Source: Sulfitobacter sp. THAF37 (GTDB lineage Bacteria; Pseudomonadota; Alphaproteobacteria; Rhodobacterales; Rhodobacteraceae). From it: a stretch of 64,000 bases of DNA. Below are positions 1 through 64,000 of the stretch, in pieces (positions within the stretch are counted from its first letter, which is position 1; each line of letters begins with the position of its first letter). Position numbers and translations under genes: made by a program. The notes under the pieces were generated by a model, which was not told where the DNA came from, did not search any database, and worked only from the letters and a program-made list of their open reading frames with translations. The stretch lies in the NCBI RefSeq assembly GCF_009363555.1, contig NZ_CP045377.1:34807-98806 (forward strand), written 5' to 3'.

Positions 1-260
1 CGATCCCGCAACTCGTGCCAGACGGGGGCGAGGGTTGTACCGCCGGGCTGTGCCGCGGCCATCAGACCCTCGATTACCTCGATCCCCTCCGCTTCGGCAT
101 TGGCGCGCCAGACATGCAGCGGCGCGGTGAAATGCTGCGGCGGGCGCTGCGTGGCCGTGCCCGCGTAGATGCCAACGGTTTCAAAATCCGACATGGTGGT
201 GGGTACGGGACTGAACGTGTTCGTTTCCGTCGCGATTCCGCCAATGAACAACCGGGTCAT
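1..260 (-). CDS. M81 family metallopeptidase (MlrC-like), 5' part only
   Basis: The first 86 codons are visible and the rest lies beyond the left edge. The translation begins MTRLFIGGIATETNTFSPVP, which matches the start of M81 (microcystinase C/MlrC-like) metallopeptidases and closely resembles the complete M81 gene at 18562-20010 (MKLFMASLATETNSFSPIP). M81 proteins are zinc-dependent hydrolases; in roseobacters they often sit with peptide or amino acid transporters, but the substrate here is unknown. The ATG at 258-260 is preceded by a GAAAGG ribosome binding site. The family call rests on the N-terminal domain only. Confidence 0.8.
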   Translation of the reverse strand, partial: MTRLFIGGIATETNTFSPVPTTMSDFETVGIYAGTATQRPPQHFTAPLHVWRANAEAEGIEVIEGLMAAAQPGGTTLAPVWHELRD

Positions 261-263
261 GTG

Positions 264-353
264 TCACCTTTCCATGGTTTCGGCAAAAAGCGCCAAGGCT
301 TTGCCAAGGGCGGCCAGCACCCTATTCTCCAGCTCCGCCGCCGCCGGGAACAC
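264..353 (-). CDS. possible 29-codon leader ORF or gene remnant
   Basis: A GTG-initiated frame of 29 codons ends eight bases upstream of the M81 ATG. Its translation ends ALALFAETMER and reads like a helical protein fragment. An in-frame stop lies a few codons upstream of the GTG. It could be a translationally coupled leader, the end of a decayed gene, or chance. I do not recognise it. Confidence 0.18.
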   Translation of the reverse strand: MFPAAAELENRVLAALGKALALFAETMER

Positions 354-434
354 GCCCGCATCCGGCCCGACGGATCACTCAGGCAAAGGTTAATGGCAGT
401 CGCGGCACAGGAACAATTCCAATCCCGCCCCTGC

Positions 435-1337
435 TTATTCCGCCGGGTTATCTGGCCCGCTCTCGTCCAGCAGCGCCAGGAAGGGCTGCAGCACCGGCAG
501 CGCCGCACTCTCCGACCAGATCATGCAGACCTCGATCTCCGGCACGTCGCCATCGAGCGCGAGATAGCGCACCCCTGCCCGCTCCATCCCCAACATGGAA
601 CGCGGCACCAGCGAAATGCCCAGACCCGCCGCCACCATTCCCAGAATGGTGGGCATCTGGATCGCCTCCTGGAAAATCCGCATGGGTCGGCCCTGCGCCG
701 CGTAGCAATCCGCAACTTTGTCGTAATAGGCGGGGGCGAAGTGGCGCGGGAACAGGATCAGCGGCGCATCCGCAAGGCTGCCGAAATCCACCCGGTCCCT
801 GCCCTGCGCCGCCCAGGCCGCCGGCACCGCCGCCACCAGCGGCTCGCACAGAAGCCGGCGATGCGCCAGCGGCGGGCGGAATGCCCCGGCGGGGCGGATC
901 ACGATACCGGCGTCGATCTCGCCTTTCTCCAGCGCCTCGACCTGCACATCGCTGGTCGCCTCGCGCAGCTCCACCCGCACATCGGGCCGGGCGCGGCGAT
1001 ACCGGCAGACGAGGTCGGGCAACAGCGTGAAGCTGGCGATGCTGACAAAGGACAGGCGCAGGACACCGGTTTCGCCCCGCGCCGCGCGCCGGGCGATCTG
1101 CGGCAGCGCCTCGGCATCCGCCAGCAACCGGCGGGCATGGCCCAGCCAGACCTGTCCGGCGGGCGTCAGCGCGACCCGCTTGCCGCCCCGGTCGAACAGC
1201 ACCGCGCCGATGCTCTGTTCCAGACTGCGGATCGACATGCTCAGCGGGGGCTGGGTCATGTTCAGCCGCGCCGCGGCACGGGCGAAATGCAGCTCTTCGG
1301 CAACCGCGACGAAATGTTTGAGCTGGCGCAGGTTCAA
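435..1337 (-). CDS. LysR family transcriptional regulator
   Basis: This 300-residue protein has the usual LysR size and order: an N-terminal winged helix-turn-helix (about residues 1-60, beginning MNLRQLKHFVAVAEELHFARA) and a periplasmic-binding-protein-like effector domain (about 90-295). It starts 83 bases from the divergent EamA transporter gene at 1421, the classic arrangement of a LysR regulator and its target, so control of that transporter is the simplest inference. The effector cannot be told from sequence. It lies on the same strand as the downstream M81 gene and might also affect it. Confidence 0.92.
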   Translation of the reverse strand: MNLRQLKHFVAVAEELHFARAAARLNMTQPPLSMSIRSLEQSIGAVLFDRGGKRVALTPAGQVWLGHARRLLADAEALPQIARRAARGETGVLRLSFVSIASFTLLPDLVCRYRRARPDVRVELREATSDVQVEALEKGEIDAGIVIRPAGAFRPPLAHRRLLCEPLVAAVPAAWAAQGRDRVDFGSLADAPLILFPRHFAPAYYDKVADCYAAQGRPMRIFQEAIQMPTILGMVAAGLGISLVPRSMLGMERAGVRYLALDGDVPEIEVCMIWSESAALPVLQPFLALLDESGPDNPAE

Positions 1338-1348
1338 GCCGGTATCCG

Positions 1349-1363
1349 ATATGTTTTCTGTAT
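1349..1363. promoter_or_regulatory. candidate LysR box (T-N11-A) in divergent promoter
   Basis: The 83-base gap between the LysR gene and the EamA gene holds the imperfect dyad ATAT-GTTTTCT-GTAT, which fits the loose T-N11-A pattern of LysR sites. The pattern is weak and common by chance; position is the main support. Confidence 0.25.
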
Positions 1364-1420
1364 TGGTTCAGCCTGTACAATATTATTCCCATTGCTTCCG
1401 GCCAACCCTAACCTGCCCCC

Positions 1421-2326
1421 ATGAACAAGCCCGCCCAGACCACCGCCGCGGAGACGCCCGAACGCACCAGCGCCGGGATCATCCTGATGTGCGCCGGTGT
1501 CGCCTGCCTCAGCGCGAACGATGCGCTGGCGAAATTCCTGGTCGCGGATCATGCGCCGCTGCAAATCCTGTTCCTGCGCAACGTGATCGCCCTGCCCTTT
1601 GCCTTGGCCCTGGTCCTCGTGCTTGGCGGGCGGGGCGCGTTGCGCTCGCACAAACCGGCGGCGCATCTGGTGCGCGGCGTTCTGTGGATCGCCGCCACGA
1701 TCCTTTTCTTCACCAGTTTCCGACACCTCGAACTGGCCGAAGCGACCGCGCTCATCTTTGTCGCGCCGCTGTTCATCACCGCGCTGTCCGCCCTGTTCCT
1801 GGGCGAGATCGTGGGCAGGCGGCGCTGGCAGGCGGTCATCGTCGGCTTCATCGGCGTGCTGATCGTGATCCGGCCCGGCAGCGCGGCATTCCAGCCGGTG
1901 TCGCTGCTGCCGGTCCTGACCGCGCTGATCTATGCGGTGCTGATGCTCAGCGCACGCTGGGTCGACAGCCGGGAAAGCGTCTGGACCATGCTGCTGTATC
2001 TCACGGGCACAAGCGCGGTGCTGAGCGCGCTGATCGTGCCGTTCTTCTGGACCCCGGTCCGGCCGGAGACCCTGTGGCTCTTCGTCGCCATCGCCTTGTC
2101 CGGCACCGCAGGCATGACGATGATGACACAGGCCTTTCGCCTCGCCCCCGCAGGGATCGTCGCGCCGCTGGATTACACCGGCATCGTCTGGGCCACCGCC
2201 TTTGGCTGGCTGATCTGGCGCGAAGTACCGGATGCGCCCGCTTTCATCGGCGCGGGCGTCATCATCTGCAGCGGCTTGTTCGTCATCTGGCGCGAACACC
2301 GCCCGGCCAAACCGCCGGGCCCCTGA
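1421..2326 (+). CDS. EamA/DMT family transporter
   Basis: The 301-residue product is almost entirely hydrophobic, with about ten membrane segments arranged as two EamA repeats (roughly residues 18-150 and 160-293). This is the standard drug/metabolite transporter layout. Members export or import small metabolites such as amino acids; the substrate here is not evident. It is divergent from the LysR gene and ends 12 bases before the end of the convergent acyl-CoA synthetase gene. Confidence 0.9.
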   Translation: MNKPAQTTAAETPERTSAGIILMCAGVACLSANDALAKFLVADHAPLQILFLRNVIALPFALALVLVLGGRGALRSHKPAAHLVRGVLWIAATILFFTSFRHLELAEATALIFVAPLFITALSALFLGEIVGRRRWQAVIVGFIGVLIVIRPGSAAFQPVSLLPVLTALIYAVLMLSARWVDSRESVWTMLLYLTGTSAVLSALIVPFFWTPVRPETLWLFVAIALSGTAGMTMMTQAFRLAPAGIVAPLDYTGIVWATAFGWLIWREVPDAPAFIGAGVIICSGLFVIWREHRPAKPPGP

Positions 2327-2338
2327 CCCGGCACGCGG

Positions 2339-4102
2339 TCAGCCGCCCTGCAGGCCCAGCTCTTCGACCATACGGTCGCGCATGACGAACTTCTGCGGCT
2401 TGCCGGTGATGGTCATCGGCAGCTCTTGGACGATCCGCACATGACGGGGCACCTTGAAATGGGCGATGTTGCCCTGGCAATGGGCCACCACCGCCTCGGG
2501 CGTCAGGGTGCTGTTGCGCCGGGGGATCACCCAGGCGCAGACCTCTTCGCCCAGCCTGTCGTCCGGAATGCCGAAAACCTGCACGTCGCTGATGTCGGGA
2601 TGGCTGTACAAAAACTCCTCGATCTCGCGCGGATAGATGTTCTCGCCGCCCCGGATGATCATGTCCTTGACCCTGCCGGTGATCGCACAGAACCCGTCGT
2701 CATCCAGCACCGCCAGGTCCCCGGTGTGCATCCAGCCGTCGCGGATCGCCTCGGCGGTGCGGGCGTCGTCCTCCCAATAGCCCTTCATCACCGAATACCC
2801 CCGCGTGCACAGCTCGCCCTGGGTGCCCGCCGGCACGATCTGTCCGTCCTCGTCCACAATCTTGACCTCAAGATGCGGATGCACCCGACCCACGGTCTCG
2901 CACCGCTGGCGCACGGTATCATCCACGAAGCTCTGGAACGACACCGGCGAGGTTTCGGTCATGCCGTAGCAGATCGTCACCTCCTTCATGTTCATCCGGT
3001 CGTTCACCCGTTTCATCACATCCACCGGACAGGGCGCGCCCGCCATGATACCGGTGCGCATCGACGACAGATCGCGCGGCACCTCGTCCAGTTTCTGCAG
3101 CATCGCCACGAACATGGTCGGCACCGCATAAAGCGCGGTGCACCGTTCCGCGGCCAGCGCGTCCAGCGTCTGGTCCGGGTCGAAGGCTTCACCCGGAAAG
3201 ACCATGGCCGCGCCCTTGCTGACCGCGCCCAGCACGCCCATCACCATGCCAAAGCAATGATACAGCGGCACCGGGATCGCCAGCCGGTCGTTCTCGGTCA
3301 GCCGGATGCGGTCGGTGACAAAGCGCCCGTTGTTGAGGATGTTGTAATGTGACAGGGTCGCCCCCTTAGGCTGCCCCGTGGTGCCCGAGGTGAACTGGAT
3401 ATTGATCGCATCGTCCGGCTGCAACGTCCGGTCGATCTCGGCCAGGCGCAGCTGCTGCGCCGGACCGCCCAGGGTCGAAACCTCGTCAAAGCTCCAGACC
3501 CCCTTGTCGCCCGCCTGATCGCCCATCACCACCACATGCCGCAACTGCGGCAGGCGCGCCGCGTGCAGGCGGCCCTTTTCGCAGCTGTCGAGTTCCGGTG
3601 CGAGGCTGCGCAGCATCTCGACGTAGTTCGACGTCTTGAAGGACCGCGCCAGAACAAGCGCGGTGCAGCCGACCTTGTTCAGCGCATATTCCAGTTCGGA
3701 CAGGCGATAGGCCGGGTTGATGTTCACCAGGATCACGCCGATCCGCGCCGTGGCGAACTGGGTCAGCACCCACTCCACCCGGTTCGGAGACCAGATGCCC
3801 AGCCGGTCGCCCTTGGCCAGCCCCATCGCCAGCAGGCCCGAGGCCAGCGCATCCACCGCCCGGTCGAGGTCATAATAGCTGAGCCGCGCGTCGGGAAAGA
3901 CCAGCGCGTCGCGCGGACCGTACCGCGACACCGCGTCGCGCAGAAGCTGCGGAATCGTTGCATAGGCGAGCGGCGGTTTGCTGCCCCCCCGTACATAGGA
4001 TTTGCCGTCCTGCGGCGCCAGGTCGGCAGCGGTCTCCGCCGCCCCCTCGTCCAGACCAAAGTTCTGGATGCGACCGGCGATGCTCTCATTCAGAATGGTC
4101 AT
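2339..4102 (-). CDS. AMP-binding acyl-CoA synthetase
   Basis: An adenylate-forming enzyme of about 587 residues that would activate a carboxylic acid to its CoA ester using ATP. Visible motifs are TSGTTGQPKG (about residues 238-247), YGMTETSP, HTGDLAVLDDDG, a hinge region near GRVKDMIIRGGENIYP, and a C-terminal TGKPQK with the catalytic Lys. It resembles medium-chain fatty-acyl-CoA synthetases. The ATG at 4102 is chosen because AGGAGA lies six bases upstream; a GTG five codons earlier overlaps the previous stop and has no ribosome site. As last gene of the amide operon it may activate the acid released by the amidase. Confidence 0.9.
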   Translation of the reverse strand: MTILNESIAGRIQNFGLDEGAAETAADLAPQDGKSYVRGGSKPPLAYATIPQLLRDAVSRYGPRDALVFPDARLSYYDLDRAVDALASGLLAMGLAKGDRLGIWSPNRVEWVLTQFATARIGVILVNINPAYRLSELEYALNKVGCTALVLARSFKTSNYVEMLRSLAPELDSCEKGRLHAARLPQLRHVVVMGDQAGDKGVWSFDEVSTLGGPAQQLRLAEIDRTLQPDDAINIQFTSGTTGQPKGATLSHYNILNNGRFVTDRIRLTENDRLAIPVPLYHCFGMVMGVLGAVSKGAAMVFPGEAFDPDQTLDALAAERCTALYAVPTMFVAMLQKLDEVPRDLSSMRTGIMAGAPCPVDVMKRVNDRMNMKEVTICYGMTETSPVSFQSFVDDTVRQRCETVGRVHPHLEVKIVDEDGQIVPAGTQGELCTRGYSVMKGYWEDDARTAEAIRDGWMHTGDLAVLDDDGFCAITGRVKDMIIRGGENIYPREIEEFLYSHPDISDVQVFGIPDDRLGEEVCAWVIPRRNSTLTPEAVVAHCQGNIAHFKVPRHVRIVQELPMTITGKPQKFVMRDRMVEELGLQGG

Positions 4103-4113
4103 CCGAAGTCTCC

Positions 4114-6495
4114 TCACATGCTGCGCCAGTCGCCCGATTGTTCAAAGGCATGGGCGGCCTGGTAGATCTTCATCTCGCCGTAGTGCGGGCCGACCAGCAT
4201 CATCCCGATGGGCAACCCCTCGCAAAAACCGCAGGGCAGGCTCATCGCCGGAAGGCCGCCGTTGAACGGCGCAGTATTCGCCACCATCTCAAACGCCCGC
4301 TGAACATACAAGCTCAACGAACAGTCGGCGGGCGGATGCGGCTGCGGTTTGATCGGCAGGGTCGGCATCAGCAACAGGTCGTACTGCTTCAAGGCAGCAA
4401 GATAGCGGTCATTGCAGCGTCGCATGATGTTCTGGGCCTTGCCGTAGAATCGTCCCCGGTACTGGCGTTGGAAATGTTCACCCACGAACATGCAGGTCTT
4501 CAGCGAATGGCTCAACTCATCGGCCCGACCGCGCCACTGGGCCATGTGGTCCGTCATCGACGGCAGGAACAGCCCGCGATAGTTGGTCCCGGTGGAATTC
4601 CCCCACATCATCCCGTCCTGAAGCCCCTCCAGGGTGATTGCGGTCCAGGCGTCCATCGCCACATGATGCTCGGGCACTGACACCTCTTCGACCCGCGCGC
4701 CCAGGTCGCGGAACCGCTCTGCCGCCCGCATCACCTTCTGGTCCACGTCCGGTTCCGAATTGGGATGCCCGAAGCCTTCCTTCAGGATGCCGATGCGCAT
4801 GCCCTGCGCCCCGCGCCCCAGCGCCTCTGTATAGCTGAATACCTTTGGCTTGTACTGGCGCGGGTCCAGACCATCCTCGCCCGCCAGCACCTCCAGCAAC
4901 AGCGCGTTGTCGGCGACCGTGTTCGTCACCGGACCAAGGTGGTCGATGGTCTGTTCGATCGGCATCGCCCCGGTATAGGGCACCAGTCCATGCGTGGGTT
5001 TCATCCCATAGCAGCCGCAGTTGGAAGCGGGGATGCGGATCGACCCGCCCTGATCGCCGGCGATGGCCATGTCCACCTCTCCCGCCGCCACCAACGCCGC
5101 CGACCCGGACGATGACCCGCCTGCCATGTAGCCGCGCTTCCAGGGGTTGTGCACCGGCCCCTTTGCATTGGTATGCGACCCGCCCGACAGGCAGAAGTTC
5201 TCGCAATGCGCCTTGCCCGCGATCACCGCGCCCTCGTCCAGCATCCGGGTGACAATGGTGGCGTCGATCTCGGGGGTGTAGCCCTCCATGATGGATGAGC
5301 CATTCATCATCGGCACCCCGGCCAGGCAGATCGTGTCCTTCAGCGCGATCCGCTTGCCGCGCAGCCGCCCGTCGGGCGCCCCGCGCACCTCCGTCTTGAC
5401 GTACCAGGCGTTCAGCGGATTGTCGGACGGGGCCGGAAAATGCCCCGGACTGCGCGGATAGCGGACCTCCGGCAGGTTGTCGGGCATGGCGTCCAACCGG
5501 TCATAGGCCTGCATGTAGGGCTCTATGATTTCGGTATATTCCTGCAGGTCAGCGTCCGACAGCGACATGCCAAAGCGGTCGGCCATGCTGCGCATCTGGA
5601 CCAGAGTGGGGCGTCTGATGGTCATTGAAGTCACCGTTGATGCAAATGTTGAGGGAGGCTCAGGCGCTGCACGCGGCTGGCGCATGTCCGGGGGCGGCGG
5701 CACAGCGGGCGTGCCCGCGTGCCGCGCGGGGCCGGGTGCGGGACCATGACCGCCGCGCGTGCCACGGGCCGCACCGAAGCCGAGGAAGCTGTCCACCTTC
5801 GCCCGGTCCGACAAGTCCGCCCGGCTCAGGGTTCCGGTGATCCGCCCCCGTTCCAGCACCAGCACGCGGTCCGACAAGTCCGCGATAAAGTCGAAATTCT
5901 GCTCGACCATCAGGATCGACAGCCCGCGCTTGTCGCGCAGCTTCAACAGGGTCTCGGACATCTCTTCGATGATCGACGGCTGGATGCCCTCGGTCGGCTC
6001 GTCCAGCAACAGGAACGCCGGGTCGCCCATCAGGCAGCGCGCCAGCGACAAAAGCTGCTGTTCGCCCCCGGACAGCGCCCCGCCGTCGCGGTCCAGCAAC
6101 CGGGTCAGGCGCGGAAAATCGGCCAACACGTTTTCCATCACCTCAGCCTCGGTTCCCGCGCCATAGTCATGCCAGGCAAAGCGCAGGTTGTCGCGCACCG
6201 ACAGCTGCGGGAAAATCCCCCGCCCCTGCGGGACATAGCCCAGCCCCAGCCGCCCACGTTCGTTCGGCGGCAGGCGGGTGATGTCGGTCTGGCCGAACCG
6301 GATGCGCCCGGCGGTTGGCGGCAGGAACCCCATCAGCGTCTTCAGCAGCGTTGTCTTGCCCATGCCGTTGTGCCCCAGCACGCCGACAACCTCGTTCGCC
6401 GCGACATCCAGGTCGATGCCATGCAGGATCGGCACCCGGCCATACCCGCCCGAAAGACCACGGGCCGACAGCAGTGTCTCTTCGTCTTGATCCAT
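4114..6495 (-). CDS. fusion: ABC transporter ATPase (LivF/UrtE type) + amidase
   Basis: One uninterrupted 793-codon frame encodes two enzymes. Residues 1-240 form an ABC ATPase with Walker A (GHNGMGKTT, 41-49), signature LSGGE (141-145) and Walker B (FLLLDEPT, 161-168), like LivF/UrtE. Residues 241-290 are a Gly/Ala/Pro-rich linker. Residues 291-793 form an amidase-signature enzyme with Lys386, the GGSSSGSA serine patch (461-465) and the nucleophile Ser485 in GGSIRIPA. The amidase would hydrolyse a carboxamide to acid plus ammonia. A Met at residue 291 is preceded by GGTGA, so a separate amidase could also be made internally. The start overlaps the upstream stop as TGATG. A sequencing-level loss of a stop between two genes is the alternative. 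Confidence 0.85.
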   Translation of the reverse strand: MDQDEETLLSARGLSGGYGRVPILHGIDLDVAANEVVGVLGHNGMGKTTLLKTLMGFLPPTAGRIRFGQTDITRLPPNERGRLGLGYVPQGRGIFPQLSVRDNLRFAWHDYGAGTEAEVMENVLADFPRLTRLLDRDGGALSGGEQQLLSLARCLMGDPAFLLLDEPTEGIQPSIIEEMSETLLKLRDKRGLSILMVEQNFDFIADLSDRVLVLERGRITGTLSRADLSDRAKVDSFLGFGAARGTRGGHGPAPGPARHAGTPAVPPPPDMRQPRAAPEPPSTFASTVTSMTIRRPTLVQMRSMADRFGMSLSDADLQEYTEIIEPYMQAYDRLDAMPDNLPEVRYPRSPGHFPAPSDNPLNAWYVKTEVRGAPDGRLRGKRIALKDTICLAGVPMMNGSSIMEGYTPEIDATIVTRMLDEGAVIAGKAHCENFCLSGGSHTNAKGPVHNPWKRGYMAGGSSSGSAALVAAGEVDMAIAGDQGGSIRIPASNCGCYGMKPTHGLVPYTGAMPIEQTIDHLGPVTNTVADNALLLEVLAGEDGLDPRQYKPKVFSYTEALGRGAQGMRIGILKEGFGHPNSEPDVDQKVMRAAERFRDLGARVEEVSVPEHHVAMDAWTAITLEGLQDGMMWGNSTGTNYRGLFLPSMTDHMAQWRGRADELSHSLKTCMFVGEHFQRQYRGRFYGKAQNIMRRCNDRYLAALKQYDLLLMPTLPIKPQPHPPADCSLSLYVQRAFEMVANTAPFNGGLPAMSLPCGFCEGLPIGMMLVGPHYGEMKIYQAAHAFEQSGDWRSM

Positions 6496-7211
6496 CAGCT
6501 CTTCTTCCCGAGGTAGACGGCCCGCACCCGGGCGTCGGACATCACACGGTCCACGTGGTCCTCCATCAGGACCGCGCCTTGATGAAACACCGTCACTTGG
6601 TTCGCGATGGCGCGGATGAACTGCATGTCATGCTCAACGATCACCACCGCCGCCGTCCGGGTCAGATCGTGGATGATCGCCGTCATCCGTTCCACGTCCT
6701 GCGCGCTCATCCCCGCCGCGGGTTCGTCGAGCAGCACCAGCCAGGGGTCTGAGACCGCGACCAGCCCCAGCTCCACCCGCTGCCGTTCGCCGTGGGCCAG
6801 CTGCCCCAGAGGGGTGCGGGCGATGTGTCCCAGCGCCAGCCGCGCGATCATCTCGTCGGTGCGCGCGCCCGCTTCCGCCACCGCATGAAACCGCCTTGCG
6901 GCGAGCCAGATGTTTTCGTGTACGCTCAGCGCGTCCAGCACATTGGGCTTCTGGGTCTTGATCCCGACCCCCAGCGCCGCGATCTGGTGCGGCTGCCAGC
7001 CGGTCACATCCTGCCCCCTCATGAAGACATGGCCCTCTGTCGGGGTCAGCAACCCTGTCACGCATTTGAAAAAGGTCGATTTGCCCGCACCGTTCGGCCC
7101 GATCAGGCAGCGCAGTTCGCGGGATTTCAGCTTGAAGTTCACATTGTCGCTGGCGGTCACGCCGCCGAACCGCATGGTCAGCCCGTGGGTTTCCAGCACC
7201 GTCTCAGCCAT
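6495..7211 (-). CDS. ABC transporter ATP-binding protein (LivG/UrtD type)
   Basis: A 238-residue ATPase of the branched-chain amino acid/urea/amide ABC class. Walker A reads GPNGAGKST, the signature region is LAHGERQRVELG and Walker B is WLVLLDEPAAG. It pairs with the LivF/UrtE-type ATPase domain of the next gene to drive the two permeases. The ATG at 7211 is favoured because GGAGG lies seven bases upstream; this start overlaps the end of the permease gene by eight bases. A longer start at 7238 lacks support. Confidence 0.92.
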   Translation of the reverse strand: MAETVLETHGLTMRFGGVTASDNVNFKLKSRELRCLIGPNGAGKSTFFKCVTGLLTPTEGHVFMRGQDVTGWQPHQIAALGVGIKTQKPNVLDALSVHENIWLAARRFHAVAEAGARTDEMIARLALGHIARTPLGQLAHGERQRVELGLVAVSDPWLVLLDEPAAGMSAQDVERMTAIIHDLTRTAAVVIVEHDMQFIRAIANQVTVFHQGAVLMEDHVDRVMSDARVRAVYLGKKS

Positions 7212-8229
7212 GCCGCACCCTCCGCATCCGGCGGGCATCCGGCTTGCGCCTTGCGCGGCCCGAAACCGCCTGGATCAGCGCCGCCGCCGCAGGGGCCAGC
7301 CCGCGGGGCAGGAACAGCACGAACAGCACCAGGATCAGCCCGGTAATCAGTGTGTTGTCGATCACGCTCTGCTGGCCCAGCAGGAACTTGAGATAGGCAA
7401 GCCCCGCCGCGCCCAGGATCGGCCCGATCCGGGTGCCCAGTCCACCGACGATGCACCAGATGATAATCTCGGCAGATTGCCCCAGCGAGAACAGGTTCGG
7501 CGTGACGATTTCGGCCCAGTTGGCGAACAACGCCCCGGCCAGCCCCGCGATGGCGGCACCGATGGCGAACAGCACCGTCTTGCGCGCCGCCACGTCGTAT
7601 CCCATCAGCCCCATCCTGGTCTCGTTCTCGCGGATACCAAGCGCAATGCGCCCAAAGGACGACCGGAGCAGCCAGCTGACCAGCAAAAACACGATCACCA
7701 GCAATACGGCACAGACGTAGAAATAGGGATCGCCCCAAATGTACGCTCCCGGATCGCCCGGCACGTTGAGGGTCTGGAAACCGGGGATGCCGTTGAACCC
7801 ACCCAGCCGGGCGCTGCCGATGGTGTATTGCGGCCCGGCGGTGGAGTTGACGAACTTGAACAGGATCAGCGTCACCACCAGCGTGATCACACCCAGGTAG
7901 ACATCCCCCAACCGCCCGTAGAACATCATCGCGCCCAGCAGCGCGGCAAAAATGGCGGGCACCGCGACGGCCAGCAGCATCGGCAGGGTGCTTTCGCCGA
8001 TGTTGATCGCCGCTATGGCGTAGGTATAGGCGCCGAGGCCAAAGAACGCCGCCTGCCCGAAACACAGGATCCCGCCAAAGCCCCAGATCAACCCCAGGCT
8101 GAGGCCCAGCATCCCGTAGATCACCAGCACCGTCAGCGTATAGGTGCCGATCAGCATCGGCAGGGTCCAGATCATCAGGGCCGAGACCACCAGCGTCAGC
8201 AGAACCTCCCGCGCGACTGTCCGCGTCAT
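7204..8229 (-). CDS. ABC transporter permease (LivM/UrtC type)
   Basis: A 341-residue polytopic membrane protein with the LivM/UrtC profile, including the cytoplasmic loop IALGIRENETRMGLMGYDV that contacts the ATPases. With the preceding permease it forms the transmembrane channel of the amide/urea-type importer. The ATG at 8229 overlaps the upstream stop as TGATG, showing translational coupling. A longer upstream frame exists but only reads the neighbouring permease gene in the wrong phase. Confidence 0.92.
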   Translation of the reverse strand: MTRTVAREVLLTLVVSALMIWTLPMLIGTYTLTVLVIYGMLGLSLGLIWGFGGILCFGQAAFFGLGAYTYAIAAINIGESTLPMLLAVAVPAIFAALLGAMMFYGRLGDVYLGVITLVVTLILFKFVNSTAGPQYTIGSARLGGFNGIPGFQTLNVPGDPGAYIWGDPYFYVCAVLLVIVFLLVSWLLRSSFGRIALGIRENETRMGLMGYDVAARKTVLFAIGAAIAGLAGALFANWAEIVTPNLFSLGQSAEIIIWCIVGGLGTRIGPILGAAGLAYLKFLLGQQSVIDNTLITGLILVLFVLFLPRGLAPAAAALIQAVSGRARRKPDARRMRRVRHG

Positions 8230-9095
8230 CACAGCTTCCCCTTGAACAGCCGCGCGGTGATGCCCTGCGGCATGGCCCGCAGCAGGATCACGGCCGCCAC
8301 CAGCAGGGCGACTTCGCCGATCACAGGCGATACGGCAAAGCTGAAGACCTGGCTGACGACGCCAAAGCTGGCGGCGGAGCTGACCAGCCCGGCGATCAGC
8401 GCCGGACCGCCCGCGATCACCGTGATGAACGCCTTGGCGATGTAGGCCCCGCCCGAGGTGGGCACCAGCCCCACCAGCGGCGCCAGCACCGCCCCCGCCA
8501 GCCCCGACAACGCCGAGCCGCAAAAGAACGTGGCCATGTAGATGCGGTCGGGGCTGTAGCCCAGGGCGGCAGCCATGTCGGCCCGCTGCATCGCACCGCG
8601 CGCGATCAGCCCCGCGCGCGTGCCCCGCAGCACCGCGTACATGCCCGCCACCAGCAGCACCGAGACCACGATAATGAAAAAGTTGTAGCCGTTGATCTGG
8701 TAGGCCCCGACGGCGAAACCGGGAATCGGGGTTGAAATGCCGGTGGTGGTATTGCCGAAGATCATCGTCGCCAGCCCGATGAACACCAGGCTCAGTCCCC
8801 ATGTCGCCAGCATCGTGTCCACCAGCCGCCCGTACAGGTGCCGGATCACCAGACGTTCGACCACAAGCCCGATAAGCCCCACGATCAGCGGCGCGATCAC
8901 CAGCATGGCGACAAAGACGTTCACGCCCAGTCCGACAGCGGTGATGGTCACGTAGCCGCCCATCATCATGAACTCGCCATGCGCGAGGTTGATCACCTTC
9001 ATCATGCCGAAAACCACGGCAAGGCCCGCGCTGATCAGAACCAGCGACGCCACCGCGTAAAGGATCTCGACAAGGATAACGAAACTCAGGTCCAT
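8229..9095 (-). CDS. ABC transporter permease (LivH/UrtB type)
   Basis: A 288-residue polytopic membrane protein with the typical N-terminal signature VFGMMKVINLAHGEFMMMGGY of LivH/UrtB permeases (quoted run shortened in meaning: the INLAHGEF motif is at about residues 35-42). It follows the binding-protein gene after a 63-base gap that holds a strong hairpin, and overlaps the next permease by one base. It is the first of the two channel subunits. Confidence 0.92.
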   Translation of the reverse strand: MDLSFVILVEILYAVASLVLISAGLAVVFGMMKVINLAHGEFMMMGGYVTITAVGLGVNVFVAMLVIAPLIVGLIGLVVERLVIRHLYGRLVDTMLATWGLSLVFIGLATMIFGNTTTGISTPIPGFAVGAYQINGYNFFIIVVSVLLVAGMYAVLRGTRAGLIARGAMQRADMAAALGYSPDRIYMATFFCGSALSGLAGAVLAPLVGLVPTSGGAYIAKAFITVIAGGPALIAGLVSSAASFGVVSQVFSFAVSPVIGEVALLVAAVILLRAMPQGITARLFKGKL

Positions 9096-9117
9096 GATGA
9101 CCGCCTGGAAATGGGGA

Positions 9118-9141
9118 CCGGGGCAGGCTGAACCGCCCCGG
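9118..9141 (-). terminator. hairpin between binding-protein and permease genes
   Basis: Perfect seven-base arms CCGGGGC (9118-9124) and GCCCCGG (9135-9141) enclose a ten-base loop just after the binding-protein stop. No T-tract follows. Such hairpins commonly attenuate read-through or stabilise the binding-protein mRNA so that this subunit is made in excess. Confidence 0.5.
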
Positions 9142-9158
9142 CCCGTGGGAGGGACGGA

Positions 9159-10379
9159 TCAGATCTCGATCTCGTACTGCGTATTGTCGTCGGGGTTGGC
9201 CCCCAGGTCGCAGACGGCCTGCGTGTCGATCGGCGCGCGCTGGGGCAGCGTTTCCATCACCGCCATCTTCTGGTCTCGCATCTCCATCAGGTGGACATCC
9301 AGAATGGCGTGGTGGGTCTGCGGATCGACCGTCACTTTGCCGCCCGGTCCGGTAATCGAGATCCCCGTCTCCAGCGCCTCGACCACCGCGTCATGGGCGA
9401 TGCTGTCGGCCTGACGCACGCCTTCGGCCCAGGTGTGCAGCCCGTGATAGTGCGACACCGCGATTTCATGCATCGACTGGTCGCCGTCGAACATCTCCGC
9501 CCACCGCGTCTTGAAGGCGGCGTTCTCTGGCGTGTCCAGTTCCTGACTGTAGTTGTAAGCACACATGATCCCGTTGCCTTCTTCCGGGGTCAGCACCTTG
9601 TGCTCGTTGCCTACCCCCAGCGTCGTGGACGCCAGCGCGATCTTATCCTTCATGCCCGCGGCGGCCCACTGGCGGAAGAACGACAGGTGCGGCCCGCCCA
9701 CCAGCGGCGCGATGACCAGATCGGGCGCCGCCGTCTGAACCTTGGCGATGGTCGATCCGAAATCGCTCACGTCCAGCGGAAAGAAATCGGTGCCCACCAC
9801 GTCGCCGCCGTTGTCGCGCACGAATTTCTCGATCCAGCGGGCGGTGATCTGGCCATAGTTGTAATCGGCTGCAAGGATATAGACCTTCTTGCCCGAGTTC
9901 TTCATCGCGTAGGGCACCAGTGCCTCGACCTGCTGGGCGGGGGTCACCCCGTTGATAAAGATGTTGCGGTCGCAGACTCCGCCCTCGTAGAGCACGTTGT
10001 AAAAATAGAGCGTGCCGGACTTGCGCATGGTCTGGCGGATCGCCTCGCGCGAGGCGGACAAGATGCCGCCGTGTACCACATCGACGCGGTCCTGCCGGGT
10101 CAGTTGCTGCGCGTACTGCGAATAAAGCGCCATGTCGGATTGGGTGTCATACTCCACCACCTCGACCTCGCGGCCCAGCAGGCCGCCGGCCTCGTTGATT
10201 TCGGCCACGGCCAGCTGCGTCGCCATCGCCATCGGCTTGCCGTAGGCGTCAAAGGGGCCGGACTGGTCCAGGATGGACCCCAGCCGGATCGTATCAGCGG
10301 CCAGCGCCACCCGTGGTAGCAGGCCCGCCGTGGTCAGGGCGGCGGCACCGCCAAGCAGTTCTCTTCTGTTCAGAGACAT
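9159..10379 (-). CDS. amide/urea-type ABC transporter substrate-binding protein
   Basis: A 406-residue periplasmic binding protein of the UrtA/FmdD (urea and short-chain amide) class. The N-terminus NRRELLGGAAALTTAG is a twin-arginine signal followed by a hydrophobic stretch and cleavage near ALA-AD (about residue 27). The mature part begins DTIRLGSILDQSGPF, typical of type I receptors. No urease genes are nearby, whereas an amidase is in the same operon, so an amide is the likelier ligand. It is preceded by a 43-base gap after the flotillin-like gene. Confidence 0.9.
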   Translation of the reverse strand: MSLNRRELLGGAAALTTAGLLPRVALAADTIRLGSILDQSGPFDAYGKPMAMATQLAVAEINEAGGLLGREVEVVEYDTQSDMALYSQYAQQLTRQDRVDVVHGGILSASREAIRQTMRKSGTLYFYNVLYEGGVCDRNIFINGVTPAQQVEALVPYAMKNSGKKVYILAADYNYGQITARWIEKFVRDNGGDVVGTDFFPLDVSDFGSTIAKVQTAAPDLVIAPLVGGPHLSFFRQWAAAGMKDKIALASTTLGVGNEHKVLTPEEGNGIMCAYNYSQELDTPENAAFKTRWAEMFDGDQSMHEIAVSHYHGLHTWAEGVRQADSIAHDAVVEALETGISITGPGGKVTVDPQTHHAILDVHLMEMRDQKMAVMETLPQRAPIDTQAVCDLGANPDDNTQYEIEI

Positions 10380-10422
10380 CGTATGTCCTCCGTTGGTCAG
10401 TTTCAGTGTTGGTGACCAGGGA

Positions 10423-12030
10423 TCACTCCTTGGCGGTCTCGGGGTCGTCCTTGGCCTTGATGCGGTTGGCGTAATCGGCGGTGCGCCCCGCGTTGGCGAT
10501 GTCGAAATCCAGTCCGATCTCTTCGCCCATCTGCTTCATCGCGGGCAGGCGCACGGCCATGCCCAGGATCTGGTCCATCGCGGCGCCAAAGGCGCTGTCG
10601 ATGCCGCCGCCCTCACCCTGCGACCCGCCGATGCCGCTACCGATCTGGTTGATGCGGATCGAGTCGATCTTTTCCACAGGCTTCATCATCTGGGTCATGA
10701 TCTCGGGCATCCGGTCCAGCTTGCGCTCTTCCAGCCGCATCCGGATCACCGCGTCGCTCAGGGTGTTCTCGGCCTGGTTCAACGCCGCGCGCCCGGCCGC
10801 CTCGGCCTCCATCGCAGCCTTCTCGGCGTTGGCGGTCGCGGTCCGGGCCGATGCATCCGCCTGCGCCCGCGCCAACAGCGTGCTGACGTCGCTCTTGACC
10901 CGCGCGTCCTCCAGTTCCAGGTCGCGGGCCTGCTTGAGGCTGGCGATCTCGCGCTCGCGTTCGGTCACCGCACGCTCCTTGCGGGCCTGCACGCTCTCTG
11001 CGGCGAGGATCACCTGCGCCCGTGCCTCCTCTTCCTCGGCCTGGGCCTTGGCTTCCTTGGCACGGGACTGGGCCAGCCGAATGGCGTTGGCGATCTTGGC
11101 CTCCTCCAGTTCCAGCAGCGCCTTCATCTCGGCCTTGCGCAGCGCCTCGTCCGCCGACACCTGCGCCGCCTTGGCCTCCTGTTCCTCGCGGATGCGAATG
11201 GTCTCGGACGCGCGGTGCTGCTCGGCGCGGGACCGGGCGGACCGGCTTTCAGCTTCCGCCTCCAGCCGCGCAAGGTGCTCGTGCTGCGCGATCTCCGCTT
11301 CCCGCTCGGCGCGCTGCAGCTCGATCTGGCGCTGGTGTTGGGCCAGACGATGCTCGCGCACCGCGATCTCGGTACTGGTCTCGACCGCGATCCGGGCCTT
11401 GCGTTCTTCGGCGACCAGTTCGGCCAGCCGCCGCATCCCCCTCGCGTTGAAGCTGTTGTTCTCGTCGCGCTGCGCGAAATCGCTCTGATCCACCGACACC
11501 AGCGCCGCCGTGACCAGCTCCAGCCCCAGCCGCTCCGCGTGCTCGGCCACCATCGCCGCCACCTCGCGGGTATAGGCCGCGCGGTCGATATGAATGTCGT
11601 TGATCCCCCGCGCCGCCGCTGCAGTCTGAACGGCATTGGCCAACGGCCCTGCCATCACCTCTTCGAAAGCCTCGCCGCCCCGCGCCACCCGATGGCCAAA
11701 GGCCTGCGCGGCGGTCGCGATGCTGGTCGCATCCGACCCCACCCGCAGCTCGAACTCCATGACCAGATCGGCGCGCAGCGCGTCTGCGGTCAACACCGCA
11801 TCGCGCCCTGTGCGCGCCAGTGTCACTGCCGCCGTCTGCATCGACACCCGCTGGATCCGATGCACGATCGGCAAGGCCAGACAGCCCCCGTCGGTCAGCA
11901 CCCGCCGCCCGCCCATCCCGGTGCGGACCAGCGCCGTCTCAAGCGTCGCCTTGGCGTAGAACCGTTGCAGGAACCAAATCCCGATCAGCAGGACCGCGAT
12001 GATAACGACGAATGCCAGCAGCCAGTACAA
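10423..12030 (-). CDS. flotillin-like SPFH/band 7 membrane protein
   Basis: The 535-residue protein has one N-terminal membrane segment (about residues 3-21), an SPFH/band 7 domain (about 22-200), a long charged Glu/Ala/Arg-rich coiled coil (about 200-430) and a C-terminal tail ending in a conserved-looking MDQILGMAVRLPAMKQMGEE segment. This is the flotillin/YqiK plan: an inner-membrane scaffold that oligomerises into microdomains. Its place between the sensor-like gene and the ABC genes suggests a role with the amide transporter, but that is inference from position only. Confidence 0.85.
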   Translation of the reverse strand: MYWLLAFVVIIAVLLIGIWFLQRFYAKATLETALVRTGMGGRRVLTDGGCLALPIVHRIQRVSMQTAAVTLARTGRDAVLTADALRADLVMEFELRVGSDATSIATAAQAFGHRVARGGEAFEEVMAGPLANAVQTAAAARGINDIHIDRAAYTREVAAMVAEHAERLGLELVTAALVSVDQSDFAQRDENNSFNARGMRRLAELVAEERKARIAVETSTEIAVREHRLAQHQRQIELQRAEREAEIAQHEHLARLEAEAESRSARSRAEQHRASETIRIREEQEAKAAQVSADEALRKAEMKALLELEEAKIANAIRLAQSRAKEAKAQAEEEEARAQVILAAESVQARKERAVTEREREIASLKQARDLELEDARVKSDVSTLLARAQADASARTATANAEKAAMEAEAAGRAALNQAENTLSDAVIRMRLEERKLDRMPEIMTQMMKPVEKIDSIRINQIGSGIGGSQGEGGGIDSAFGAAMDQILGMAVRLPAMKQMGEEIGLDFDIANAGRTADYANRIKAKDDPETAKE

Positions 12031-12104
12031 TGTAATCCCTCCGGTCGCGCCCTGCCCCGCCCCACGGGGTCATGGCCTGTAGCACCGACGGTGGGCGATT
12101 TTAA

Positions 12105-12136
12105 TTTCCATTTCAAGTTTTTATTTGAATTGGAAA
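12105..12136. promoter_or_regulatory. inverted repeat TTTCCANTTCAA, candidate operator
   Basis: In the gap between the AmiC-like and flotillin-like genes, TTTCCATTTCAA (12105-12116) is mirrored by TTGAATTGGAAA (12125-12136) with one mismatch and an eight-base spacer. A third copy, TTTCCAAGTCAA, lies at 13335-13346 before the MarR gene. Recurrence at both promoters of the island suggests a regulator site rather than a terminator, although its place just after the AmiC-like stop leaves that possible. Confidence 0.45.
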
Positions 12137-12160
12137 TAAAAATCTTCTGTTCTGATTGAA

Positions 12161-13324
12161 TTACAATAACTTGAAGTCGCTGAATTGGACACCGTCAGCC
12201 CGCGCGAGGTAGACGTCGGGCCTTTTCAGTCCGGCATCGCGTGCATAGGACCGGCCGCTGGGATGGATCACCGGCAGGATGTCGCGGCTTGACCGCAGGT
12301 GCCAGACCGCCGGATAGTCGCGCAGCAGCGCGGCGAGATAATGCAGCCCCTCGTACGTGGATTGCCCGATCGCGTTGAGCGCCGGAGCGGCATCGCCATG
12401 CAGCCCGAAATACCGCTCCTTGAAACCGGCATTCGCGTCTGTCGTGATCGACCCGAAATAGGACGAGACGGAAAACATCCGTTCCAGATTGCCCCTCCCG
12501 CAAGCCATCAGCCCGTTTTCCTCCAGCGCGCAGGACAGACGCACCGCCTTGCGGTGCAGCCCGCGCCTGCCGAACTGACGATTGAAATTCACGGCATCCT
12601 GCCCCACCAGCGACACCAGCACCGCCTCCGCGCCCGAGGCTTCGACCCGGTCCACCAGACCCGACAGGCTGGGCAAACCGAAAGGGACGTAACACTCCAT
12701 CGCCAGGTCGACACCTGCCGACTTGAGAAAGCTCTTGGCCAGCGAATGCGAACTGCGTGGCCAGACATAATCGTTGCCCACCATCGCCCAGCTGCGCGGC
12801 CGGTACTTGGCCTGCAGCGCCGCCATTGCCGGGGCCAGCTGTACCGCCGGCGTCTCGCCGATGGCGAACAGGCCCGGCGTCGTCTCTCCGCCCTCGTAAA
12901 GCGGTGTGTAGATATAGGGGATGCGCTGGCGCACCACCTTGGACAGCCGTTGGCGCACCGCGCTCAGGTGCATGCCCACGATGGCGTCGATGGCGTTCAA
13001 CTCGATCAGGTCGTTCACCGTCTCTTCGATCGGCTCATCCGCCTCGACGGCGGCGTCTATCATGATCAACTGAACCCGCCGCCCGCCGATCCCGTCTTTG
13101 CGGTTCAGCTCCGCCGCCGCGACCTGTGCGCTGGAAATGCAGGACGGCGCCCAGATCCCCGCCGAGCCGCACATGGGGATCAAGAGCGCCACGCGAAAGC
13201 TGCCGGAGGCGGCCAGAAGACCGCTTGCGCGGAAATCCGCCAGCTCGATGGGCAGTGCAGCGTCTTCTTTCTTGTGTCCCAGCGCCCGTCTCCCCGGATC
13301 AGGATGACAACCCTCACATTCCAA
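12161..13324 (-). CDS. AmiC-like cytoplasmic amide-binding sensor protein
   Basis: A 387-residue type I periplasmic-binding-protein fold without a signal peptide. Segments such as YTPLYEGGETTPGLFAIG and VGNDYVWPRSS resemble AmiC, the cytoplasmic amide sensor of the Pseudomonas amidase operon, and amide/urea binding proteins. A cytoplasmic sensor for the amide system is therefore likely. The longest frame starts at a TTG (13324); the first 30-45 residues look non-homologous, so a later start near residue 45 is possible. No antiterminator of the AmiR type is seen nearby; the divergent MarR gene may be the partner regulator. Confidence 0.75.
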   Translation of the reverse strand: MECEGCHPDPGRRALGHKKEDAALPIELADFRASGLLAASGSFRVALLIPMCGSAGIWAPSCISSAQVAAAELNRKDGIGGRRVQLIMIDAAVEADEPIEETVNDLIELNAIDAIVGMHLSAVRQRLSKVVRQRIPYIYTPLYEGGETTPGLFAIGETPAVQLAPAMAALQAKYRPRSWAMVGNDYVWPRSSHSLAKSFLKSAGVDLAMECYVPFGLPSLSGLVDRVEASGAEAVLVSLVGQDAVNFNRQFGRRGLHRKAVRLSCALEENGLMACGRGNLERMFSVSSYFGSITTDANAGFKERYFGLHGDAAPALNAIGQSTYEGLHYLAALLRDYPAVWHLRSSRDILPVIHPSGRSYARDAGLKRPDVYLARADGVQFSDFKLL

Positions 13325-13346
13325 TTGAAGCCAGTTTCCAAGTCAA
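13319..13346. promoter_or_regulatory. divergent promoter with TTTCCA-type elements
   Basis: The 54-base gap between the AmiC-like gene and the MarR gene carries the near-palindrome TTCCAATTGAA (13319-13329) and TTTCCAAGTCAA (13335-13346). The second matches the arms at 12105-12136 at ten of twelve positions. These are candidate operators for the MarR protein, which starts 33 bases downstream. Confidence 0.42.
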
Positions 13347-13378
13347 CTATTTTAAGAGCCGAGCAACCAGGCGGACCG

Positions 13379-13801
13379 ATGACCAAAGAGCCGATGACTT
13401 TCGAAAGACATTTGTCCTACGCGCTCGAAGCGGCGCATCGCACGGTCAGCACTTCGCTGGCGGCACGGCTCAAGGCGCATGGCCTTCAGATCCCCGCCTG
13501 GCGCGTGATGGAATGCCTGGACAGCGACGAGCGTCTGACCATGGGGGAACTGGCCCGGCGGGCCCTGCTCAACCCCCCCGCATTGAGCAAACTGGTGGAC
13601 CGCATGGTATCCGAAGGGCTGGTGCATCGTCAGATTTCTGCCGTGGATCAGCGTCAGGTCAACCTGCTGTTGACCAACCTGGGCCGCCGCAGGATGCTGC
13701 AGATCCGCGAGGACGCCGAGGACCAGAACCGCGCCCTGGTCGAACTGCTCGACTCCAAAAACGGCGAGACGTTGCGCAAATTGCTGTCGAAACTCGCCTG
13801 A
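13379..13801 (+). CDS. MarR family transcriptional regulator
   Basis: A 140-residue MarR-type winged helix-turn-helix protein; the recognition region is LARRALLNPPALSKLVDRM and the wing is QISAVDQRQVNLLLT. MarR proteins bind short palindromes as dimers and are released by small ligands, often aromatic or carboxylic. The ATG at 13379 has AGGCGG upstream; the frame stays open far upstream but only as antisense of the AmiC-like gene. Divergence from that gene suggests control of the amide island. Confidence 0.88.
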   Translation: MTKEPMTFERHLSYALEAAHRTVSTSLAARLKAHGLQIPAWRVMECLDSDERLTMGELARRALLNPPALSKLVDRMVSEGLVHRQISAVDQRQVNLLLTNLGRRRMLQIREDAEDQNRALVELLDSKNGETLRKLLSKLA

Positions 13802-13864
13802 CGCTCGCTGAACCGAGGCGCGGCATCCTGACAGTCACGCGTTGCCGACCGTCCGGTACCGACC

Positions 13865-14461
13865 CTAGCCTGCTGACGGCAGCCGCTGCGGATCGGTACA
13901 GACACAGATAACTTCCGCTTCTTCCGCACCGGTGCTCAGATAGGCGTGACCCATCGTACTGTCGAGGTAGATGCATTCCCCGCTCTGCAGGGTCACGGGC
14001 GCGTAGAATTCGGTGTGCACTTCGACCACGCCTTTCAGCACGATCAGAAACTCTTCGCCGCCATGCTCTTCAAGACCGCCGAACCTGTGAATGTCGGACG
14101 TCTTGATCCGCGCGCGAATGGGCACCATGCGCTTGTTCTTCAGTTCCGAACACAGGTACTTGTATTCGTAGTTGTCGGTATCAATGACGATCCCGTCATC
14201 CTGCCGCGAAGGCGCCATACGGCTGTTGGGTGCCGGCTTGTCATAGTCGCTTTGTTCATCCCCGATCAATTGCCCGATGGACATTTCCAGCCCGTCGGCA
14301 AGTCGCAGCACCTTGTCCAGCGTGGGTGACAGCGTTCCGTTTTCGATCTTGGAAATCGTCGACAGCGATACACCGGACAGCGCCCCCAGGGTGCTGAGCG
14401 TCATCTGCCTGGACTTGCGCAAGTGCCTGAGCCGCGCGCCGAGCGCCTGAGCTGTGGTCAT
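13865..14461 (-). CDS. XRE family regulator with C-terminal cupin domain
   Basis: A 198-residue protein with an N-terminal Cro/XRE helix-turn-helix (about residues 9-66, TLSTLGALSGVSLSTISKIE) and a C-terminal cupin sensor (about 110-190, with GGEEFLIVLKG and a STMGHAYLS stretch). This class usually represses or activates amino acid, polyamine or aldehyde catabolism in response to a small ligand. It is divergent from the seven-gene operon beginning at 14606, its likely target. Confidence 0.9.
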   Translation of the reverse strand: MTTAQALGARLRHLRKSRQMTLSTLGALSGVSLSTISKIENGTLSPTLDKVLRLADGLEMSIGQLIGDEQSDYDKPAPNSRMAPSRQDDGIVIDTDNYEYKYLCSELKNKRMVPIRARIKTSDIHRFGGLEEHGGEEFLIVLKGVVEVHTEFYAPVTLQSGECIYLDSTMGHAYLSTGAEEAEVICVCTDPQRLPSAG

Positions 14462-14523
14462 GAAAGCTGGGTCTCCGGTTTTGGTGGAAGTGATCTAAAC
14501 CGGATTCAGAGAAAAGGAAATTA

Positions 14524-14539
14524 TTTTCGTATACGAGAA
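14524..14539. promoter_or_regulatory. palindrome around CGTATACG, candidate XRE operator
   Basis: TTTTCGTATACGAGAA is a 16-base near-perfect palindrome (14 of 16 positions) centred on CGTATACG, in the divergent gap between the XRE-cupin gene and the FAD oxidoreductase gene. Position and symmetry fit an operator for the XRE dimer. Confidence 0.5.
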
Positions 14540-14605
14540 ATTTTTCTTGCATCGGGCAGGTACTTCCCTAGCCTGCAGGAAAGGGAATCGACCGAAGGGG
14601 CCGCA

Positions 14606-15751
14606 ATGCCGGGTCAGCGACAGTCAGTGGATGCAATCGTCATCGGGGCGGGAATCGCGGGCGCCTCGGTCGCGGCGCATCTGGCGGCCTCCCTGCGGGT
14701 TTTCGTGCTCGAAATGGAGAACCAGCCGGGATACCACACCACGGGCAGGTCCGCGGCGGTCTTCGCACCAAGCTACGGTCCCGATGGCGTACGCGCCCTC
14801 ACGCGGGCCTCCCGGCCATTCTTTGACAATACCCCGGCGGACTTTGCCACGGCGTCGCTGTTTTCCCCTCGCGACATCCTGATGATCGCGCGCGAAGATC
14901 AACTTGACGCGCTGGATGCTTTGATCGCTTCGGTCTCTGACGGCACGCTCGTCGAGAAGCTGGCAGCGCCCAGGTTGCAGGACCACCAGCCCCTTCTGCG
15001 CAGCGGATATGCAGCGGCAGGGATGCTGGACCGGGGCGGCCAGGACATCGACGTCGCCGCGCTGCATCAGGGATATCTGCGGTTGCTTCGCGCGCGGGGT
15101 GGCCGCGTGATAACCAACGCCGCGGTCGAGGGGCTGAGCCGTCAGGGCGGCGATTGGGTGATCGAGACCCGCACGTCGGGCACCCTGACCGCAGGCATCG
15201 TGGTGAACGCGGCAGGGGCCTGGGCCGACAGGATCGGTCGGCTGGCCGGGGCCGAAGATATCGGTCTGGTCCCCAAGCGTCGAACCGCGATGGTGGTTGC
15301 GGAACCCGCGAATTTCACGCGGCGGGATGCGCCGATCACCGTCGACGTCGAGGAGGATTTCTATCTCAAACCCGATGCGGGCCGCTTGCTGATTTCCCCG
15401 GCGGATGAAACGCCGACGGTGCCATGTGATGCCCAGCCCGACGAAATGGATGTGGCAATCTGTGCAGACAGGATCATGACCGCCTTCAATCTCGATATCA
15501 GGCGGATCGAAAACAAATGGGCGGGGTTGCGCAGTTTCGTGGCCGACAAGGAGCCCGTTATCGGATATTCCGGGGTCGCCGACGGCTTCTTCTGGATGGC
15601 GGGCCAAGGCGGCTATGGCATTCAGTCAGCCCCTGCCGCAGCGGAAGTCGCCGCCTCTATGATCCTGGGCAAACCCTTGCCCTCCGGAACGGTCGATGCA
15701 GGCTTCGATCCGTCGCGGGTTGCGCCCGGACGCCTGGCGGTAGCCGCGTGA
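14606..15751 (+). CDS. FAD-dependent oxidoreductase (DAO/DadA-like)
   Basis: A 381-residue flavoprotein of the D-amino acid oxidase/glycine oxidase superfamily. The dinucleotide motif GAGIAG lies at residues 14-19, and the C-terminal FAD-contacting segment reads FFWMAGQGGYGIQSAPA. Such enzymes oxidise amines or D-amino acids to imines. Operon mates that would release a free amino acid (amidohydrolase, M81 peptidase) suggest that it oxidises the D-amino acid they produce. The ATG at 14606 was chosen because the FAD motif starts at once; upstream codons lie in the promoter. Confidence 0.88.
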   Translation: MPGQRQSVDAIVIGAGIAGASVAAHLAASLRVFVLEMENQPGYHTTGRSAAVFAPSYGPDGVRALTRASRPFFDNTPADFATASLFSPRDILMIAREDQLDALDALIASVSDGTLVEKLAAPRLQDHQPLLRSGYAAAGMLDRGGQDIDVAALHQGYLRLLRARGGRVITNAAVEGLSRQGGDWVIETRTSGTLTAGIVVNAAGAWADRIGRLAGAEDIGLVPKRRTAMVVAEPANFTRRDAPITVDVEEDFYLKPDAGRLLISPADETPTVPCDAQPDEMDVAICADRIMTAFNLDIRRIENKWAGLRSFVADKEPVIGYSGVADGFFWMAGQGGYGIQSAPAAAEVAASMILGKPLPSGTVDAGFDPSRVAPGRLAVAA

Positions 15752-17031
15752 TCTGGATCGTGCCTCTGGTCGCGGCGGCGTTTCTCGCCTGCGGTCTCGC
15801 CCTGGCCTATGTCATCGGCGGGGCGGCGGTGCTCAGCTTTGTGATTTCCGACAATACCCGGTATCTGGCGGTCCTGCCGCAAAAGGTCTTCTCGCAGATC
15901 AGCGTGTTTTCACTGCTCGCCATGCCGCTGTTCATCCTTGCAGGCGAGTTGATGAACCGGGGCGGCGTGACCAAATCGCTGATTGACCTGTCAATGGCCC
16001 TGATCGGACGTCTGCGCGGCGGGTTGGGACATGTGAACATCATGACGAGCGTGTTCTTCGCCGGTATCTCCGGCTCTGCCGTGGCGGATGCGGCGGCCTT
16101 GTCGAATACGCTTGTGCCCGCCATGCGCGAACGGGGCTATACTGCGGAATACGCCGGTGCGATCACCGCGGCGTCCTCCATTATCGGGCCGATCGTTCCG
16201 CCTTCCATCATTCTGATCTTCTATGGCGCGCTGATGCAAACCTCGGTCGCCGCACTCTTTGTCGCCGGGATCATGCCCGGTCTGCTGCTCGCCGCCGCAC
16301 TGTTCGTCGTGAATGGGTTCTATGCTTGGCGCGACGACCATCCCCGCGTGGAAAAGGGCGACGCCCCCAATCTGTTCAAGGCGGTCTTTGCCGCCCTGCC
16401 CGCCCTGTGTCTGCCTATCATCATCGTGGGCGGCATCGTGCTGGGCTGGATGACCCCGACCGAAGCGGCGTCGGTCGCGGTATTCACGGCAATCGTGGCG
16501 GCGTTCTTCTATTCGCCGCTGACCCCTTCCGACCTGTGGGAAAGCTTTTCCCGCACAGCGATTCTGACCGGGTCGATCTTCATGATCCTCTGTGCAGTGG
16601 CGGCCTTCGGCCATCTTGCCGCGCTGGAACGCATCCCGCAGGCCATCGCCGGACTGGTCGATCAATTGGGCCTTGGCCCGGTCGGTTTCCTTCTGGTGAT
16701 GAACCTGCTGTTCATCATTGCGGGCATGGTGATGGACGTGCCCGTGGCTTTGGCGCTGCTGGTGCCGCTGTTGGCCCCCGTCGCATTGGCGAACGGCGCA
16801 GACCCCGTGCATCTGGGCATCGTGATCTGTTTCAACCTCTGCATCGGCCTTGTCTCGCCCCCGCTGGGGGGCTGCCTGCTGATCGTTTCTACCGTCACAG
16901 GCGTGAACTACTGGAAACTTGCCCGCGCGGTGATGCCCTTTGTCTGTGCCGAAATCATCGTTCTGGGCGTGCTGGTTTTCACGCCCGAGATCAGCCTGTG
17001 GCTGCCGCGAACGCTGGGGCTTTGGAGATAA
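15748..17031 (+). CDS. TRAP transporter large permease (DctM type)
   Basis: A 427-residue polytopic protein with DctM features such as ILAGELMNRGG, FFAGISGSAVADAAALS and IVPPSIILIFYG. It is the ion-coupled transmembrane subunit of a TRAP importer. It starts at a GTG that overlaps the oxidoreductase stop (GTGA), so translation is coupled. The gene order in this operon is large permease, binding protein, small permease. Confidence 0.93.
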   Translation: MIWIVPLVAAAFLACGLALAYVIGGAAVLSFVISDNTRYLAVLPQKVFSQISVFSLLAMPLFILAGELMNRGGVTKSLIDLSMALIGRLRGGLGHVNIMTSVFFAGISGSAVADAAALSNTLVPAMRERGYTAEYAGAITAASSIIGPIVPPSIILIFYGALMQTSVAALFVAGIMPGLLLAAALFVVNGFYAWRDDHPRVEKGDAPNLFKAVFAALPALCLPIIIVGGIVLGWMTPTEAASVAVFTAIVAAFFYSPLTPSDLWESFSRTAILTGSIFMILCAVAAFGHLAALERIPQAIAGLVDQLGLGPVGFLLVMNLLFIIAGMVMDVPVALALLVPLLAPVALANGADPVHLGIVICFNLCIGLVSPPLGGCLLIVSTVTGVNYWKLARAVMPFVCAEIIVLGVLVFTPEISLWLPRTLGLWR

Positions 17032-17064
17032 CTCAAGACCAAACCAACATGGGAAGGAAACAAA

Positions 17065-18036
17065 ATGGAAATGCCGAAAATTCTATCTGCCACTCTCGTT
17101 GCCGCGGCCTTGGCACTGCCCGCAACGGCCGAGGTCAAGATCGCGCTCGACAGCCCGCCGGATCTGGAAAAATCCGGGACATACATGTGGGCGCATACCT
17201 TCGGCGAATACCTGAATGCCAACGGCATGGAAGCGGTGGAATACGAGCGCAACTCGCTGGGCGAAGAAGCGGAACGACTGGACCAGGTCAGCCAGGGGCT
17301 TCTTGAAGTTTCGATGTCCGATGCAAAGTCTGCGGGAACGCTCGACGCCACGATCAACGGGGCGATGATGCCCTACTTCTTCGACGGGATGGAGCAGCTC
17401 GATGCCGCCCTCGATGAAGGGGGCATGCTGGAACAGATCAACGCCGGAACCACGCCAAAAGGCGTTCGCGTGCTTGATATTGTCTATACCGGCACCCCTA
17501 CCGGCATCTTTACCACTGAAACGCCGATCCGCACATTCGACGACCTGGCCGGCGTTCGGATGCGGGCGCTAGACGAGGTGCAGATCAACACCTTCGAAAA
17601 CTGGGGGGCCAAGGGCACCATCGTATCCTGGTCCGAAGTGCCCAACGCGCTGCAAACCGGGGTTGCGGGCGGCTACATCAACCCGGCTTTCGTACCGCTG
17701 ACCTACGGGCATACGTCCTTCATCAACTACTTTACCAACGCCAGGATGAGCCCCTCTGTCCGCGTCGCGATCGCGTCCGAGGATTGGTATCAGGGCCTCT
17801 CCGACGAGGAGCGTACAACCGTGCAGGAGGCGGTCGATGCAGCACATGCCGCCAACCGAAAGCTGGTCTCGGACGACACCGAGGTCCTCAAGCAGTTGCA
17901 GGACGCGGGAATCGAGGTGATCGAACTGAGCCCCGAGGAACGCCAGAAATTCCGCGAGGCGAGCCAGTCGATCTACGAGTCGACGGACATGCCCGAAGGC
18001 GCGCTTGACGCCTGGAACGCAGCGGTCGGGCGCTGA
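17065..18036 (+). CDS. TRAP transporter substrate-binding protein (DctP type)
   Basis: A 323-residue periplasmic receptor. The N-terminus has a Sec signal peptide with a hydrophobic core and cleavage near ATA-EV (about residue 20). DctP features include VRMRALDEVQINTFENWGAK (about 155-175) with the Arg that commonly binds a ligand carboxylate. A strong GGAAGGAAAC site precedes the ATG. The ligand is probably a carboxylated compound such as an N-acyl or D-amino acid, inferred from the hydrolases in the operon. Confidence 0.92.
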   Translation: MEMPKILSATLVAAALALPATAEVKIALDSPPDLEKSGTYMWAHTFGEYLNANGMEAVEYERNSLGEEAERLDQVSQGLLEVSMSDAKSAGTLDATINGAMMPYFFDGMEQLDAALDEGGMLEQINAGTTPKGVRVLDIVYTGTPTGIFTTETPIRTFDDLAGVRMRALDEVQINTFENWGAKGTIVSWSEVPNALQTGVAGGYINPAFVPLTYGHTSFINYFTNARMSPSVRVAIASEDWYQGLSDEERTTVQEAVDAAHAANRKLVSDDTEVLKQLQDAGIEVIELSPEERQKFREASQSIYESTDMPEGALDAWNAAVGR

Positions 18037-18040
18037 TCGA

Positions 18041-18565
18041 ATGCGGGCGATGGCACAGATGCTGGACCGGCTGTCCGCGGGGCTGAACCGTGCAGCACTG
18101 CTTGGTGCCGCCATCGCGGTCGCGGTCATGCTCTTTGCCGCCGGCTGGCAGGTCATCGCCCGCTATCTTCTGAACCAGCCACCCGTCTGGACCGAGGAAC
18201 TTGCCCGTTTCTCGATGGTCTGGGGCGGATTGCTGGGCGCGACCTGTGCCTTTCGCTTCCGCAGCGATCCGACGCTGTTTCCCGAGGCCCTGAATACCAC
18301 GGGCACACGCGGGCTGATCGCCACTCTGATACGGGCACTTGGGGTGCTTTGCTTTATCCTGCCGATCCTGTGGTTCAGTTTTCTTGGCCCGGGGGCCAAT
18401 CCCGCGCGGGGATATCTTGCACGGTTGGCCGGGCGGCAGACCGAAACGATGGATCTGCCAATGGTGGTTTTCGGGATCGCGATCCCCCTCGCCTTTATCC
18501 TCATCCTTGTGCATGTGCTGGCTGAAATCGCCCGCGCCCTTGCCGAACTGAAAGACACCCGATGA
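18041..18565 (+). CDS. TRAP transporter small permease (DctQ type)
   Basis: A 174-residue membrane protein with four predicted membrane segments and the DctQ hallmark VWTEELARFSMVWGGLLGA. It completes the TRAP transporter with the two preceding genes. It starts five bases after the binding-protein stop and ends in an ATGA overlap with the M81 gene. Confidence 0.92.
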   Translation: MRAMAQMLDRLSAGLNRAALLGAAIAVAVMLFAAGWQVIARYLLNQPPVWTEELARFSMVWGGLLGATCAFRFRSDPTLFPEALNTTGTRGLIATLIRALGVLCFILPILWFSFLGPGANPARGYLARLAGRQTETMDLPMVVFGIAIPLAFILILVHVLAEIARALAELKDTR

Positions 18566-20010
18566 AACTCTTCATGGCGTCGCTGGCGACCGAAACCAAT
18601 TCCTTTTCTCCCATCCCCACAGGCTGGAGCGGGTTCAGGGAACATCTGCACACCAAGGAGGCCTCACGCGGCGGTGCGGGTCTTTATGCCGCCGCCGTCA
18701 CGGTCTGGCGGCAACGTGCCGAGGCGCTGGAATGGGAGGTTGTCGAAAGCCTGTCCACCTACGCACAGCCCGCAGGACCCACGGTGCGCCACGTCTATGA
18801 GGACATGCGCGACGACATCCTGAACGATCTGAAAGCCGCCATGCCGGTGGATGTGGTTTTGCTGTCGATGCACGGCGCCATGATCGCGCAAGGTTACGAC
18901 GATTGCGAAGGCGATATGCTGGGCCGGGTGCGCGCCATCGTCGGGCGTGACGCCAAGGTGGGGCTGGAAATCGACCCGCATTGTCACCTGACCGACGCGA
19001 TGATGGAGAACGCGACGGCCATCATCTGCTACAAGGAATATCCCCACATCGACGTGACCGAACGCGCCGAAGAGCTGTTCACCATCTGCGCCGATGCGGC
19101 GGCTGGCAAGACCGATCCGGTCATGCGGGACCATGACTGCCGTATGATGGCCATGTACCACACTCCGTTCGAACCCATGCGCGGCTACGTCGACCGGATG
19201 AGCGCGATGGAGGGCAAGGACGGCGTTCTGTCGGTTTCGCTGGCGCATGGCTTTCCCTGGGGCGACAGCCCGCGCTGCGGCACGCGGACGCTCGTCATTA
19301 CCGACGGCGATGCCGCGCTTGCCGCAGACCGCGCAAAGGCGCTGGGTCAGGAGCTTTGGGATATGCGCGATGATCTGCGCCGGTTCCCCGCAATGGACGA
19401 AGGGCTGGACCGCGCCGTTGCATCAGACGCGGCACCCATCGTGCTGGCCGATTTCGCGGACAACGCGGGCGGCGGGGCGCCATCGGATTCCACATTCGTG
19501 CTGAAGGCGGTTCTGGACCGGGGCCTGCGCGACGTGGCCATCGGCACGTTCTGGGATCCGGTGCTTGTGGGCATGTGTATCGACGCAGGTGTCGGGGCCG
19601 TCATGGATGTGCGCGTGGGCGGAAAGATCGGGCCGATGTCCGGGGACCCCGTGGATCTGACAGTCACCGTGCGCGGCATCGTCCATGATGCCCTGCAACA
19701 TCTGGGGAAGGCCGCGATGAACATGGGCGATTGCGTCTGGCTCGAAACCGAGGGGGTGCATCTGGTGCTGAACACCCGCCGCACGCAGACTTTTCATCCA
19801 GAGGCGTTCGAGAACCTCGGGATTGACCTGTCGGCGATGAAATACGTGATCGTGAAATCTTCGCAGCACTTCTATGACGGGTTCGCACCCATCGCGGCCG
19901 AGGTCATCCACCTTGGCACCCCGGGTGCGATCACCCCCGATTTCGCCAACCTGCCGCTGACCAGGCGGGACGGGAACTATTGGCCCAGGGTGGACAACCC
20001 CTTCGCATGA
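18562..20010 (+). CDS. M81 family metallopeptidase (MlrC-like)
   Basis: The 482-residue length and domains match M81/microcystinase C: an N-terminal M81 domain (about 1-290, starting KLFMASLATETNSFSPIP and holding HGAMIAQGYDDCEGD and EIDPHCHLTD) and a C-terminal MlrC domain (about 300-475, with FADNAGGGAPSDST and KSSQHFYDGF). His and Asp residues in the EIDPHCHL and GAMIAQGYDDCEGD segments are likely zinc ligands. The family cleaves small peptides or amide-linked compounds. Coupled by ATGA to the TRAP gene, it probably processes the imported substrate. Confidence 0.88.
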   Translation: MKLFMASLATETNSFSPIPTGWSGFREHLHTKEASRGGAGLYAAAVTVWRQRAEALEWEVVESLSTYAQPAGPTVRHVYEDMRDDILNDLKAAMPVDVVLLSMHGAMIAQGYDDCEGDMLGRVRAIVGRDAKVGLEIDPHCHLTDAMMENATAIICYKEYPHIDVTERAEELFTICADAAAGKTDPVMRDHDCRMMAMYHTPFEPMRGYVDRMSAMEGKDGVLSVSLAHGFPWGDSPRCGTRTLVITDGDAALAADRAKALGQELWDMRDDLRRFPAMDEGLDRAVASDAAPIVLADFADNAGGGAPSDSTFVLKAVLDRGLRDVAIGTFWDPVLVGMCIDAGVGAVMDVRVGGKIGPMSGDPVDLTVTVRGIVHDALQHLGKAAMNMGDCVWLETEGVHLVLNTRRTQTFHPEAFENLGIDLSAMKYVIVKSSQHFYDGFAPIAAEVIHLGTPGAITPDFANLPLTRRDGNYWPRVDNPFA

Positions 20011-20023
20011 ACAGGAGACCGGA

Positions 20024-21526
20024 ATGCCAGATACCCCGGACATCGTGATCCGTCAGGGCCGCGTCATGGACCCCGAAACTGGTTTCGATCAGATCTGTGA
20101 CGTGGCGATCAAGGGAACGCGGATCATCCAGGTCGGCGAGGTTTCGCAAACCGGTGCGCGCGAAATCGACGCGACGGGTCTGATCGTGGCACCCGGTTTT
20201 GTCGATATTCACGCCCATGGCCAATCGGTCGCCGCAGACCGGATGCAAGCCTTCGACGGCGTGACGACCTCGCTTGAGCTCGAGGTCGGCGCGCTCCCCG
20301 TCTCGGGATGGTACGAAAGGCAAGCGGGCATCCCCCGTGCGCTGAACTACGGCACCGCAGCTGCGTGGATTTTCGGGCGCAAGGCGGCGATGGGGGCGAT
20401 TGATCTGAATGCAGACCTTCACCCCATCGACCAGATGGGTGCCGGTGCCGACGATATGCGCTGGTCGCTCGATGCGGCGGATGCAGATCAGACGGCCGCC
20501 ATCGTCGCGCATGTCCGGCAAGGACTGGAAGAAGGCGCCATCGGCATCGGCATCCCCAATGGCTACGCCCCCGGCGCAGGGGTCAAGGAAATGACCGAAA
20601 TCTGTGACCTGGCATTCGAATACGGCACGCCAACCTTCACCCATATCGCCTATCTCAGCAATATCGACCCGCAAAGCTCGGTCGACAGTTACGTGCGGCT
20701 GATCGGGCTTGCAGGGGCCACCGGCGCGCATATGCATATCTGTCACCTAAATTCGACGTCCCTGATGGACATCGAAAGGGTGACGCAACTGGTGGCAAAA
20801 GCGCAGGAACAGGGTCTGCCCGTCACGACCGAGGCCTATCCCTACGGCACAGGCTCTACCGTGGTCAGCGCCGGGTTCTTTCGCGACCCCGACTTCACCA
20901 AACGGACCGGCAGCGATTATTCCGCCGTCGAACTGGTGCACAACCACCACCGCTTTACCGGCCGCGAGGATATCGAAAGGGCACGCGAGAAAGCGCCCGC
21001 CGATCTCGTGATGTGGCATTTTCTGGATGTCGAGGTGAACGAGGAACACCGCCGACTGCTCGACCTCTCGGTCACCTATCCGGGCGGGTCAATCGCATCC
21101 GACGCCATGCCCTGGATCGAGGAAGACGGCCGCATCTACGAAGGGCTCGACTGGCCGCTGCCAGACCGGCTTTCGGCGCATCCGCGTTCCTCCGCGACCT
21201 TCACCCGCTTTCTGGCCAGCTATGTCCGGGACCGCGGGATCGTGCCGCTGATGGAAGGGCTGGCGAAATGCACCATCCTGCCCGCGCGGGTGATCGAAGA
21301 ATGCGCACCCCAGATGAAACGCAAGGCGCGCCTGCAGGAAGGATGTGACGCGGACATCACGATCTTCGATTTCGACACGCTGCAGGACCGCGCCACCTTC
21401 ACACAGATGAACCGCGCGTCCGAAGGCGTTCGCCATCTTCTGGTCAACGGAACGGCTGTGATCTCGGACGGCAACCTGCTGACCGGCGCGGCCCCCGGCC
21501 AACCGATCCGCCGCGCCCCCGCATGA
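20024..21526 (+). CDS. amidohydrolase family protein, D-aminoacylase-like
   Basis: A 500-residue metal-dependent amidohydrolase. Its metal motif HAH is at residues 63-65 in VAPGFVDIHAHGQS; further metal-site candidates are in TFTHIAYLS and HMHICHLNS, and the late Asp is in SIASDAMPW. It is like N-acyl-D-amino acid deacylases, but the usual GNCG bridging-Cys region reads LELEVG, so a Glu probably replaces the Cys. It would deacylate an N-acyl or cyclic amide to a free amino acid, feeding the FAD oxidoreductase. Overlaps the CobW gene by ATGA. Confidence 0.85.
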   Translation: MPDTPDIVIRQGRVMDPETGFDQICDVAIKGTRIIQVGEVSQTGAREIDATGLIVAPGFVDIHAHGQSVAADRMQAFDGVTTSLELEVGALPVSGWYERQAGIPRALNYGTAAAWIFGRKAAMGAIDLNADLHPIDQMGAGADDMRWSLDAADADQTAAIVAHVRQGLEEGAIGIGIPNGYAPGAGVKEMTEICDLAFEYGTPTFTHIAYLSNIDPQSSVDSYVRLIGLAGATGAHMHICHLNSTSLMDIERVTQLVAKAQEQGLPVTTEAYPYGTGSTVVSAGFFRDPDFTKRTGSDYSAVELVHNHHRFTGREDIERAREKAPADLVMWHFLDVEVNEEHRRLLDLSVTYPGGSIASDAMPWIEEDGRIYEGLDWPLPDRLSAHPRSSATFTRFLASYVRDRGIVPLMEGLAKCTILPARVIEECAPQMKRKARLQEGCDADITIFDFDTLQDRATFTQMNRASEGVRHLLVNGTAVISDGNLLTGAAPGQPIRRAPA

Positions 21527-22431
21527 GCGTTCCGGTACTGGTGATCACCGGCTTTCTCGGCGCGGGAAAGACATCATTGATCAACGCGCTTCTGCAGTCC
21601 GATCACGGGCTGCGCATCGCCGCCATCGTCAACGACTTTGGCGCCATCAACATCGACGCGGCGTTGATTGGCCCATCCGTCGATGGCGTGGTCGGCCTCA
21701 GGAACGGTTGCATCTGTTGTTCATTGCAAGGCGATCTGCTGCGCACGCTCAGGATCGTGCTGCGTCAATCCCCCCCGCCCCAGCTGATCACCGTCGAAGC
21801 CAGCGGCGTCGCCGACCCCTCTGGCATCATTCAGTCCCTGACCGATCCGGCGATCTGGCAGTCCGCACAGCTGCAGACCGTGGTGTGCGTGGTCGACGCC
21901 ACCGATGCCCCGCACCGTCAGGACGATCCTCTCTGGCAGGCCCAACTCGGCGGCTCTGACGTGCTCATGCTCGCCAAGACAGACATCGCGGAGGCAAAGA
22001 CGCTCCCTGCCCTGCGGTCGAAGCTGGCCGCCAGCTTCAAGCAACCGCTTCTGGATATCTCCGACGGGCTGCCCCTCTCGGCCCTGCTCGGTCTGCCAGT
22101 CGCATCGCGCCGGACGCGTGCCGCGCGCCCGATTTCCGACGATCGCTTTGTCCATGTGGAATGGGAACACGACGCCCCCCTGGCGCTTGACGCCTTCCAG
22201 TCCGTGATGGGAACGCTCGCCCCGTCGCTTTTGCGGGCCAAAGGTTTCGTAAGGTTTCGCGGGCAGACGGATCCGATGCTCTTTCAACTCTCCGGCACCC
22301 GCGCAACGCTTTCGCGCGCCGACAGTGCCCCGGTCTCCGGATGCCAGCTGGTCCTGATCGGACTGCGAGACACGTTCGACCCTGACAAGGCGGTTTCAGT
22401 ACTCGACATGCTCAGGGTCCGGGCGGATTGA
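21523..22431 (+). CDS. CobW/COG0523 family GTP-binding metallochaperone
   Basis: A 302-residue GTPase with Walker A GFLGAGKTS (residues 10-18), the CxCC motif at 63-66 (GCICCSL), and an ESSG-like switch reading EASGVADPSG. COG0523 proteins deliver zinc or other metals to client enzymes. It is the last gene of an operon that encodes two metal hydrolases (M81 and amidohydrolase), so metallation of one of them is a good inference. It is somewhat short in the C-terminal domain. Confidence 0.88.
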   Translation: MSVPVLVITGFLGAGKTSLINALLQSDHGLRIAAIVNDFGAINIDAALIGPSVDGVVGLRNGCICCSLQGDLLRTLRIVLRQSPPPQLITVEASGVADPSGIIQSLTDPAIWQSAQLQTVVCVVDATDAPHRQDDPLWQAQLGGSDVLMLAKTDIAEAKTLPALRSKLAASFKQPLLDISDGLPLSALLGLPVASRRTRAARPISDDRFVHVEWEHDAPLALDAFQSVMGTLAPSLLRAKGFVRFRGQTDPMLFQLSGTRATLSRADSAPVSGCQLVLIGLRDTFDPDKAVSVLDMLRVRAD

Positions 22432-22459
22432 GCGTCGCAAATACGGCACGGTGCGACCG
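22431..22459. terminator. weak inverted repeat between convergent genes
   Basis: Around GTCGCA and TGCGAC in the 66-base gap between the convergent cobW-like and hemC genes there is a short dyad that could act as a two-way terminator. There is no clear T-tract. Confidence 0.25.
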
Positions 22460-22497
22460 CTGCATTGTTCCCGCACGGTCAACGCGACGGCTGCGCC

Positions 22498-23448
22498 CTA
22501 CCCGCGCCAGTCGAAGAATCCCGCGCCGGCGCGCTCCAGCAACCTGCGCGCCATGTCGTGACCCGCTTGGGCGCCGTCCTCGACCGGGCAGCTTGTGGCG
22601 TCGTCCAACGCCTCTGACCCGTCAGGGCGCAGCACCTCACCGCGAAGGTGCAGGGTCCCGCCCTCCAGCATCGCAAGTCCCGCGATGGGCGTCTCGCAAG
22701 AGCCGTCGAGTTCCAGCAGAAACGCACGCTCCGCCGCCAGCCGCTGGCCGGTCGTGGCGTCATGCACCGCCTCCAGCATCTCGGCCACGCGGCTATCGTC
22801 GATCCGCCGCTCGATCCCGATGGCACCCTGCGCCACGGCGGGCAGCATCGTTTCCGCGTCGATCGCGGTGGCGGGCACGTCGTCCATCATCCGCAACCGG
22901 TTCAGCCCCGCCATGGCCAGGAAGGTCGCCGCCGCCACCCCCTGCTCCAGCTTCATCAGCCGGGTCTGCAGGTTGCCGCGAAACTCCACCACCTCCAGAT
23001 CGGGCCGCCGCAGTTTCAGCTGCGCACGCCGCCGCAGGCTGGAGGTGCCGACAACCGTGCCCTCGGGCAGGTCCGCCAATCCCCTGGCGTTGGGCGAGAT
23101 GAAGGCGTCGCGCACATCCTCGCGCGGCAGGTAGGTGTCCAGCACCAGCCCGTCGGGCTGAATCGTCGGCATGTCCTTCATCGAATGCACGGCGATGTCG
23201 ATGCCGCCTGACAGCAGTTCCGCCTCGATCTCGCGGGTGAACAGCCCCTTGCCGCCGATCTCCTTCAACGGGCGGTCGATGATCCGGTCGCCGGTGGTCT
23301 TGATCACCACGATGGTAAAGGCCTCAAGCGGCAATTCGAACGCACGCGCCAGCCTTTCGCGGGTCTCCTCCGCCTGCGCGAGCGCCAGCGGCGACCCACG
23401 GGTTCCGATCTTCAGAGGGTTCAGCGGGGTGGGCAAGGTCTGGGTCAT
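22498..23448 (-). CDS. hemC: hydroxymethylbilane synthase (porphobilinogen deaminase)
   Basis: A 316-residue enzyme that joins four porphobilinogen units into hydroxymethylbilane in tetrapyrrole synthesis. Diagnostic segments are [15 protein letters not shown] at the N-terminus, [13 protein letters not shown] with the catalytic-site Asp-Met-Pro region, [11 protein letters not shown], and [11 protein letters not shown] with the dipyrromethane-binding Cys. The ATG at 23448 is chosen because homology starts there; the much longer open frame upstream is antisense to hemE. It is divergent from hemE across a 96-base gap. Confidence 0.96.
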
Positions 23449-23544
23449 GCTCACTGGTACCGCTGTGGACCCGGACTGACAACTCCTGTATTCGCACCCC
23501 TGAACAGCATGATACCTCAAACATTTCCAGCAAAGAGCACCCCC

Positions 23545-24585
23545 ATGAGCAACACCAAAACCATCCTGCGCGCATTGGCGGGTGAAACACTGCCGGTGCC
23601 GCCGGTCTGGATGATGCGCCAGGCGGGGCGCTACCTGCCCGAGTACAAGGCGACCCGTGCGCAGGCAGGCGATTTCCTGTCCCTGTGCTACAATCCCGAC
23701 CTCGCGGCAGAGGTCACGTTTCAGCCGATCCGCCGCTACGGGTTCGACGCCGCGATCCTCTTTGCGGACATCCTGCTGGTGCCGCAGGCGCTGGGGGCCG
23801 ATCTGTGGTTCGTCACCGGTGAGGGGCCGCGCCTGTCGACCGTCACCACCCGCGCGGAGGTCGAGGCGCTGAAACCGGCAGAGGCCATCCACGACAAGCT
23901 CAGCCCGATCTACGAGACCGTCAAGATCCTGTCCAAGGGCCTGCCCGAGGAGACTACCCTGATCGGTTTCGCCGGGGCGCCCTGGACGGTTGCCACCTAT
24001 ATGATTGCAGGTCGCGGCACGCCGGATCAGGGTCCGGCGCATCAGTTGAAAACCCGCGATCGCCCCGCGTTCGAGACACTTATCGACAAGATCACCGAGG
24101 CGACGATCCTGTACCTCTCCGAGCAGATCAAGGCGGGGGCAGAGGTGGTCAAGATCTTTGACAGCTGGGCCGGGTCGTTGCAGGGCGACGATTTCGATGC
24201 CTTTTCGCTGACGCCGATGCGCCGGATCACAGAGGCGCTGCACGACATGCACCCCGGCGTGCCCGTCATCGCCTTTCCGCGTGGCGCCGGCACCCGGTAC
24301 GATGGCGCGCACAAGGCAATCGGGGCGGAATGCATCGCCATTGACGACGGTGTGACGGCAGAATGGGCCGCCGCCCAGGTACAGCCGGACGGCTGTGTGC
24401 AGGGCAACCTGAAATCGACCCACATGGTCACTGGCGGTGATGCGCTGGTGTCCGAGACGCGGCGCATCGTCAAGGCGTTTTCAGGCGGGCCGCATATCTT
24501 CAACCTCGGTCACGGGATCACCCCGGACGCAGACCCCGAAAATGTCCAGCTGATGATCGACACGCTGCGCGAAGGTCAGCGTTAG
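23545..24585 (+). CDS. hemE: uroporphyrinogen decarboxylase
   Basis: A 346-residue enzyme that decarboxylates the four acetate side chains of uroporphyrinogen III to give coproporphyrinogen III. Signatures are [16 protein letters not shown] (residues about 20-35), [14 protein letters not shown] and [16 protein letters not shown]. The ATG at 23545 (MSNTKTIL) has an AAAGAG site; an in-frame ATG at 23509 is less likely. The gene stops ten bases before the replicase stop of the plasmid-type module on the other strand. Confidence 0.96.
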
Positions 24586-24594
24586 AGCCTGTTT

Positions 24595-25365
24595 TCAGGC
24601 GATGACCTCGACGCTGCCGACGCTGTCGTCCACCGACTGACACGCCGTCAGTATGGTTTGCGACAGATGGGTCTGCACATAGGCCGCATGAAACCGGCTG
24701 GGCGCGCGCAGGGTCAGCCGCCCCCCTGCCCTGCCGACCCGTACCAATGCGCGCAGCCAGGCGCCGAACTGCCCCTTGTCCTGCTGGTACAGCACCGCCT
24801 GCGCCAGCGCCCATTCGTCGCCCGCCCCCATGTCCGGTGGGGTTGCCGCATCGGCCCTGGGGAATGGCACGACCTTTTCCGCCTCAGGGGCCGCGCTGCC
24901 CGCATCGAGCCGAACTTCGAAATCAGAGCCTATCGCGGGCCAGATGCCACGTGTCGCGGTGAGCATCGCGTCGGCATCCAGACCGTAGGTCGTCACCCTG
25001 CCCCGCGCGCCCTGCCGTTTGACCCGAAACCAGCCCAGACCGCGCAGCTTGGCCATCTCGCGTTTGACGGTGCGTTCGTTGCACGACCAAAGCTGGGCAA
25101 TCTCGCGCTGGCCGATACACAATTCGTCACGCCCCCAGTTGTAGCGGGCCGTCAGCAGCGTGATCAGCCGCAGTATCAGCCGCTGATCATGTTTGTCCAA
25201 AGACAGCGCGTGCGCCCCAAGCGCGGTGATCAGGTCATATTTGCGCGTGGCCGCACCGGGCCCCGCCAAGCGTTTCTGGAGCATCCTGCTGCCCTGCCTC
25301 TGTACCGGGATGTAGCCATCCCTTGCCGCCTCGAATCTTCGGGGTCTGTTGCCCCTTTGGGTCAT
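24595..25365 (-). CDS. DnaA-like plasmid replication initiator
   Basis: A 256-residue protein with a winged helix-turn-helix (about residues 80-118, IGQREIAQLWSCNERTVKRE) and a C-terminal segment (about 182-250, with FGAWLRALVRVGRAGGRLTL and APSRFHAAYVQTHL) that resembles the DnaA N-terminal domain. This order is that of the DnaA-like replicases of roseobacter plasmids and chromids, which bind an origin and recruit helicase. It is divergent from parA across a 442-base origin-proximal gap, the standard layout. The start at 25365 is the longest ATG and lacks an obvious ribosome site; Met28 is an alternative. Confidence 0.8.
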   Translation of the reverse strand: MTQRGNRPRRFEAARDGYIPVQRQGSRMLQKRLAGPGAATRKYDLITALGAHALSLDKHDQRLILRLITLLTARYNWGRDELCIGQREIAQLWSCNERTVKREMAKLRGLGWFRVKRQGARGRVTTYGLDADAMLTATRGIWPAIGSDFEVRLDAGSAAPEAEKVVPFPRADAATPPDMGAGDEWALAQAVLYQQDKGQFGAWLRALVRVGRAGGRLTLRAPSRFHAAYVQTHLSQTILTACQSVDDSVGSVEVIA

Positions 25366-25807
25366 TGATAAAGCGCCAGGTGAAGAAACTCAACGCTTTT
25401 CCGATCCGTCCTTTGATTTGCGTCCAAAGCGTCGATTCTGTCAAGACCTCCGGTCCGACCTCGGGAATTTCAAACCTGATGAAAAAGAATATCCTGGTAT
25501 TAAAGGTATTGGGGGACAGCCAGGGCGTCACTTAATCAGGCGGTTTTGTCCCCTATTCGGCTCTGATCCTGGAAAGCATGTCCCGCAATCCGGCGGCAGA
25601 TCGGCTTGCCGGGGCATGCGCCCCTCCGAATCATGAAAACCCAAGGCTTTCTGATTGGGGCGCATATTATTGTAATTTACTTCTTTCGCCAATTCGGCGT
25701 AAATCGGAAAAACATGGGAATTTGCGTCCGGTCGAGGGGAAGATCTGCGGGCACAAAACTGTCCCCGCGGGGACAACAGGCAAAAAAGAACGGAAAAAGA
25801 GGCACTT
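25366..25807. other. putative origin/partition region between replicase and parA
   Basis: This 442-base gap has no convincing gene. It holds an AT-richer stretch (about 25470-25720), an inverted pair of half-palindromes GGGGACA (25512-25518) and TGTCCCC (25547-25553), and one full copy of the 16-base palindrome at 25760-25775 just ahead of parA. In DnaA-like and RepABC replicons such gaps carry origin and regulatory elements; no iteron array was recognised by eye. Confidence 0.5.
25760..25775. repeat. parS-like palindrome, copy 1
   Basis: TGTCCCCGCGGGGACA is a perfect 16-base palindrome, 33 bases before the parA ATG. It is the first of five related sites within 2.5 kb and is probably bound by ParB for partition and perhaps for parAB autoregulation. 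Confidence 0.65.
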
Positions 25808-27112
25808 ATGTTCACACACCATGATCTGGCCCGGTTGCAGGCGCAATCGCTCAAGATGCAGGGTTTCATCCGTCAGCAGACCTTCTCGCCGGAAAACGAA
25901 AAGACGCTGCGCCGGTTTTCCAGCTGGGAGGTCGCGGAGCTGATCTTCAAGGTCAACCAGTCCACCCTGCGCGGACGGCTGGCCGCGGACCCGTCGCTGC
26001 CGCAGGGCACCACCGAAGAAGAAGGTCGCCAGCACTGGTATACGCTGGCAGAAATCAACGAACTGCGGCGCAGGCTGAAGGTGAACCGCAAATCGCTGAT
26101 GCCGAAAAGACCGGCGGGCAAGCGCGCCATCCGCGCGGCCATCGCGAACTTCAAGGGCGGTGCGGGCAAATCCACCGTGGCGCTGCACTTTGCCCATGCC
26201 GCGGCGCTGGACGGCTACCGCGTGCTGGTCGTGGACTTTGACCCGCAGGCCACGCTGAGCCATTCCATGGGCCTTAATGACGTGAGCGAGGAATTCACCG
26301 TCTGGGGCGTCATGGCGCGCGACCTGATCCGCGAGACCGAGCGGATGAATGCCGCCACCCAGGGGGCGGAGACAGGCACCGCCCTGCCCCGCCGCAAACT
26401 GCCCGCCGCGATCACCGACATGGGCCTGGCCGAGCTGCGCGTCACCGACTTCATCAAGCCGACGAACTGGCCGACGATCGACGCCCTGCCCTCCTGCGCG
26501 AATGCGGCGTTCGTTGAATTCGCCAGCGCGCAATACCGGCATCTCAATCCCGAATGGTCGTTCTTTGCCGCGGTGTCACGTTACCTCGACAGCCTTCCGA
26601 ACGACGCCTACGATCTGATCCTTTTCGACTGCCCGCCCGCCATCGGCTATCAGTCCATGAACGCGGTCTTTGCCGCCGACGTGCTCTATATCCCCTCCGG
26701 CCCGGGGTATTGGGAATACGATTCCACCACGTCCTTTATCGGGCAGCTGGCCGAGGCGCTGGAAGACCTGGAGCGGTTCGGCAGCTCTGTCCCCGCGGGG
26801 ACGCTGTCCTTGCCCAAGGTGTTCTCCGATGTCCGCTTCCTGCTGACCCGGTTCGAAAGCAACAACGAATTGCACCGCGCGATGCAGCAGGCATTCGGCA
26901 AGGTTTTTGGCGACAGACTGGCCCAACATCCAATCGAGATGACCCGCGCGGTCGAGCAATCCGGCCGTTTCCTGTCATCCATCTACGAGACGGATTATCG
27001 CGACATGACACGCGAAACCTGGCGTCGGGCGCGAACATCGTTCGACCAGGCCTATGACGAATTCAAGGGCCACCTGATTGCCGCCTGGGACCAACTGGAG
27101 GATGAGGCATGA
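25808..27112 (+). CDS. parA: plasmid partition ATPase ParA (RepA-like)
   Basis: A 434-residue ParA of the large plasmid type. Residues about 35-100 form an N-terminal DNA-binding helix-turn-helix; the deviant Walker A NFKGGAGKST lies at 114-123, Walker A' VVDFDPQATLS near 141-151, and LILFDCPP further on. ParA drives segregation with ParB and its centromere sites and often represses its own operon. AGAGG precedes the ATG. The reading frame itself contains one palindrome copy (26789-26802), and the stop overlaps the parB start. Confidence 0.92.
   Translation: MFTHHDLARLQAQSLKMQGFIRQQTFSPENEKTLRRFSSWEVAELIFKVNQSTLRGRLAADPSLPQGTTEEEGRQHWYTLAEINELRRRLKVNRKSLMPKRPAGKRAIRAAIANFKGGAGKSTVALHFAHAAALDGYRVLVVDFDPQATLSHSMGLNDVSEEFTVWGVMARDLIRETERMNAATQGAETGTALPRRKLPAAITDMGLAELRVTDFIKPTNWPTIDALPSCANAAFVEFASAQYRHLNPEWSFFAAVSRYLDSLPNDAYDLILFDCPPAIGYQSMNAVFAADVLYIPSGPGYWEYDSTTSFIGQLAEALEDLERFGSSVPAGTLSLPKVFSDVRFLLTRFESNNELHRAMQQAFGKVFGDRLAQHPIEMTRAVEQSGRFLSSIYETDYRDMTRETWRRARTSFDQAYDEFKGHLIAAWDQLEDEA
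26789..26802. repeat. parS-like palindrome, copy 2 (inside parA)
   Basis: GTCCCCGCGGGGAC, a perfect 14-base palindrome within the parA coding sequence, where it encodes Val-Pro-Ala-Gly-Thr. The same peptide arises in ParB from copy 3. Confidence 0.6.
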
Positions 27113-28185
27113 GCAAGAAGAAACGCGTATTCGACATCAACTTTGACGACGTGGAAATCGACCCGCCCGCCGATGTCCCCGCGGGGACGGAAGCGCGGCG
27201 CGGGCCGATGGCCTCCGCGATTTCCGAGAATGCGGAGGCGCTGGCCAGCCGGCAGTCGGCAGAGGCCGCGATCCGGGCGGAGAACGATGCGCTGGCGCAT
27301 GAACATGTCCGGCTCAAACGGGCAGGGCTGATCACCGACATGATCCCGCTGGAGAGGGTCCTGACCGGCAAGCTGACCCGGGACCGCGTGCCGGGCCGCG
27401 ACCCCGAGATCGAGGAGTTGAAGAATTCGATCCGCGAGATCGGCCTATCGAATCCGATCCGGGTGGAGCCGGTGGGCGATGACTACGAGCTGATCCAGGG
27501 GTTCCGGCGGGTCACGGCCTATCGCGAATTGTTCGAGGAAACCGGCGATGACCGCTTTGCCCGTATCCCCGCGGGGATCAACGCGCGGGGCGAGGATATG
27601 CTGCGTCTCTACCGGCGGATGGTGGACGAAAACATGGTCCGGCGGGGGGTGTCCTTTGGCGAGATGGCGCAGCTTGCGCTGAACTATCATCTGCAGGACC
27701 CCAATGTGCAAACCTATGACGAAGCGGTCGAGCTGCTCTATGCATCCGCCGCGCGGCAGAAGCGGAACTACATCAAGCATTTCGTCCGCCTGTTGGTGGC
27801 CGCCGATGGGGCGCTGAAATTCATCGACGCGATCCCGCGGGCGACCGGCCTGTCGGTGGTCAAGAAGCTGGACGAGCATCCCGGCGGGGCCAAGCTGCTG
27901 CGGGAGATGCTGGCAGAAGAGGAAGGCCGCACCGCCGAGGATGAGCAGGCGGTTCTGTCCGCCTTTCTGGCGCGCGTTGTGCGCACCGCCAAGGGCAAGG
28001 TCCGCCGTCCGCCCGCGCGGCAGGCCAAGACCACCTTTCGCCTCAACCGGCCCGAGGGCGAGGCGAAGTGCACGGTGGCCGACGGACGCGTGGAGCTCAA
28101 GCTGGAGCGTGACTTCAGCGGCGTCGAGCGCAAGCGTCTGGAAGCTGCGGTCGATGCATTCCTGACCGCGCTGGACGAGGGCTGA
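27109..28185 (+). CDS. parB: plasmid partition protein ParB (RepB-like)
   Basis: A 358-residue ParB/RepB-family protein. It has the N-terminal ParB/sulfiredoxin-like region (about 95-145, IEELKNSIREIGLSNPI then the LIQGFRR arginine box) and a central helix-turn-helix (about 165-235). It binds centromere palindromes and loads onto DNA for partition with ParA. It starts in an ATGA overlap with parA. Its own frame carries copies 3 and 4 of the palindrome and copy 5 follows 17 bases after the stop. Confidence 0.92.
   Translation: MSKKKRVFDINFDDVEIDPPADVPAGTEARRGPMASAISENAEALASRQSAEAAIRAENDALAHEHVRLKRAGLITDMIPLERVLTGKLTRDRVPGRDPEIEELKNSIREIGLSNPIRVEPVGDDYELIQGFRRVTAYRELFEETGDDRFARIPAGINARGEDMLRLYRRMVDENMVRRGVSFGEMAQLALNYHLQDPNVQTYDEAVELLYASAARQKRNYIKHFVRLLVAADGALKFIDAIPRATGLSVVKKLDEHPGGAKLLREMLAEEEGRTAEDEQAVLSAFLARVVRTAKGKVRRPPARQAKTTFRLNRPEGEAKCTVADGRVELKLERDFSGVERKRLEAAVDAFLTALDEG
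27175..27188. repeat. parS-like palindrome, copy 3 (inside parB)
   Basis: GTCCCCGCGGGGAC, a perfect 14-base palindrome near the start of parB, identical in core to the copies at 25761, 26789 and 28203. Confidence 0.6.
27565..27578. repeat. parS-like palindrome variant, copy 4 (inside parB)
   Basis: ATCCCCGCGGGGAT keeps the ten-base core CCCCGCGGGG and stays palindromic although both outer G/C pairs have become A/T. Compensated change on both sides hints at selection for symmetry, but chance is possible in GC-rich coding DNA. Confidence 0.4.
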
Positions 28186-28201
28186 AGGTCGTCCTGGCCT
28201 C

Positions 28202-28217
28202 TGTCCCCGCGGGGACA
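28202..28217. repeat. parS-like palindrome, copy 5
   Basis: TGTCCCCGCGGGGACA, identical over 16 bases to copy 1 and symmetric over 18, lies 17 bases after parB. The pair of full-length copies brackets the parAB operon. Confidence 0.65.
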
Positions 28218-28391
28218 GGGGCGTTAATCTATAGATATTTCAAATGGTTATACGAAATTCTCATTTTTTGCGCTGATCGGGCTGCAAAAACCCTCGCAGA
28301 ATGCATCTTCGACGTCCATCAGGGCAGGCGTGGTCGGGCGCCCTTGCGGCGCAGTCTCTAATCCGCAGGTTAGGGCAGGGTGGCGCGCCGG

Positions 28392-29096
28392 TCAGATGTC
28401 GGCGCGGTATCGGGCGCGGTCGGCATTCATCTGATCCCGCCAGTCCCTGCGCAGGCGATCCACCGACTGCGGAAAGGTCTGGGTCAGGATCTCGGCTGTC
28501 AGCATCCGCTCGGTCCGAAAGTACCGGAAGGCACCGCGCAGCTCGCACCAGGCGGCCAGAATGCGGCCCGCATCGCGATAGCCCAGCAGGATCGGCCAGA
28601 CAGTGCGGCGGGTTTCGCGCCCCTGTTCGTCGCGATAGGTCATGGCGATCTTGGCCCGGCCCCGGATGGCATCGCGGATCGCGGTGGCATCCAGCGTCTC
28701 GGCGGGCGGCGGCACCGGGGCCACATCGGTCGCGGGCTGATAGAAGAAGGTCCGCGTTTCCGGTGGCGCGACCGCTTCGAGCCGGGCCAGCAACGCCTCT
28801 GCAGCGCGGGCCAGGCCAGGGTCCCCGCGGGTCCGGACCCATTGCGCGCCCAGCACCGCCGCCTCGATCTCCTCGGCCTTGAGCATCAGCGGGGGCATGT
28901 GAAAACCGCCCTCCAGCACATAGCCCACACCGGCCTCCCCGGTGATCGGCACCCGTTGCGCCATCAGCGCGGCGATGTCGCGGTAGACGGTCCGGCGCGA
29001 CACTTCAAGCTCGGCGGCGATGCGGCTGGCGGCGATCGGCCCGCGGGCGCGTCGCAGGATTTCGATGATTTCGAACAGACGGTCGGCGCGGCGCAT
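28392..29096 (-). CDS. YafY-type HTH/WYL domain transcriptional regulator
   Basis: A 234-residue regulator with an N-terminal DeoR-like helix-turn-helix (about 1-60, ADRLFEIIEILRRARGPIAA then VSRRTVYRDIAAL) and a C-terminal WYL domain (about 135-215) that senses a ligand. The ATG at 29096 has AGGAG eight bases upstream. It is divergent from the GFA-family gene at 29200, a common pairing, and may control it. Confidence 0.9.
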   Translation of the reverse strand: MRRADRLFEIIEILRRARGPIAASRIAAELEVSRRTVYRDIAALMAQRVPITGEAGVGYVLEGGFHMPPLMLKAEEIEAAVLGAQWVRTRGDPGLARAAEALLARLEAVAPPETRTFFYQPATDVAPVPPPAETLDATAIRDAIRGRAKIAMTYRDEQGRETRRTVWPILLGYRDAGRILAAWCELRGAFRYFRTERMLTAEILTQTFPQSVDRLRRDWRDQMNADRARYRADI

Positions 29097-29199
29097 TGGG
29101 GCTCCTTTTAACGGCAGGGGCAGCATAGTGACAGGATGCTGCCACCACGCTGTCAGCATGGTGCCGCTAGACTGGCTTTGTACTCAACAGGAAATGGAG

Positions 29200-29565
29200 A
29201 TGAGCATGGAAATCAGGGGAAGCTGTCTGTGCGGCGCGGTGGCGTTCGTGATCGAGGGGCAACCCAAGGGGATGGGGAGCTGCCATTGCTCGCGGTGTCG
29301 CAAGCTGGGCACTTCAACCTCTGTCTTCGTCACCCGCGCGCAGTTCAGGCTGACGCAGGGCAGGGAGACGCTGGAGACCCTCGCGCCGCCGCCGGGCAGT
29401 GGCTATGTCCGGTCGTTCTGCCGGATCTGCGGCACGTCGCTGGGCGAGCCGCTTTCGCCCGAGAGCGCCTTTCCGATCAATGCGCAGTGCCTTGACGACG
29501 ATCCGGGCCTGCGCATCAGCTATCATGAATTCGAAGCGGATGCGCCCGCCTGGGCGCGGCCGTGA
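29200..29565 (+). CDS. GFA family protein (glutathione-dependent formaldehyde-activating/CENP-V fold)
   Basis: A 121-residue zinc protein with the GFA cysteine pattern: GSCLCGAV near the N-terminus, CHCSRCRK at about 31-38, and CRICGTSL near 75. The fold is that of Gfa, which binds glutathione-formaldehyde adducts, but most short homologues have unproven roles. ATG codons at 29194, 29200 and 29206 are all in frame; 29200 has AGGA seven bases upstream and is chosen. Confidence 0.85.
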   Translation: MSMEIRGSCLCGAVAFVIEGQPKGMGSCHCSRCRKLGTSTSVFVTRAQFRLTQGRETLETLAPPPGSGYVRSFCRICGTSLGEPLSPESAFPINAQCLDDDPGLRISYHEFEADAPAWARP

Positions 29566-29672
29566 GAAGAGTCTGGCGGCGGCATTTATCGGACATAAGA
29601 CGTTCCGGCAAGGCGCGGCGGTTTGGCCGAAAATCTCTGGCAGAAAGCGCCGTACTGATGTAGCCTGCCGCC

Positions 29673-30557
29673 ATGACCTCAGCCCGCCCTGCGCCTACAT
29701 CAGACCCGGATACGATACCCCGGATGCCCGCTTGGGTCACGTCCGCGCGGGTGGAAAACCCCGAAGATGTGGCGTTTTTGTCAGGTGCTGCGCTGTCACA
29801 GCTGCATATCGTGGTGATGCGCCCCGATCTGCCCCACGCCTTGTTGCGGGATCGGCTGTCGCTGCGCGCGGCGGAGGCGTGTCTGGGCTTTGCCGGACGC
29901 CCCGAACGCGCGGCGGAGCTGCGTGACGCGGTGCACCTCTTGCGCCCCGGCGATTTGCCCGGACCGGCAGGCGACGTCTATCTGGCGTGGCGTCGCGCTG
30001 TGGCGCGTCCGGTTTCGGTAAAGGCGCTCTGCCGGGCGTTCCCCGATCTGGAGGCCGGGGGGATCGCGGGTTGGCTTGGGGCAGGGCGGGGCAGTCCGGT
30101 CAACCGCGCCGCAGCCGTGCTAGAGACTGTTTTGACCGAGGCCCCGCGGGCCGAGGTCGCGGGGCTTGTCCTGGCGGATGCGGCTCTGTCAAAGGCGTTG
30201 GGATGGGATCACCTGGTGCCGCTGCTGGCGGCAGGTCTGAAGCGCGCCGACCTGCGCAAGAGCGGGGACGACCTGCGCCTCGCCTGCCATCGCGCGGTTG
30301 TCGCATCGGCGGTCGAGGGGCAGCGTCTGGCCGTCGATGTGGCACGTCGGGCGGCGCGTCTGAAGTTGGTTGCGCCCAAACTTCGCGCCAAGGGGGCAGG
30401 CGATGCCGTCTTGATGTTCCTCAGCCGTGATGCGGTCGCGCCGGCGGCCCTGCCACTGCCGGACCGGGCCGCGCGTCGGCTGTGCGACCGCTTGGTCGAT
30501 CTGGCTGCGGTGCGTGAACTGACGGGCCGCGACACCTATCGGTTGTACGGGGTCTAG
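29673..30557 (+). CDS. DUF1403 family protein
   Basis: A 294-residue Ala/Leu/Arg-rich protein with the pattern of DUF1403, a family found mainly on alphaproteobacterial plasmids and secondary replicons. The middle region RRAVARPVSVKALCRAFPDL followed by a small Gly-rich turn is characteristic. It precedes the ScpB homologue by three bases, so the two are cotranscribed, and lies close to the replication module. Its function is unknown; a role in replicon maintenance is inference. Confidence 0.75.
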   Translation: MTSARPAPTSDPDTIPRMPAWVTSARVENPEDVAFLSGAALSQLHIVVMRPDLPHALLRDRLSLRAAEACLGFAGRPERAAELRDAVHLLRPGDLPGPAGDVYLAWRRAVARPVSVKALCRAFPDLEAGGIAGWLGAGRGSPVNRAAAVLETVLTEAPRAEVAGLVLADAALSKALGWDHLVPLLAAGLKRADLRKSGDDLRLACHRAVVASAVEGQRLAVDVARRAARLKLVAPKLRAKGAGDAVLMFLSRDAVAPAALPLPDRAARRLCDRLVDLAAVRELTGRDTYRLYGV

Positions 30558-30560
30558 CCG

Positions 30561-31160
30561 ATGGGAAAGGAGCGCCCCGACGCCAAGCTGGACCGCGACC
30601 TGGCAGAGCTGCCGCCGGAACTGCGCTGGCGGGAATGGATGCGCCGGATCGAGGCGGTTCTCTTCGCCAGCGCCACGCCGGTTCCGCGGGACGATCTGGC
30701 GCGTGTGGTGGGGCAGGGGGTGTCGGTGGATCTGCTGATCGAAGACCTTGCCGCCGATCTGGAGGGGCGCGCATTCGAAATCGCAAGCGCGGACAGCGGG
30801 TGGTTTTTCCGGACGCGACCGGCCTATGCGCCCGCGATCCATGCCGCGGCGGATGTCGACGATCAGGTGCTGGACCTGAACGAATTCGATGTCGCCGTGC
30901 TTGCCGCGATTGCCTACCACCAGCCGATCACGCGCGACGGGCTCAAGGATATCTTCGGCAAGGAGATCGGTCGCGACCTCATTGGGCGGCTGCATGCGCG
31001 CGACCTGATCGGGACCGGCCCGCGGTCGCCCCGGCGCGGGGCGCCCTATACGTTCGTGACGACGGAAACCTTCCTGATCGCCTTCGATCTTGAAAGCTTG
31101 CGGGACCTTCCCGATCGGGAACAGCTGGAAGATGCGGGCGTGGTCGGCGCCCCGACCTGA
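30561..31160 (+). CDS. scpB: ScpB-like segregation and condensation protein
   Basis: A 199-residue protein with the two winged-helix domains of ScpB: MRRIEAVLFASATPVPRDDLA at the start and FDVAVLAAIAYHQPITRDGL in the second domain, with GRDLIGRLHARDLI. ScpB works with ScpA and SMC in chromosome organisation. No scpA or smc is present here, so this is probably a plasmid-borne paralogue that pairs with DUF1403. It converges on the AraC gene with a six-base gap. Confidence 0.82.
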   Translation: MGKERPDAKLDRDLAELPPELRWREWMRRIEAVLFASATPVPRDDLARVVGQGVSVDLLIEDLAADLEGRAFEIASADSGWFFRTRPAYAPAIHAAADVDDQVLDLNEFDVAVLAAIAYHQPITRDGLKDIFGKEIGRDLIGRLHARDLIGTGPRSPRRGAPYTFVTTETFLIAFDLESLRDLPDREQLEDAGVVGAPT

Positions 31161-31166
31161 ACGCCG

Positions 31167-32204
31167 TCACCGATTATCGTCTTTCATGTAGTCTGTGGGG
31201 GCGGTTCCGGTCCACTTGTGCCAGGCGCGCCAGAACGCGGTTGCGTCGGCGTAGCCCAGAGCTTCGGCCACGCGGGCGACCTTTGCGCGTGGTTGCGATA
31301 GCAACATCTGCGCGCGTTCCCGGCGCGTGGTCTCAAGCAAGGCGCGAAAACTGGTGCCTTCTTCCTGCAGGTGTCTTTGCAGACTGCGGGGGGAGACCGA
31401 CAGCGCGCGGGCGGCGTGGTTGATCGTGACGGGGGATATGCCGAGGCTGGCGTTGATGACCGCCGTCACCGAACCGCTGATATCCCGGACCGGCGCGCCC
31501 GCGCCGATGATATCCTCGACATGGCGCTGCAGGGCGTCAAGCAGGGCCGTATCCTCTGTCCTGATATTGGACAGGCAGGCCTCCCTGTCGGCGATGAACC
31601 GGTTGAACGGCTGGGAAAACCGGATCGGGCACCGAAAGAACCGTTCCAGGGGCCGGGGGTCCGCGGGGGCGCTGTGTTCGAAATGAACCTCTTGCGGGGA
31701 CCAGCTGGGTTTGAAATTGTCGCGCACGACCTGCACCAGCGACACCAAAGAGCATTCCGCATCCTGCCGCCGGGGCCATATGTTCGAATACCGCAACCGA
31801 TAGGTAAAGACCCACAGGTCGTCCTGCAAAAGCCATTGGGTCTCTGCCCCGTCCTGGAGGGCGTTGGCGTAGCTTGCAAACCGGCTGATGCCGGTTTCGA
31901 TGTTTCCCGACAGGGCCAATACGATGCCGATGGGGCCCATATCGCTGGCAGTCAGCTGCGACCCGATGCGCACGCCGATCGCGTCGTCCCCGGTTTCGAC
32001 TGCTGCGGCTTCCAGAAATTCGATGAATTGCGGCAGGGGAATTGCGCCGTAGGGGTCGTTCAATTGCGCCAGCGTGATTCCGGTCCGGTTCAACAGGGTG
32101 TGGGCGTTCGTGCCGGTCGCCTCGAACCGGGAAACAACGGCTGTCAGGAAACACGCGCGGACAGAGGAGAAGCCCGCGGGCGGGGCGGCGGAATCGGATT
32201 TCAT
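31167..32204 (-). CDS. AraC family transcriptional regulator (OruR-like)
   Basis: A 345-residue regulator with an N-terminal arabinose-binding-like domain (about 20-215) of the OruR/ornithine-utilisation class and a C-terminal AraC helix-turn-helix pair (about 245-340, ending in KVARVAEALGYADATAFWRA). It is divergent from the aminotransferase gene at 32375, across a gap holding paired TTTGGCG half-sites, and is probably its activator. Confidence 0.9.
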   Translation of the reverse strand: MKSDSAAPPAGFSSVRACFLTAVVSRFEATGTNAHTLLNRTGITLAQLNDPYGAIPLPQFIEFLEAAAVETGDDAIGVRIGSQLTASDMGPIGIVLALSGNIETGISRFASYANALQDGAETQWLLQDDLWVFTYRLRYSNIWPRRQDAECSLVSLVQVVRDNFKPSWSPQEVHFEHSAPADPRPLERFFRCPIRFSQPFNRFIADREACLSNIRTEDTALLDALQRHVEDIIGAGAPVRDISGSVTAVINASLGISPVTINHAARALSVSPRSLQRHLQEEGTSFRALLETTRRERAQMLLSQPRAKVARVAEALGYADATAFWRAWHKWTGTAPTDYMKDDNR

Positions 32205-32221
32205 CGGGCCAGCCTATCAGG

Positions 32222-32249
32222 TTTGGCGTAAATTATCAGATTTTTGGCG
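32222..32249. promoter_or_regulatory. paired TTTGGCG half-sites, candidate AraC operator
   Basis: TTTGGCG occurs at 32222-32228 and again at 32243-32249, a start-to-start distance of 21 bases (two helical turns). Direct repeats with this spacing are typical of AraC-family activator sites, and they lie between the AraC gene and the divergent aminotransferase gene. Confidence 0.45.
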
Positions 32250-32374
32250 CTCAACGTAATGGATTGGGGGAGGCCAACCCGCAACTTTGTCTCTCAGCTA
32301 CGACCAAGGGAGCCTTGGCATGAACCGGCGGCAAAGCCTCGGAAGCTTCGCTGCGCAGACTGGGGGAAGGCGCA

Positions 32375-33742
32375 ATGCGCGACAACGAGAATTTCCTGCG
32401 GGAACAGAACACACGTCATCAGTTTCATCCGATGATCCACCCGATCATGAGCGCCGAGAACCCGCCGCAGATCATCACCCATGGCGATGGCTGTTATGTG
32501 ACGGATATCGACGGCGACCGGCTGGTCGATGGTCTGGGCGGTCTGTGGAACGTGAACGTAGGCCACAACCGGGCGGAGGTGAAAGCCGCCATCACCGAGC
32601 AGATGGACAAGATCAGCTATTATTCCTCCTTCGCGGGCACGGCCACGCCGCCGTCGATCGAACTGTCGGCCAAGATCTGCGAGATGGCCGCCGAAGAGGA
32701 CGTGGCCAAGGTGATGTTTTCGGCCAACGGGTCGGATGCGGTGGAAACTGCGCTGAAGCTGGCCCGCCAGTACTGGCAGCTTGAAGGGCAGCCGCAGCGG
32801 ACCAAGTTCATATCTCTCAAACAGGGTTATCACGGCGTGCATTTCGGCGGGGTGTCGGTGAACGGCAACGGCTATTACCGCAGCGCCTATGAACCGCTGT
32901 TGTCGGGCTGTTTTCAGATCGACAGCCCCTGGACCTATCGCAATCCCTATTCCGAAGATCCCGACACGCTGGCCGAGGCCGTCATCACGCAGATCGAACG
33001 CACGATCATGTTCCAGGGCGGGCATACAATTGCCGCCTTTATCGCGGAACCGGTGCAGGGGGCGGGGGGCGTCATCGTGCCGCCCGCGTCGTTCTGGCCC
33101 GCGCTGCGCGAGTTGTGTGACAAATACGGGATCCTGCTCATTTCAGACGAGGTCGTCACCGGCTTTGGCCGCTCCGGTGCCATGTTCGGCGCGCGGGGCT
33201 GGGGGGTGAAGCCCGATATCATGTGTCTCGCCAAGGGGATTTCGTCGGGCTATGTGCCGCTGGGGGCCACGACGCTGAACAAACGGGTGGCGGATGCCTG
33301 GTACAAGGAGTTCAGCCCCGAGGGCATGATCATGCACGGGTTCACGTCGTCCGGTCATCCGGTTGGCTGTGCCGCCGCGCTGGCCTGTCTCGATATTGTC
33401 GAGAAAGAGGATCTGCCGGGCAATGCGGCCCGCATGGGCAAACGGCTGATCGACGGATTGCGCCCCCTGGCCGACACGTCATCGGTTGTCGGCGAAGTGC
33501 GTGGCAAGGGCCTGATGGTGGGTCTGGATTTCGTCTCTGACAAGGGCGCGCGCACGCCGATGGACCCCGGCACCGGTGTGGTCGAACGGATCGCGACCTA
33601 TGCGCGGGAAGAGGGCGCAATTGTCCGCCCTGCGGGCAATGTCATCATCCTGTCCCCGCCGCTGGTCATCGAAGAGCCGGAGATCGACATCATCATCGCG
33701 GCGCTGACCAAGGCCTGCGCCCGCTATGAGGCAGAGACATGA
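32375..33742 (+). CDS. class III omega-aminotransferase
   Basis: A 455-residue pyridoxal-phosphate aminotransferase of class III (omega-amino acid:pyruvate type). Motifs are the cofactor stacking region FSANGSDAVE (115-124), GYHG (151-154), the SDEVVTGFGR segment (257-266) and the Schiff-base Lys287 in CLAKGISSG. It would transfer the amino group of an omega-amino acid, diamine or arylalkylamine to pyruvate and leave an aldehyde, which the aldehyde dehydrogenase at 36975 could oxidise. The ATG is preceded by GGGGAAGG. Confidence 0.92.
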   Translation: MRDNENFLREQNTRHQFHPMIHPIMSAENPPQIITHGDGCYVTDIDGDRLVDGLGGLWNVNVGHNRAEVKAAITEQMDKISYYSSFAGTATPPSIELSAKICEMAAEEDVAKVMFSANGSDAVETALKLARQYWQLEGQPQRTKFISLKQGYHGVHFGGVSVNGNGYYRSAYEPLLSGCFQIDSPWTYRNPYSEDPDTLAEAVITQIERTIMFQGGHTIAAFIAEPVQGAGGVIVPPASFWPALRELCDKYGILLISDEVVTGFGRSGAMFGARGWGVKPDIMCLAKGISSGYVPLGATTLNKRVADAWYKEFSPEGMIMHGFTSSGHPVGCAAALACLDIVEKEDLPGNAARMGKRLIDGLRPLADTSSVVGEVRGKGLMVGLDFVSDKGARTPMDPGTGVVERIATYAREEGAIVRPAGNVIILSPPLVIEEPEIDIIIAALTKACARYEAET

Positions 33743-33854
33743 CTGCGGTGGCCCGGCCATCCTGACGATCCTTCTCCCCGACCCCGGCCCGTGTTCCTAT
33801 CGGGTCGGGAACGAGGGTGAGGCAAGAAAGCGAAGTCGAAGACCAAGAAGAAAA

Positions 33855-33870
33855 CTCCCGGAATCGGGAG
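33855..33870 (+). terminator. hairpin in the tctC leader
   Basis: CTCCCG-GAAT-CGGGAG forms a perfect six-base stem with a tetraloop, 26 bases ahead of the tctC start. No T-tract follows. It may stabilise the 5' end of the mRNA or end read-through from the aminotransferase gene. Confidence 0.4.
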
Positions 33871-33895
33871 AAACAGACAACAGGGAAACCAGAAC

Positions 33896-34834
33896 ATGAA
33901 CAAACTTGCACAGATCAGTCTTGCCGCTCTTGTTTCGGCGCTGCCACTTGCCGCTGCTGCCGAATATCCCGAAAAGCCCGTCGAATTCATCGTGCCCTGG
34001 CCGCCCGGCGACCTTGAGGACATCCTGACGCGGATGATCGCGGATGACCTGCAGAAGAAATACGATGTGCCCGCGGCGGTAGTGAACAAGCCCGGCGGCG
34101 GCGGTGGCCCGTTCCCCGGCGCGGTCGAGGTGGCGCTGGCCCCTGCGGATGGTTACACCATCGGGTCCTTTGTCATCGACGTGCCGATGGTCGGACCCTA
34201 CATCGGCATCCCCCCGCTGGAGGGCAACCCGTTCGAGCCGGTGGGCATCTTCCTGAGCTATCCATTTGTCCTGGCCGCCCCTGGCGATGCGCCCTATTCG
34301 ACGATGGAAGAACTGGCCGCCTACGCCCGTGACAACGATGTGACGCTGGGCCATTTCGGCGATGTCACCAGCCCGGCACGTCATACTCTGGCGATGGCCA
34401 AGGCGCTGGATTTCTCCTATTCGGCGGACACCGCATTTGACGCGCTGGATTGCAACACGCTGGCGTCGGGCGATGTGGATGTGATCAACACTACGCTTCA
34501 GCTGATCCGGCCCTGCCTGGACGACCTGAAGATCCTGATGAGCGTCACGAACGCGCGCATCCCACTGCTGCCCGAGGTGCCGACCGCCGCAGAGGTCTAT
34601 CCCGACCTCGGGTTTTCCACCTGGAACGGTCTGTTCGTGCACGAAGACACGCCGCAGGACGTGCGCGATGTGATCGCGGGTGTCGCGCAGGAGGTGCTGA
34701 GTTCGGACGCCGCCGGACAGGTCGCGGAGGACACAGGGGCCGAGATCTATTGGCTCGGGTTCGACGAGTCCAACGCGCAGATGGAAAAAGACGCCGCCAC
34801 GATGGCGCGCATTGCCGGGTTCCTCGGAGAGTAG
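33896..34834 (+). CDS. tctC: tripartite tricarboxylate transporter substrate-binding protein
   Basis: A 312-residue periplasmic receptor of the TctC/BugT family. The N-terminus has a Sec signal peptide with cleavage near AAA-EY (about residue 22), and the mature part begins with the family motif YPEKPVEFIVPWPPGD. GGGA precedes the ATG. Bug-type receptors bind carboxylated or other small organic compounds; the substrate here is probably that of the aminotransferase/dehydrogenase pair. Confidence 0.92.
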   Translation: MNKLAQISLAALVSALPLAAAAEYPEKPVEFIVPWPPGDLEDILTRMIADDLQKKYDVPAAVVNKPGGGGGPFPGAVEVALAPADGYTIGSFVIDVPMVGPYIGIPPLEGNPFEPVGIFLSYPFVLAAPGDAPYSTMEELAAYARDNDVTLGHFGDVTSPARHTLAMAKALDFSYSADTAFDALDCNTLASGDVDVINTTLQLIRPCLDDLKILMSVTNARIPLLPEVPTAAEVYPDLGFSTWNGLFVHEDTPQDVRDVIAGVAQEVLSSDAAGQVAEDTGAEIYWLGFDESNAQMEKDAATMARIAGFLGE

Positions 34835-34841
34835 AGCGATC

Positions 34842-34867
34842 CGGGCCGTCCCGTCCGTGGCGGCCCG
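34842..34867 (+). terminator. hairpin between tctC and tctB
   Basis: Perfect arms CGGGCCG (34842-34848) and CGGCCCG (34861-34867) surround a 12-base loop and are followed by ACCATTTTG. This partial terminator or stabiliser would make the receptor more abundant than the membrane subunits. Confidence 0.5.
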
Positions 34868-34888
34868 ACCATTTTGCGGAGGCATGAA

Positions 34889-35428
34889 ATGCAGCGGGTT
34901 CTGAATTTCCTCGCCCTGTTTCGCCGTGAACGCAGACCGGGTGATCTGATCTTTGCGGCAGGCTTTCTTGTGCTTGCGCTGGCCTGTCTGGTGGCGGTGC
35001 CCTGGCAGGCGCAGTTCCTGGGCAAGAAGTCCCTGGTGGAGGAACCGGGATTCTGGCCCTCGGTCGGGGTTGGCATGATGGTGGTTTTCGGTGCGATCCA
35101 TTTTGTCTGCACCTGGAACGCGCCGCGCCTGCCCGGACGCCTGCAGGAGGTCATCCTCTGGCTGCGGTCGGTCGAATTCGTGCTCTGGTTCAGTGTCTAT
35201 GTCGGCGCCGTTCCGGTCATTGGCTATCTGCCCGCGACGCTGCTGTTCGCGGTGCTTCTGTCGATCAGGGCGGGATACCGGTCGGTGCGGATGCTGACCT
35301 CTGCGGCGGGGCTGGCGCTGGCGACGGTGCTTGTCTTCAAGGCCGGGCTGGGCGTCAGGCTGCCTGCCGGTGCGGTCTATCAGTATCTGCCGGACGGCAT
35401 CCGGTCTTTCGTCATGGTCAACTTCTAG
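34889..35428 (+). CDS. tctB: tripartite tricarboxylate transporter small subunit
   Basis: A 179-residue protein with four hydrophobic segments, as in TctB. The ATG at 34889 has GGAGG six bases upstream; a TTG five codons earlier is rejected. It sits between the receptor and the large subunit, ten bases before tctA. Confidence 0.88.
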   Translation: MQRVLNFLALFRRERRPGDLIFAAGFLVLALACLVAVPWQAQFLGKKSLVEEPGFWPSVGVGMMVVFGAIHFVCTWNAPRLPGRLQEVILWLRSVEFVLWFSVYVGAVPVIGYLPATLLFAVLLSIRAGYRSVRMLTSAAGLALATVLVFKAGLGVRLPAGAVYQYLPDGIRSFVMVNF

Positions 35429-35437
35429 GAGCGCGTC

Positions 35438-36940
35438 ATGGAGACGATTTTTCAGGCCGCTGAACTGCTGTTCAACTGGCCGGTCCTTGTCGCCCTTCTG
35501 ATCGGGTCGGTCGGGGGCGTCGTGATCGGGGCCATTCCCGGCGTCGGGCCTGCGGTGGCGATTGCGATCCTGCTGCCCGCGACATTTGCGCTTGAGCCGC
35601 TTGTGGGTCTGACGCTGCTTCTGGGGATCTATGGCTCTTCGATGTACGGCGGATCGCTGCCCGCCATCCTGATCAACACACCGGGCACGGCGGTCAACGC
35701 GCTGACCACCTATGACGGCTACCCGATGACCCGGCGGGGCGAGGCGCTGCGTGCCCTCGGGCTGGCTTACGGCGCGTCCTTTTTCGGGGCGGTTCTGTCG
35801 ATCCTCATTCTGATCCTGCTGTCGCCGGTGCTGGCCACGGTCGCGCCGATGTTCGGCTCGCGCGAGATTTTCCTGGCGGCTTTGCTGGGCATCATTCTGG
35901 TGATCATCGCGCACAGGGGGCAGATGGCCGCGGCGGGGATGCTGGCGGGGCTTGGCATCCTGCTGCAATCGGTCGGGATGGAGCCTGTCAACTATACCAT
36001 GCGCTATACCTTTGGTCTGGACTGGCTGACCTCGGGGCTGGATCTGATCGTTGTCGTTCTGGGCCTCTTTGCGCTGAGCCAGGCCTTTCAGCTGATTGTG
36101 GAGCCTGACGGCGCGCCGGATGCGCAGCCGGTGGCGGGGTCCTTGTTCAGGGCCATGCGCGAGATCTGGACCTACCGGCGCACGGCGGCGACGGGCGGCG
36201 GATTTGGCGTGCTGATGGGGGTCATTCCCGGCGTGGGCGAGTTCACCGCGCAATTCCTCAGCTACACGGCGGCACGCAAACGGTCCCGAACGCCGGATAT
36301 GTTCGGGCGGGGCAGCCCCGAAGGTCTGGTTGCCTCTGAATCCGCGAACAACGCGGTGCCCGCCGCGGCGATGATCCCGCTTCTGGCGCTTGGCATTCCG
36401 GGCGAGGCGCTGACGGCGATGATGCTGTCGGTGTTCTATGTCCACAACGTGGTGCCGGGGCCGGGGCTGTTCCAGAACCAGCTCGACTTTGTCTATGCGC
36501 TGTATTTGGCTCTGTTGCTGCTGAATGTGATCGTGATCCTCTGGGTGCTGGTGTCGTCGAACCTGCTGATCCGCATCATCCGCATTCCCACGCGTTTTCT
36601 GGGTGTGGCGATACTGGTGCTGAGCTTTGTCGGTGTCTATTCGCTGCGCAATTCGGCGGTGGACTGCATGATCGCGGCGGGGTTCGGGGTCTTTGGTCTG
36701 ATCCTGAAACGGCTCAACCTGCCCACGGTGCCGATCATCCTCGGGATGGTTCTGGGCGGGATCATGGAGGTCAAGCTGCGCGCGTCGATGGGGCGGCTCG
36801 ACAGTGTTGTCGATTTCGTCAACCGGCCGATTGCGGCGCTGCTGGTGTTCGTGATCGTCGTCATCACCGTGCAGAGCATCCGCACCGCGATCCGCGATCT
36901 GCGCGACCGGCACGACAGTTCCAATTCCCCCAACCAATAG
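35438..36940 (+). CDS. tctA: tripartite tricarboxylate transporter large permease
   Basis: A 500-residue polytopic protein with about twelve membrane segments and the two TctA repeats, marked by VVIGAIPGVGPAVAIAILLP near the start and LMGVIPGVGEFTAQFLSY in the second half, plus ALGIPGEALTAMML. It is the channel subunit of the TctCBA importer. Confidence 0.93.
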   Translation: METIFQAAELLFNWPVLVALLIGSVGGVVIGAIPGVGPAVAIAILLPATFALEPLVGLTLLLGIYGSSMYGGSLPAILINTPGTAVNALTTYDGYPMTRRGEALRALGLAYGASFFGAVLSILILILLSPVLATVAPMFGSREIFLAALLGIILVIIAHRGQMAAAGMLAGLGILLQSVGMEPVNYTMRYTFGLDWLTSGLDLIVVVLGLFALSQAFQLIVEPDGAPDAQPVAGSLFRAMREIWTYRRTAATGGGFGVLMGVIPGVGEFTAQFLSYTAARKRSRTPDMFGRGSPEGLVASESANNAVPAAAMIPLLALGIPGEALTAMMLSVFYVHNVVPGPGLFQNQLDFVYALYLALLLLNVIVILWVLVSSNLLIRIIRIPTRFLGVAILVLSFVGVYSLRNSAVDCMIAAGFGVFGLILKRLNLPTVPIILGMVLGGIMEVKLRASMGRLDSVVDFVNRPIAALLVFVIVVITVQSIRTAIRDLRDRHDSSNSPNQ

Positions 36941-36956
36941 GGCCTGAAACAGGCCC
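36940..36956 (+). terminator. hairpin between tctA and aldehyde dehydrogenase genes
   Basis: GGGCCTG-AAA-CAGGCCC is a perfect seven-base stem with a three-base loop that includes the last base of the tctA stop. There is no T-tract, so it is more likely a processing or attenuation point within the operon than a full stop. Confidence 0.45.
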
Positions 36957-36974
36957 GTCACGAGGAGACACTTC

Positions 36975-38477
36975 ATGCGTATCGGAATTCCGGATCAGGC
37001 CCCCAGCGGCATCAGCCCCGATGTGACCGCCTTTCTCAAGGCGCCGAAAATGCTGATCGACGGACAAAGTGTCGACGGCGAGGGGGGCCGTTTCGACGTG
37101 TTCAACCCGGCGGACGGATCGGTTCTGGCGCAGGTGCCATCGGGGTCGGGTGCTGACGTGGACCGCGCCGTGCTGGCGGCCAGGGCGGCGATGACCGGCC
37201 CCTGGGGCGGGATGCCGGGTGCGGAACGGACACGGCTGATGCTGAAGCTTGCCGATCTGATCGAGGAAAATGGCGAAGAGCTGGCCCAGCTTGAAACGCT
37301 GGAGAACGGCAAGTCGATCATGCTGTCGCGTCTGGTGGAGGTGGCCTCTTCGGCGGAGTATCTGCGATACATGGCCGGATGGGCGACCAAGATCCGGGGC
37401 GAGACGCTGGATGTGTCGATCAACGTGCCGCCGGGGACGTGCTACACCGCCTATACCCGCAAGGAACCTGTCGGCGTGGTGGCGGCGATTACACCGTGGA
37501 ATTTTCCGCTGAACATGTGCGTGTGGAAAGTCGCCCCCGCGCTGGCGGCGGGCTGTACCGTGGTGCTGAAACCGGCGGAGGAGACGCCGCTGACCTCGCT
37601 GCGCTTTGCCGAACTGGCGCGGGAGGCGGGTTTTCCCGATGGGGTGGTCAACGTCATCACCGGGGACGGGGCCACGGGGGCGGCACTGGTGCGCCATCCC
37701 GGCGTGGACAAGATCACCTTTACCGGCTCGACCGAGGTCGGCAAGAAGATCGGGGTGCAGGCGATGCAGTCGGTCAAGCCCGTGACGCTGGAACTGGGCG
37801 GCAAGGCCCCGATGGTGTTCTTTGACGACATGGACCTGAACCTGCTGGGGCCTGCGACCGGCATCGGCATGTTCTTCAATTCGGGCCAGACCTGTTGTGC
37901 CGGGGCGCGCATCTATGTGCAGAAGGGCATCTACGACGAGGCGGTCGAGACGCTCAAGGCGATCACGTCTTCCCTGCCGATCGGAGAGGGGATGAACCCC
38001 GCCAACCAGATCAACCCGGTGGTGTCGGCCAAGCATTTCGACCATGTGAAGGGCATGATCGACCGGGGCATTGCCGACGGGGCGACGCCCCTGCTGGACA
38101 TCGCGGCGCCGGGGCAGGGATACTATATCGCGCCGCAGCTCTTCGCGGATGCGCGGTCAGACACTGCGATCATGCAGGACGAGGTGTTCGGCCCCGTGGC
38201 CACGATCACCCCCTTCGAGACCGAGGAAGAGGCCATCGCGATGGCCAACGACACCCGTTACGGGCTGGGCGCGTCGCTGTGGACCCGCGACATCAACCGC
38301 GTGATGAAGCTGGTGCCGCAGGTGCAGGCCGGGACAATCTGGATCAACAGCCACAATATTCCGGATCAGAACATGCCCTTTGGCGGGTTCAAACAATCGG
38401 GGATCGGGCGCGAACACGGGACCGGCGCGCTGGACAACTACCTTGAGACCAAGTCGGTCTGCGTCGCTTATTGCTGA
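36975..38477 (+). CDS. NAD(P)-dependent aldehyde dehydrogenase
   Basis: A 500-residue ALDH with the standard active-site residues: Glu273 in LELGGKAP and Cys307 in GQTCCAG, the cofactor segment ITPWNFPLN (172-180) and FTGSTEVGK (249-257). It belongs to the betaine/phenylacetaldehyde/gamma-aminobutyraldehyde-like branch and would oxidise the aldehyde made by the aminotransferase. If the amine were aromatic, the product would be an arylacetate that could feed the neighbouring 38-64 kb cluster; that link is speculative. Confidence 0.92.
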   Translation: MRIGIPDQAPSGISPDVTAFLKAPKMLIDGQSVDGEGGRFDVFNPADGSVLAQVPSGSGADVDRAVLAARAAMTGPWGGMPGAERTRLMLKLADLIEENGEELAQLETLENGKSIMLSRLVEVASSAEYLRYMAGWATKIRGETLDVSINVPPGTCYTAYTRKEPVGVVAAITPWNFPLNMCVWKVAPALAAGCTVVLKPAEETPLTSLRFAELAREAGFPDGVVNVITGDGATGAALVRHPGVDKITFTGSTEVGKKIGVQAMQSVKPVTLELGGKAPMVFFDDMDLNLLGPATGIGMFFNSGQTCCAGARIYVQKGIYDEAVETLKAITSSLPIGEGMNPANQINPVVSAKHFDHVKGMIDRGIADGATPLLDIAAPGQGYYIAPQLFADARSDTAIMQDEVFGPVATITPFETEEEAIAMANDTRYGLGASLWTRDINRVMKLVPQVQAGTIWINSHNIPDQNMPFGGFKQSGIGREHGTGALDNYLETKSVCVAYC

Positions 38478-38505
38478 CGCGGTTCAGGTCCCGTTCACAA
38501 AGGCT

Positions 38506-38523
38506 GGGCGGGGCTTTCCGCCC
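38506..38523. terminator. bidirectional hairpin between convergent genes
   Basis: GGGCGG-GGCTTT-CCGCCC lies in the 52-base gap between the convergent aldehyde dehydrogenase and MarR genes. The six-base GC stem could end both transcripts, though there is no clear T-tract. Confidence 0.45.
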
Positions 38524-38529
38524 GACCTG

Positions 38530-39006
38530 TCAGAGGTCGTGGACGCGAATTTTCTTCAGCATCGCCTGCATCACTTCAACACAGACGGCCAACTGCGCCG
38601 GGTCGATGCCTTCGGTCATGTGATGATAGTTGGCATTGACCACCGGCGCGGTTTCCCTGAGCTTCTTGCGGCCCTTGGCGGTCAGTGAAACGCGGCGCAC
38701 ACGCTGGTCGGAGGGGTCGATCTCGCGCTGTGCCAGTCCGGCGGTGACAAGCTGTTCGACCAGCCTGCTGACGGTGGATTGTTCTGTCACCGAAAGCACG
38801 GAGACTTCGTTGACCGTAAGCTGTTTATAGGCGGCGAGGCAGGCCATGATCCGCATCGTCGCACCCTGGATGCCGATGTTCTTGAGGTCGGCATCCTGTT
38901 TGACCTGCCAGCGGTTGGTCAGCCGTGTCATGAGATAGGGCAGGTATTGCGACAGCTGTTCCGGCGTTTTGAAGGGAAAGCCGAGGTCTTCGCTTTTCTT
39001 AGTCAT
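38530..39006 (-). CDS. MarR family transcriptional regulator (second of tandem pair)
   Basis: A 158-residue MarR protein with the winged helix region VLSVTEQSTVSRLVEQL and the wing REIDPSDQRVRRVSLTAKG. It starts at an ATG that overlaps the end of the other MarR gene by eight bases, so the two are translated together and might form a heterodimer or respond to different ligands. MarR proteins at aromatic catabolic loci commonly act as ligand-released repressors. The AT-rich palindromes at 39507, 43781, 52773, 54552 and 63821 are candidate sites for one or both. Confidence 0.9.
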   Translation of the reverse strand: MTKKSEDLGFPFKTPEQLSQYLPYLMTRLTNRWQVKQDADLKNIGIQGATMRIMACLAAYKQLTVNEVSVLSVTEQSTVSRLVEQLVTAGLAQREIDPSDQRVRRVSLTAKGRKKLRETAPVVNANYHHMTEGIDPAQLAVCVEVMQAMLKKIRVHDL

Positions 39007-39487
39007 TGTCCGCCGGAGCCTTGCCGCTTGGGCTCTTGATGATGGATTTGAGCATGGCGGTGGTTTCGCCAAGGCGGTCGCTGTCCAGATGTCCAAAGCA
39101 CTTTGCCAGGACATCGGCATGCAGCGCGGCGGCTTCTTCGAACCTTTGGCGGCCTGCCGGTGTCAGCACGGCGACAAAGGACCGCCTGTCATCGGCTGAC
39201 ATGGACTTGTCCACCAGCTCTTCCTTGCGCAGCCTGTTGACCAGGCCCGAGACGTTTCCGTTGCTGACCTTGAGCCTGGTCGAAAGGTCGCCCATGCTCA
39301 GACCCTCGGGATAGCGGGCCAGCTGGGCCATGACATCGAATTTCGAAACGCTGATGCCCGTCTGTTCCTTGAGCTGCCGGTTCACTTCGCGATAGACGAA
39401 ATTGTAAACGTCCAAAACACTGAGCCAGAGCCGTGTTTCGTCCTTGCGATAATCTGGAGGGTCGGAAGCCGGATCACGGGCCATCAT
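38999..39487 (-). CDS. MarR family transcriptional regulator (first of tandem pair)
   Basis: A 162-residue MarR protein with the helix-turn-helix segment MGDLSTRLKVSNGNVSGLVNRL and the wing KSMSADDRRSFVAVLTPAG. It follows the thioesterase gene after 31 bases that include an AT-rich half-palindrome (39507-39521), so it may have its own autoregulated promoter besides being at the end of the iorA-iorB-thioesterase operon. Confidence 0.9.
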   Translation of the reverse strand: MMARDPASDPPDYRKDETRLWLSVLDVYNFVYREVNRQLKEQTGISVSKFDVMAQLARYPEGLSMGDLSTRLKVSNGNVSGLVNRLRKEELVDKSMSADDRRSFVAVLTPAGRQRFEEAAALHADVLAKCFGHLDSDRLGETTAMLKSIIKSPSGKAPADND

Positions 39488-39506
39488 GTATCTATCTGCA
39501 TTCCCA

Positions 39507-39521
39507 TAATTTTACATACTA
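39507..39521. promoter_or_regulatory. AT-rich element TAATTTTACATACTA, candidate MarR site
   Basis: This 15-base element is 20 bases ahead of the first MarR start and shares TTTTACAT with the site at 43781-43798 (read on the other strand). It is less symmetric than the other four copies. Probable autoregulatory site. Confidence 0.4.
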
Positions 39522-40001
39522 GGGAGTATCCGAGAATAGAAACCGGTTCAATGCATCTCGAAGGTCGGTCGGAATGGCGACCGAGCGATGTGTGTCGAGA
39601 TCGGTGGTCACGGTTGTAAAGAGCCCGCGCAGCGCCTCTGTGTCGCCAAGCATCGCGTTCAGCTCAAGCGCGTAGGATTTGCCGCCGATCCTTGAGACCC
39701 GGACAAAGTACTCGACCTGGTCGCCCATCCGGACGGGCGAAAAGAACTCTGCATGTGCGTTGACATAGCCCAGTCCGATGCGGCGGGGGCCGATGAAGTC
39801 ATAGTAGTTCAGACCGAGGCAATCGCAGAACCATGCTTCGATCGCGTGATTGAATACGTTGAAGAATTCGGGCGTGTAGACAATGCCCGCCGGGTCGCAT
39901 TGCCCGTGGCGGAATATGTGCCTGTAGCTCCAGTCCGGGAAGGGGAGCGCAGCCCGGTCGAGAGGGCGCGGAAATGACGCGGAATTGTCGATCTTGTTCA
40001 T
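39519..40001 (-). CDS. acyl-CoA thioesterase, 4-hydroxybenzoyl-CoA thioesterase type
   Basis: A 160-residue hotdog-fold protein with the DHNA-CoA/4-hydroxybenzoyl-CoA thioesterase motif GQCDPAGIVYTPEFFNVFNHA; Asp36 is the likely catalytic residue. It would hydrolyse an aromatic acyl-CoA. It starts in an ATGA overlap with the iorB-type gene, so the natural substrate may be the acyl-CoA product of that oxidoreductase. Confidence 0.88.
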   Translation of the reverse strand: MNKIDNSASFPRPLDRAALPFPDWSYRHIFRHGQCDPAGIVYTPEFFNVFNHAIEAWFCDCLGLNYYDFIGPRRIGLGYVNAHAEFFSPVRMGDQVEYFVRVSRIGGKSYALELNAMLGDTEALRGLFTTVTTDLDTHRSVAIPTDLRDALNRFLFSDTP

Positions 40002-41575
40002 GTTTTCGAAAAACTCTCAATTGTCATGATCGTTCCGTCCAGTTCCTTGCTGGACGCATCCCTGATCGCAGATGTCAGAAGGCGGTTGGCCCATTCCGCT
40101 GCGTCATCGCGCCCTGCGATGGACTTTGTTGTCTGCATGACCTTTTCGAACTTCGAATGGCCGCGCACATGCGTATCCGAATACCCCTTGATCAGGCGCC
40201 GGAAGCCGAGCATCGCAACACCCAGGTCGTAATTATGCGTCAGGGCCTGCGATGCGTCGGCCAGCCAGGCATCCCTGTGCTCGGTCTCTGTCTTGTGGCG
40301 CAGGGACTTGCGGCGCATGCCCCGCAGCGCGCCGACAAAATGAAGCGGCAGAAACCCGATCAGGCGATAGGTCTGTATCCGACGGCCCCTGTCGATACGG
40401 CGATCCAGCCAGGCATAGAGAGATTTCCGTGATTTCAGCCAGTTGGCCAGCCCGACGGGCAGGACCGATGCGGCTTCTTCCATGCGGGGGTGCATGAATT
40501 CGGTGGTGTTGAGGACCTGGCCATCCTGTAGGCCCACTTCGTCAGCGACCCTCTGGCGCCGCGCGCTTTGCGTCTTGATGCGGGCAACGCGGATCACGTC
40601 GTCATATGCCATCGCATTGGCAAGGTATTTGGCGGCGGTTGTGGTGAACGCAAAGCCGTGTTCGGCACCGTTCGCGTCGCGGTCGCGCCGGTAGAGGTCG
40701 CGCAGGAGATCGAGGTATTCGTCGCCGTAGGCGGCATCCTGAAAGTCGACGACCTTTTGCAGCCCCAGATAGGCCATTTCATGCGCCTGTTCGGGAAGGT
40801 CCGCGCGAAGCCGCGAGAGCAGCGCATCTGCCCGCTTGTCGCGCAGCGATTGGGGCAGGGCGGCGACCGTGGCGGCCGTGCCCCCCGCATCGGCCGTCTC
40901 TGGATCCGCGCCGTTTATTGTTCGGTCGAAGGCAGCATCAAAGGCGCGGATGCTGGCCTCTACCCCCTTGCCGCCCTTGCGGATCACGTCATGGTAGGCT
41001 TCGCGCTCGAAGGGCAGGGTGCCGGATGCGGCAAGGCTGCCGAACATGGCCGACGAGATGACAGAGCCGTTCCTGACGGCCAGGGTGTTCATGTCAAAGA
41101 CGATTTCCTGTCGGGCGACCACGCCGATTGCATCCGTCACCGCGCCACTGTCGGCGATGCTGCCGCCCGGGGCGGTCTTTTCGCTGATCGCCAGCGACCG
41201 GTGGCTGGAGGCGATCAGGGTGGTCCGGTCGGGTGTCACGATCCCGCGCAGGATCGACCGGCCCGCTTCCATGAACTCGGAGGCGATCACCACGTCGACA
41301 TCGCCGGGCGTGGGCATCTGGGCGAGGACAGGCTTTTGCCCGCCGTCGCCGGGGCGCATCATCTCGACGTAATAGATGGTGGCCCCGGTTCGCTGGGCCA
41401 CGCCGGGCACGGAGGTGGATTGCGCCACCCAGCCGTGCGTTTCGGCAAGATCCACGATCCAGCCGGTCAGAACGCCGCCACCCTGGCCGCCCATCGCCAC
41501 GATCGCGATTGAGATCGGCCGCTCTGTCGCGGGGCCTGCGGGCTTCAGGCCCAGTTTGACGGTGTCATCTTTCAT
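39998..41575 (-). CDS. iorB: indolepyruvate oxidoreductase subunit beta family protein
   Basis: A 525-residue protein with an N-terminal pyruvate:ferredoxin oxidoreductase gamma-type domain (about 15-210, starting IAIVAMGGQGGGVLTGWI) and a long C-terminal extension (about 240-500) seen in the large IorB-like proteins of proteobacteria. With the adjacent alpha subunit it would decarboxylate an aryl 2-oxoacid to an acyl-CoA and reduce ferredoxin. The ATG at 41575 lies four bases after the iorA stop; a TTG five codons earlier is rejected. Confidence 0.86.
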   Translation of the reverse strand: MKDDTVKLGLKPAGPATERPISIAIVAMGGQGGGVLTGWIVDLAETHGWVAQSTSVPGVAQRTGATIYYVEMMRPGDGGQKPVLAQMPTPGDVDVVIASEFMEAGRSILRGIVTPDRTTLIASSHRSLAISEKTAPGGSIADSGAVTDAIGVVARQEIVFDMNTLAVRNGSVISSAMFGSLAASGTLPFEREAYHDVIRKGGKGVEASIRAFDAAFDRTINGADPETADAGGTAATVAALPQSLRDKRADALLSRLRADLPEQAHEMAYLGLQKVVDFQDAAYGDEYLDLLRDLYRRDRDANGAEHGFAFTTTAAKYLANAMAYDDVIRVARIKTQSARRQRVADEVGLQDGQVLNTTEFMHPRMEEAASVLPVGLANWLKSRKSLYAWLDRRIDRGRRIQTYRLIGFLPLHFVGALRGMRRKSLRHKTETEHRDAWLADASQALTHNYDLGVAMLGFRRLIKGYSDTHVRGHSKFEKVMQTTKSIAGRDDAAEWANRLLTSAIRDASSKELDGTIMTIESFSKT

Positions 41576-41579
41576 CTGT

Positions 41580-43745
41580 CTATGCCTCAAAGCTGACCGC
41601 CCGGCTTTCGCGGCGGTCTTGCAGGTAGCGGATCACGGAGCCGGAGAGATTGGACCTGAACCTGTCCCACCGTGTCGGATTATGGGTGACTTCGGCGCGG
41701 AAGAAGGAGGGGCAAAGCACGGCAGCGTCGGCCACTTCGCCACAGTTGCCGCAGGCGACGCAGGTGTCGTCAATCGACGCCACGGGATCGTCGCGCAAGG
41801 GATCGTCCAGTTCCTTGACCGACAGCGACGGACAGCCCGACAGCCGCATGCAGGCGTGATCGCCGGTGCAGACATCTTCGTCGACGCCGAACTTTTCCTT
41901 CACCACCCGTTTGCCGCCCTTGATCGCCCTGGCGACCTGCGGTTTCACGCGGCGCTGCTTGTTCAACATGCATTCGGACGACGCCACGATGATCTTGGGC
42001 CCTTCGGCATCCGTGGTCAGCGCCTCGTTCAGGACATCGCGCATGCGGGTCACGTCGTAGGTGTGGTCCACCTGCCGGACCCATGTCGCGCCGATCCCCT
42101 TGACCGCATCGACGATCGAATTGTTGGTGTTGCGCCGCTTGTTATGGGCGCGGGACGACAGGATGTCCTGACCGCCGGTGGCGGAGGAATAGAAGTTGTC
42201 GACGATGACAAAGACGCCGTCATGCTTGTTGAACACCGCGTTGCCGATGCCGCTGGTCAGCCCGTTGTGCCAGAACCCGCCGTCGCCCATGATCGAGATC
42301 GAGCGTTTGGCGCCCTTGACGTTGAAGGCCGCCGAGGAGGCGGGGCCAAGGCCGAAGCCCATTGTCGTGGCACCCAGGTTGAAGGGCGGCAGGATCGAGA
42401 ACAGGTGACAGCCGATGTCAGCCGAAACATGGTGCGTGCCGGTTTCCTCGAACACCATTTTCATGGCGGCAAAGATGGGCCGTTCGGGGCACCCGGTACA
42501 CAGCCCCGGCGGGCGGGCCGGGACAACGTCGGTCAGTTTTTCGACCACGGGATTGGTCAGGATCGGAACCGGATCGGGCACCGGGGCGCGGTTGCCCAAT
42601 TGCTGGGGCTCGAAATCCTCAAGGAAACGACCGATCCCTTCGGTCAGGACGGCGGCGGTATAGTCGCCGCCCATCGGCAGGTAATCCTTGCCGTGCACTT
42701 CGGTCGGGCTTTTCGTGCGGGCCAGGACGGTCGAGATGGATTGCTCGATATATTCGGGCTGGCCTTCCTCGATCATCAGCACGGCATCGAGACCTTTGCA
42801 GAATTCTTCGACTTCGGATTTGATCGTCGGATAGGCCACGTTCATCACGTAGATCGGCACGCGCGAATTGCCGTAGGCGTCGCACAGGCCCAGGAACTGA
42901 AGCGCGCGGATGGTGCTGTTGTACATGCCGCCGACGACAATGAGGCCGGTCTTGCCGGTCTTCTCCTCTCCGGTAGGGCCGAAGAATTCGTTGAGCTTCT
43001 GGTCGCGGATAAAGTCGATGGCGGTGGGCATGCGCACCTCGATCTTTTCGACCTCGTGCGCGTAGGCGGCGGGCGGCAGAACGATGCGGCCCAGATCGCG
43101 TTCGGGGTTGTCCATCGCGTCGCGCAGGGTGAATTCGGGGCGCTTGTTGTCCTTGCATTGAAATTCGCCCGTCATGTGACAGGACCGCACCCGCACCTGC
43201 AGCATGACCGGCGTGTTGGAGGCTTCGGACAGTTGGAACCCTTTTTCGATCAGATCGACCATGCAGGCCTGATCGGGGCGGGGGTCCAGCAGCCACATCT
43301 GCGATTTCATCGCAAAGGCGTGGGTGCGCTCCTGCATGATCGACGACCCTTCGCCGTAGTCCTCGCCGACGATCACCATCGCGCCGCCGGTCACGCCGCC
43401 AGAAGCAAGGTTGGACAACGCGTCCGAGGCCACGTTGGTGCCCACGGTCGATTTCCACGCCACAGCGCCGCGCAGGGGATACATGACGGAGGCAGAGAGC
43501 ATTGCACCCGCGGTCGCCTCGCTGGCCGAGCTTTGAAAGACCACGCCGAGATCGTCCAGAATGTCATTGGCGTCCGCCAGCACATCCATCAGGTGCGAGA
43601 TCGGCGAGCCCTGGTAGCCGCCGACATAGGCGACACCGGATTGCAGCAGGGCCTTGGTGATTGCAAGGATACCCTCACCGCGGAACAGGTCGCCCTCACC
43701 TAGTTTGAGGTCCTGGACTTCTTTCGCAAAGGATCGCTCAGCCAT
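41580..43745 (-). CDS. iorA: indolepyruvate ferredoxin oxidoreductase alpha subunit family protein
   Basis: A 721-residue subunit with an N-terminal pyrimidine-binding domain (AYVGGYQGSPISHLMDVLAD), a thiamine-diphosphate domain with GDGGFWHNG and a downstream DNFY, and C-terminal ferredoxin clusters (CTGDHACMRLSGCPS and CVACGNCGEV). The family oxidatively decarboxylates aromatic 2-oxoacids such as indolepyruvate to acyl-CoA. The ATG at 43745 has GGAGA upstream. Given the Rieske dioxygenase and cyclase genes, isatinate (2-aminophenylglyoxylate) is an alternative substrate; this is inference. Confidence 0.9.
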   Translation of the reverse strand: MAERSFAKEVQDLKLGEGDLFRGEGILAITKALLQSGVAYVGGYQGSPISHLMDVLADANDILDDLGVVFQSSASEATAGAMLSASVMYPLRGAVAWKSTVGTNVASDALSNLASGGVTGGAMVIVGEDYGEGSSIMQERTHAFAMKSQMWLLDPRPDQACMVDLIEKGFQLSEASNTPVMLQVRVRSCHMTGEFQCKDNKRPEFTLRDAMDNPERDLGRIVLPPAAYAHEVEKIEVRMPTAIDFIRDQKLNEFFGPTGEEKTGKTGLIVVGGMYNSTIRALQFLGLCDAYGNSRVPIYVMNVAYPTIKSEVEEFCKGLDAVLMIEEGQPEYIEQSISTVLARTKSPTEVHGKDYLPMGGDYTAAVLTEGIGRFLEDFEPQQLGNRAPVPDPVPILTNPVVEKLTDVVPARPPGLCTGCPERPIFAAMKMVFEETGTHHVSADIGCHLFSILPPFNLGATTMGFGLGPASSAAFNVKGAKRSISIMGDGGFWHNGLTSGIGNAVFNKHDGVFVIVDNFYSSATGGQDILSSRAHNKRRNTNNSIVDAVKGIGATWVRQVDHTYDVTRMRDVLNEALTTDAEGPKIIVASSECMLNKQRRVKPQVARAIKGGKRVVKEKFGVDEDVCTGDHACMRLSGCPSLSVKELDDPLRDDPVASIDDTCVACGNCGEVADAAVLCPSFFRAEVTHNPTRWDRFRSNLSGSVIRYLQDRRESRAVSFEA

Positions 43746-43780
43746 TTTCGTCTCCTCAAAAAAAGTATGGTAATGAATAG

Positions 43781-43798
43781 ATTTATATGTAAAATAAG
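43781..43798. promoter_or_regulatory. AT-rich palindrome in iorA/nitrilase divergent promoter
   Basis: The element TTTATATGTAAAATA (43782-43796) with flanking A/T lies 36 bases ahead of iorA and about 150 bases ahead of the nitrilase gene. It matches TTTAATATATAAAATA at 63821-63836 at most positions. A MarR dimer bound here could control both divergent operons. Confidence 0.5.
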
Positions 43799-43947
43799 TC
43801 AACAATCAGTTCGCCGCTTCGTGCGAATATCTCTGATCCGGGGAAGAGAAGCATTAGAGACCATGCTGATACCATCAAACTGTCCGCCCTGCGTCGGCTG
43901 GCCGATTTGCGCAGCGGCTCGACCCATTCTGGAAGGTAAAGACGATC

Positions 43948-45006
43948 ATGTTGCCATCAAATGACTTTCCCAGGTTCACGGCTGCGGCGGTTCAGGCGAG
44001 CCCGGTGTTTCTGGACGCGGCGCGGACGGTGGAAAAGGCTGTCAGCCTGATCGGCGAAGCCGCCGGAAATGGTGCGCGGCTTGTGGTGTTTCCCGAGGTG
44101 TTCATCCCCGGATACCCCTATTGGAACTGGATCACAGACCCGGTGACGGGGGGCGCGTGGTTTGAGAAACTCGTGCGGGCCTCGGTCTTTGCCGATGGGC
44201 CGGAGGTTGCAAAGGTTCAGGCCGCTGCCCGGTCCAACGACTGCTATGTGGTGATGGGGTTGAACGAACGCAGTCCCGTATCGCTGGGCGCGCTTTACAA
44301 TACCTTGCTGTTCATCGGGCCGGATGGCGCGATCCTGGGCAAGCACCGCAAGCTTGTCCCCACCTGGGCGGAGAAACTGACCTGGACGGGGGGCGACGGG
44401 TCCAGCCTCAGGGTCTATGATACGGAAATCGGGCCGCTGGGCGGGCTTGCCTGCGGTGAGAACACGAACACGCTGGCGCGGTTCACCCTGCTGGCGCAGG
44501 GCGAGCTGGTGCATACGGCCAGCTATATCTCGTTGCCGGTGGCGCCGAAGGATTACGACATGGCCGAGGCGATCAAGCTGCGCAGCATGTCGCACAGCTT
44601 TGAGGGCAAGGTTTTTACCGTGACCGCCACCTCGACGGTCTCGGACGAGATCATCGCGGCGATGGAGGAGATCCGCCCGGATGCGCGCGACCTGCTGGAA
44701 CGCAAATCCAGTGCCTATTCGGGCGTTATCGGCCCTGACGGGCGCGAGGTCGTTCCCGGCCTGATCGACGACGAAGGTATCGTCTATGCGGAGATCGACC
44801 TGGGCAAATGCATACAGCCCAAGCAGATGCATGACATCACAGGCCATTACAACCGGTTCGACATTTTCGATCTGCGGGTCAACCAGGTGCCGCAGGGGGC
44901 CGTCAATCTGAAGACCGGCCCGGCCCCCGCGCCGGACCCGAGTGCGGTGCCGATGCCGGACGACAGCGAAGAATCCCAATCCGATCAAGACTGGAGGAAA
45001 CCATGA
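43948..45006 (+). CDS. nitrilase/carbon-nitrogen hydrolase
   Basis: A 352-residue nitrilase-superfamily enzyme with the full catalytic triad: Glu50 in VVFPEVFIPGYPYWNW, Lys135 in GKHRKLVPT and Cys169 in GLACGENTN. True nitrilases convert a nitrile to an acid plus ammonia. The WNW and CGENTN signatures are those of nitrilases on larger or aromatic nitriles rather than of omega-amidases. In this context indole-3-acetonitrile or another arylacetonitrile is a reasonable guess. The stop overlaps the cupin gene start by ATGA. Confidence 0.88.
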   Translation: MLPSNDFPRFTAAAVQASPVFLDAARTVEKAVSLIGEAAGNGARLVVFPEVFIPGYPYWNWITDPVTGGAWFEKLVRASVFADGPEVAKVQAAARSNDCYVVMGLNERSPVSLGALYNTLLFIGPDGAILGKHRKLVPTWAEKLTWTGGDGSSLRVYDTEIGPLGGLACGENTNTLARFTLLAQGELVHTASYISLPVAPKDYDMAEAIKLRSMSHSFEGKVFTVTATSTVSDEIIAAMEEIRPDARDLLERKSSAYSGVIGPDGREVVPGLIDDEGIVYAEIDLGKCIQPKQMHDITGHYNRFDIFDLRVNQVPQGAVNLKTGPAPAPDPSAVPMPDDSEESQSDQDWRKP

Positions 45007-46121
45007 CTGATACTGCCGATAGAGACGATGTTCTGGGCCGCGCGAGGGTGCGCGACACGCCGGAGCTTGAAGCCTATTACGCGGATCTGGCAAAACAGGA
45101 CACCGGCGCGCTTTGGACTGTTGCCAATGCGATCGAACCCTGGGAGCCGACGCCAACGTCCGATCCCGTGCTGTGGCGCTGGGACGACCTGCGGCCCCAG
45201 GTTCTGCGGGCCATTGATCTGGTGCGGCCAGAGGATGCAGGCCGGCGCGTCGTCTACCTGCGCAACCCCAGGCGGCAGGAATTCAGTGCCGCCTGCGGGT
45301 GGCTGTTCTCGGGCATCCAGACGATGAAAGCGGGCGAACGCGCTGGTGCCCACCGTCACGCGGCCTCTGCCCTGCGGTTCATCATGGAGGGCACGGGGGC
45401 CTACACGATTGTCGAGGGCCACAAGATGAGTCTGGGCGCGAAGGATTTCGTGCTGACCCCCAATGGCACATGGCACGAGCACGGGATCGAGGAAGACGGC
45501 AGCACCTGCCTGTGGCAGGACGGGCTGGACATTCCGCTGACCAACGCGCTGGAGGCGAATTTTTACGAGGTGCATCCCGACGATTATCAGGTCAGCAACC
45601 TGCCGCTGGACGACAGCCCGGCGACCTATGGCTCCCCCGCGCTGATGCCCGAGCTGGACAAATGGGATCAGCCCTATTCGCCGCTGCTGAAATTCCGCTG
45701 GGACCAGACCTATGAGGCGCTGCAGGAATACGCACGGGTCACGGACGGGTCGCCCTATGACGGGGTGATCATGCGTTACATCAACCCCAAGACCGGCGCG
45801 GACCCGATGCTGACCATGGGGGCCAACATGCAGCTCTTGCGCCCGTCCGAGCATACAAAGGCGCATCGGCACACCGGCAACATCATCTATCAGGTGGCCA
45901 AGGGCGAAGGGTACTCCGTGATCAACGGCAAACGCTTTGACTGGAAGGAAAAGGACATCTTCTGCGTGCCGCCGTGGATGTTCCACGAACATTGCAACAC
46001 GCAAAGCGGCGAGGATGCCTGCCTGTTCTCGTTCCACGACCTGCCGACGATGCGCAAGCTGGGCTTTTACGCGGAACAGGCATTGGAAGACAACGGCGGC
46101 CACCAGGTCGTCAGCGGATAA
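45003..46121 (+). CDS. gentisate 1,2-dioxygenase family bicupin
   Basis: A 372-residue double-cupin protein of the gentisate/salicylate/1-hydroxy-2-naphthoate dioxygenase family. The iron ligands are probably His117 and His119 (GAHRHAASALRFIMEG) and His158 or His160 (GTWHEHG). It would cleave a hydroxylated aromatic ring between the carboxylated and hydroxylated carbons. The two following genes fit the lower gentisate pathway. Exact substrate (gentisate, or an amino analogue such as 5-hydroxyanthranilate) cannot be read from sequence. Confidence 0.88.
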   Translation: MTDTADRDDVLGRARVRDTPELEAYYADLAKQDTGALWTVANAIEPWEPTPTSDPVLWRWDDLRPQVLRAIDLVRPEDAGRRVVYLRNPRRQEFSAACGWLFSGIQTMKAGERAGAHRHAASALRFIMEGTGAYTIVEGHKMSLGAKDFVLTPNGTWHEHGIEEDGSTCLWQDGLDIPLTNALEANFYEVHPDDYQVSNLPLDDSPATYGSPALMPELDKWDQPYSPLLKFRWDQTYEALQEYARVTDGSPYDGVIMRYINPKTGADPMLTMGANMQLLRPSEHTKAHRHTGNIIYQVAKGEGYSVINGKRFDWKEKDIFCVPPWMFHEHCNTQSGEDACLFSFHDLPTMRKLGFYAEQALEDNGGHQVVSG

Positions 46122-46137
46122 CTACAGGATACAAAAC

Positions 46138-47055
46138 ATGAAACTCGTTACCTATCGCGACGGCGTCGCAGCCGAGGGGCGTCTTGGCGTCGTGCAGGAC
46201 GGTCTTGTCATCGACGTGGAATTTCTGGGCGAGGCGGTCGGCGCGGCGCTGCCTTCCGACATGCTGACGCTGATCGACCTGGGCCCCGATGCGCTTGGCG
46301 CGGTCAGGCAGGCGCTGGCGGATACGGCAGATGCACGGCCCGCGGGGATCGCGGTGCCGGAGGAAAACGTGCGCCTGCTGGCGCCGATCCCGCGCCCGCG
46401 CAAGAACGTCTTTGGCATCGGTCTGAACTATGTCGAACATGTCGCCGAAAGCGCCAAGTCGCTGGACACGTCCAAGGACCTGCCCAAGGAACCGGTGGTG
46501 TTTTCCAAACCGCCGACCAGCGTGATCGCCACCGGTGAGCCGATTCAGCACAATGCGTCGATGACACAGATGCTGGACTGGGAGGTGGAGCTGGCCGTGA
46601 TCATCGGCAAGCGGGCCACGCGGATTTCCAAGGATAACGCGATGAGCCATGTCTTTGGCTATTCGGTGATCAACGATGTGTCGGCGCGCGACAACCGCCG
46701 GGCGGGGCAGTGGATCTTCTCGAAAGGGCAGGACAGCTATTGCCCGTTCGGTCCGGCCATCGTGACCGCCGACGATATCGCGGACCCGCATGACCTGACG
46801 CTGTGGCTGAAGAAGAACGGTGAGGAAAAGCAGCGGTCGAACACCAGGCATCTGTTGTTCGATATTCCGACGCTGATTGCCGATATCTCTTCCGGGATCA
46901 CGCTGGAACCCGGCGACATCATCGCGACCGGCACCCCGGCGGGCGTCGGCGCGGGGCGCGATCCGCAGGAATGGATGTGGCCCGGTGACGTGATCGAATG
47001 CGGGGTCGATGGGATCGGCGTGCTGCGCAACCCGGTCGTGAAGATCGGGGACTGA
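46138..47055 (+). CDS. fumarylacetoacetate hydrolase family protein
   Basis: A 305-residue FAH-fold hydrolase with metal ligands Glu149 and Glu151 in MLDWEVELAVIIG and the family segments GIGLNYVEHV, FSKPPTSVI and SARDNRRAGQW. Members split acylpyruvates: fumarylpyruvate to fumarate plus pyruvate, or maleylpyruvate to maleate plus pyruvate. Placement between the gentisate-type dioxygenase and a maleate isomerase-like gene favours acylpyruvate hydrolysis in ring-cleavage metabolism. Confidence 0.9.
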   Translation: MKLVTYRDGVAAEGRLGVVQDGLVIDVEFLGEAVGAALPSDMLTLIDLGPDALGAVRQALADTADARPAGIAVPEENVRLLAPIPRPRKNVFGIGLNYVEHVAESAKSLDTSKDLPKEPVVFSKPPTSVIATGEPIQHNASMTQMLDWEVELAVIIGKRATRISKDNAMSHVFGYSVINDVSARDNRRAGQWIFSKGQDSYCPFGPAIVTADDIADPHDLTLWLKKNGEEKQRSNTRHLLFDIPTLIADISSGITLEPGDIIATGTPAGVGAGRDPQEWMWPGDVIECGVDGIGVLRNPVVKIGD

Positions 47056-47056
47056 C

Positions 47057-47833
47057 ATGACCGGCATTCAACAGGACATGCACAAGACCCTGAAGATCGG
47101 GCAGATCGTGCCATCGTCGAACCTGACGATGGAACGCGAGATCCCGGCGATGCTGCGCGCCCGTGAAGCGGAGTATCCGGAGCGGTTTTCCTTTCACTCC
47201 AGCCGCATGCGGATGAAAAAGGTCACGAAGGAAGAGCTGGCCGCGATGGACAAGGACAGCGACCGCTGCGCGCTGGAACTGTCCGATGCGGCGGTCGATG
47301 TGATGGGCTATGCCTGTCTGGTCGCGATCATGTCGATGGGGCGGGGATACCACCGCGAGAGCCAGAAGCGCCTGCATCAGGTGACTGTCGACAATGGCCA
47401 CCCCGCGCCGGTGGTCAGCTCTGCCGGGGCGCTGGTGGATGGGTTGCACCTGATGGGGGCCAGGCGGGTTTCCATCGTGACGCCCTACATGCGCCCGCTG
47501 ACCGACATGGTGGCCGATTACATCACGGCGGAAGGGATCGAGGTCAGCGACAGCATCGCGCTTGAGATCCCCGACAATCTTGAGGTCGCGGCGCAGGACC
47601 CGATGAACCTGACCGAGATCTACAAGCGCGCGAACCTCAGGAACATCGACGCGCTGGTGCTGTCGGCCTGTGTTCAGATGCCGTCGCTCGCCGCGATCCA
47701 GAAGGTCGAGGACGAATGCGGGATTCCCGTGGTGTCGGCTGCCGTGGCGACAACCCACCAGATGCTGACACAGCTGGACCTCAAGCCGCATGTGCCGGGT
47801 TGTGGTGCGTTGCTGTCGGGCAAGTACCTTTGA
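47057..47833 (+). CDS. maleate isomerase/arylmalonate decarboxylase family protein
   Basis: A 258-residue Asp/Glu racemase-superfamily protein. Cys87 (VMGYACLVA) and Cys205 (LVLSACVQMP) are at the positions of the two catalytic cysteines of maleate cis-trans isomerase. It would turn maleate into fumarate, which fits a direct maleylpyruvate hydrolysis by the preceding FAH enzyme. An isomerase of maleylpyruvate is an alternative role. One base separates it from the FAH gene. Confidence 0.82.
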   Translation: MTGIQQDMHKTLKIGQIVPSSNLTMEREIPAMLRAREAEYPERFSFHSSRMRMKKVTKEELAAMDKDSDRCALELSDAAVDVMGYACLVAIMSMGRGYHRESQKRLHQVTVDNGHPAPVVSSAGALVDGLHLMGARRVSIVTPYMRPLTDMVADYITAEGIEVSDSIALEIPDNLEVAAQDPMNLTEIYKRANLRNIDALVLSACVQMPSLAAIQKVEDECGIPVVSAAVATTHQMLTQLDLKPHVPGCGALLSGKYL

Positions 47834-47845
47834 TCAGACACGATT

Positions 47846-47877
47846 GAACGCGGTTTGCCGGGTTGCGGGCCGCGTTC
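47846..47877. terminator. bidirectional hairpin between convergent operons
   Basis: GAACGCGG (47846-47853) and CCGCGTTC (47870-47877) form a perfect eight-base stem with a 16-base loop in the 86-base gap between the maleate isomerase-like gene and the convergent acyl-CoA ligase gene. Confidence 0.55.
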
Positions 47878-47919
47878 GACAATGACGATATTGGTCGAGA
47901 AGGGCCGCAGGCGCAGGGG

Positions 47920-49542
47920 TCAGCGTTTGACCTTGTAGCCTGTCGTCTCCAGATCCCACATTTCAGACACGATGCCCTCTTCGCGCAGGACGACCTTCTT
48001 GATCTTGCCGTTCTCGGTCAGGGGCATGGCGTGCATCTGTCGGACGTAGCGCGGCACCGCGAAATGGGCGAGCCGGGTTTCGAGGTATTGGATCAACTCC
48101 AGCGGGGGCAGGGTCTGGCCCTGCCTGAGCTGTATCGCCGTGGCGACCTCGTCTTCGCCCAGCTCCGAGGGGACAGGATAGACTGCGCAGGCCTCTACCT
48201 TGTCATGGGTCATGATGGCCTGCTCGACCTCCCAGGACGAGACGTTTTCGCCCCGCCGACGGATCGCATCCTTCATCCGGTCGATGAAGTTGAAATAGCC
48301 ATCCGGGTGGCGCACCACCCGATCCCCGGTGTGGAACCACAGGTTGGCCCAGGCTTCGACCGTCTTTTCGGGCATGCCGAAATAGCCGGAGGCAAAGGAA
48401 TGCGGCTCTGTCGGGCGCAGCAGCAGTTCGCCTGCGGTGCCGTCGGGAACCGGCATGTCGTATGCGTCGGCCACGATGGCTTCGGCGCCCTTGGCCAGCG
48501 GGCCCATGCTGCCGGGGCGGGCCGATGGATACCGGTTGTAGAACAGGAAATTGCTTTCGGTCGAGGCATAGCCGTCGACCAGCGGAATGCCGAACCGGTG
48601 AAAGAACTTTTCCTGATCCCGCGCGGGAACACCGCCGCCCAGGGCGGTTCTGATGGCGTGGTCGCGGTCTTCGGGCCGGTTGGGTTGGGCCATGAGAATG
48701 GCGGCCATGGCCCCCAGCAGATAGGTCACGGTGGCGCCGCAGTCGATTGCGGTTTTCCAGTAGCCGGAGGCCGAGAATTTCGGCACCAGCACATATTCGC
48801 ACCCCAGCAACAGGGCCTGATAAAAGGCGTTGAGCGCGTTGGTGTGGAACACCGGAAGTGCGGTCATCAGCACATCGCCTTCGCGCACGTCCAAGGCGCG
48901 GGCCGAATAGATGCCCCACCAGAAAAACTGCGCCTGCGGGCAGCAGACCCCTTTTGAAGGTCCGGTGGTGCCCGAGGTGTAGAGAATTGCGGCGGTGTCG
49001 CCCGGACCTGCCCCGGCAGACTCCGTGGGGCCGGGGGGTGCGGTTGAAACCTTTGACTGGATGCCCTGCGCGGTGACGGGCCAGATCAGCGGCGGCAATT
49101 GCGCATCCGCGCCCAGATCGGCGTAGGCTGGCTGAAACTGCTCTTCGACGATCAGAAGCCTGGGGCTGGCATTCGCCAGGACATGGGCAAGCTGTGCGCC
49201 GCGAAACGCGGTATTGACCGGGGTCGCGATGGCCCCGATCCAGGTCGCCCCCAGATAGATCTGCAGGAATTCGGCGCGGTTGCTGCAATGGATCATCACG
49301 CGGTCGCCCGCGCCGATCCCCGCCGCAACCAGCCGCGCGCCCCATGTGCGGGCGACCTCGGCGGTTTCGGCAAACGTCCACCTCACGTCGCCACAGGTCA
49401 CGAACGGCGTGTCTCCATAGCGGTCTGCCTGACGTTGCAGCATTGTGCGCAGGGTCCGTTCCTGCGGCGCAAACTCGGCCACGATCCTGTCGTAGCGATC
49501 ACAGCCAACGGTTTCCGAGGCACCGGGGGTGTTCGGGGACAT
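47920..49542 (-). CDS. AMP-dependent acyl-CoA ligase
   Basis: A 540-residue adenylate-forming ligase with LYTSGTTGPSKGV, ASTESNF, FHTGDRVVRHPDGYF, DRMKDAIRRRGENVSSWEVE and a C-terminal NGKIKK Lys. It belongs to the crotonobetaine/carnitine and aryl-acid CoA ligase branch and would activate a carboxylic acid, perhaps that imported by the TRAP system encoded just upstream. The ATG at 49542 is favoured; a start at 49578 would overlap the TRAP permease gene. Gap to the permease stop is 11 bases. Confidence 0.9.
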   Translation of the reverse strand: MSPNTPGASETVGCDRYDRIVAEFAPQERTLRTMLQRQADRYGDTPFVTCGDVRWTFAETAEVARTWGARLVAAGIGAGDRVMIHCSNRAEFLQIYLGATWIGAIATPVNTAFRGAQLAHVLANASPRLLIVEEQFQPAYADLGADAQLPPLIWPVTAQGIQSKVSTAPPGPTESAGAGPGDTAAILYTSGTTGPSKGVCCPQAQFFWWGIYSARALDVREGDVLMTALPVFHTNALNAFYQALLLGCEYVLVPKFSASGYWKTAIDCGATVTYLLGAMAAILMAQPNRPEDRDHAIRTALGGGVPARDQEKFFHRFGIPLVDGYASTESNFLFYNRYPSARPGSMGPLAKGAEAIVADAYDMPVPDGTAGELLLRPTEPHSFASGYFGMPEKTVEAWANLWFHTGDRVVRHPDGYFNFIDRMKDAIRRRGENVSSWEVEQAIMTHDKVEACAVYPVPSELGEDEVATAIQLRQGQTLPPLELIQYLETRLAHFAVPRYVRQMHAMPLTENGKIKKVVLREEGIVSEMWDLETTGYKVKR

Positions 49543-49553
49543 TGCGTGCAATC

Positions 49554-51029
49554 CTAATTGATCAGGTTGGGCAGCCATGTGGCAACCGACGGCACGAAGA
49601 TCAGCAGTGCCAGCACCGCGAGTTCGATCAGGATGAAGGGCAGCGCGGAGCTGATGATCTGGCCGATCGTGATCCCGTCGGGTGCGACGCCGCGCATGAC
49701 GAACAGCAACAACCCGAACGGCGGCGTGAGCAGCCCGACCTCCATCGTGATCAGGATCAGCACCATGAGCCAGATCGGATCAATGTCGTAGACGGCCTGA
49801 AGCGAGGCAGGTCCCAGCAGGAAGAACGGCAGGGTCAGCAGCAGCATGCTGACCTGGTCCATGAAGGCCCCAAGGAAGAGCAGGATGACGATCATGAACA
49901 GGACGACGGAGAGCGCCGAAAGATCGAGCGCGGTCAGCGCCTGCAACAATCCCTGCGTGGCGCCAGAGACCGCCATCGCCTGGGTAAAGACCAGCGACCC
50001 GGCGATGATGAAGATGATCATCGTGTTGACCTTTGCGGTCTCCATCAGCGCCTTGCCGATTTCGGCCCAGCCAAACTCCGCGCCTTCGATGCCCGTGATC
50101 GTGATCACCCTGTTGAACAGCCGGAAGAACAGGCATGCGCCGAATGCAGCCAGACAGCCCATTGCGGCGGCTTCGGTTGGCGATGCAAAGTTCGTCAGGA
50201 TGCTGCCGACGACGACGACAAAGATGCTGAACAACGGAAGAATGTAGATCACGGTCGGCAGAAACCGGTTCAGCGGGCGCAGCCAGCGGCCCTGGTAGGT
50301 CCAGGACCAGAGCGTGCGGCGCCGGGTGTTGAACGCGACGGTCAGCGGTTCGTCCAGATAGCTGTTGTCGGTTTCGTATGGCGGCGCCAGATCGGGGTTG
50401 ATGGTGCAGCGGATGATGACGTAGGCGAAAAAGCTGAGCGCCATCAGAAAGCCCGGAATGATACCGGCGACCAGAAGCAGGGCCACGGATTTCTGAGAGA
50501 TGCTGGCAAGCAGCACCGCCAGCGAAGAGGGCGGGATCAGCATGGCGATGCCGCCGACAGCCATGATCGGCCCCATGGCGATGGCGGGTTTGTAGCCGCG
50601 GTTGAGCATGTCCGGCAACAGCACCTTGCCCAGGATCGCGGTGTTTGCCACCGTCGAGCCGGACAGGGAGGAAAAGACCGTTCCGCCAACGATGGAGACG
50701 ATGGAAAGCCGACCCGGTATGCGCGAGATCAGCCGCTCGATCGCGCCGATTGCCTTGAACGCAACGCCGGTCTCAAGCAGGATTTCCCCCATCAACAGGA
50801 AAAGCACGATGGTCGCGAGGGAGTAGGATATCGCCTCGTGAAATTCCATCGGCATGCTTTGGAGCGACAGGGACGCGATCGTCCAGTCGCCCATGGTCGC
50901 AAGGCCACCGATGAACAGGGCGGTGCCGAAGATGTTGGCCGCCATGAAGGCAAAGGCGACCGGCAAGCCGAGGAAGAGAAAGAAGCAGACGATCCCCAGC
51001 AGCAGGGACAGGGCAGAGTACCATTCCAT
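49554..51029 (-). CDS. TRAP transporter large permease (DctM type)
   Basis: A 491-residue polytopic protein of the DctM family, with LLMGEILLETGVAFKAIGAIE-like and SSLSGSTVANTAILG segments and a LIPPSSLAVLLASISQ loop. It is the transport channel of the second TRAP system in the window. The ATG at 51029 (MEWYSAL) starts two bases after the small-subunit stop. Confidence 0.92.
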   Translation of the reverse strand: MEWYSALSLLLGIVCFFLFLGLPVAFAFMAANIFGTALFIGGLATMGDWTIASLSLQSMPMEFHEAISYSLATIVLFLLMGEILLETGVAFKAIGAIERLISRIPGRLSIVSIVGGTVFSSLSGSTVANTAILGKVLLPDMLNRGYKPAIAMGPIMAVGGIAMLIPPSSLAVLLASISQKSVALLLVAGIIPGFLMALSFFAYVIIRCTINPDLAPPYETDNSYLDEPLTVAFNTRRRTLWSWTYQGRWLRPLNRFLPTVIYILPLFSIFVVVVGSILTNFASPTEAAAMGCLAAFGACLFFRLFNRVITITGIEGAEFGWAEIGKALMETAKVNTMIIFIIAGSLVFTQAMAVSGATQGLLQALTALDLSALSVVLFMIVILLFLGAFMDQVSMLLLTLPFFLLGPASLQAVYDIDPIWLMVLILITMEVGLLTPPFGLLLFVMRGVAPDGITIGQIISSALPFILIELAVLALLIFVPSVATWLPNLIN

Positions 51030-51031
51030 CG

Positions 51032-51553
51032 TCAAAATCCTATGTCTGTCGTGACCTTGTGGTCCGGCCGTCCGGCACGCCGAAAGCGCAGCAGGAATTC
51101 GATTGCAAGCATGATGAAAGATGCCGTGAAGACGGCGAGAACGACCCAGTTGGGGATCTGCAGGTCCTTGTCCGGCAGGGTGCCGAAAATATAGCTGCTC
51201 ATCGTGCCATTGGCGCCGAAATAGGCCATGCTGAGGCAAAGCAGGGCGCCGAAAAGGTCAACCGCACGCTCCAACCTGGCGCTCAACCAGGCCGGAATTG
51301 CCGTCAGGACAATGTCGACCCGCACATGCGCGCCTTTGTACAAAACCCATGCCGACGACAGGAATACACCTGCGTAGAGCCCGTATTCGGCGCCTTCGTT
51401 CAACCATTCCAGCCCGTGCAGCCCCATTTTCCGCAGGAAGAAATCGAGCGGGACGAGGGTCGCGAACAGGGCGATTGATCCGGCCACACAGATGGCGACG
51501 AAAAGGTTGAATTTCTCAAAGACGGTTTCAAATCTGTCGATAAGCGGTGCCAT
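51032..51553 (-). CDS. TRAP transporter small permease (DctQ type)
   Basis: A 173-residue membrane protein with four hydrophobic segments and the DctQ-like LNEGAEYGLYAGVFLSSAWV region. The ATG at 51553 has GGAGA six bases upstream. It lies between the binding-protein and large-permease genes. Confidence 0.9.
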   Translation of the reverse strand: MAPLIDRFETVFEKFNLFVAICVAGSIALFATLVPLDFFLRKMGLHGLEWLNEGAEYGLYAGVFLSSAWVLYKGAHVRVDIVLTAIPAWLSARLERAVDLFGALLCLSMAYFGANGTMSSYIFGTLPDKDLQIPNWVVLAVFTASFIMLAIEFLLRFRRAGRPDHKVTTDIGF

Positions 51554-51632
51554 GAACGTCTCCGGCTCGTGTTGCAGGCAAGGCCGGCAGACCATACCGT
51601 GACGGTCCACCGGCGTTTCATGTCTGTTCCGG

Positions 51633-52631
51633 TTATTCGGCGTTGGTGAACAGCTCTTTCAGCTTCGGCCCTGTCTCGGGGTTCTGTTCGATGAACTCGG
51701 CCCAGGCGGTTTCACCCGCCATGCGGACCCATTTCTCGGCCTCTTCGCCTTGCAGTGTGATGGTCTCGATGCCGTTTTCCTCAAACACCTTGAGCATCTC
51801 CGCATCCAGCTGCTTGGCATGGTCGCTGGTGCCTTCCATCTTGGTTTCCGACCCGATGATAACATCGTTGATGACACCGCGGGCCTCGTCGCTGAGCGCG
51901 TTCCACTTGGTCATATTTGCAACCGTGTGGATGGAGGCACGGTAGACACCGGGTTCGACACGATACTTCGTGACCGGATACCAGGAGGGGGAAATCCCGC
52001 GCACGGACCAGCCGTAGCCGTCGACCGCGCCGCTTTCCATCAGGGTATAGACCTCGGGCATGGAGGACCGCTGAACCGAGGCGCCCAGTTCCTTGAAGAA
52101 GGCGGTATAGACTGGCGAGACCCGCAGGTTGAGCCCGGTCAGGTCGGCCTTGTCGATGGCTTTGCCCTCGGCGAGGAACAGGTTGAACGCGCCGTCGTCA
52201 TGGTGGCGGCCGATGAACTGGACGTTCTTCTTGTTCGCAATCTCCTGAAAATAGTCGATCCCGCCATTCTCGCGCAGTTCGGCAAAGGTCTTTTCCTGAA
52301 GTCGAAGCGCGGGCGCTTCGGGGATGATGTTGCCAAAGAAGGCTTCGGGGCATCCGGCGATGTCATAGGCGCCTTGCGCCATCCGCTCGACCACCTGGAA
52401 CGGGCTGCCGATGGCGGGCGCGCCACCCAGAAGGTTGATCTGTACGACGCCTTTGCCCTTTTCGTTGATCTCTGTCACCAGTCTTTCGAAAGGCACACCG
52501 GGAGGGGCACCGATTGGAAAACAGCTCACACCGCGCAGCGTGACTTCTTCGGCGGCCAGCGGCGTGGCCAGGAACGCGCTTGTCGCGACAAGCGCGGCGA
52601 GCCCTTTCAGAAACATTTTCTTGGTGTTCAT
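51633..52631 (-). CDS. TRAP transporter substrate-binding protein (DctP type)
   Basis: A 332-residue periplasmic receptor with a Sec signal peptide (hydrophobic core LAALVATSAFLATPLA, cleavage near residue 24). The DctP region reads LTGLNLRVSPVYTAFFKELGAS, with the conserved Arg for carboxylate binding. The ATG at 52631 has GGGAG upstream. It is the first gene of a TRAP-ligase operon whose promoter carries an AT palindrome at 52773-52791, so import of the cluster's aromatic acid is likely. Confidence 0.9.
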   Translation of the reverse strand: MNTKKMFLKGLAALVATSAFLATPLAAEEVTLRGVSCFPIGAPPGVPFERLVTEINEKGKGVVQINLLGGAPAIGSPFQVVERMAQGAYDIAGCPEAFFGNIIPEAPALRLQEKTFAELRENGGIDYFQEIANKKNVQFIGRHHDDGAFNLFLAEGKAIDKADLTGLNLRVSPVYTAFFKELGASVQRSSMPEVYTLMESGAVDGYGWSVRGISPSWYPVTKYRVEPGVYRASIHTVANMTKWNALSDEARGVINDVIIGSETKMEGTSDHAKQLDAEMLKVFEENGIETITLQGEEAEKWVRMAGETAWAEFIEQNPETGPKLKELFTNAE

Positions 52632-52772
52632 CACATTTTCTCCCTCTGGATGTTGGCCTTGAGACGCCCGCTGTGCTGCCTTGGCCGTTGCGCATTGACC
52701 CATGCGACCGTGGCGCGGCATTTTTGCGTTCTTCGAGCGAATCCCACCTGTTCGATAATCAATACACCAAAC

Positions 52773-52791
52773 TATTTTACAAGTAAAAATA
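52773..52791. promoter_or_regulatory. AT-rich palindrome ahead of the TRAP operon
   Basis: TATTTTACAAGTAAAAATA has arms TTTTAC and GTAAAA around two central bases, 142 bases upstream of the binding-protein ATG. It is one of five sites of this type in the 38-64 kb cluster. Confidence 0.5.
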
Positions 52792-52829
52792 TTTCATAGC
52801 ATATTCTAGACCTGCGGGAATTGCCCTTG

Positions 52830-52861
52830 AAAAATTGAAGGACGCCTGGAATTTCGGCGTC
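52830..52861 (-). terminator. terminator after the Zn-ribbon gene
   Basis: On the minus strand GACGCC and GGCGTC (plus-strand arms at 52856-52861 and 52841-52846) form a six-base stem, followed by CTTCAATTTTTC. It lies 11 bases past the stop at 52872 and fits a Rho-independent terminator ending the long catabolic operon. Confidence 0.55.
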
Positions 52862-52871
52862 GTGATCCCGA

Positions 52872-53279
52872 TCATTCGGCCCAGGCCATTGCCCGGCCGA
52901 AAGCATCGGGGCGGAAGGACACGCTGATACGGTCGCCCATTCCCGCGTTCTCATCCAGAAAGGCGATCATCGACGGGCCGCAGTCGAGGATCACCAGACC
53001 GATCCGGATCGGCAGGCGCTGCTGAAAATAGGGATTGGTGGTCGCCCGTATCGTCGTTTCGCTTGCGATCCGACCCATGCGCGGGGCGTCGACCAGCGGC
53101 AGGTCGGTCGACAGGCAAAAGCTGCAGACATCATGCGCGGGATACAGGAATTCCGAACACTCCTGGCATCTTTGCAATGCGAACCGCCCTTCGACGGCAA
53201 CCGCGTCGTAAAGCTCTGCGCTGGCGGACTGCGGGTAGGGGGGCAGGGCCTGGTCCTGATCCGAATGCCGATCGTTCAT
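52872..53279 (-). CDS. Zn-ribbon/OB-fold (DUF35) acyl-CoA-associated protein
   Basis: A 135-residue protein with a rubredoxin-like zinc ribbon (Cys38, Cys41, Cys52, Cys55 in CQEC...CSFC) followed by an OB-fold. Such DUF35 proteins are obligate partners of thiolase-fold enzymes, for example BbsA with BbsB and ChsH2-type domains with Ltp2. It overlaps the thiolase-fold gene by ATGA, so the two products almost certainly form one complex. Confidence 0.9.
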   Translation of the reverse strand: MNDRHSDQDQALPPYPQSASAELYDAVAVEGRFALQRCQECSEFLYPAHDVCSFCLSTDLPLVDAPRMGRIASETTIRATTNPYFQQRLPIRIGLVILDCGPSMIAFLDENAGMGDRISVSFRPDAFGRAMAWAE

Positions 53280-54472
53280 GCGCCGTCCCCCGACAGGATG
53301 ACGGCGCAGGATGACAGGCCCTTGGTATAGGTCATCATGCCAAAGCCCGAAACCAGCGCCAGACTGGCGTCCCTGACCTGTGTACCGCCCGCGGTGCCCA
53401 GAACCTGGCGCACCGCCTCTGTCAGCCCGACATAGGACCCGCCCGCACCGGCCTGACCGCCCGACAGCTGGCCGCCGGAGGTATTGTGCGGAAAGTCGCC
53501 TTCGATCCGCAGGTCGCGGCTGCGGACGAATTCCGCGCCTTCCCCTTTCTTGCAGAAACCCAGGTCCTCCATCTGCATCATGCAGATCACCGGATAATCG
53601 TCATAGGTCTGTACCACGTCGATGTCGGATGGCCCCACACCGGCCATGCGGTAAAGGTCGCCCACGTCTTCCACCCAGCCGCCGGAGGTCTGCATGAGGT
53701 CAATCGACCGCGCATTGTGACGTTCGATGCTGCTGCGCAGTCTGGCACCGGCAATGCCGCAGGCACGGGCCGTGTCCTGACGCATGACCAGCACCGCTTC
53801 GGCCCCGGCGCAGGGCATCACGCAATCGAACAGGTGGATCGGATCCGCGATCGGACGTGCGTTCATGTATTGATCCAGCGTCAGAGGCTCCTTCATCAGC
53901 GCATTGGGGTTCTTCAGGGCATTGGACCGCTGGGCGACCGCGATCCGTCCCAGATCCTCGCGGGTGACATTGAAGGTTTCCATGTAGTTCCGGGCGATCA
54001 GCGCAAAGCTGGCATTGGTCCCGCCCGCGCCATAGGGGTAGACCGCGTCCTGCGAAAACCGCGAGAAATTCGCCAGTGTATTGCCGAATGACCCGCGTTG
54101 ATTGGTGTCGGCGCCGATGCAGGCCACAACATCGCAATCGCCGGACTGAACGGCGCGGGCCGCGCGTCTGATGCCGGTTATCCCGCTGGCCCCGCCAAGT
54201 GGCACATGATCCAGCCACCGGACGCTGAGGCCCAGATGTTCGGCAAGGCCGATGGCGGTGTCGGGAGCGGTGGTAAAACTGGACAGGCAGAAACCGTCGA
54301 TGTCGCGCGCAGAAATGCCCGATCCGTCCACCAGCGCCCGCAGGGCCTGCCCGGTCCACCAATGCGCGGAGTGGTCGCTGTACCGCGCATAGGGAAGGCT
54401 GACAGGCGTCGTGATCACAACGTCATCATAGGCGCGACGGTCGATGCTGAACTTGCCCATCTGGTTGGTCAT
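53276..54472 (-). CDS. thiolase-fold protein without canonical thiolase residues (copy A)
   Basis: A 398-residue member of the SCP2-thiolase/Ltp2-like family. At the position of the thiolase nucleophile it reads PLGGASG (91-97), with no Cys. At the position of the GHP histidine it reads SGGQAGAGG with Gln340. YDDYP (290-294) is kept. Loss of both residues argues against Claisen thiolysis and for an aldolase-type cleavage, as in Ltp2. It is about half identical by eye to copy B at 58217. Starts at 54472 or 54460 are both possible; AAAAGGA lies very close to the first. Confidence 0.85.
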   Translation of the reverse strand: MTNQMGKFSIDRRAYDDVVITTPVSLPYARYSDHSAHWWTGQALRALVDGSGISARDIDGFCLSSFTTAPDTAIGLAEHLGLSVRWLDHVPLGGASGITGIRRAARAVQSGDCDVVACIGADTNQRGSFGNTLANFSRFSQDAVYPYGAGGTNASFALIARNYMETFNVTREDLGRIAVAQRSNALKNPNALMKEPLTLDQYMNARPIADPIHLFDCVMPCAGAEAVLVMRQDTARACGIAGARLRSSIERHNARSIDLMQTSGGWVEDVGDLYRMAGVGPSDIDVVQTYDDYPVICMMQMEDLGFCKKGEGAEFVRSRDLRIEGDFPHNTSGGQLSGGQAGAGGSYVGLTEAVRQVLGTAGGTQVRDASLALVSGFGMMTYTKGLSSCAVILSGDGA

Positions 54473-54551
54473 ATCCTTTTGTGCGGATGGCTCCCTCGCC
54501 CGGAGGGGCCTTCCAAAGCATGTCTGACTGCGCCTTGCGCCAGGTCGGATC

Positions 54552-54575
54552 ATTTATTTTGTATATAAAATAAAT
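54552..54575. promoter_or_regulatory. AT-rich palindrome ahead of thiolase-fold copy A
   Basis: Nine-base arms ATTTATTTT and AAAATAAAT enclose GTATAT; the core TATTTTGTATATAAAATA is the most symmetric of the five AT-rich sites in the cluster. It lies 79 bases ahead of the start and marks a separate promoter for the thiolase/Zn-ribbon pair. Confidence 0.6.
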
Positions 54576-54610
54576 GCCTGTCAACGTGCCGCCCTGCCGC
54601 GTTATCCGGG

Positions 54611-55384
54611 CTACAGCCCCTTGGGATGCGTCAGGAATTCTTCGATCACTTCCGGCGGGGCCTTTACATAGTCACCGGTGCGGCTGACGGATTGACCGGT
54701 CAACTGCTTCAGGCTGACAGCCATTTCCGCCATCTTGAGGGCGATGGGGATGCCATTGATAACCGGTGCGCCGCCGACATTGTGGTTCTGAAACTGCGCA
54801 AACAGAACCATCGGAATACCGCCGCCGGGGATCACCACGTCGATACCCTGTTCCACCAGAGGCGCTGCCTGTGTGTCGAACAGGTCCTTGACCTCAAGCG
54901 CCTTGGCCGCGTCGCCATAGGCCCCGAGGATCTGGCCCGGCTCGAACTTCAGGGAATGGACACCCGTCACCCGATCGCGCAGGCCATACTTGCCGATCTG
55001 CTGGTGAAACCAGGGGATGAACCGGGGGTTGATCGTCACGATGCCAAGGCGCTGGCCAAGCTGGCAGCACCACAGCATCGTCGCCTCCCCGAGACCGATC
55101 ACGGGGATATCGACCACGCTGCGGGCTTCGTACAGTCCCGCATCCTGAAAATGCCCTACCACGACGGCATCGTATCCTTCACGCTCTGCCCTGATCACGT
55201 TGGCAATCATTTCGCGGGCGCAGCGGAATTCGACCAGGGGGTGGGCATAGCTGTCGTAGGGTGTGATGCCGTGGATATCGACGGTCGTGCCCGGAGACAT
55301 TGCGGCATTCAGGTTCTCGCGCAGGTGGTCCCAGTAGGTCGCGCCGTTCTCATGATCGACATAGCTCTGATACCAGATCTTCAT
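54611..55384 (-). CDS. Asp/Glu racemase-superfamily protein lacking both catalytic cysteines
   Basis: A 257-residue protein with the hydantoin/Asp-Glu racemase fold. The first catalytic Cys position, usually in ACFGDPG, reads GHFQDAG with His78; the second, usually LGCAGM, reads IPGGGIP with Gly188. A two-cysteine racemase or isomerase mechanism is therefore unlikely. It may be a lyase, decarboxylase or other isomerase. It is in the catabolic gene series but separated from the SDR gene by 93 bases, so it may start a small unit of its own. Function unknown. Confidence 0.7.
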   Translation of the reverse strand: MKIWYQSYVDHENGATYWDHLRENLNAAMSPGTTVDIHGITPYDSYAHPLVEFRCAREMIANVIRAEREGYDAVVVGHFQDAGLYEARSVVDIPVIGLGEATMLWCCQLGQRLGIVTINPRFIPWFHQQIGKYGLRDRVTGVHSLKFEPGQILGAYGDAAKALEVKDLFDTQAAPLVEQGIDVVIPGGGIPMVLFAQFQNHNVGGAPVINGIPIALKMAEMAVSLKQLTGQSVSRTGDYVKAPPEVIEEFLTHPKGL

Positions 55385-55477
55385 TTTCGGTTTCCTTCAG
55401 GTTAGGCGCCTGCGCGCTGTCTTTCATGTCGGCGGGATCAAGGCTCTTTCGATCCCTGCCAAGTTATCCGACACAGA

Positions 55478-56197
55478 TCAGGAGGCTTGCCCGCCAAGGC
55501 TTGTACCGCCACAGACGTACAGGACCTGACCGGTGACAAAGCCGGAATTCGCATCCAGGAAAAACCCGGCTGCGTTGGCAATGTCCTGGGGCGTGCCGAT
55601 GCGCCGGACCGGCACGCCACTGGCGATCTTGTCCTGCAATTCACCGTCCTTGGGCACGATGCCCCAGAAATTCTCGGTCAGCACGGGGCCGGGGGCGATG
55701 GCGTTGGCCGTAATCCCCTTGTCGGCAAGTTCCAGCGCCCAGGTGCGCATCAACCCGTGCACGCCCGCCTTTGTCGCGGCATAGGAGGACCGGGTCGGCA
55801 TCCCCATCGACGCGCGAGATGTTATGAACAGAATGCGTCCGAAACTGCGCTCTATCATTCCCGGCAGGACGGCCTGTGTCAGCGCCATGGGGGATGCCAG
55901 GTGCAGCTGCGCCAGCTTGATGACATCGGTCGGGTTGGCGTCGGGCAGCAGGTCGGGCAGGATCGCGCCCGCGTTGTGCACCACGGCATCAATCGCGTGA
56001 TCGGCGGCAATCTGTTCGGCCACCTGCGCCGTGGCCGCCGCATCCGTCAGATCGACGGTATAGCCGAAAAGCCTTTCATTTTCGGTGGCGGGCTTTTCCA
56101 GGCCCAGCGATACGACCTTTTCGCCGCGCGCCAGCAGCAGATCGCCAATCGCGGCGCCAATGCCGGAGTTGCCCCCGGTGATCAGGGTTGTCCTCAT
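55478..56197 (-). CDS. SDR family oxidoreductase
   Basis: A 239-residue short-chain dehydrogenase with intact motifs: cofactor site TGGNSGIG (7-14), NAG at 75-77, and the catalytic set Ser127, Tyr139 and Lys143 (SSYAATK). It would oxidise or reduce an alcohol/ketone with NAD(P). It overlaps the cyclase gene by ATGA. Because the other SDR-like domain (in the fusion at 56982) is degenerate, the two might form an active/inactive pair as in BbsCD; this is inference. Confidence 0.9.
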   Translation of the reverse strand: MRTTLITGGNSGIGAAIGDLLLARGEKVVSLGLEKPATENERLFGYTVDLTDAAATAQVAEQIAADHAIDAVVHNAGAILPDLLPDANPTDVIKLAQLHLASPMALTQAVLPGMIERSFGRILFITSRASMGMPTRSSYAATKAGVHGLMRTWALELADKGITANAIAPGPVLTENFWGIVPKDGELQDKIASGVPVRRIGTPQDIANAAGFFLDANSGFVTGQVLYVCGGTSLGGQAS

Positions 56198-56985
56198 GTG
56201 CCGTCTCCCTCCACCAGGGCGACCACCCGCAGCGGGCTGCCCGATCCGCCCTCGATCTTGAGCGGGCAGGCCACGATGAGCGCCCCGAAGGTGGGCAGTT
56301 TGTCCAGGTTCGTCAGGCACTGCAGGCCGAACCTGCCGTTGCCGTGCAGGATCGAATGGGCGGGCAGGGGCGGATTGAAGGTGCTCGCCTGCCCGGCATC
56401 GGTGCCGACCGTCTCGACCGCAAGGCCGATGCAGTTGCGGTCGTGGACCAGAAATTCGACGGCGCCCGCATCCGGCCCCGGCGAATGCGCACCGTCTTCG
56501 AGCAGGTTCAGGTATTCCGCTGTCCCGACCCTCTTGTACCAATCGGTGCGCAGGGCGATCCAATGGTCGGGGGGGATGGTGCCGTTGTCCGCTTCCCAGT
56601 GTTCAAGGAAATCGCGGGTCAGCACAAAGTCCGCGTCAGCGGCGGCTTCCTTGGATATGTCGATCACCACGGCGGGGGCGACAAAGTCCTGCGCCGGGAT
56701 GGCATCCACCGTGTTCGACGGCAGATCCTTGCCCGTCACCCAATGCGCCGGGGCATCGAAATGGGTGCCGGTGTGTTCGTTCATCGAAATGTTGTTCCAG
56801 TACCAGGCCGGTCCGTTTTCGTCGTAGCGGGACAGCTTTTCCATCCGGAACGGAGCACATTGGCCGAACTCGGCCGGCAGCACGATGACCGGGAAATCCG
56901 GGCTGAGCGTGTTGGTCAGGTCGATGACGCGCACCTGGCCGGATGCCAGCGCCCCCGCGAGATCCGCAAGTACGGTCTTGGTCAT
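56194..56985 (-). CDS. cyclase family metal hydrolase (isatin hydrolase/kynurenine formamidase type)
   Basis: A 263-residue protein of the Cyclase family with the metal motif HTGTHFDAPAH (His71, His75, Asp77, His81). The family includes isatin hydrolase, which opens isatin to isatinate, and bacterial kynurenine formamidase; both act on indole-derived compounds. In an operon with a Rieske dioxygenase, CoA ligases and an aldolase-like pair, isatin hydrolase is the more attractive role. The start overlaps the upstream fusion gene by ATGA. Confidence 0.85.
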   Translation of the reverse strand: MTKTVLADLAGALASGQVRVIDLTNTLSPDFPVIVLPAEFGQCAPFRMEKLSRYDENGPAWYWNNISMNEHTGTHFDAPAHWVTGKDLPSNTVDAIPAQDFVAPAVVIDISKEAAADADFVLTRDFLEHWEADNGTIPPDHWIALRTDWYKRVGTAEYLNLLEDGAHSPGPDAGAVEFLVHDRNCIGLAVETVGTDAGQASTFNPPLPAHSILHGNGRFGLQCLTNLDKLPTFGALIVACPLKIEGGSGSPLRVVALVEGDGT

Positions 56986-58220
56986 TTGTTTTCCTCACGA
57001 ATTGTCAGAAGCGGATCGTCCTGCCAGCGGGTCAGCACATCCTTTGCGACTTCGTCGGCACAGATGGTTTCCTGCCCCTGCTGAAGGGCTGTCACCACTG
57101 CGCGTGCGATCTGTGCCGGTGCGGTCTTGGGCGGCGGCACGGTCTGATGCCAGCCGTCGTCCACCGGGCCGGTCAGGACAGACATGATCCGGATCCCGGT
57201 TTGCGCCATTTCACCGCGCAGGCTGGCGATCAGCGATAGCCGTGCGGCGGCGGCGGCGGACGATCCGGCATAGCCCGCCCGCCCGGTCAGCCCGTGGATG
57301 GAGGCGATATCGACCAGGGCGGCGGCGGACCGATCACCATCGTCGGACCGCGCCGAAAGGGCCGGTGCAAAGCCCTGCGCGAGCCGCATCAGCCCCGTGA
57401 CTTCCAGGTCAAGCCCGGATTGCAGATCGTTCAGGTTGCCCCCGAACCCGACACCCCCCTGGCGGGCGAACCGGGCCGTGTTCACCACGATGTCCACGCG
57501 CCCGCCCAGCTGCCCGGCCAGCGCCTCGATGCTGCGGGTGTCGGTCAGGCTCAGCCTGACGGGTTCGATCCCGGGGGTGGCCTCGATCCTGTCCTGTCCG
57601 GGATAGCGCATCAGGGGGTCGGCGTTGCCAAGGAAAACCGTCTTTGCGCCCGCCTTGAGCAGCGCCTCGGCGACGGCCTGCCCGGTCGCGGTCCGGCCGT
57701 CGGTCACAAGGATGCGCCGGTACTTCGGGTCGGCGGTAAAGACCCGCAATTGGGGATCGTCAGCCATATGTGGCGTCTCCTTTTCCGGCATGGCAAAGAG
57801 TGCCGGATTGCCGGACCTGTCAAGCTTCAACTCCATTCGGACGCGGTCGCCCCGGCCCACATCGCCGTGCAGATGCACGGTTGCCATCGGACCCGCATCC
57901 AGCCGCGCGGATCCGATGCGCCAGGGCAGGTGGTCCTTGAAAAACAGGTCGATGGAGCTGCGGATCGTCGTCTCTGCCTCGATCACCGCGCCTCGGGGCT
58001 GGTCCTGCCAGCGCAATTCGCCCCAGCAGAACGGGCAGCGGTCGCGCTGCGGATAGGTGGCCCTGGCGCAATCTTCACAGACCTGCAGCACAAAGCGCCC
58101 CAGACCGGCGCGCGCCGCCATGGCCGTGGCCGCGCGGCTGCGCAGGGCGGGAGGGACATGGCCCGCAGGGGTGACGACCAGCGGGTCCTTGCGCTTGGGC
58201 GGTGTCAGCGGGTCGGTCAT
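56982..58220 (-). CDS. fusion: Zn-ribbon/OB-fold (DUF35) + degenerate SDR
   Basis: A 412-residue two-domain protein. Residues 40-145 are a DUF35 protein with zinc ligands Cys48, Cys51, Cys62 and Cys65 and an OB-fold. Residues 165-410 have an SDR fold in which the glycine motif reads TDGRTATG and the catalytic YxxxK reads YAGSS (Tyr317, no Lys at 321). The SDR part is probably structural or uses another chemistry. An ATGA overlap with thiolase-fold copy B predicts a complex between them. The SDR half could start alone at a Met near residue 152, but no clear ribosome site was seen. Confidence 0.85.
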   Translation of the reverse strand: MTDPLTPPKRKDPLVVTPAGHVPPALRSRAATAMAARAGLGRFVLQVCEDCARATYPQRDRCPFCWGELRWQDQPRGAVIEAETTIRSSIDLFFKDHLPWRIGSARLDAGPMATVHLHGDVGRGDRVRMELKLDRSGNPALFAMPEKETPHMADDPQLRVFTADPKYRRILVTDGRTATGQAVAEALLKAGAKTVFLGNADPLMRYPGQDRIEATPGIEPVRLSLTDTRSIEALAGQLGGRVDIVVNTARFARQGGVGFGGNLNDLQSGLDLEVTGLMRLAQGFAPALSARSDDGDRSAAALVDIASIHGLTGRAGYAGSSAAAAARLSLIASLRGEMAQTGIRIMSVLTGPVDDGWHQTVPPPKTAPAQIARAVVTALQQGQETICADEVAKDVLTRWQDDPLLTIREENK

Positions 58221-59392
58221 CGCAGCACCTCCTGCTCCAGAACGGCGGCACCGGTGCAGATGCCGCGATCGTAATTCACCAGGCCGAAGCCTGAGATCAG
58301 GGCGCGTGTCGCATCCGGCACCTGGTCCCCCAGTGGCGCCCGCAAGATCTGCCGCAGCCCTTCGGTCACGTTCTGAAAACCGCCGGCGGCACCGGCCTGC
58401 CCTGCGGACAGCTGCCCGCCGTTTGTATTGAGCGGCACAGAGCCGGTGATCGTGAAATCGTTCTCTGCGATGAATTGCGAAAGCGCCGCCTTGTCGCAAA
58501 ACCCCAGATCGGCCAGTTGCATGGCCACGATCACCGGGTAATCGTCATAAAACTGGACCGTGTGCATGTCCTGCGGGCCGCACCCCGCGGCTGACCACAG
58601 ATCGTCAATGTCGCGCGCCCAGCCGCCGCGGGTCTGCACGGGGTCTTCGGCATAGGCATTGTGCCGTTCGATCGTCGCGGCCAGACGCGCGGTGGACAGC
58701 CCCAGGTCCTGCGCTTTCTCAGGCGTTGTCACGACAAAGGCTTCGGCCCCCGCACAGGGCATGACGCAATCGAACAGGTGGATCGGGTCGGAGATGGGCC
58801 GCGCCTGCATGTACTGGTCGTGACTCAGCGGCTTTTTCATCAGCGCAAGCGGGTTCGACAGGGCATTCGCCCTTTGCGCGACGCAGAGTTTCGCGAAATC
58901 CTCGCGCGAGACGCCGTATTCGCGCATGAAGTTATCGGCGATCAGCGCGAAGGTCGCGTTGGGCCCGCCAAAGCCGTAGGGATAGGTGGCATCCTGTGAA
59001 AACCGCGAAAAGCCCTGCAAGGTCTGGCGGAAGCTGTCGATCTGGTTGGTGTCGGCGGCGACACATGCCACGATGTCGGCATCGCCCGCCTGAACAGCCC
59101 GCGCCGCGCGGCGCAGGGCCATGACGCCGCTGGCCCCGCCGGTGGGGATGTGATCCATCCAGCGCGGGCTGAGCCCCAGATGTTGCACCATGCCGACAGC
59201 CGTGTCCGGTCCGGCGGAGAAACTGGCAAAGCAGAAGCCGTCGAAATCGGCGGGACCCAGCCCGGTCTGGCGCGACAGGGCGGCCAGGGCGCCGCCGGTC
59301 CACCAATGCGCGGTCTTGTCGGAGAACCGGGCATAGGGAACGGTGACAGGCGCACAGACGGCAACGCCGTCATAGGGTTTCTGCCGGGCCAT
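58217..59392 (-). CDS. thiolase-fold protein without canonical thiolase residues (copy B)
   Basis: A 391-residue paralogue of copy A. It reads PTGGASG (83-89) at the nucleophile position and SAGQAGAAGG with Gln332 at the GHP position, so it lacks the usual Cys and His as well; YDDYP (282-286) is retained. It is coupled to the DUF35-SDR fusion and to the ligase gene (TGATG overlap). A retro-aldol or related cleavage of an aryl-hydroxyacyl-CoA is a good working hypothesis. Confidence 0.85.
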   Translation of the reverse strand: MARQKPYDGVAVCAPVTVPYARFSDKTAHWWTGGALAALSRQTGLGPADFDGFCFASFSAGPDTAVGMVQHLGLSPRWMDHIPTGGASGVMALRRAARAVQAGDADIVACVAADTNQIDSFRQTLQGFSRFSQDATYPYGFGGPNATFALIADNFMREYGVSREDFAKLCVAQRANALSNPLALMKKPLSHDQYMQARPISDPIHLFDCVMPCAGAEAFVVTTPEKAQDLGLSTARLAATIERHNAYAEDPVQTRGGWARDIDDLWSAAGCGPQDMHTVQFYDDYPVIVAMQLADLGFCDKAALSQFIAENDFTITGSVPLNTNGGQLSAGQAGAAGGFQNVTEGLRQILRAPLGDQVPDATRALISGFGLVNYDRGICTGAAVLEQEVLR

Positions 59393-61005
59393 CAGCTCGT
59401 GCGTTTCTTCAGATGCCGGGTGTCGATGAACCCGTCTGTTTCAAAGGTTTTCACCAAGAGGTCCTTCAACTGACCCCTGAGGATTTTCTGTGTGGCGGTC
59501 AGGGGCAGGTCATCCACAAAGGCGATCCAGCCGGGGGCCTTGTAGTATGCCATCTGATCCAGCGCCCAGGTCACGATCTCTTGCGCCCTGGCCGCGTTGG
59601 CTTCGCCGCCCTCCAGGATGATGAACACCGCCACCTCGTCCCCGCGCACATCGTCCGGGGCGGCGGCGGCGGCACAGGCGTTGATGTCGGGGTGCCGGTT
59701 CAGGATCGATTCCACCTCCACCGCCGAGATGTTTTCACCCGATCGGCGGATCACGTTCTTCTTGCGGTCCACGAAGTGCAGAGATCCGTCCGCGTCCTGC
59801 TGGACGACATCGCCGGTGTGCAGCCACCCGCCCTGCCAAAGCGCGTCGGTTGCTTCGGGGTTCTTCAGGTAGCCCGAGAAGAAGCCATAGCGCGGGTTGT
59901 CACCGGCCCGGCGCACGAGCATTTCACCACGTTCGCCGGGGGGGACGTCCTGGCCCGCATCGTCGACAACGCGGACTTCCACGTCTTTCTCGGGTCGGCC
60001 AAAACAGGCGGTTCCCGTCTTGCGCGGCTCTTCGTTGGCGCAGATGACACCGCCCGATCCGGTCTCGGTGCAGGCCCAGGCTTCGATCAGGGGGAAACCG
60101 TAGCGTTCTTCGAAAGGGTCATGCAGCTTGGCGTCCACGCCCGCGCCAAACCCGAAACGGACATTGTGATTGCGGTCGTCTTCGGAAGGATCGGCGCGCA
60201 TCAGCATGGGCGGCATGACACCCAGATAATGCACCACGGTCGCCGCGCTTTCGCGGACCGAGGCCCACCAGCTGCGGGGGTGGAACCGATCCAGCATGAT
60301 CAGACAGCCGCCCGCCGTGATCATCGCCATCACCGACACCGCCATCGCGTTCATGTGGAAGACGGGCAGGGGGGTCAGCATCCGCTCCTCGCCCTGCCGC
60401 AGGCTGATGTGGCCCCCGGCATTGGCGTACCAGTCACCGGAGTAGAGGTAATATTCGTTGGACAGGATGCAGCCCTTGGGCTTGCCCGTGGTCCCCGAGG
60501 TATAGAGCAGGGCGCATTCCGTCGCCGTGTTCGGCACCGTCTCTGCCGACGCGGGGCGGATGGCCGGGGGCAACGCGTCTTCGGGTGAGATGACAAGTGT
60601 CGGGATCGCGGCATTTGCCACGGCGGTCTTCATTTCTTCGAGCCGCCCGGACAGAACAATCGCCAGGATCATTTCGGAGTGTTCGGCCAGATACTCAAGC
60701 TCAGCCAGCCGCAGGTCCGGATTGATCGGCACCACGGAGGCCCCGAGGGCATTCAGCGCCAGCCAGATCTCCAGAAAAACGGGACGGTTTTCCAGCAGCA
60801 GGCCCACGCGATGACCGGCGCCATATCCGGCGTCCTTGAACCGCTTGCGCCAGTCCTCCACCCTTTTCGCCATCTCGTCATAGCTGATGTCGCCCGGCGC
60901 GATGCCGTAGGCCTGTGCCGTTTCCTCCAGCACATGCAGAAAGGCGGCGTCGCCCTGTCTTGCCGCGGTATCGCTGAATCGGGTGTACACGGTTTCGTTG
61001 TTCAT
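59392..61005 (-). CDS. AMP-dependent acyl-CoA ligase
   Basis: A 537-residue adenylate-forming ligase with LLYTSGTTGKPKGC, ACTETGS, LHTGDVVQQDADG, DRKKNVIRRSGENISAVEVE and a C-terminal TQKILR Lys. Placed between the Rieske dioxygenase and the thiolase-fold gene, it is the best candidate for activating the oxygenation product to its CoA ester. It begins seven bases after the dioxygenase beta-subunit stop. Confidence 0.9.
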   Translation of the reverse strand: MNNETVYTRFSDTAARQGDAAFLHVLEETAQAYGIAPGDISYDEMAKRVEDWRKRFKDAGYGAGHRVGLLLENRPVFLEIWLALNALGASVVPINPDLRLAELEYLAEHSEMILAIVLSGRLEEMKTAVANAAIPTLVISPEDALPPAIRPASAETVPNTATECALLYTSGTTGKPKGCILSNEYYLYSGDWYANAGGHISLRQGEERMLTPLPVFHMNAMAVSVMAMITAGGCLIMLDRFHPRSWWASVRESAATVVHYLGVMPPMLMRADPSEDDRNHNVRFGFGAGVDAKLHDPFEERYGFPLIEAWACTETGSGGVICANEEPRKTGTACFGRPEKDVEVRVVDDAGQDVPPGERGEMLVRRAGDNPRYGFFSGYLKNPEATDALWQGGWLHTGDVVQQDADGSLHFVDRKKNVIRRSGENISAVEVESILNRHPDINACAAAAAPDDVRGDEVAVFIILEGGEANAARAQEIVTWALDQMAYYKAPGWIAFVDDLPLTATQKILRGQLKDLLVKTFETDGFIDTRHLKKRTS

Positions 61006-61012
61006 GCCTGCC

Positions 61013-61486
61013 TCAGATAAAGAGCTGGATGTTGCTGAATGGCGCGTCGAAATTGATCAGATTAATGCGTTTTAGTTTGATCTGCAACGTCCCGTCCACC
61101 TCGACCAGTTCGTGACTGACCCAGCCGGAATAGCGTTCCAGCAGATCGCCCCGCGTTTCCGTGTATATGAACGAGGTGCGCAGTTTATGCACGCCCCCGT
61201 CTTCACCCATCGACAGGATGCGCGGGCGCTCCATCAGGTGATGGCAGCGGCTTTTGGGTTTCTGGCTGAAGGTGCGCTCGCCCGCCAGCCGCTCCACCCG
61301 GACGGTCAGCAGCAACCGGTCTTCGTACATCAGCGACGGCTGCAGGATCGGATCTTCCTGCTGCCATTCAAGCGGCATCCAATAGCGTCCGTCCTTGTGA
61401 AACAGGGCCAGCCAGTCGTCCCAGCGCATCTGGTCGATCGTGGCGGCCTCGTCATAGACAAAGTCGATCAGGTCATCGCGGTTCAT
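61013..61486 (-). CDS. aromatic-ring-hydroxylating dioxygenase beta subunit
   Basis: A 157-residue protein of the SnoaL-like ring-hydroxylating beta-subunit family, with the DEAATIDQMRWDDWLALFHKDGRYWMPL start and the SRCHHLMERPRILS stretch typical of these subunits (each motif given in part). It supports the trimeric alpha-beta dioxygenase. The ATG at 61486 overlaps the alpha-subunit stop (ATGA); longer upstream frames are antisense or out of phase with alpha. Confidence 0.88.
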   Translation of the reverse strand: MNRDDLIDFVYDEAATIDQMRWDDWLALFHKDGRYWMPLEWQQEDPILQPSLMYEDRLLLTVRVERLAGERTFSQKPKSRCHHLMERPRILSMGEDGGVHKLRTSFIYTETRGDLLERYSGWVSHELVEVDGTLQIKLKRINLINFDAPFSNIQLFI

Positions 61487-62823
61487 TCTGCGGCCTCCAC
61501 GGCTTGGTCCATGTTCTGCACCATGAATTTCCGCCATGCATAGAACTGATTGCGCATCTGGCGTTCGGAAGTGCCGTTGACGACCTCGGTCGTCTCTTCG
61601 GGTTCGTCGTCTTCCCAGAGCCTGCGCAGGTTGACCCATTCGTTGCCGTTGGAGTGCAGGCCTTCCTGCGCGCGCTCATACATCTCCAGATCGTCATGGC
61701 CGACAATCGAGGTGGGTGCGTTGATGAAGCGGTTATACATCAGGGCGCGTTCATAGAGCTTGTCCGGCGCACCCTTCAGCCTGAACACCCAGCTTTCCAC
61801 CAGTGTCTTGTCGACCCCAAGCGGGATGAAGTTGCGCAGGATGCCGACCGGGCCCTTCACCATGATATTGGGAAAGTAGATCGTGTTGTGCCGGATATCG
61901 CCCAGGATCTCGGCGGCGCGTTCCTTGCCGTAGGCCTCGGTCATCATGGCCTGATAGCCGTCCACGTCTTCGTAATCCTGATGGATCGACCCGGACACGC
62001 CGGTATGGCCATGACCGTTCGGCCAGACGCGGATGCCCGCGCCTTCGTAGAATTCATAGGGGCTCATGAAAGGCGCATAAAGCTGCACGGCCATGGGGGT
62101 TTCGCTGAAGTTGTCCTTCTCGCGTTCCCAGACGTTCACCGCGGTTCCGGCTGAACTTTCATGCGCGACCATCGGGTGGCAGGTGTCGGTCTGGTTCTCG
62201 ACCAGCATCTTCCAGTTGCAGGTATGCATGTAGCGGATCGGCTGGCTGATCACCTCAAGCTCGCCCTCGGGGGAACGGTCGGCCATGTTGTCGATCGTGG
62301 AGAGCGCATCGCCAAAGAATTCTTCGAAACTCAGGCCCTCTTGCGCCAGTCGCACGAAGATCAGACCGCGATAGATCTTTACGTTCTCGATCCGTGTCAG
62401 GCCCCTGGCCGCCTGATCGGTGTCGAACCCCGTGCCCTCGTAGCCCTTTTTCAGCGGAATCGCGAGAAGCGAGCCATCAGTCTTGAACGACCAGGCATGA
62501 TAGGGGCAGCGAAAGAACTTGCCGGTGTTGCCGCAAGGCTCGGAGGCGATCTTGACCCCCTTGTGCGGGCAGCGGTTGTGCAGGACATAAACCTGCCCGT
62601 CGCGGTGCCGGGACGCCAGAACCGGCTGGTTGCCGATCTTTGACGTGATGAAGTCGCCGGTATTCTTCAACTGGCTTTCGTGCCCGATGTAGACCCAGCA
62701 ATTGGGGAAAAGCTGCTCCATCTCCAGCTCGAAGATTTCGCGGTCCACATAGACGTCACGGTGTACGGCGTGGCCCTTGACCAAATCGGCGATGGCTTGG
62801 GAATTTCCGCGATAGCGGTCCAT
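61483..62823 (-). CDS. Rieske non-heme iron dioxygenase alpha subunit
   Basis: A 446-residue oxygenase large subunit. The Rieske cluster is bound by Cys85 and His87 (CPHKG) and Cys106 and His109 (CPYHAW); the mononuclear iron by His216 and His221 (DTCHPMVAH) plus a later Asp. It would hydroxylate an aromatic or indolic substrate with O2 and electrons from the reductase encoded upstream. In known auxin-degrading bacteria a comparable enzyme oxidises indole-3-acetate; here that substrate is inference from context. Confidence 0.94.
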   Translation of the reverse strand: MDRYRGNSQAIADLVKGHAVHRDVYVDREIFELEMEQLFPNCWVYIGHESQLKNTGDFITSKIGNQPVLASRHRDGQVYVLHNRCPHKGVKIASEPCGNTGKFFRCPYHAWSFKTDGSLLAIPLKKGYEGTGFDTDQAARGLTRIENVKIYRGLIFVRLAQEGLSFEEFFGDALSTIDNMADRSPEGELEVISQPIRYMHTCNWKMLVENQTDTCHPMVAHESSAGTAVNVWEREKDNFSETPMAVQLYAPFMSPYEFYEGAGIRVWPNGHGHTGVSGSIHQDYEDVDGYQAMMTEAYGKERAAEILGDIRHNTIYFPNIMVKGPVGILRNFIPLGVDKTLVESWVFRLKGAPDKLYERALMYNRFINAPTSIVGHDDLEMYERAQEGLHSNGNEWVNLRRLWEDDEPEETTEVVNGTSERQMRNQFYAWRKFMVQNMDQAVEAAE

Positions 62824-62841
62824 GGCAGTCTCCAGTTCAGA

Positions 62842-63786
62842 TCAGATATCAATGACAAGCTTGGGCGTCTTCGACCGCGACACGCAGATCTGCATGACGT
62901 TGTTCGCCGCCTTTTCGCTGTCGGTCAGAATGACATCCCGGTGGTCGGGGATGCCGTCGATCACCTCGCACTGGCAGATCCCGCAGTCGCCGCGCTGGCA
63001 ATCGTAAAGGGGGTCAAGGCCCGCCTCCTCCAGCGCCTCGATGATCGTCTTGTCGGCGGGGACATGCACGATCTGGCCGGTGCCGTGAATTTCGACATCG
63101 AATGCCGTATCCTCCGCCGTAGGGGTCGCGGCGGTGAACAGTTCGTAATGCACACGCTCTGCCGGCCAGCCCAGATCGGCGGCGACGGATTTGACCGCCT
63201 CGATCATGCCCGCCGGTCCGCAGAAGTAGACATGCGCACCGTCGGGGGCCTTCTCCAGGATATCGTTCAAATCCATCCTGCTGGGCTGATCGTCGTAATG
63301 CAGGTGCAGCCGGTCGCCGCAGATCTCCTGCATCTCCTTCACAAAGGCGAGCTTCCCTTCGGAACGACCGGCATAATGAACCTCGAACGCGCGCCCGCGA
63401 GAGGCCAGCTCTGCCGCCATGGAGAGAATCGGCGTGATCCCGATGCCGCCTGCGATCAGGACGGCAGGTTCGGGATGGTCGCCCAGTTCAAAGTGGTTTG
63501 CAGGGTTGGAAATCCGGATCCTGTCTCCCGGCTTGAGTTCATGCATGAAGGTCGAGCCGCCGGTGCTCTGCGCCTCGCGCAGCACGCCAAGCGCCAGGTG
63601 CCCCGGCTGCAGCCCGGGCAGCCGCAGCAGCGAATATGACCGGTCCCCCCCGTCGCGCAGGCTGACACGGACATGTGCGCCCGCTGTCCACACCATCGGG
63701 ATCGGCGCCGAAGGTTTCACCTCGATGCGTTTCACATCCTCGGTCTCTTTCGAAACGGCGATGACTTCGTAGCCTATGGACGGCAT
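62842..63786 (-). CDS. phthalate-dioxygenase-reductase-type oxidoreductase (flavin, NAD, 2Fe-2S)
   Basis: A 314-residue electron-transfer protein with a flavin domain (RSYS at 49-52), an NAD domain (GGIGITPI at 113-120, YFCGP at 187-191) and a C-terminal plant-type 2Fe-2S domain (Cys263, Cys268, Cys271, Cys301). It passes electrons from NADH to the Rieske dioxygenase in one polypeptide. It is the first gene of the long leftward operon; an AT palindrome at 63821 lies 35 bases ahead of its ATG. Confidence 0.94.
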   Translation of the reverse strand: MPSIGYEVIAVSKETEDVKRIEVKPSAPIPMVWTAGAHVRVSLRDGGDRSYSLLRLPGLQPGHLALGVLREAQSTGGSTFMHELKPGDRIRISNPANHFELGDHPEPAVLIAGGIGITPILSMAAELASRGRAFEVHYAGRSEGKLAFVKEMQEICGDRLHLHYDDQPSRMDLNDILEKAPDGAHVYFCGPAGMIEAVKSVAADLGWPAERVHYELFTAATPTAEDTAFDVEIHGTGQIVHVPADKTIIEALEEAGLDPLYDCQRGDCGICQCEVIDGIPDHRDVILTDSEKAANNVMQICVSRSKTPKLVIDI

Positions 63787-63820
63787 GACGCCCCCTGTCT
63801 CACTATATGCCTATGCATAG

Positions 63821-63836
63821 TTTAATATATAAAATA
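63821..63836. promoter_or_regulatory. AT-rich palindrome ahead of the dioxygenase operon
   Basis: TTTAATATATAAAATA, followed by more A residues, is of the same type as the sites at 43781, 52773 and 54552. The perfect ten-base palindrome CTATGCATAG (63811-63820) abuts it on the gene side. Both could act as operator parts for the dioxygenase operon. Confidence 0.5.
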
Positions 63837-63890
63837 AAAAACGGTCAAGGGGGTGCGTGCCGACCTGGGTCAGATTGCTGTTGACTGAAG

Positions 63891-63923
63891 CCGTAACTGT
63901 CATTACGGATATGAAAACCGTAA
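63891..63923. promoter_or_regulatory. CCGTAA/TTACGG elements before the right-edge gene
   Basis: CCGTAA (63891-63896) and TTACGG (63903-63908) make a perfect dyad with a six-base spacer, and a third CCGTAA lies at 63918-63923. TTGACT at 63881-63886 may be a -35 box. This looks like a separate operator for the gene starting at 63951, unlike the AT palindromes of the leftward cluster. Confidence 0.45.
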
Positions 63924-63950
63924 CGACAAATACACCTGGGAGGACCGTTG

Positions 63951-64000
63951 ATGGACATTTCGCTGCTCACATTTGGCCTGGTCGCCTTTGCCACCGTCGC
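63951..64000 (+). CDS. 5' end of a membrane protein gene, cut by window edge
   Basis: A GGGAGGA ribosome site seven bases upstream supports the ATG. Only MDISLLTFGLVAFATV is visible; it is hydrophobic and would suit the start of a transporter such as a TRAP large permease, but 16 residues do not allow an assignment. Confidence 0.5.
   Translation, partial: MDISLLTFGLVAFATV

Follow-up and report, generated by a model that had tools for sequence, protein, structure and literature searches.

The iad-type locus and its extent

Which compound does the gene cluster at positions 38530..63786 of the analysed 64,000-nucleotide stretch of Sulfitobacter sp. THAF37 (hereafter the window) degrade, and how far does its pathway lead? 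The original prediction described a catabolic regulon for indole-3-acetate (IAA) or a related indolic acid, and profile and sequence matches (Pfam, NCBIfam and PDB) placed all the gene families it had named in this interval (Table 1). Judged by sequence, the gene set is an iad-type IAA locus, in which IadA/IadB (IorAB), a CoA ligase, a thiolase, an SDR and a cyclase all lie near iadCDE; the core of the prediction is correct in this sense, but is largely already published. Altogether, we consider it probable that the locus, from a marine member of the Rhodobacteraceae related to Sulfitobacter, is an iad-type auxin regulon with a ring-cleavage operon as its extension. As the last base of the window is the end of its contig (98,806 bases), anything past the reductase promoter is cut off.

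In addition, a class III aminotransferase and an aldehyde dehydrogenase outside this interval probably belong to the neighbourhood, since their homologues (72% and 67%, respectively) lie inside the locus of a relative, G297, the former between iorA and the nitrilase gene. The aldehyde dehydrogenase scores 663 bits against NCBIfam StyD, below the cut-off of 850.

Table 1. Features of the locus and its neighbourhood, in window positions.
Feature	Positions	Strand	Basis
Class III aminotransferase, perhaps a feeder step (amine -> aldehyde)	32375..33742	+	Pfam Aminotran_3; NCBIfam PRK07481, 734 bits
Aldehyde dehydrogenase, possible indole-acetaldehyde -> IAA feeder	36975..38477	+	nearest phenylacetaldehyde dehydrogenase StyD
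MarR regulator 1	38530..39006 (start by relatives' length)	-	Pfam MarR; best solved match 7KYM
MarR regulator 2	38999..39487	-	Pfam MarR; best solved match 3boq, 146 bits
4HBT_2 acyl-CoA thioesterase	39519..40001	-	Pfam
IorB/IadB, 2-oxoacid oxidoreductase beta subunit	39998..41590 (longest frame)	-	NCBIfam PRK08312, 672 bits, above cut-off 348
IorA/IadA, TPP-dependent alpha subunit	41580..43745 (start set at conserved MAERSFA)	-	TPP_enzyme_C; IOR_alpha 273 bits, below cut-off 651
Operator-like box, iorA/nitrilase divergent promoter	43766..43797	.	kept in 7/7 relatives' intergenic regions compared
Nitrilase-superfamily hydrolase	43948..45006	+	CGENTN replaces CWE at catalytic cysteine; 4-base overlap with cupin gene
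Gentisate-type bicupin ring-cleavage dioxygenase	45003..46121	+	3bu7 (Silicibacter pomeroyi gentisate 1,2-dioxygenase), 714 bits
FAH-family hydrolase, proposed acylpyruvate hydrolase	46132..47055	+	Pfam FAA_hydrolase, 241 bits
Maleate cis-trans isomerase (racemase-fold)	47057..47833	+	4fq7, 346 bits, residues 9-258; both conserved cysteines present
AMP-forming CoA ligase 2	47920..49542	-	domain/NCBIfam; clusters with second ligase of Bradyrhizobium, Phyllobacterium loci
TRAP large subunit DctM	49554..51035 (start approximate)	-	domain match
TRAP small subunit DctQ	51032..51559 (start approximate)	-	domain match
TRAP solute-binding protein DctP	51633..52631	-	domain match
Weak fourth box copy 5' of DctP	52772..52789	.	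3 mismatches; score 18.0 vs 15.6, top of 6 shuffles
DUF35 (ChsH2-type), thiolase 2 partner	52872..53279	-	domain match
Thiolase-fold protein 2, no nucleophilic cysteine	53276..54472	-	clusters with Bradyrhizobium's single iad thiolase
Box copy, palindromic, 5' of thiolase 2	54554..54573	.	pattern search
Asp/Glu/hydantoin racemase-family protein	54611..55384	-	domain match; Bradyrhizobium iad-locus homologues 45-49%
SDR dehydrogenase, IadJ candidate	55478..56197	-	domain match
Isatin hydrolase (IadI)	56194..56985	-	5nnb isatin hydrolase A, 367 bits, 5e-109; HTGTHFDAPAH motif
Fused DUF35-SDR protein (IadH-like)	56982..58220	-	both domains in single frame
Thiolase-fold protein 1, IadG position, no nucleophilic cysteine	58217..59392	-	best solved relatives 9myr, 6ok1, lipid-transfer proteins
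AMP-forming CoA ligase 1 (IadF)	59392..61005	-	domain match; clusters with Alcaligenes IadF-position ligases
Rieske oxygenase beta subunit, IadE	61013..61486	-	Variovorax 7yls_A, 151 bits; next 41
Rieske oxygenase alpha subunit, IadD	61483..62823	-	Variovorax 9o71/7yls, 557/554 bits
Reductase, IadC	62842..63786	-	Fer2 (2Fe-2S) and NAD-binding domains; adjoins iadDE
Operator-like box 5' of iadC	63806..63837	.	equivalent before iadC in L007, L008, L009, L011

Predicted oxidation and shortening of the side chain

Comparison with solved structures sets IadD apart, the next family after Variovorax IadD scoring only 144 bits. Eight of the nine IAA-pocket residues of Variovorax IadD are kept, and pocket residue L211 is replaced by Q in the window protein and in all 103 other compared sequences, Variovorax alone excepted. 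The orthology of IadD and IadE, both compared with Variovorax through PDB, together with this pocket, supports IAA as the predicted substrate. The proposed Rieske step straight to 3-hydroxy-2-oxindole-3-acetate departs from Jiang 2025 (PMC12633357), the available sections of which describe a mono-oxygenated Rieske product from which IadJ forms dioxindole-3-acetate. In many relatives, an SDR adjoins the Rieske genes or the isatin hydrolase gene.

The nucleophilic cysteine is absent at the thiolase position, read by eye, in all 43 aligned sequences, and the thiolase folds stand beside DUF35 partners, a combination of the Ltp2/ChsH2 type. The missing cysteine and the lipid-transfer-type solved relatives favor the predicted role of a thiolase/DUF35 retro-aldolase. 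The same combination is found in the Ltp2-type aldolase 6ok1, which acts on a steroid side chain, whereas the substrate here would be an oxindole acetyl-CoA. In locus L007, the counterpart of the fused DUF35-SDR protein has 412 residues.

The predicted isatin-hydrolase-type cyclase is supported by its sequence, which matches isatin hydrolase A of Labrenzia aggregata (PMC6117287) over the whole length and carries the metal-binding motif. The idea that retro-aldol cleavage sets isatin free directly differs from the account of Jiang 2025, in the available sections of which dioxindole, rather than isatin, accumulates upon loss of iadI.

IorAB and anthranilate

The iorAB genes had been regarded as an addition to known iad loci, a view that we reject because IorA/IadA and IorB/IadB are named among the components of iad loci in the legend to Extended Data Figs 4-5 of Conway 2022 (PMC9613470); they equal the iadAB of known loci. 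The proposed reaction, isatinate to anthraniloyl-CoA, is unproven, since anthranilate is formed by iadC-K2 without iadAB according to the available sections of Jiang 2025. The 4HBT_2 homologue adjoins iorB or the cupin gene in several relatives.

A common operator-like box

An AT-rich box precedes the iorA/nitrilase, thiolase 2 and reductase genes, with 0 matches expected from 100 shuffles; as the pattern was derived from two of these three places, only the third is independent. With three or fewer mismatches, the genome has four box places, three of them within this locus. Outside the set from which the matrix was built, the box occurs 5' of the cupin operon in each of three relatives, G304 (L124), G092 (L152) and G233 (L163). 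It also lies some 60 bases 5' of a 5-hydroxylase-type gene in Bradyrhizobium SZCCT0153 (L123). The three promoters argue for the predicted regulon, and with the relatives they are consistent with MarR control, such that one MarR-type box would co-regulate the operons, a MarR protein being its putative ligand. The best solved match of MarR 1 belongs to the entries of Conway 2022, and in an alignment read by eye MarR 1 keeps one of the three residues through which Variovorax MarR_73 contacts the carboxylate, the other two being absent.

The ring-cleavage operon

The CGENTN motif occurs in all 48 nitrilase hits, in place of CWE, presumably the motif of true nitrilases. The window protein scores 220 bits against the Nit6803-type family TIGR04048, short of the cut-off of 502.6; its closest solved relatives are true nitrilases. 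The maleate isomerase is similar to the solved enzyme over its whole length, and its two conserved cysteines are presumably catalytic. The cupin scores 282 bits against the curated gentisate 1,2-dioxygenase family TIGR02272, below the cut-off of 442.1. A second cupin, 33-42% related, is present in 17 of 24 genomes including this one, where it is the more gentisate-dioxygenase-like (382 vs 282 bits, both below the cut-off of 442).

Was the nitrilase correctly predicted to supply IAA from indole-3-acetonitrile? Among the 60 compared IadD-bearing genomes, 37 have the cupin; the iad-type nitrilase is present in 16 of these 37 and in none of the 23 cupin-less ones (Fisher p 1.5e-4, kinship ignored). 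In all 16 it lies at most 1.1 kb from the cupin gene on the same strand, a placement that links it more closely with ring cleavage than with a supply of indole-acetonitrile. In G062 it is far from iadD (contig C54, 585 kb, vs C7) yet beside the cupin, and in three separate cupin-FAH operons another nitrilase lineage (CWEN) occupies the place beside FAH. The predicted role as a feeder is possible, but the distribution tracks the cupin and not iadCDE. A broader form of this idea, that nitrilase, aminotransferase and aldehyde dehydrogenase convert indole-3-acetonitrile, tryptamine and indole-acetaldehyde to IAA, has perhaps a one-in-three standing in our judgment: the latter two genes separate iorA from the nitrilase gene in G270, G297, G299 and G300, the solved relatives fit, and 21 of the 37 cupin genomes dispense with the nitrilase; against this, the nitrilase adjoins the cupin without that gene pair in G302, G305, G062 and G233.

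The proposed steps beyond anthranilate would depend on a hydroxylase, for which no gene is seen in the window, in contrast to gentisate/2-aminobenzoyl-CoA pathways. A salicylyl-CoA-5-hydroxylase-type enzyme is encoded beside iad genes in Alcaligenes and some Rhizobiales; the array of Alcaligenes SORT26 runs in one direction as iorA-iorB-marR-thioesterase-5-hydroxylase-cupin-FAH-nitrilase-isatin hydrolase-C-D-E-F-G-DUF35-SDR. In the genome under study, the homologue (contig C1:2475097) is unlinked to the window locus and has no box in the region searched (L136). Its operon has six genes and by its content looks like a 2-aminobenzoyl-CoA pathway; the other five encode an SDR, a MarR protein, an enoyl-CoA hydratase, an acyl-CoA dehydrogenase and a CoA ligase. 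A gene of this type falls within the same regulon in Bradyrhizobium SZCCT0153 and, judging from where it lies, in Alcaligenes, but not here, and anthraniloyl-CoA may instead enter the separate C1 operon.

This operon, complete in appearance, also favors a second alternative, in which anthraniloyl-CoA goes to C1 and the window operon, with gentisate itself or some other precursor of it as substrate, serves a different aromatic acid. The closest solved cupin, 3bu7, carries the name gentisate dioxygenase (Chen 2008, by its title), and 23 of the IadD genomes lack the cupin. Nevertheless, the operon shares the box of iadC, adjoins iad genes in Alcaligenes and Bradyrhizobium, and coexists with the second cupin described above, so that we hold this alternative to be rather unlikely.

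Proposed pathway

We propose that the TRAP transporter would take up IAA, which IadCDE and an SDR would oxidise to dioxindole-3-acetate. After activation by a CoA ligase, the cysteine-less thiolase/DUF35 retro-aldolase, with an SDR, would shorten the CoA intermediate; isatin hydrolase would open the ring to isatinate, and IorAB might form anthraniloyl-CoA by oxidative decarboxylation. Beyond anthranilate we infer the steps: a CoA-level 5-hydroxylase (here the unlinked C1 homologue) and the 4HBT thioesterase may yield 5-hydroxyanthranilate (or gentisate), the ring of which the cupin would cleave; the FAH protein would release pyruvate, the nitrilase-family enzyme take off nitrogen as amide, and maleate isomerase turn maleate into fumarate. 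In its specific nitrogen-retaining form, which we put forward tentatively and with considerable doubt, the cupin would be a 5-hydroxyanthranilate 1,2-dioxygenase producing maleamoyl-pyruvate, FAH would give pyruvate and maleamate, and the CGEN-type nitrilase homologue would be a maleamate amidase upstream of the isomerase, the route being fed by IorAB and the salicylyl-CoA-5-hydroxylase-type enzyme.

A second copy of iadCDE

The same genome has a second iadCDE on contig C1, next to phosphonate genes and a TRAP transporter; the window copy may thus have a substrate other than IAA, or besides it, as its main one. It is improbable that the window genes act on a different indolic acid while the C1 copy handles IAA. 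In favor of this alternative, the two IadD copies are 62% identical, ligase and thiolase/DUF35 genes are doubled in the window, and the thiolase 1 branch is restricted to window-type loci (tree of 28 sequences); against it, the IAA-pocket residues are identical in both copies and no iadF-J or iorAB homologue lies in the 40 kb examined around C1 iadCDE.

Comparison with known systems and significance

As an IAA locus, the window resembles the iad system of Variovorax paradoxus CL14 (PMC9613470, PMC10374108 and PMC12633357, in their available parts) in its IadCDE orthologues, CoA ligase, thiolase-type protein, SDRs, IadI cyclase, IadAB (= IorAB), two MarRs and a predicted anthranilate branch via isatin. 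It differs in having a TRAP transporter where Variovorax has the ABC binding protein IadK2, a second ligase/thiolase/DUF35 set, and the nitrilase-cupin-FAH-maleate isomerase operon. Bradyrhizobium and Alcaligenes loci (L016, L036, L063 and others) share iorAB, MarRs, C-D-E, the F-type ligase, a thi2-type thiolase, isatin hydrolase and cupin-FAH, and some the nitrilase, but differ in gene order; the Alcaligenes array includes the 5-hydroxylase-type gene, and no maleate isomerase homologue was seen within the 40 kb mapped for G302 or for G304. Compared to gentisate/2-aminobenzoyl-CoA pathways, with which the gentisate-type cupin, FAH and, beside relatives' iad genes, the NF006101-family 5-hydroxylase are shared, no maleylpyruvate isomerase was seen; maleate isomerase and the nitrilase-family enzyme are found instead.

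The nitrilase-cupin-FAH-maleate isomerase operon, predicted as an addition, appears to be one: the available parts of the iad literature hold no mention of it, nor of the common box, the cupin/nitrilase distribution or the 5-hydroxylase-type gene beside iad genes. In those parts, published iad work ends at anthranilate, and according to a 2018 review (PMC6221969, available in part) the gentisate branch of anthranilate/indole degradation still had no gene revealed for it. The conserved linkage provides named candidate genes for this unassigned branch and a testable role for the odd nitrilase clade, and the DNA box defines a regulon. If true, the nitrogen-retaining route would fill the gentisate branch of anthranilate catabolism and, in alpha- and betaproteobacteria, carry the breakdown of auxin all the way to central metabolism. 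Moreover, the locus would add algae-associated bacteria of the sea to the degraders of auxin, the nearest named relatives being two Sulfitobacter isolates; in that setting, the available parts of the literature discuss auxin as a signal across kingdoms.

The core iad pathway

The genome measures 4.26 Mb, and the window covers the right-hand end of its contig C6: 64 kb, the last base of which is the contig end. It contains all of the gene families listed in the original prediction of an indole-3-acetate (IAA) regulon with a CoA-dependent route through isatin. The Rieske alpha subunit scores 557 bits against Variovorax IadD, compared to 144 bits against the next distinct family, 3-phenylpropionate dioxygenase, and the beta subunit scores 151 bits against Variovorax IadE, with the next match at 41 bits. 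Eight of the nine IAA-pocket residues, as named in the available part of Ma 2023 (PMC10374108), are kept in the window IadD; pocket position L211 is a glutamine in the window and in the 103 other aligned sequences, Variovorax being the sole exception. In addition, the window cyclase is a full-length match to isatin hydrolase A (367 bits). The core reading is correct, and the locus is of a known kind. The nearest named loci are those of Sulfitobacter sp. DFL-14 and EhC04, with 96% identical IadD (among the best 80 of at least 563 loci), and IadD is found at E <= 1e-100 in 26 of the 295 genomes searched of the same family, own genome included. The iad locus of a record titled Frankia sp. RB7 clusters with Bradyrhizobium in the IadD tree, and this record is probably mislabelled.

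Coordinates of the features discussed (window positions unless a contig is named)
Feature	Coordinates	Remark
Box, iorA/nitrilase promoter	43766-43797	
Ring-cleavage operon	43948-47833	nitrilase, cupin, FAH hydrolase, isomerase
Thiolase 2	53276-54472	clusters with Bradyrhizobium's common iad thiolase
Box, thiolase 2	54554-54573	upstream; perfect-looking palindrome
Racemase-family gene	54611-55384	Asp/Glu/hydantoin family, within iad operon
Thiolase 1	58217-59392	own branch, only in window-type loci
Frame near right end	63787-64000	leaves contig; appears divergent from iadC
Box, iadC	63806-63837	upstream; same architecture
Second IadCDE set	G000 (own genome), C1:1662264-1663598	loci L113, L114, L115
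Second cupin	G000, C3:25734	

Both thiolase-fold proteins of the window lack the nucleophilic cysteine, none of the 43 aligned relatives has a cysteine at this position, and the nearest solved relatives are lipid-transfer proteins, including 6ok1. These features fit the predicted retro-aldol cleavage better than a ketothiolase reaction, but the consulted portion of Jiang 2025 (PMC12633357) reports that dioxindole, not isatin, builds up when the isatin hydrolase IadI is missing, and attributes the second oxidation to IadJ. The ligase and thiolase sets are both doubled in the window. The racemase-family protein, with homologues in Bradyrhizobium iad loci, might racemise a dioxindole-type intermediate.

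The own genome carries a second IadCDE set, the IadD of which is 62% identical to that of the window. Its neighbours are genes for a TRAP transporter, a glycerate-2-kinase-like gene and phosphonate genes. The downstream iad genes are absent from the 40 kb fetched around it, so two complete iad loci were rejected.

The iad-like loci of Conway 2022 (PMC9613470), in the part available, include IadA/IadB, identical to IorA/IorB, MarR regulators and an isatin-to-anthranilate route; as its legend counts both subunits within iad loci, iorAB is not the new addition that it had been taken for. The predicted IorAB reaction, from isatinate to anthraniloyl-CoA, is chemically apt, and stays a proposal because anthranilate was obtained from iadC-K2 in the absence of iadAB, according to the same part of Jiang 2025.

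A conserved ring-cleavage operon

The nitrilase, cupin, FAH hydrolase and isomerase genes are contiguous in the window. The last of these encodes a maleate cis-trans isomerase (346 bits against 4fq7), and the cupin is a bicupin with 714 bits to the gentisate dioxygenase of Silicibacter pomeroyi, under the NCBI cut-off for the gentisate dioxygenase family. A second cupin, 33-42% related to the iad-type cupin, occurs in 17 of 24 genomes including our own, the copy of which is more gentisate-dioxygenase-like than the window cupin.

Co-occurrence was counted at an orthologue threshold of >=60% identity in 60 genomes (22 plus 40 minus two duplicates called by identical coordinates, G186 = G298 and G263 = G312; locus L026 left out). 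This sample is non-random: its genomes all bear IadD, and most come from the top 80 of at least 563 confirmed loci and from the family search; the own genome's iad-type cupin is outside the count, and the cupin match of G321 is partial. The iad-type cupin is present in 37 genomes and the iad-type nitrilase in 16, always with the cupin on the same strand and <=1.1 kb apart, and in none of the 23 cupin-less genomes (Fisher p 1.5e-4, ignoring relatedness). The nitrilase is absent from 21 of the 37 cupin genomes, which counts against its being strictly needed by the cupin. The cupin-nitrilase pair of genome G062 lies midway along a 585-kb contig, apart from iadD, and the contigs of G233 are too short to place its pair relative to iadD.

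All 48 iad-linked nitrilase matches (duplicates counted) have CGENTN at the catalytic cysteine. The free-standing cupin-FAH operons of G138, G234 and G329 have a different nitrilase lineage, with CWEN, in the neighbouring place; these are the only nitrilase-less genomes in which an alternative amidase was recognised beside the cupin. At the other nitrilase-less cupin loci the neighbour is of the flavin reductase type, as tested on one member. G299 and G162 gave no cupin among the 30 mapped loci and were left out of this survey. The three CWEN operons (L156, L157, L158) share the order cupin, FAH, nitrilase and small protein, with a divergent regulator; one member of the small-protein cluster, from G310, has a flavin-reductase domain. 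In G092, an operon on contig C27 (L152) consists of cupin, FAH, an IadF-like ligase and isatin hydrolase (81%), with a thioesterase and a MarR gene opposite, a box copy and a second, distant Rieske system, and iadD is elsewhere, on C1.

As originally proposed, the nitrilase-gentisate part appears to be an addition to the known pathway: it is conserved across relatives, and the literature search, covering parts of papers, found no description of it in print.

A shared operator-like box of one putative regulon

A block of ~40 bases, located between iorA and the nitrilase or between iorA and an aldehyde dehydrogenase, is almost the same in the window as in genomes G295, G296, G297, G270, G299 and G300, with diverging flanks. 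Besides the three window boxes, a fourth, weak copy precedes DctP. Dinucleotide-preserving shuffles gave no match. At <=3 mismatches the box occurs at four places in the own genome, three being the iorA/nitrilase, thiolase 2 and iadC sites; as the pattern was built from two of these three, the third is the sole independent match. The reversed control pattern gave one match in this genome.

A matrix built from window-type loci (threshold 12; top of six window shuffles 15.6) matched upstream of cupin operons outside the training set in G304 (27.6), G092 (33.7) and G233 (20.9), and ~60 bases upstream of a 5-hydroxylase-type gene in Bradyrhizobium SZCCT0153 (23.7), also outside that set. The same scan returned no site for the own genome's 5-hydroxylase operon (L136), for L115 or for the G062 cupin operon (L162).

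A proposed route beyond isatinate

Anthraniloyl-CoA, the putative IorAB product, would be converted by a 5-hydroxylase-type enzyme to 5-hydroxyanthraniloyl-CoA, from which a thioesterase would release 5-hydroxyanthranilate. The cupin would then split the ring, in the manner of gentisate cleavage, between the two carbons that carry the carboxyl and the amino group. The resulting amide would explain the presence, alongside the cupin and FAH, of a C-N hydrolase as well as a maleate isomerase, as in nicotinate pathways.

Alcaligenes SORT26 encodes, between the thioesterase and the cupin and co-directional with the iad genes, a 778-residue NF006101 protein (salicylyl-CoA 5-hydroxylase/oxidoreductase; 1302 bits against a cut-off of 1078). 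Of the 23 genome entries searched, two of them the same genome, 22 encode a full-length homologue. This homologue lies ~5 kb or less from an iad gene in G302, G303, G307, G308 and G311, adjoins a second isatin hydrolase in G306, is 25 kb off in G300 and is unlinked in the remaining entries, own genome included; a crude binomial for this linkage is very small and ignores relatedness. The own copy resides in an operon resembling a 2-aminobenzoyl-CoA pathway, and entry of anthraniloyl-CoA into that operon instead is a real alternative.

If the amine were lost earlier, the cupin substrate would be gentisate and the nitrilase would be free as a feeder. Claus and Kutzner 1983, as quoted in the part of PMC8383072 available, demonstrated IAA to gentisate in Alcaligenes; the account in the corresponding part of PMC6221969 differs, having it proposed from indole. 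For the route through 5-hydroxyanthranilate, excerpts of PMC4539516 describe its formation from anthranilate in Nocardia opaca, and those of PMC10306065 state that 5-nitrosalicylate dioxygenase does not cleave it.

Two other hydroxylase candidates were discarded: the BTAi1 745-residue gene, where the homologue search gave no match, and a flavin hydroxylase sought in the iad neighbourhood through PF01494, a family too numerous for this purpose, with 22-50 matches per genome among the matches listed. One FAD_binding_3 protein lies ~1 kb beyond the Hoeflea operon.

The ring-cleavage extension merits testing.
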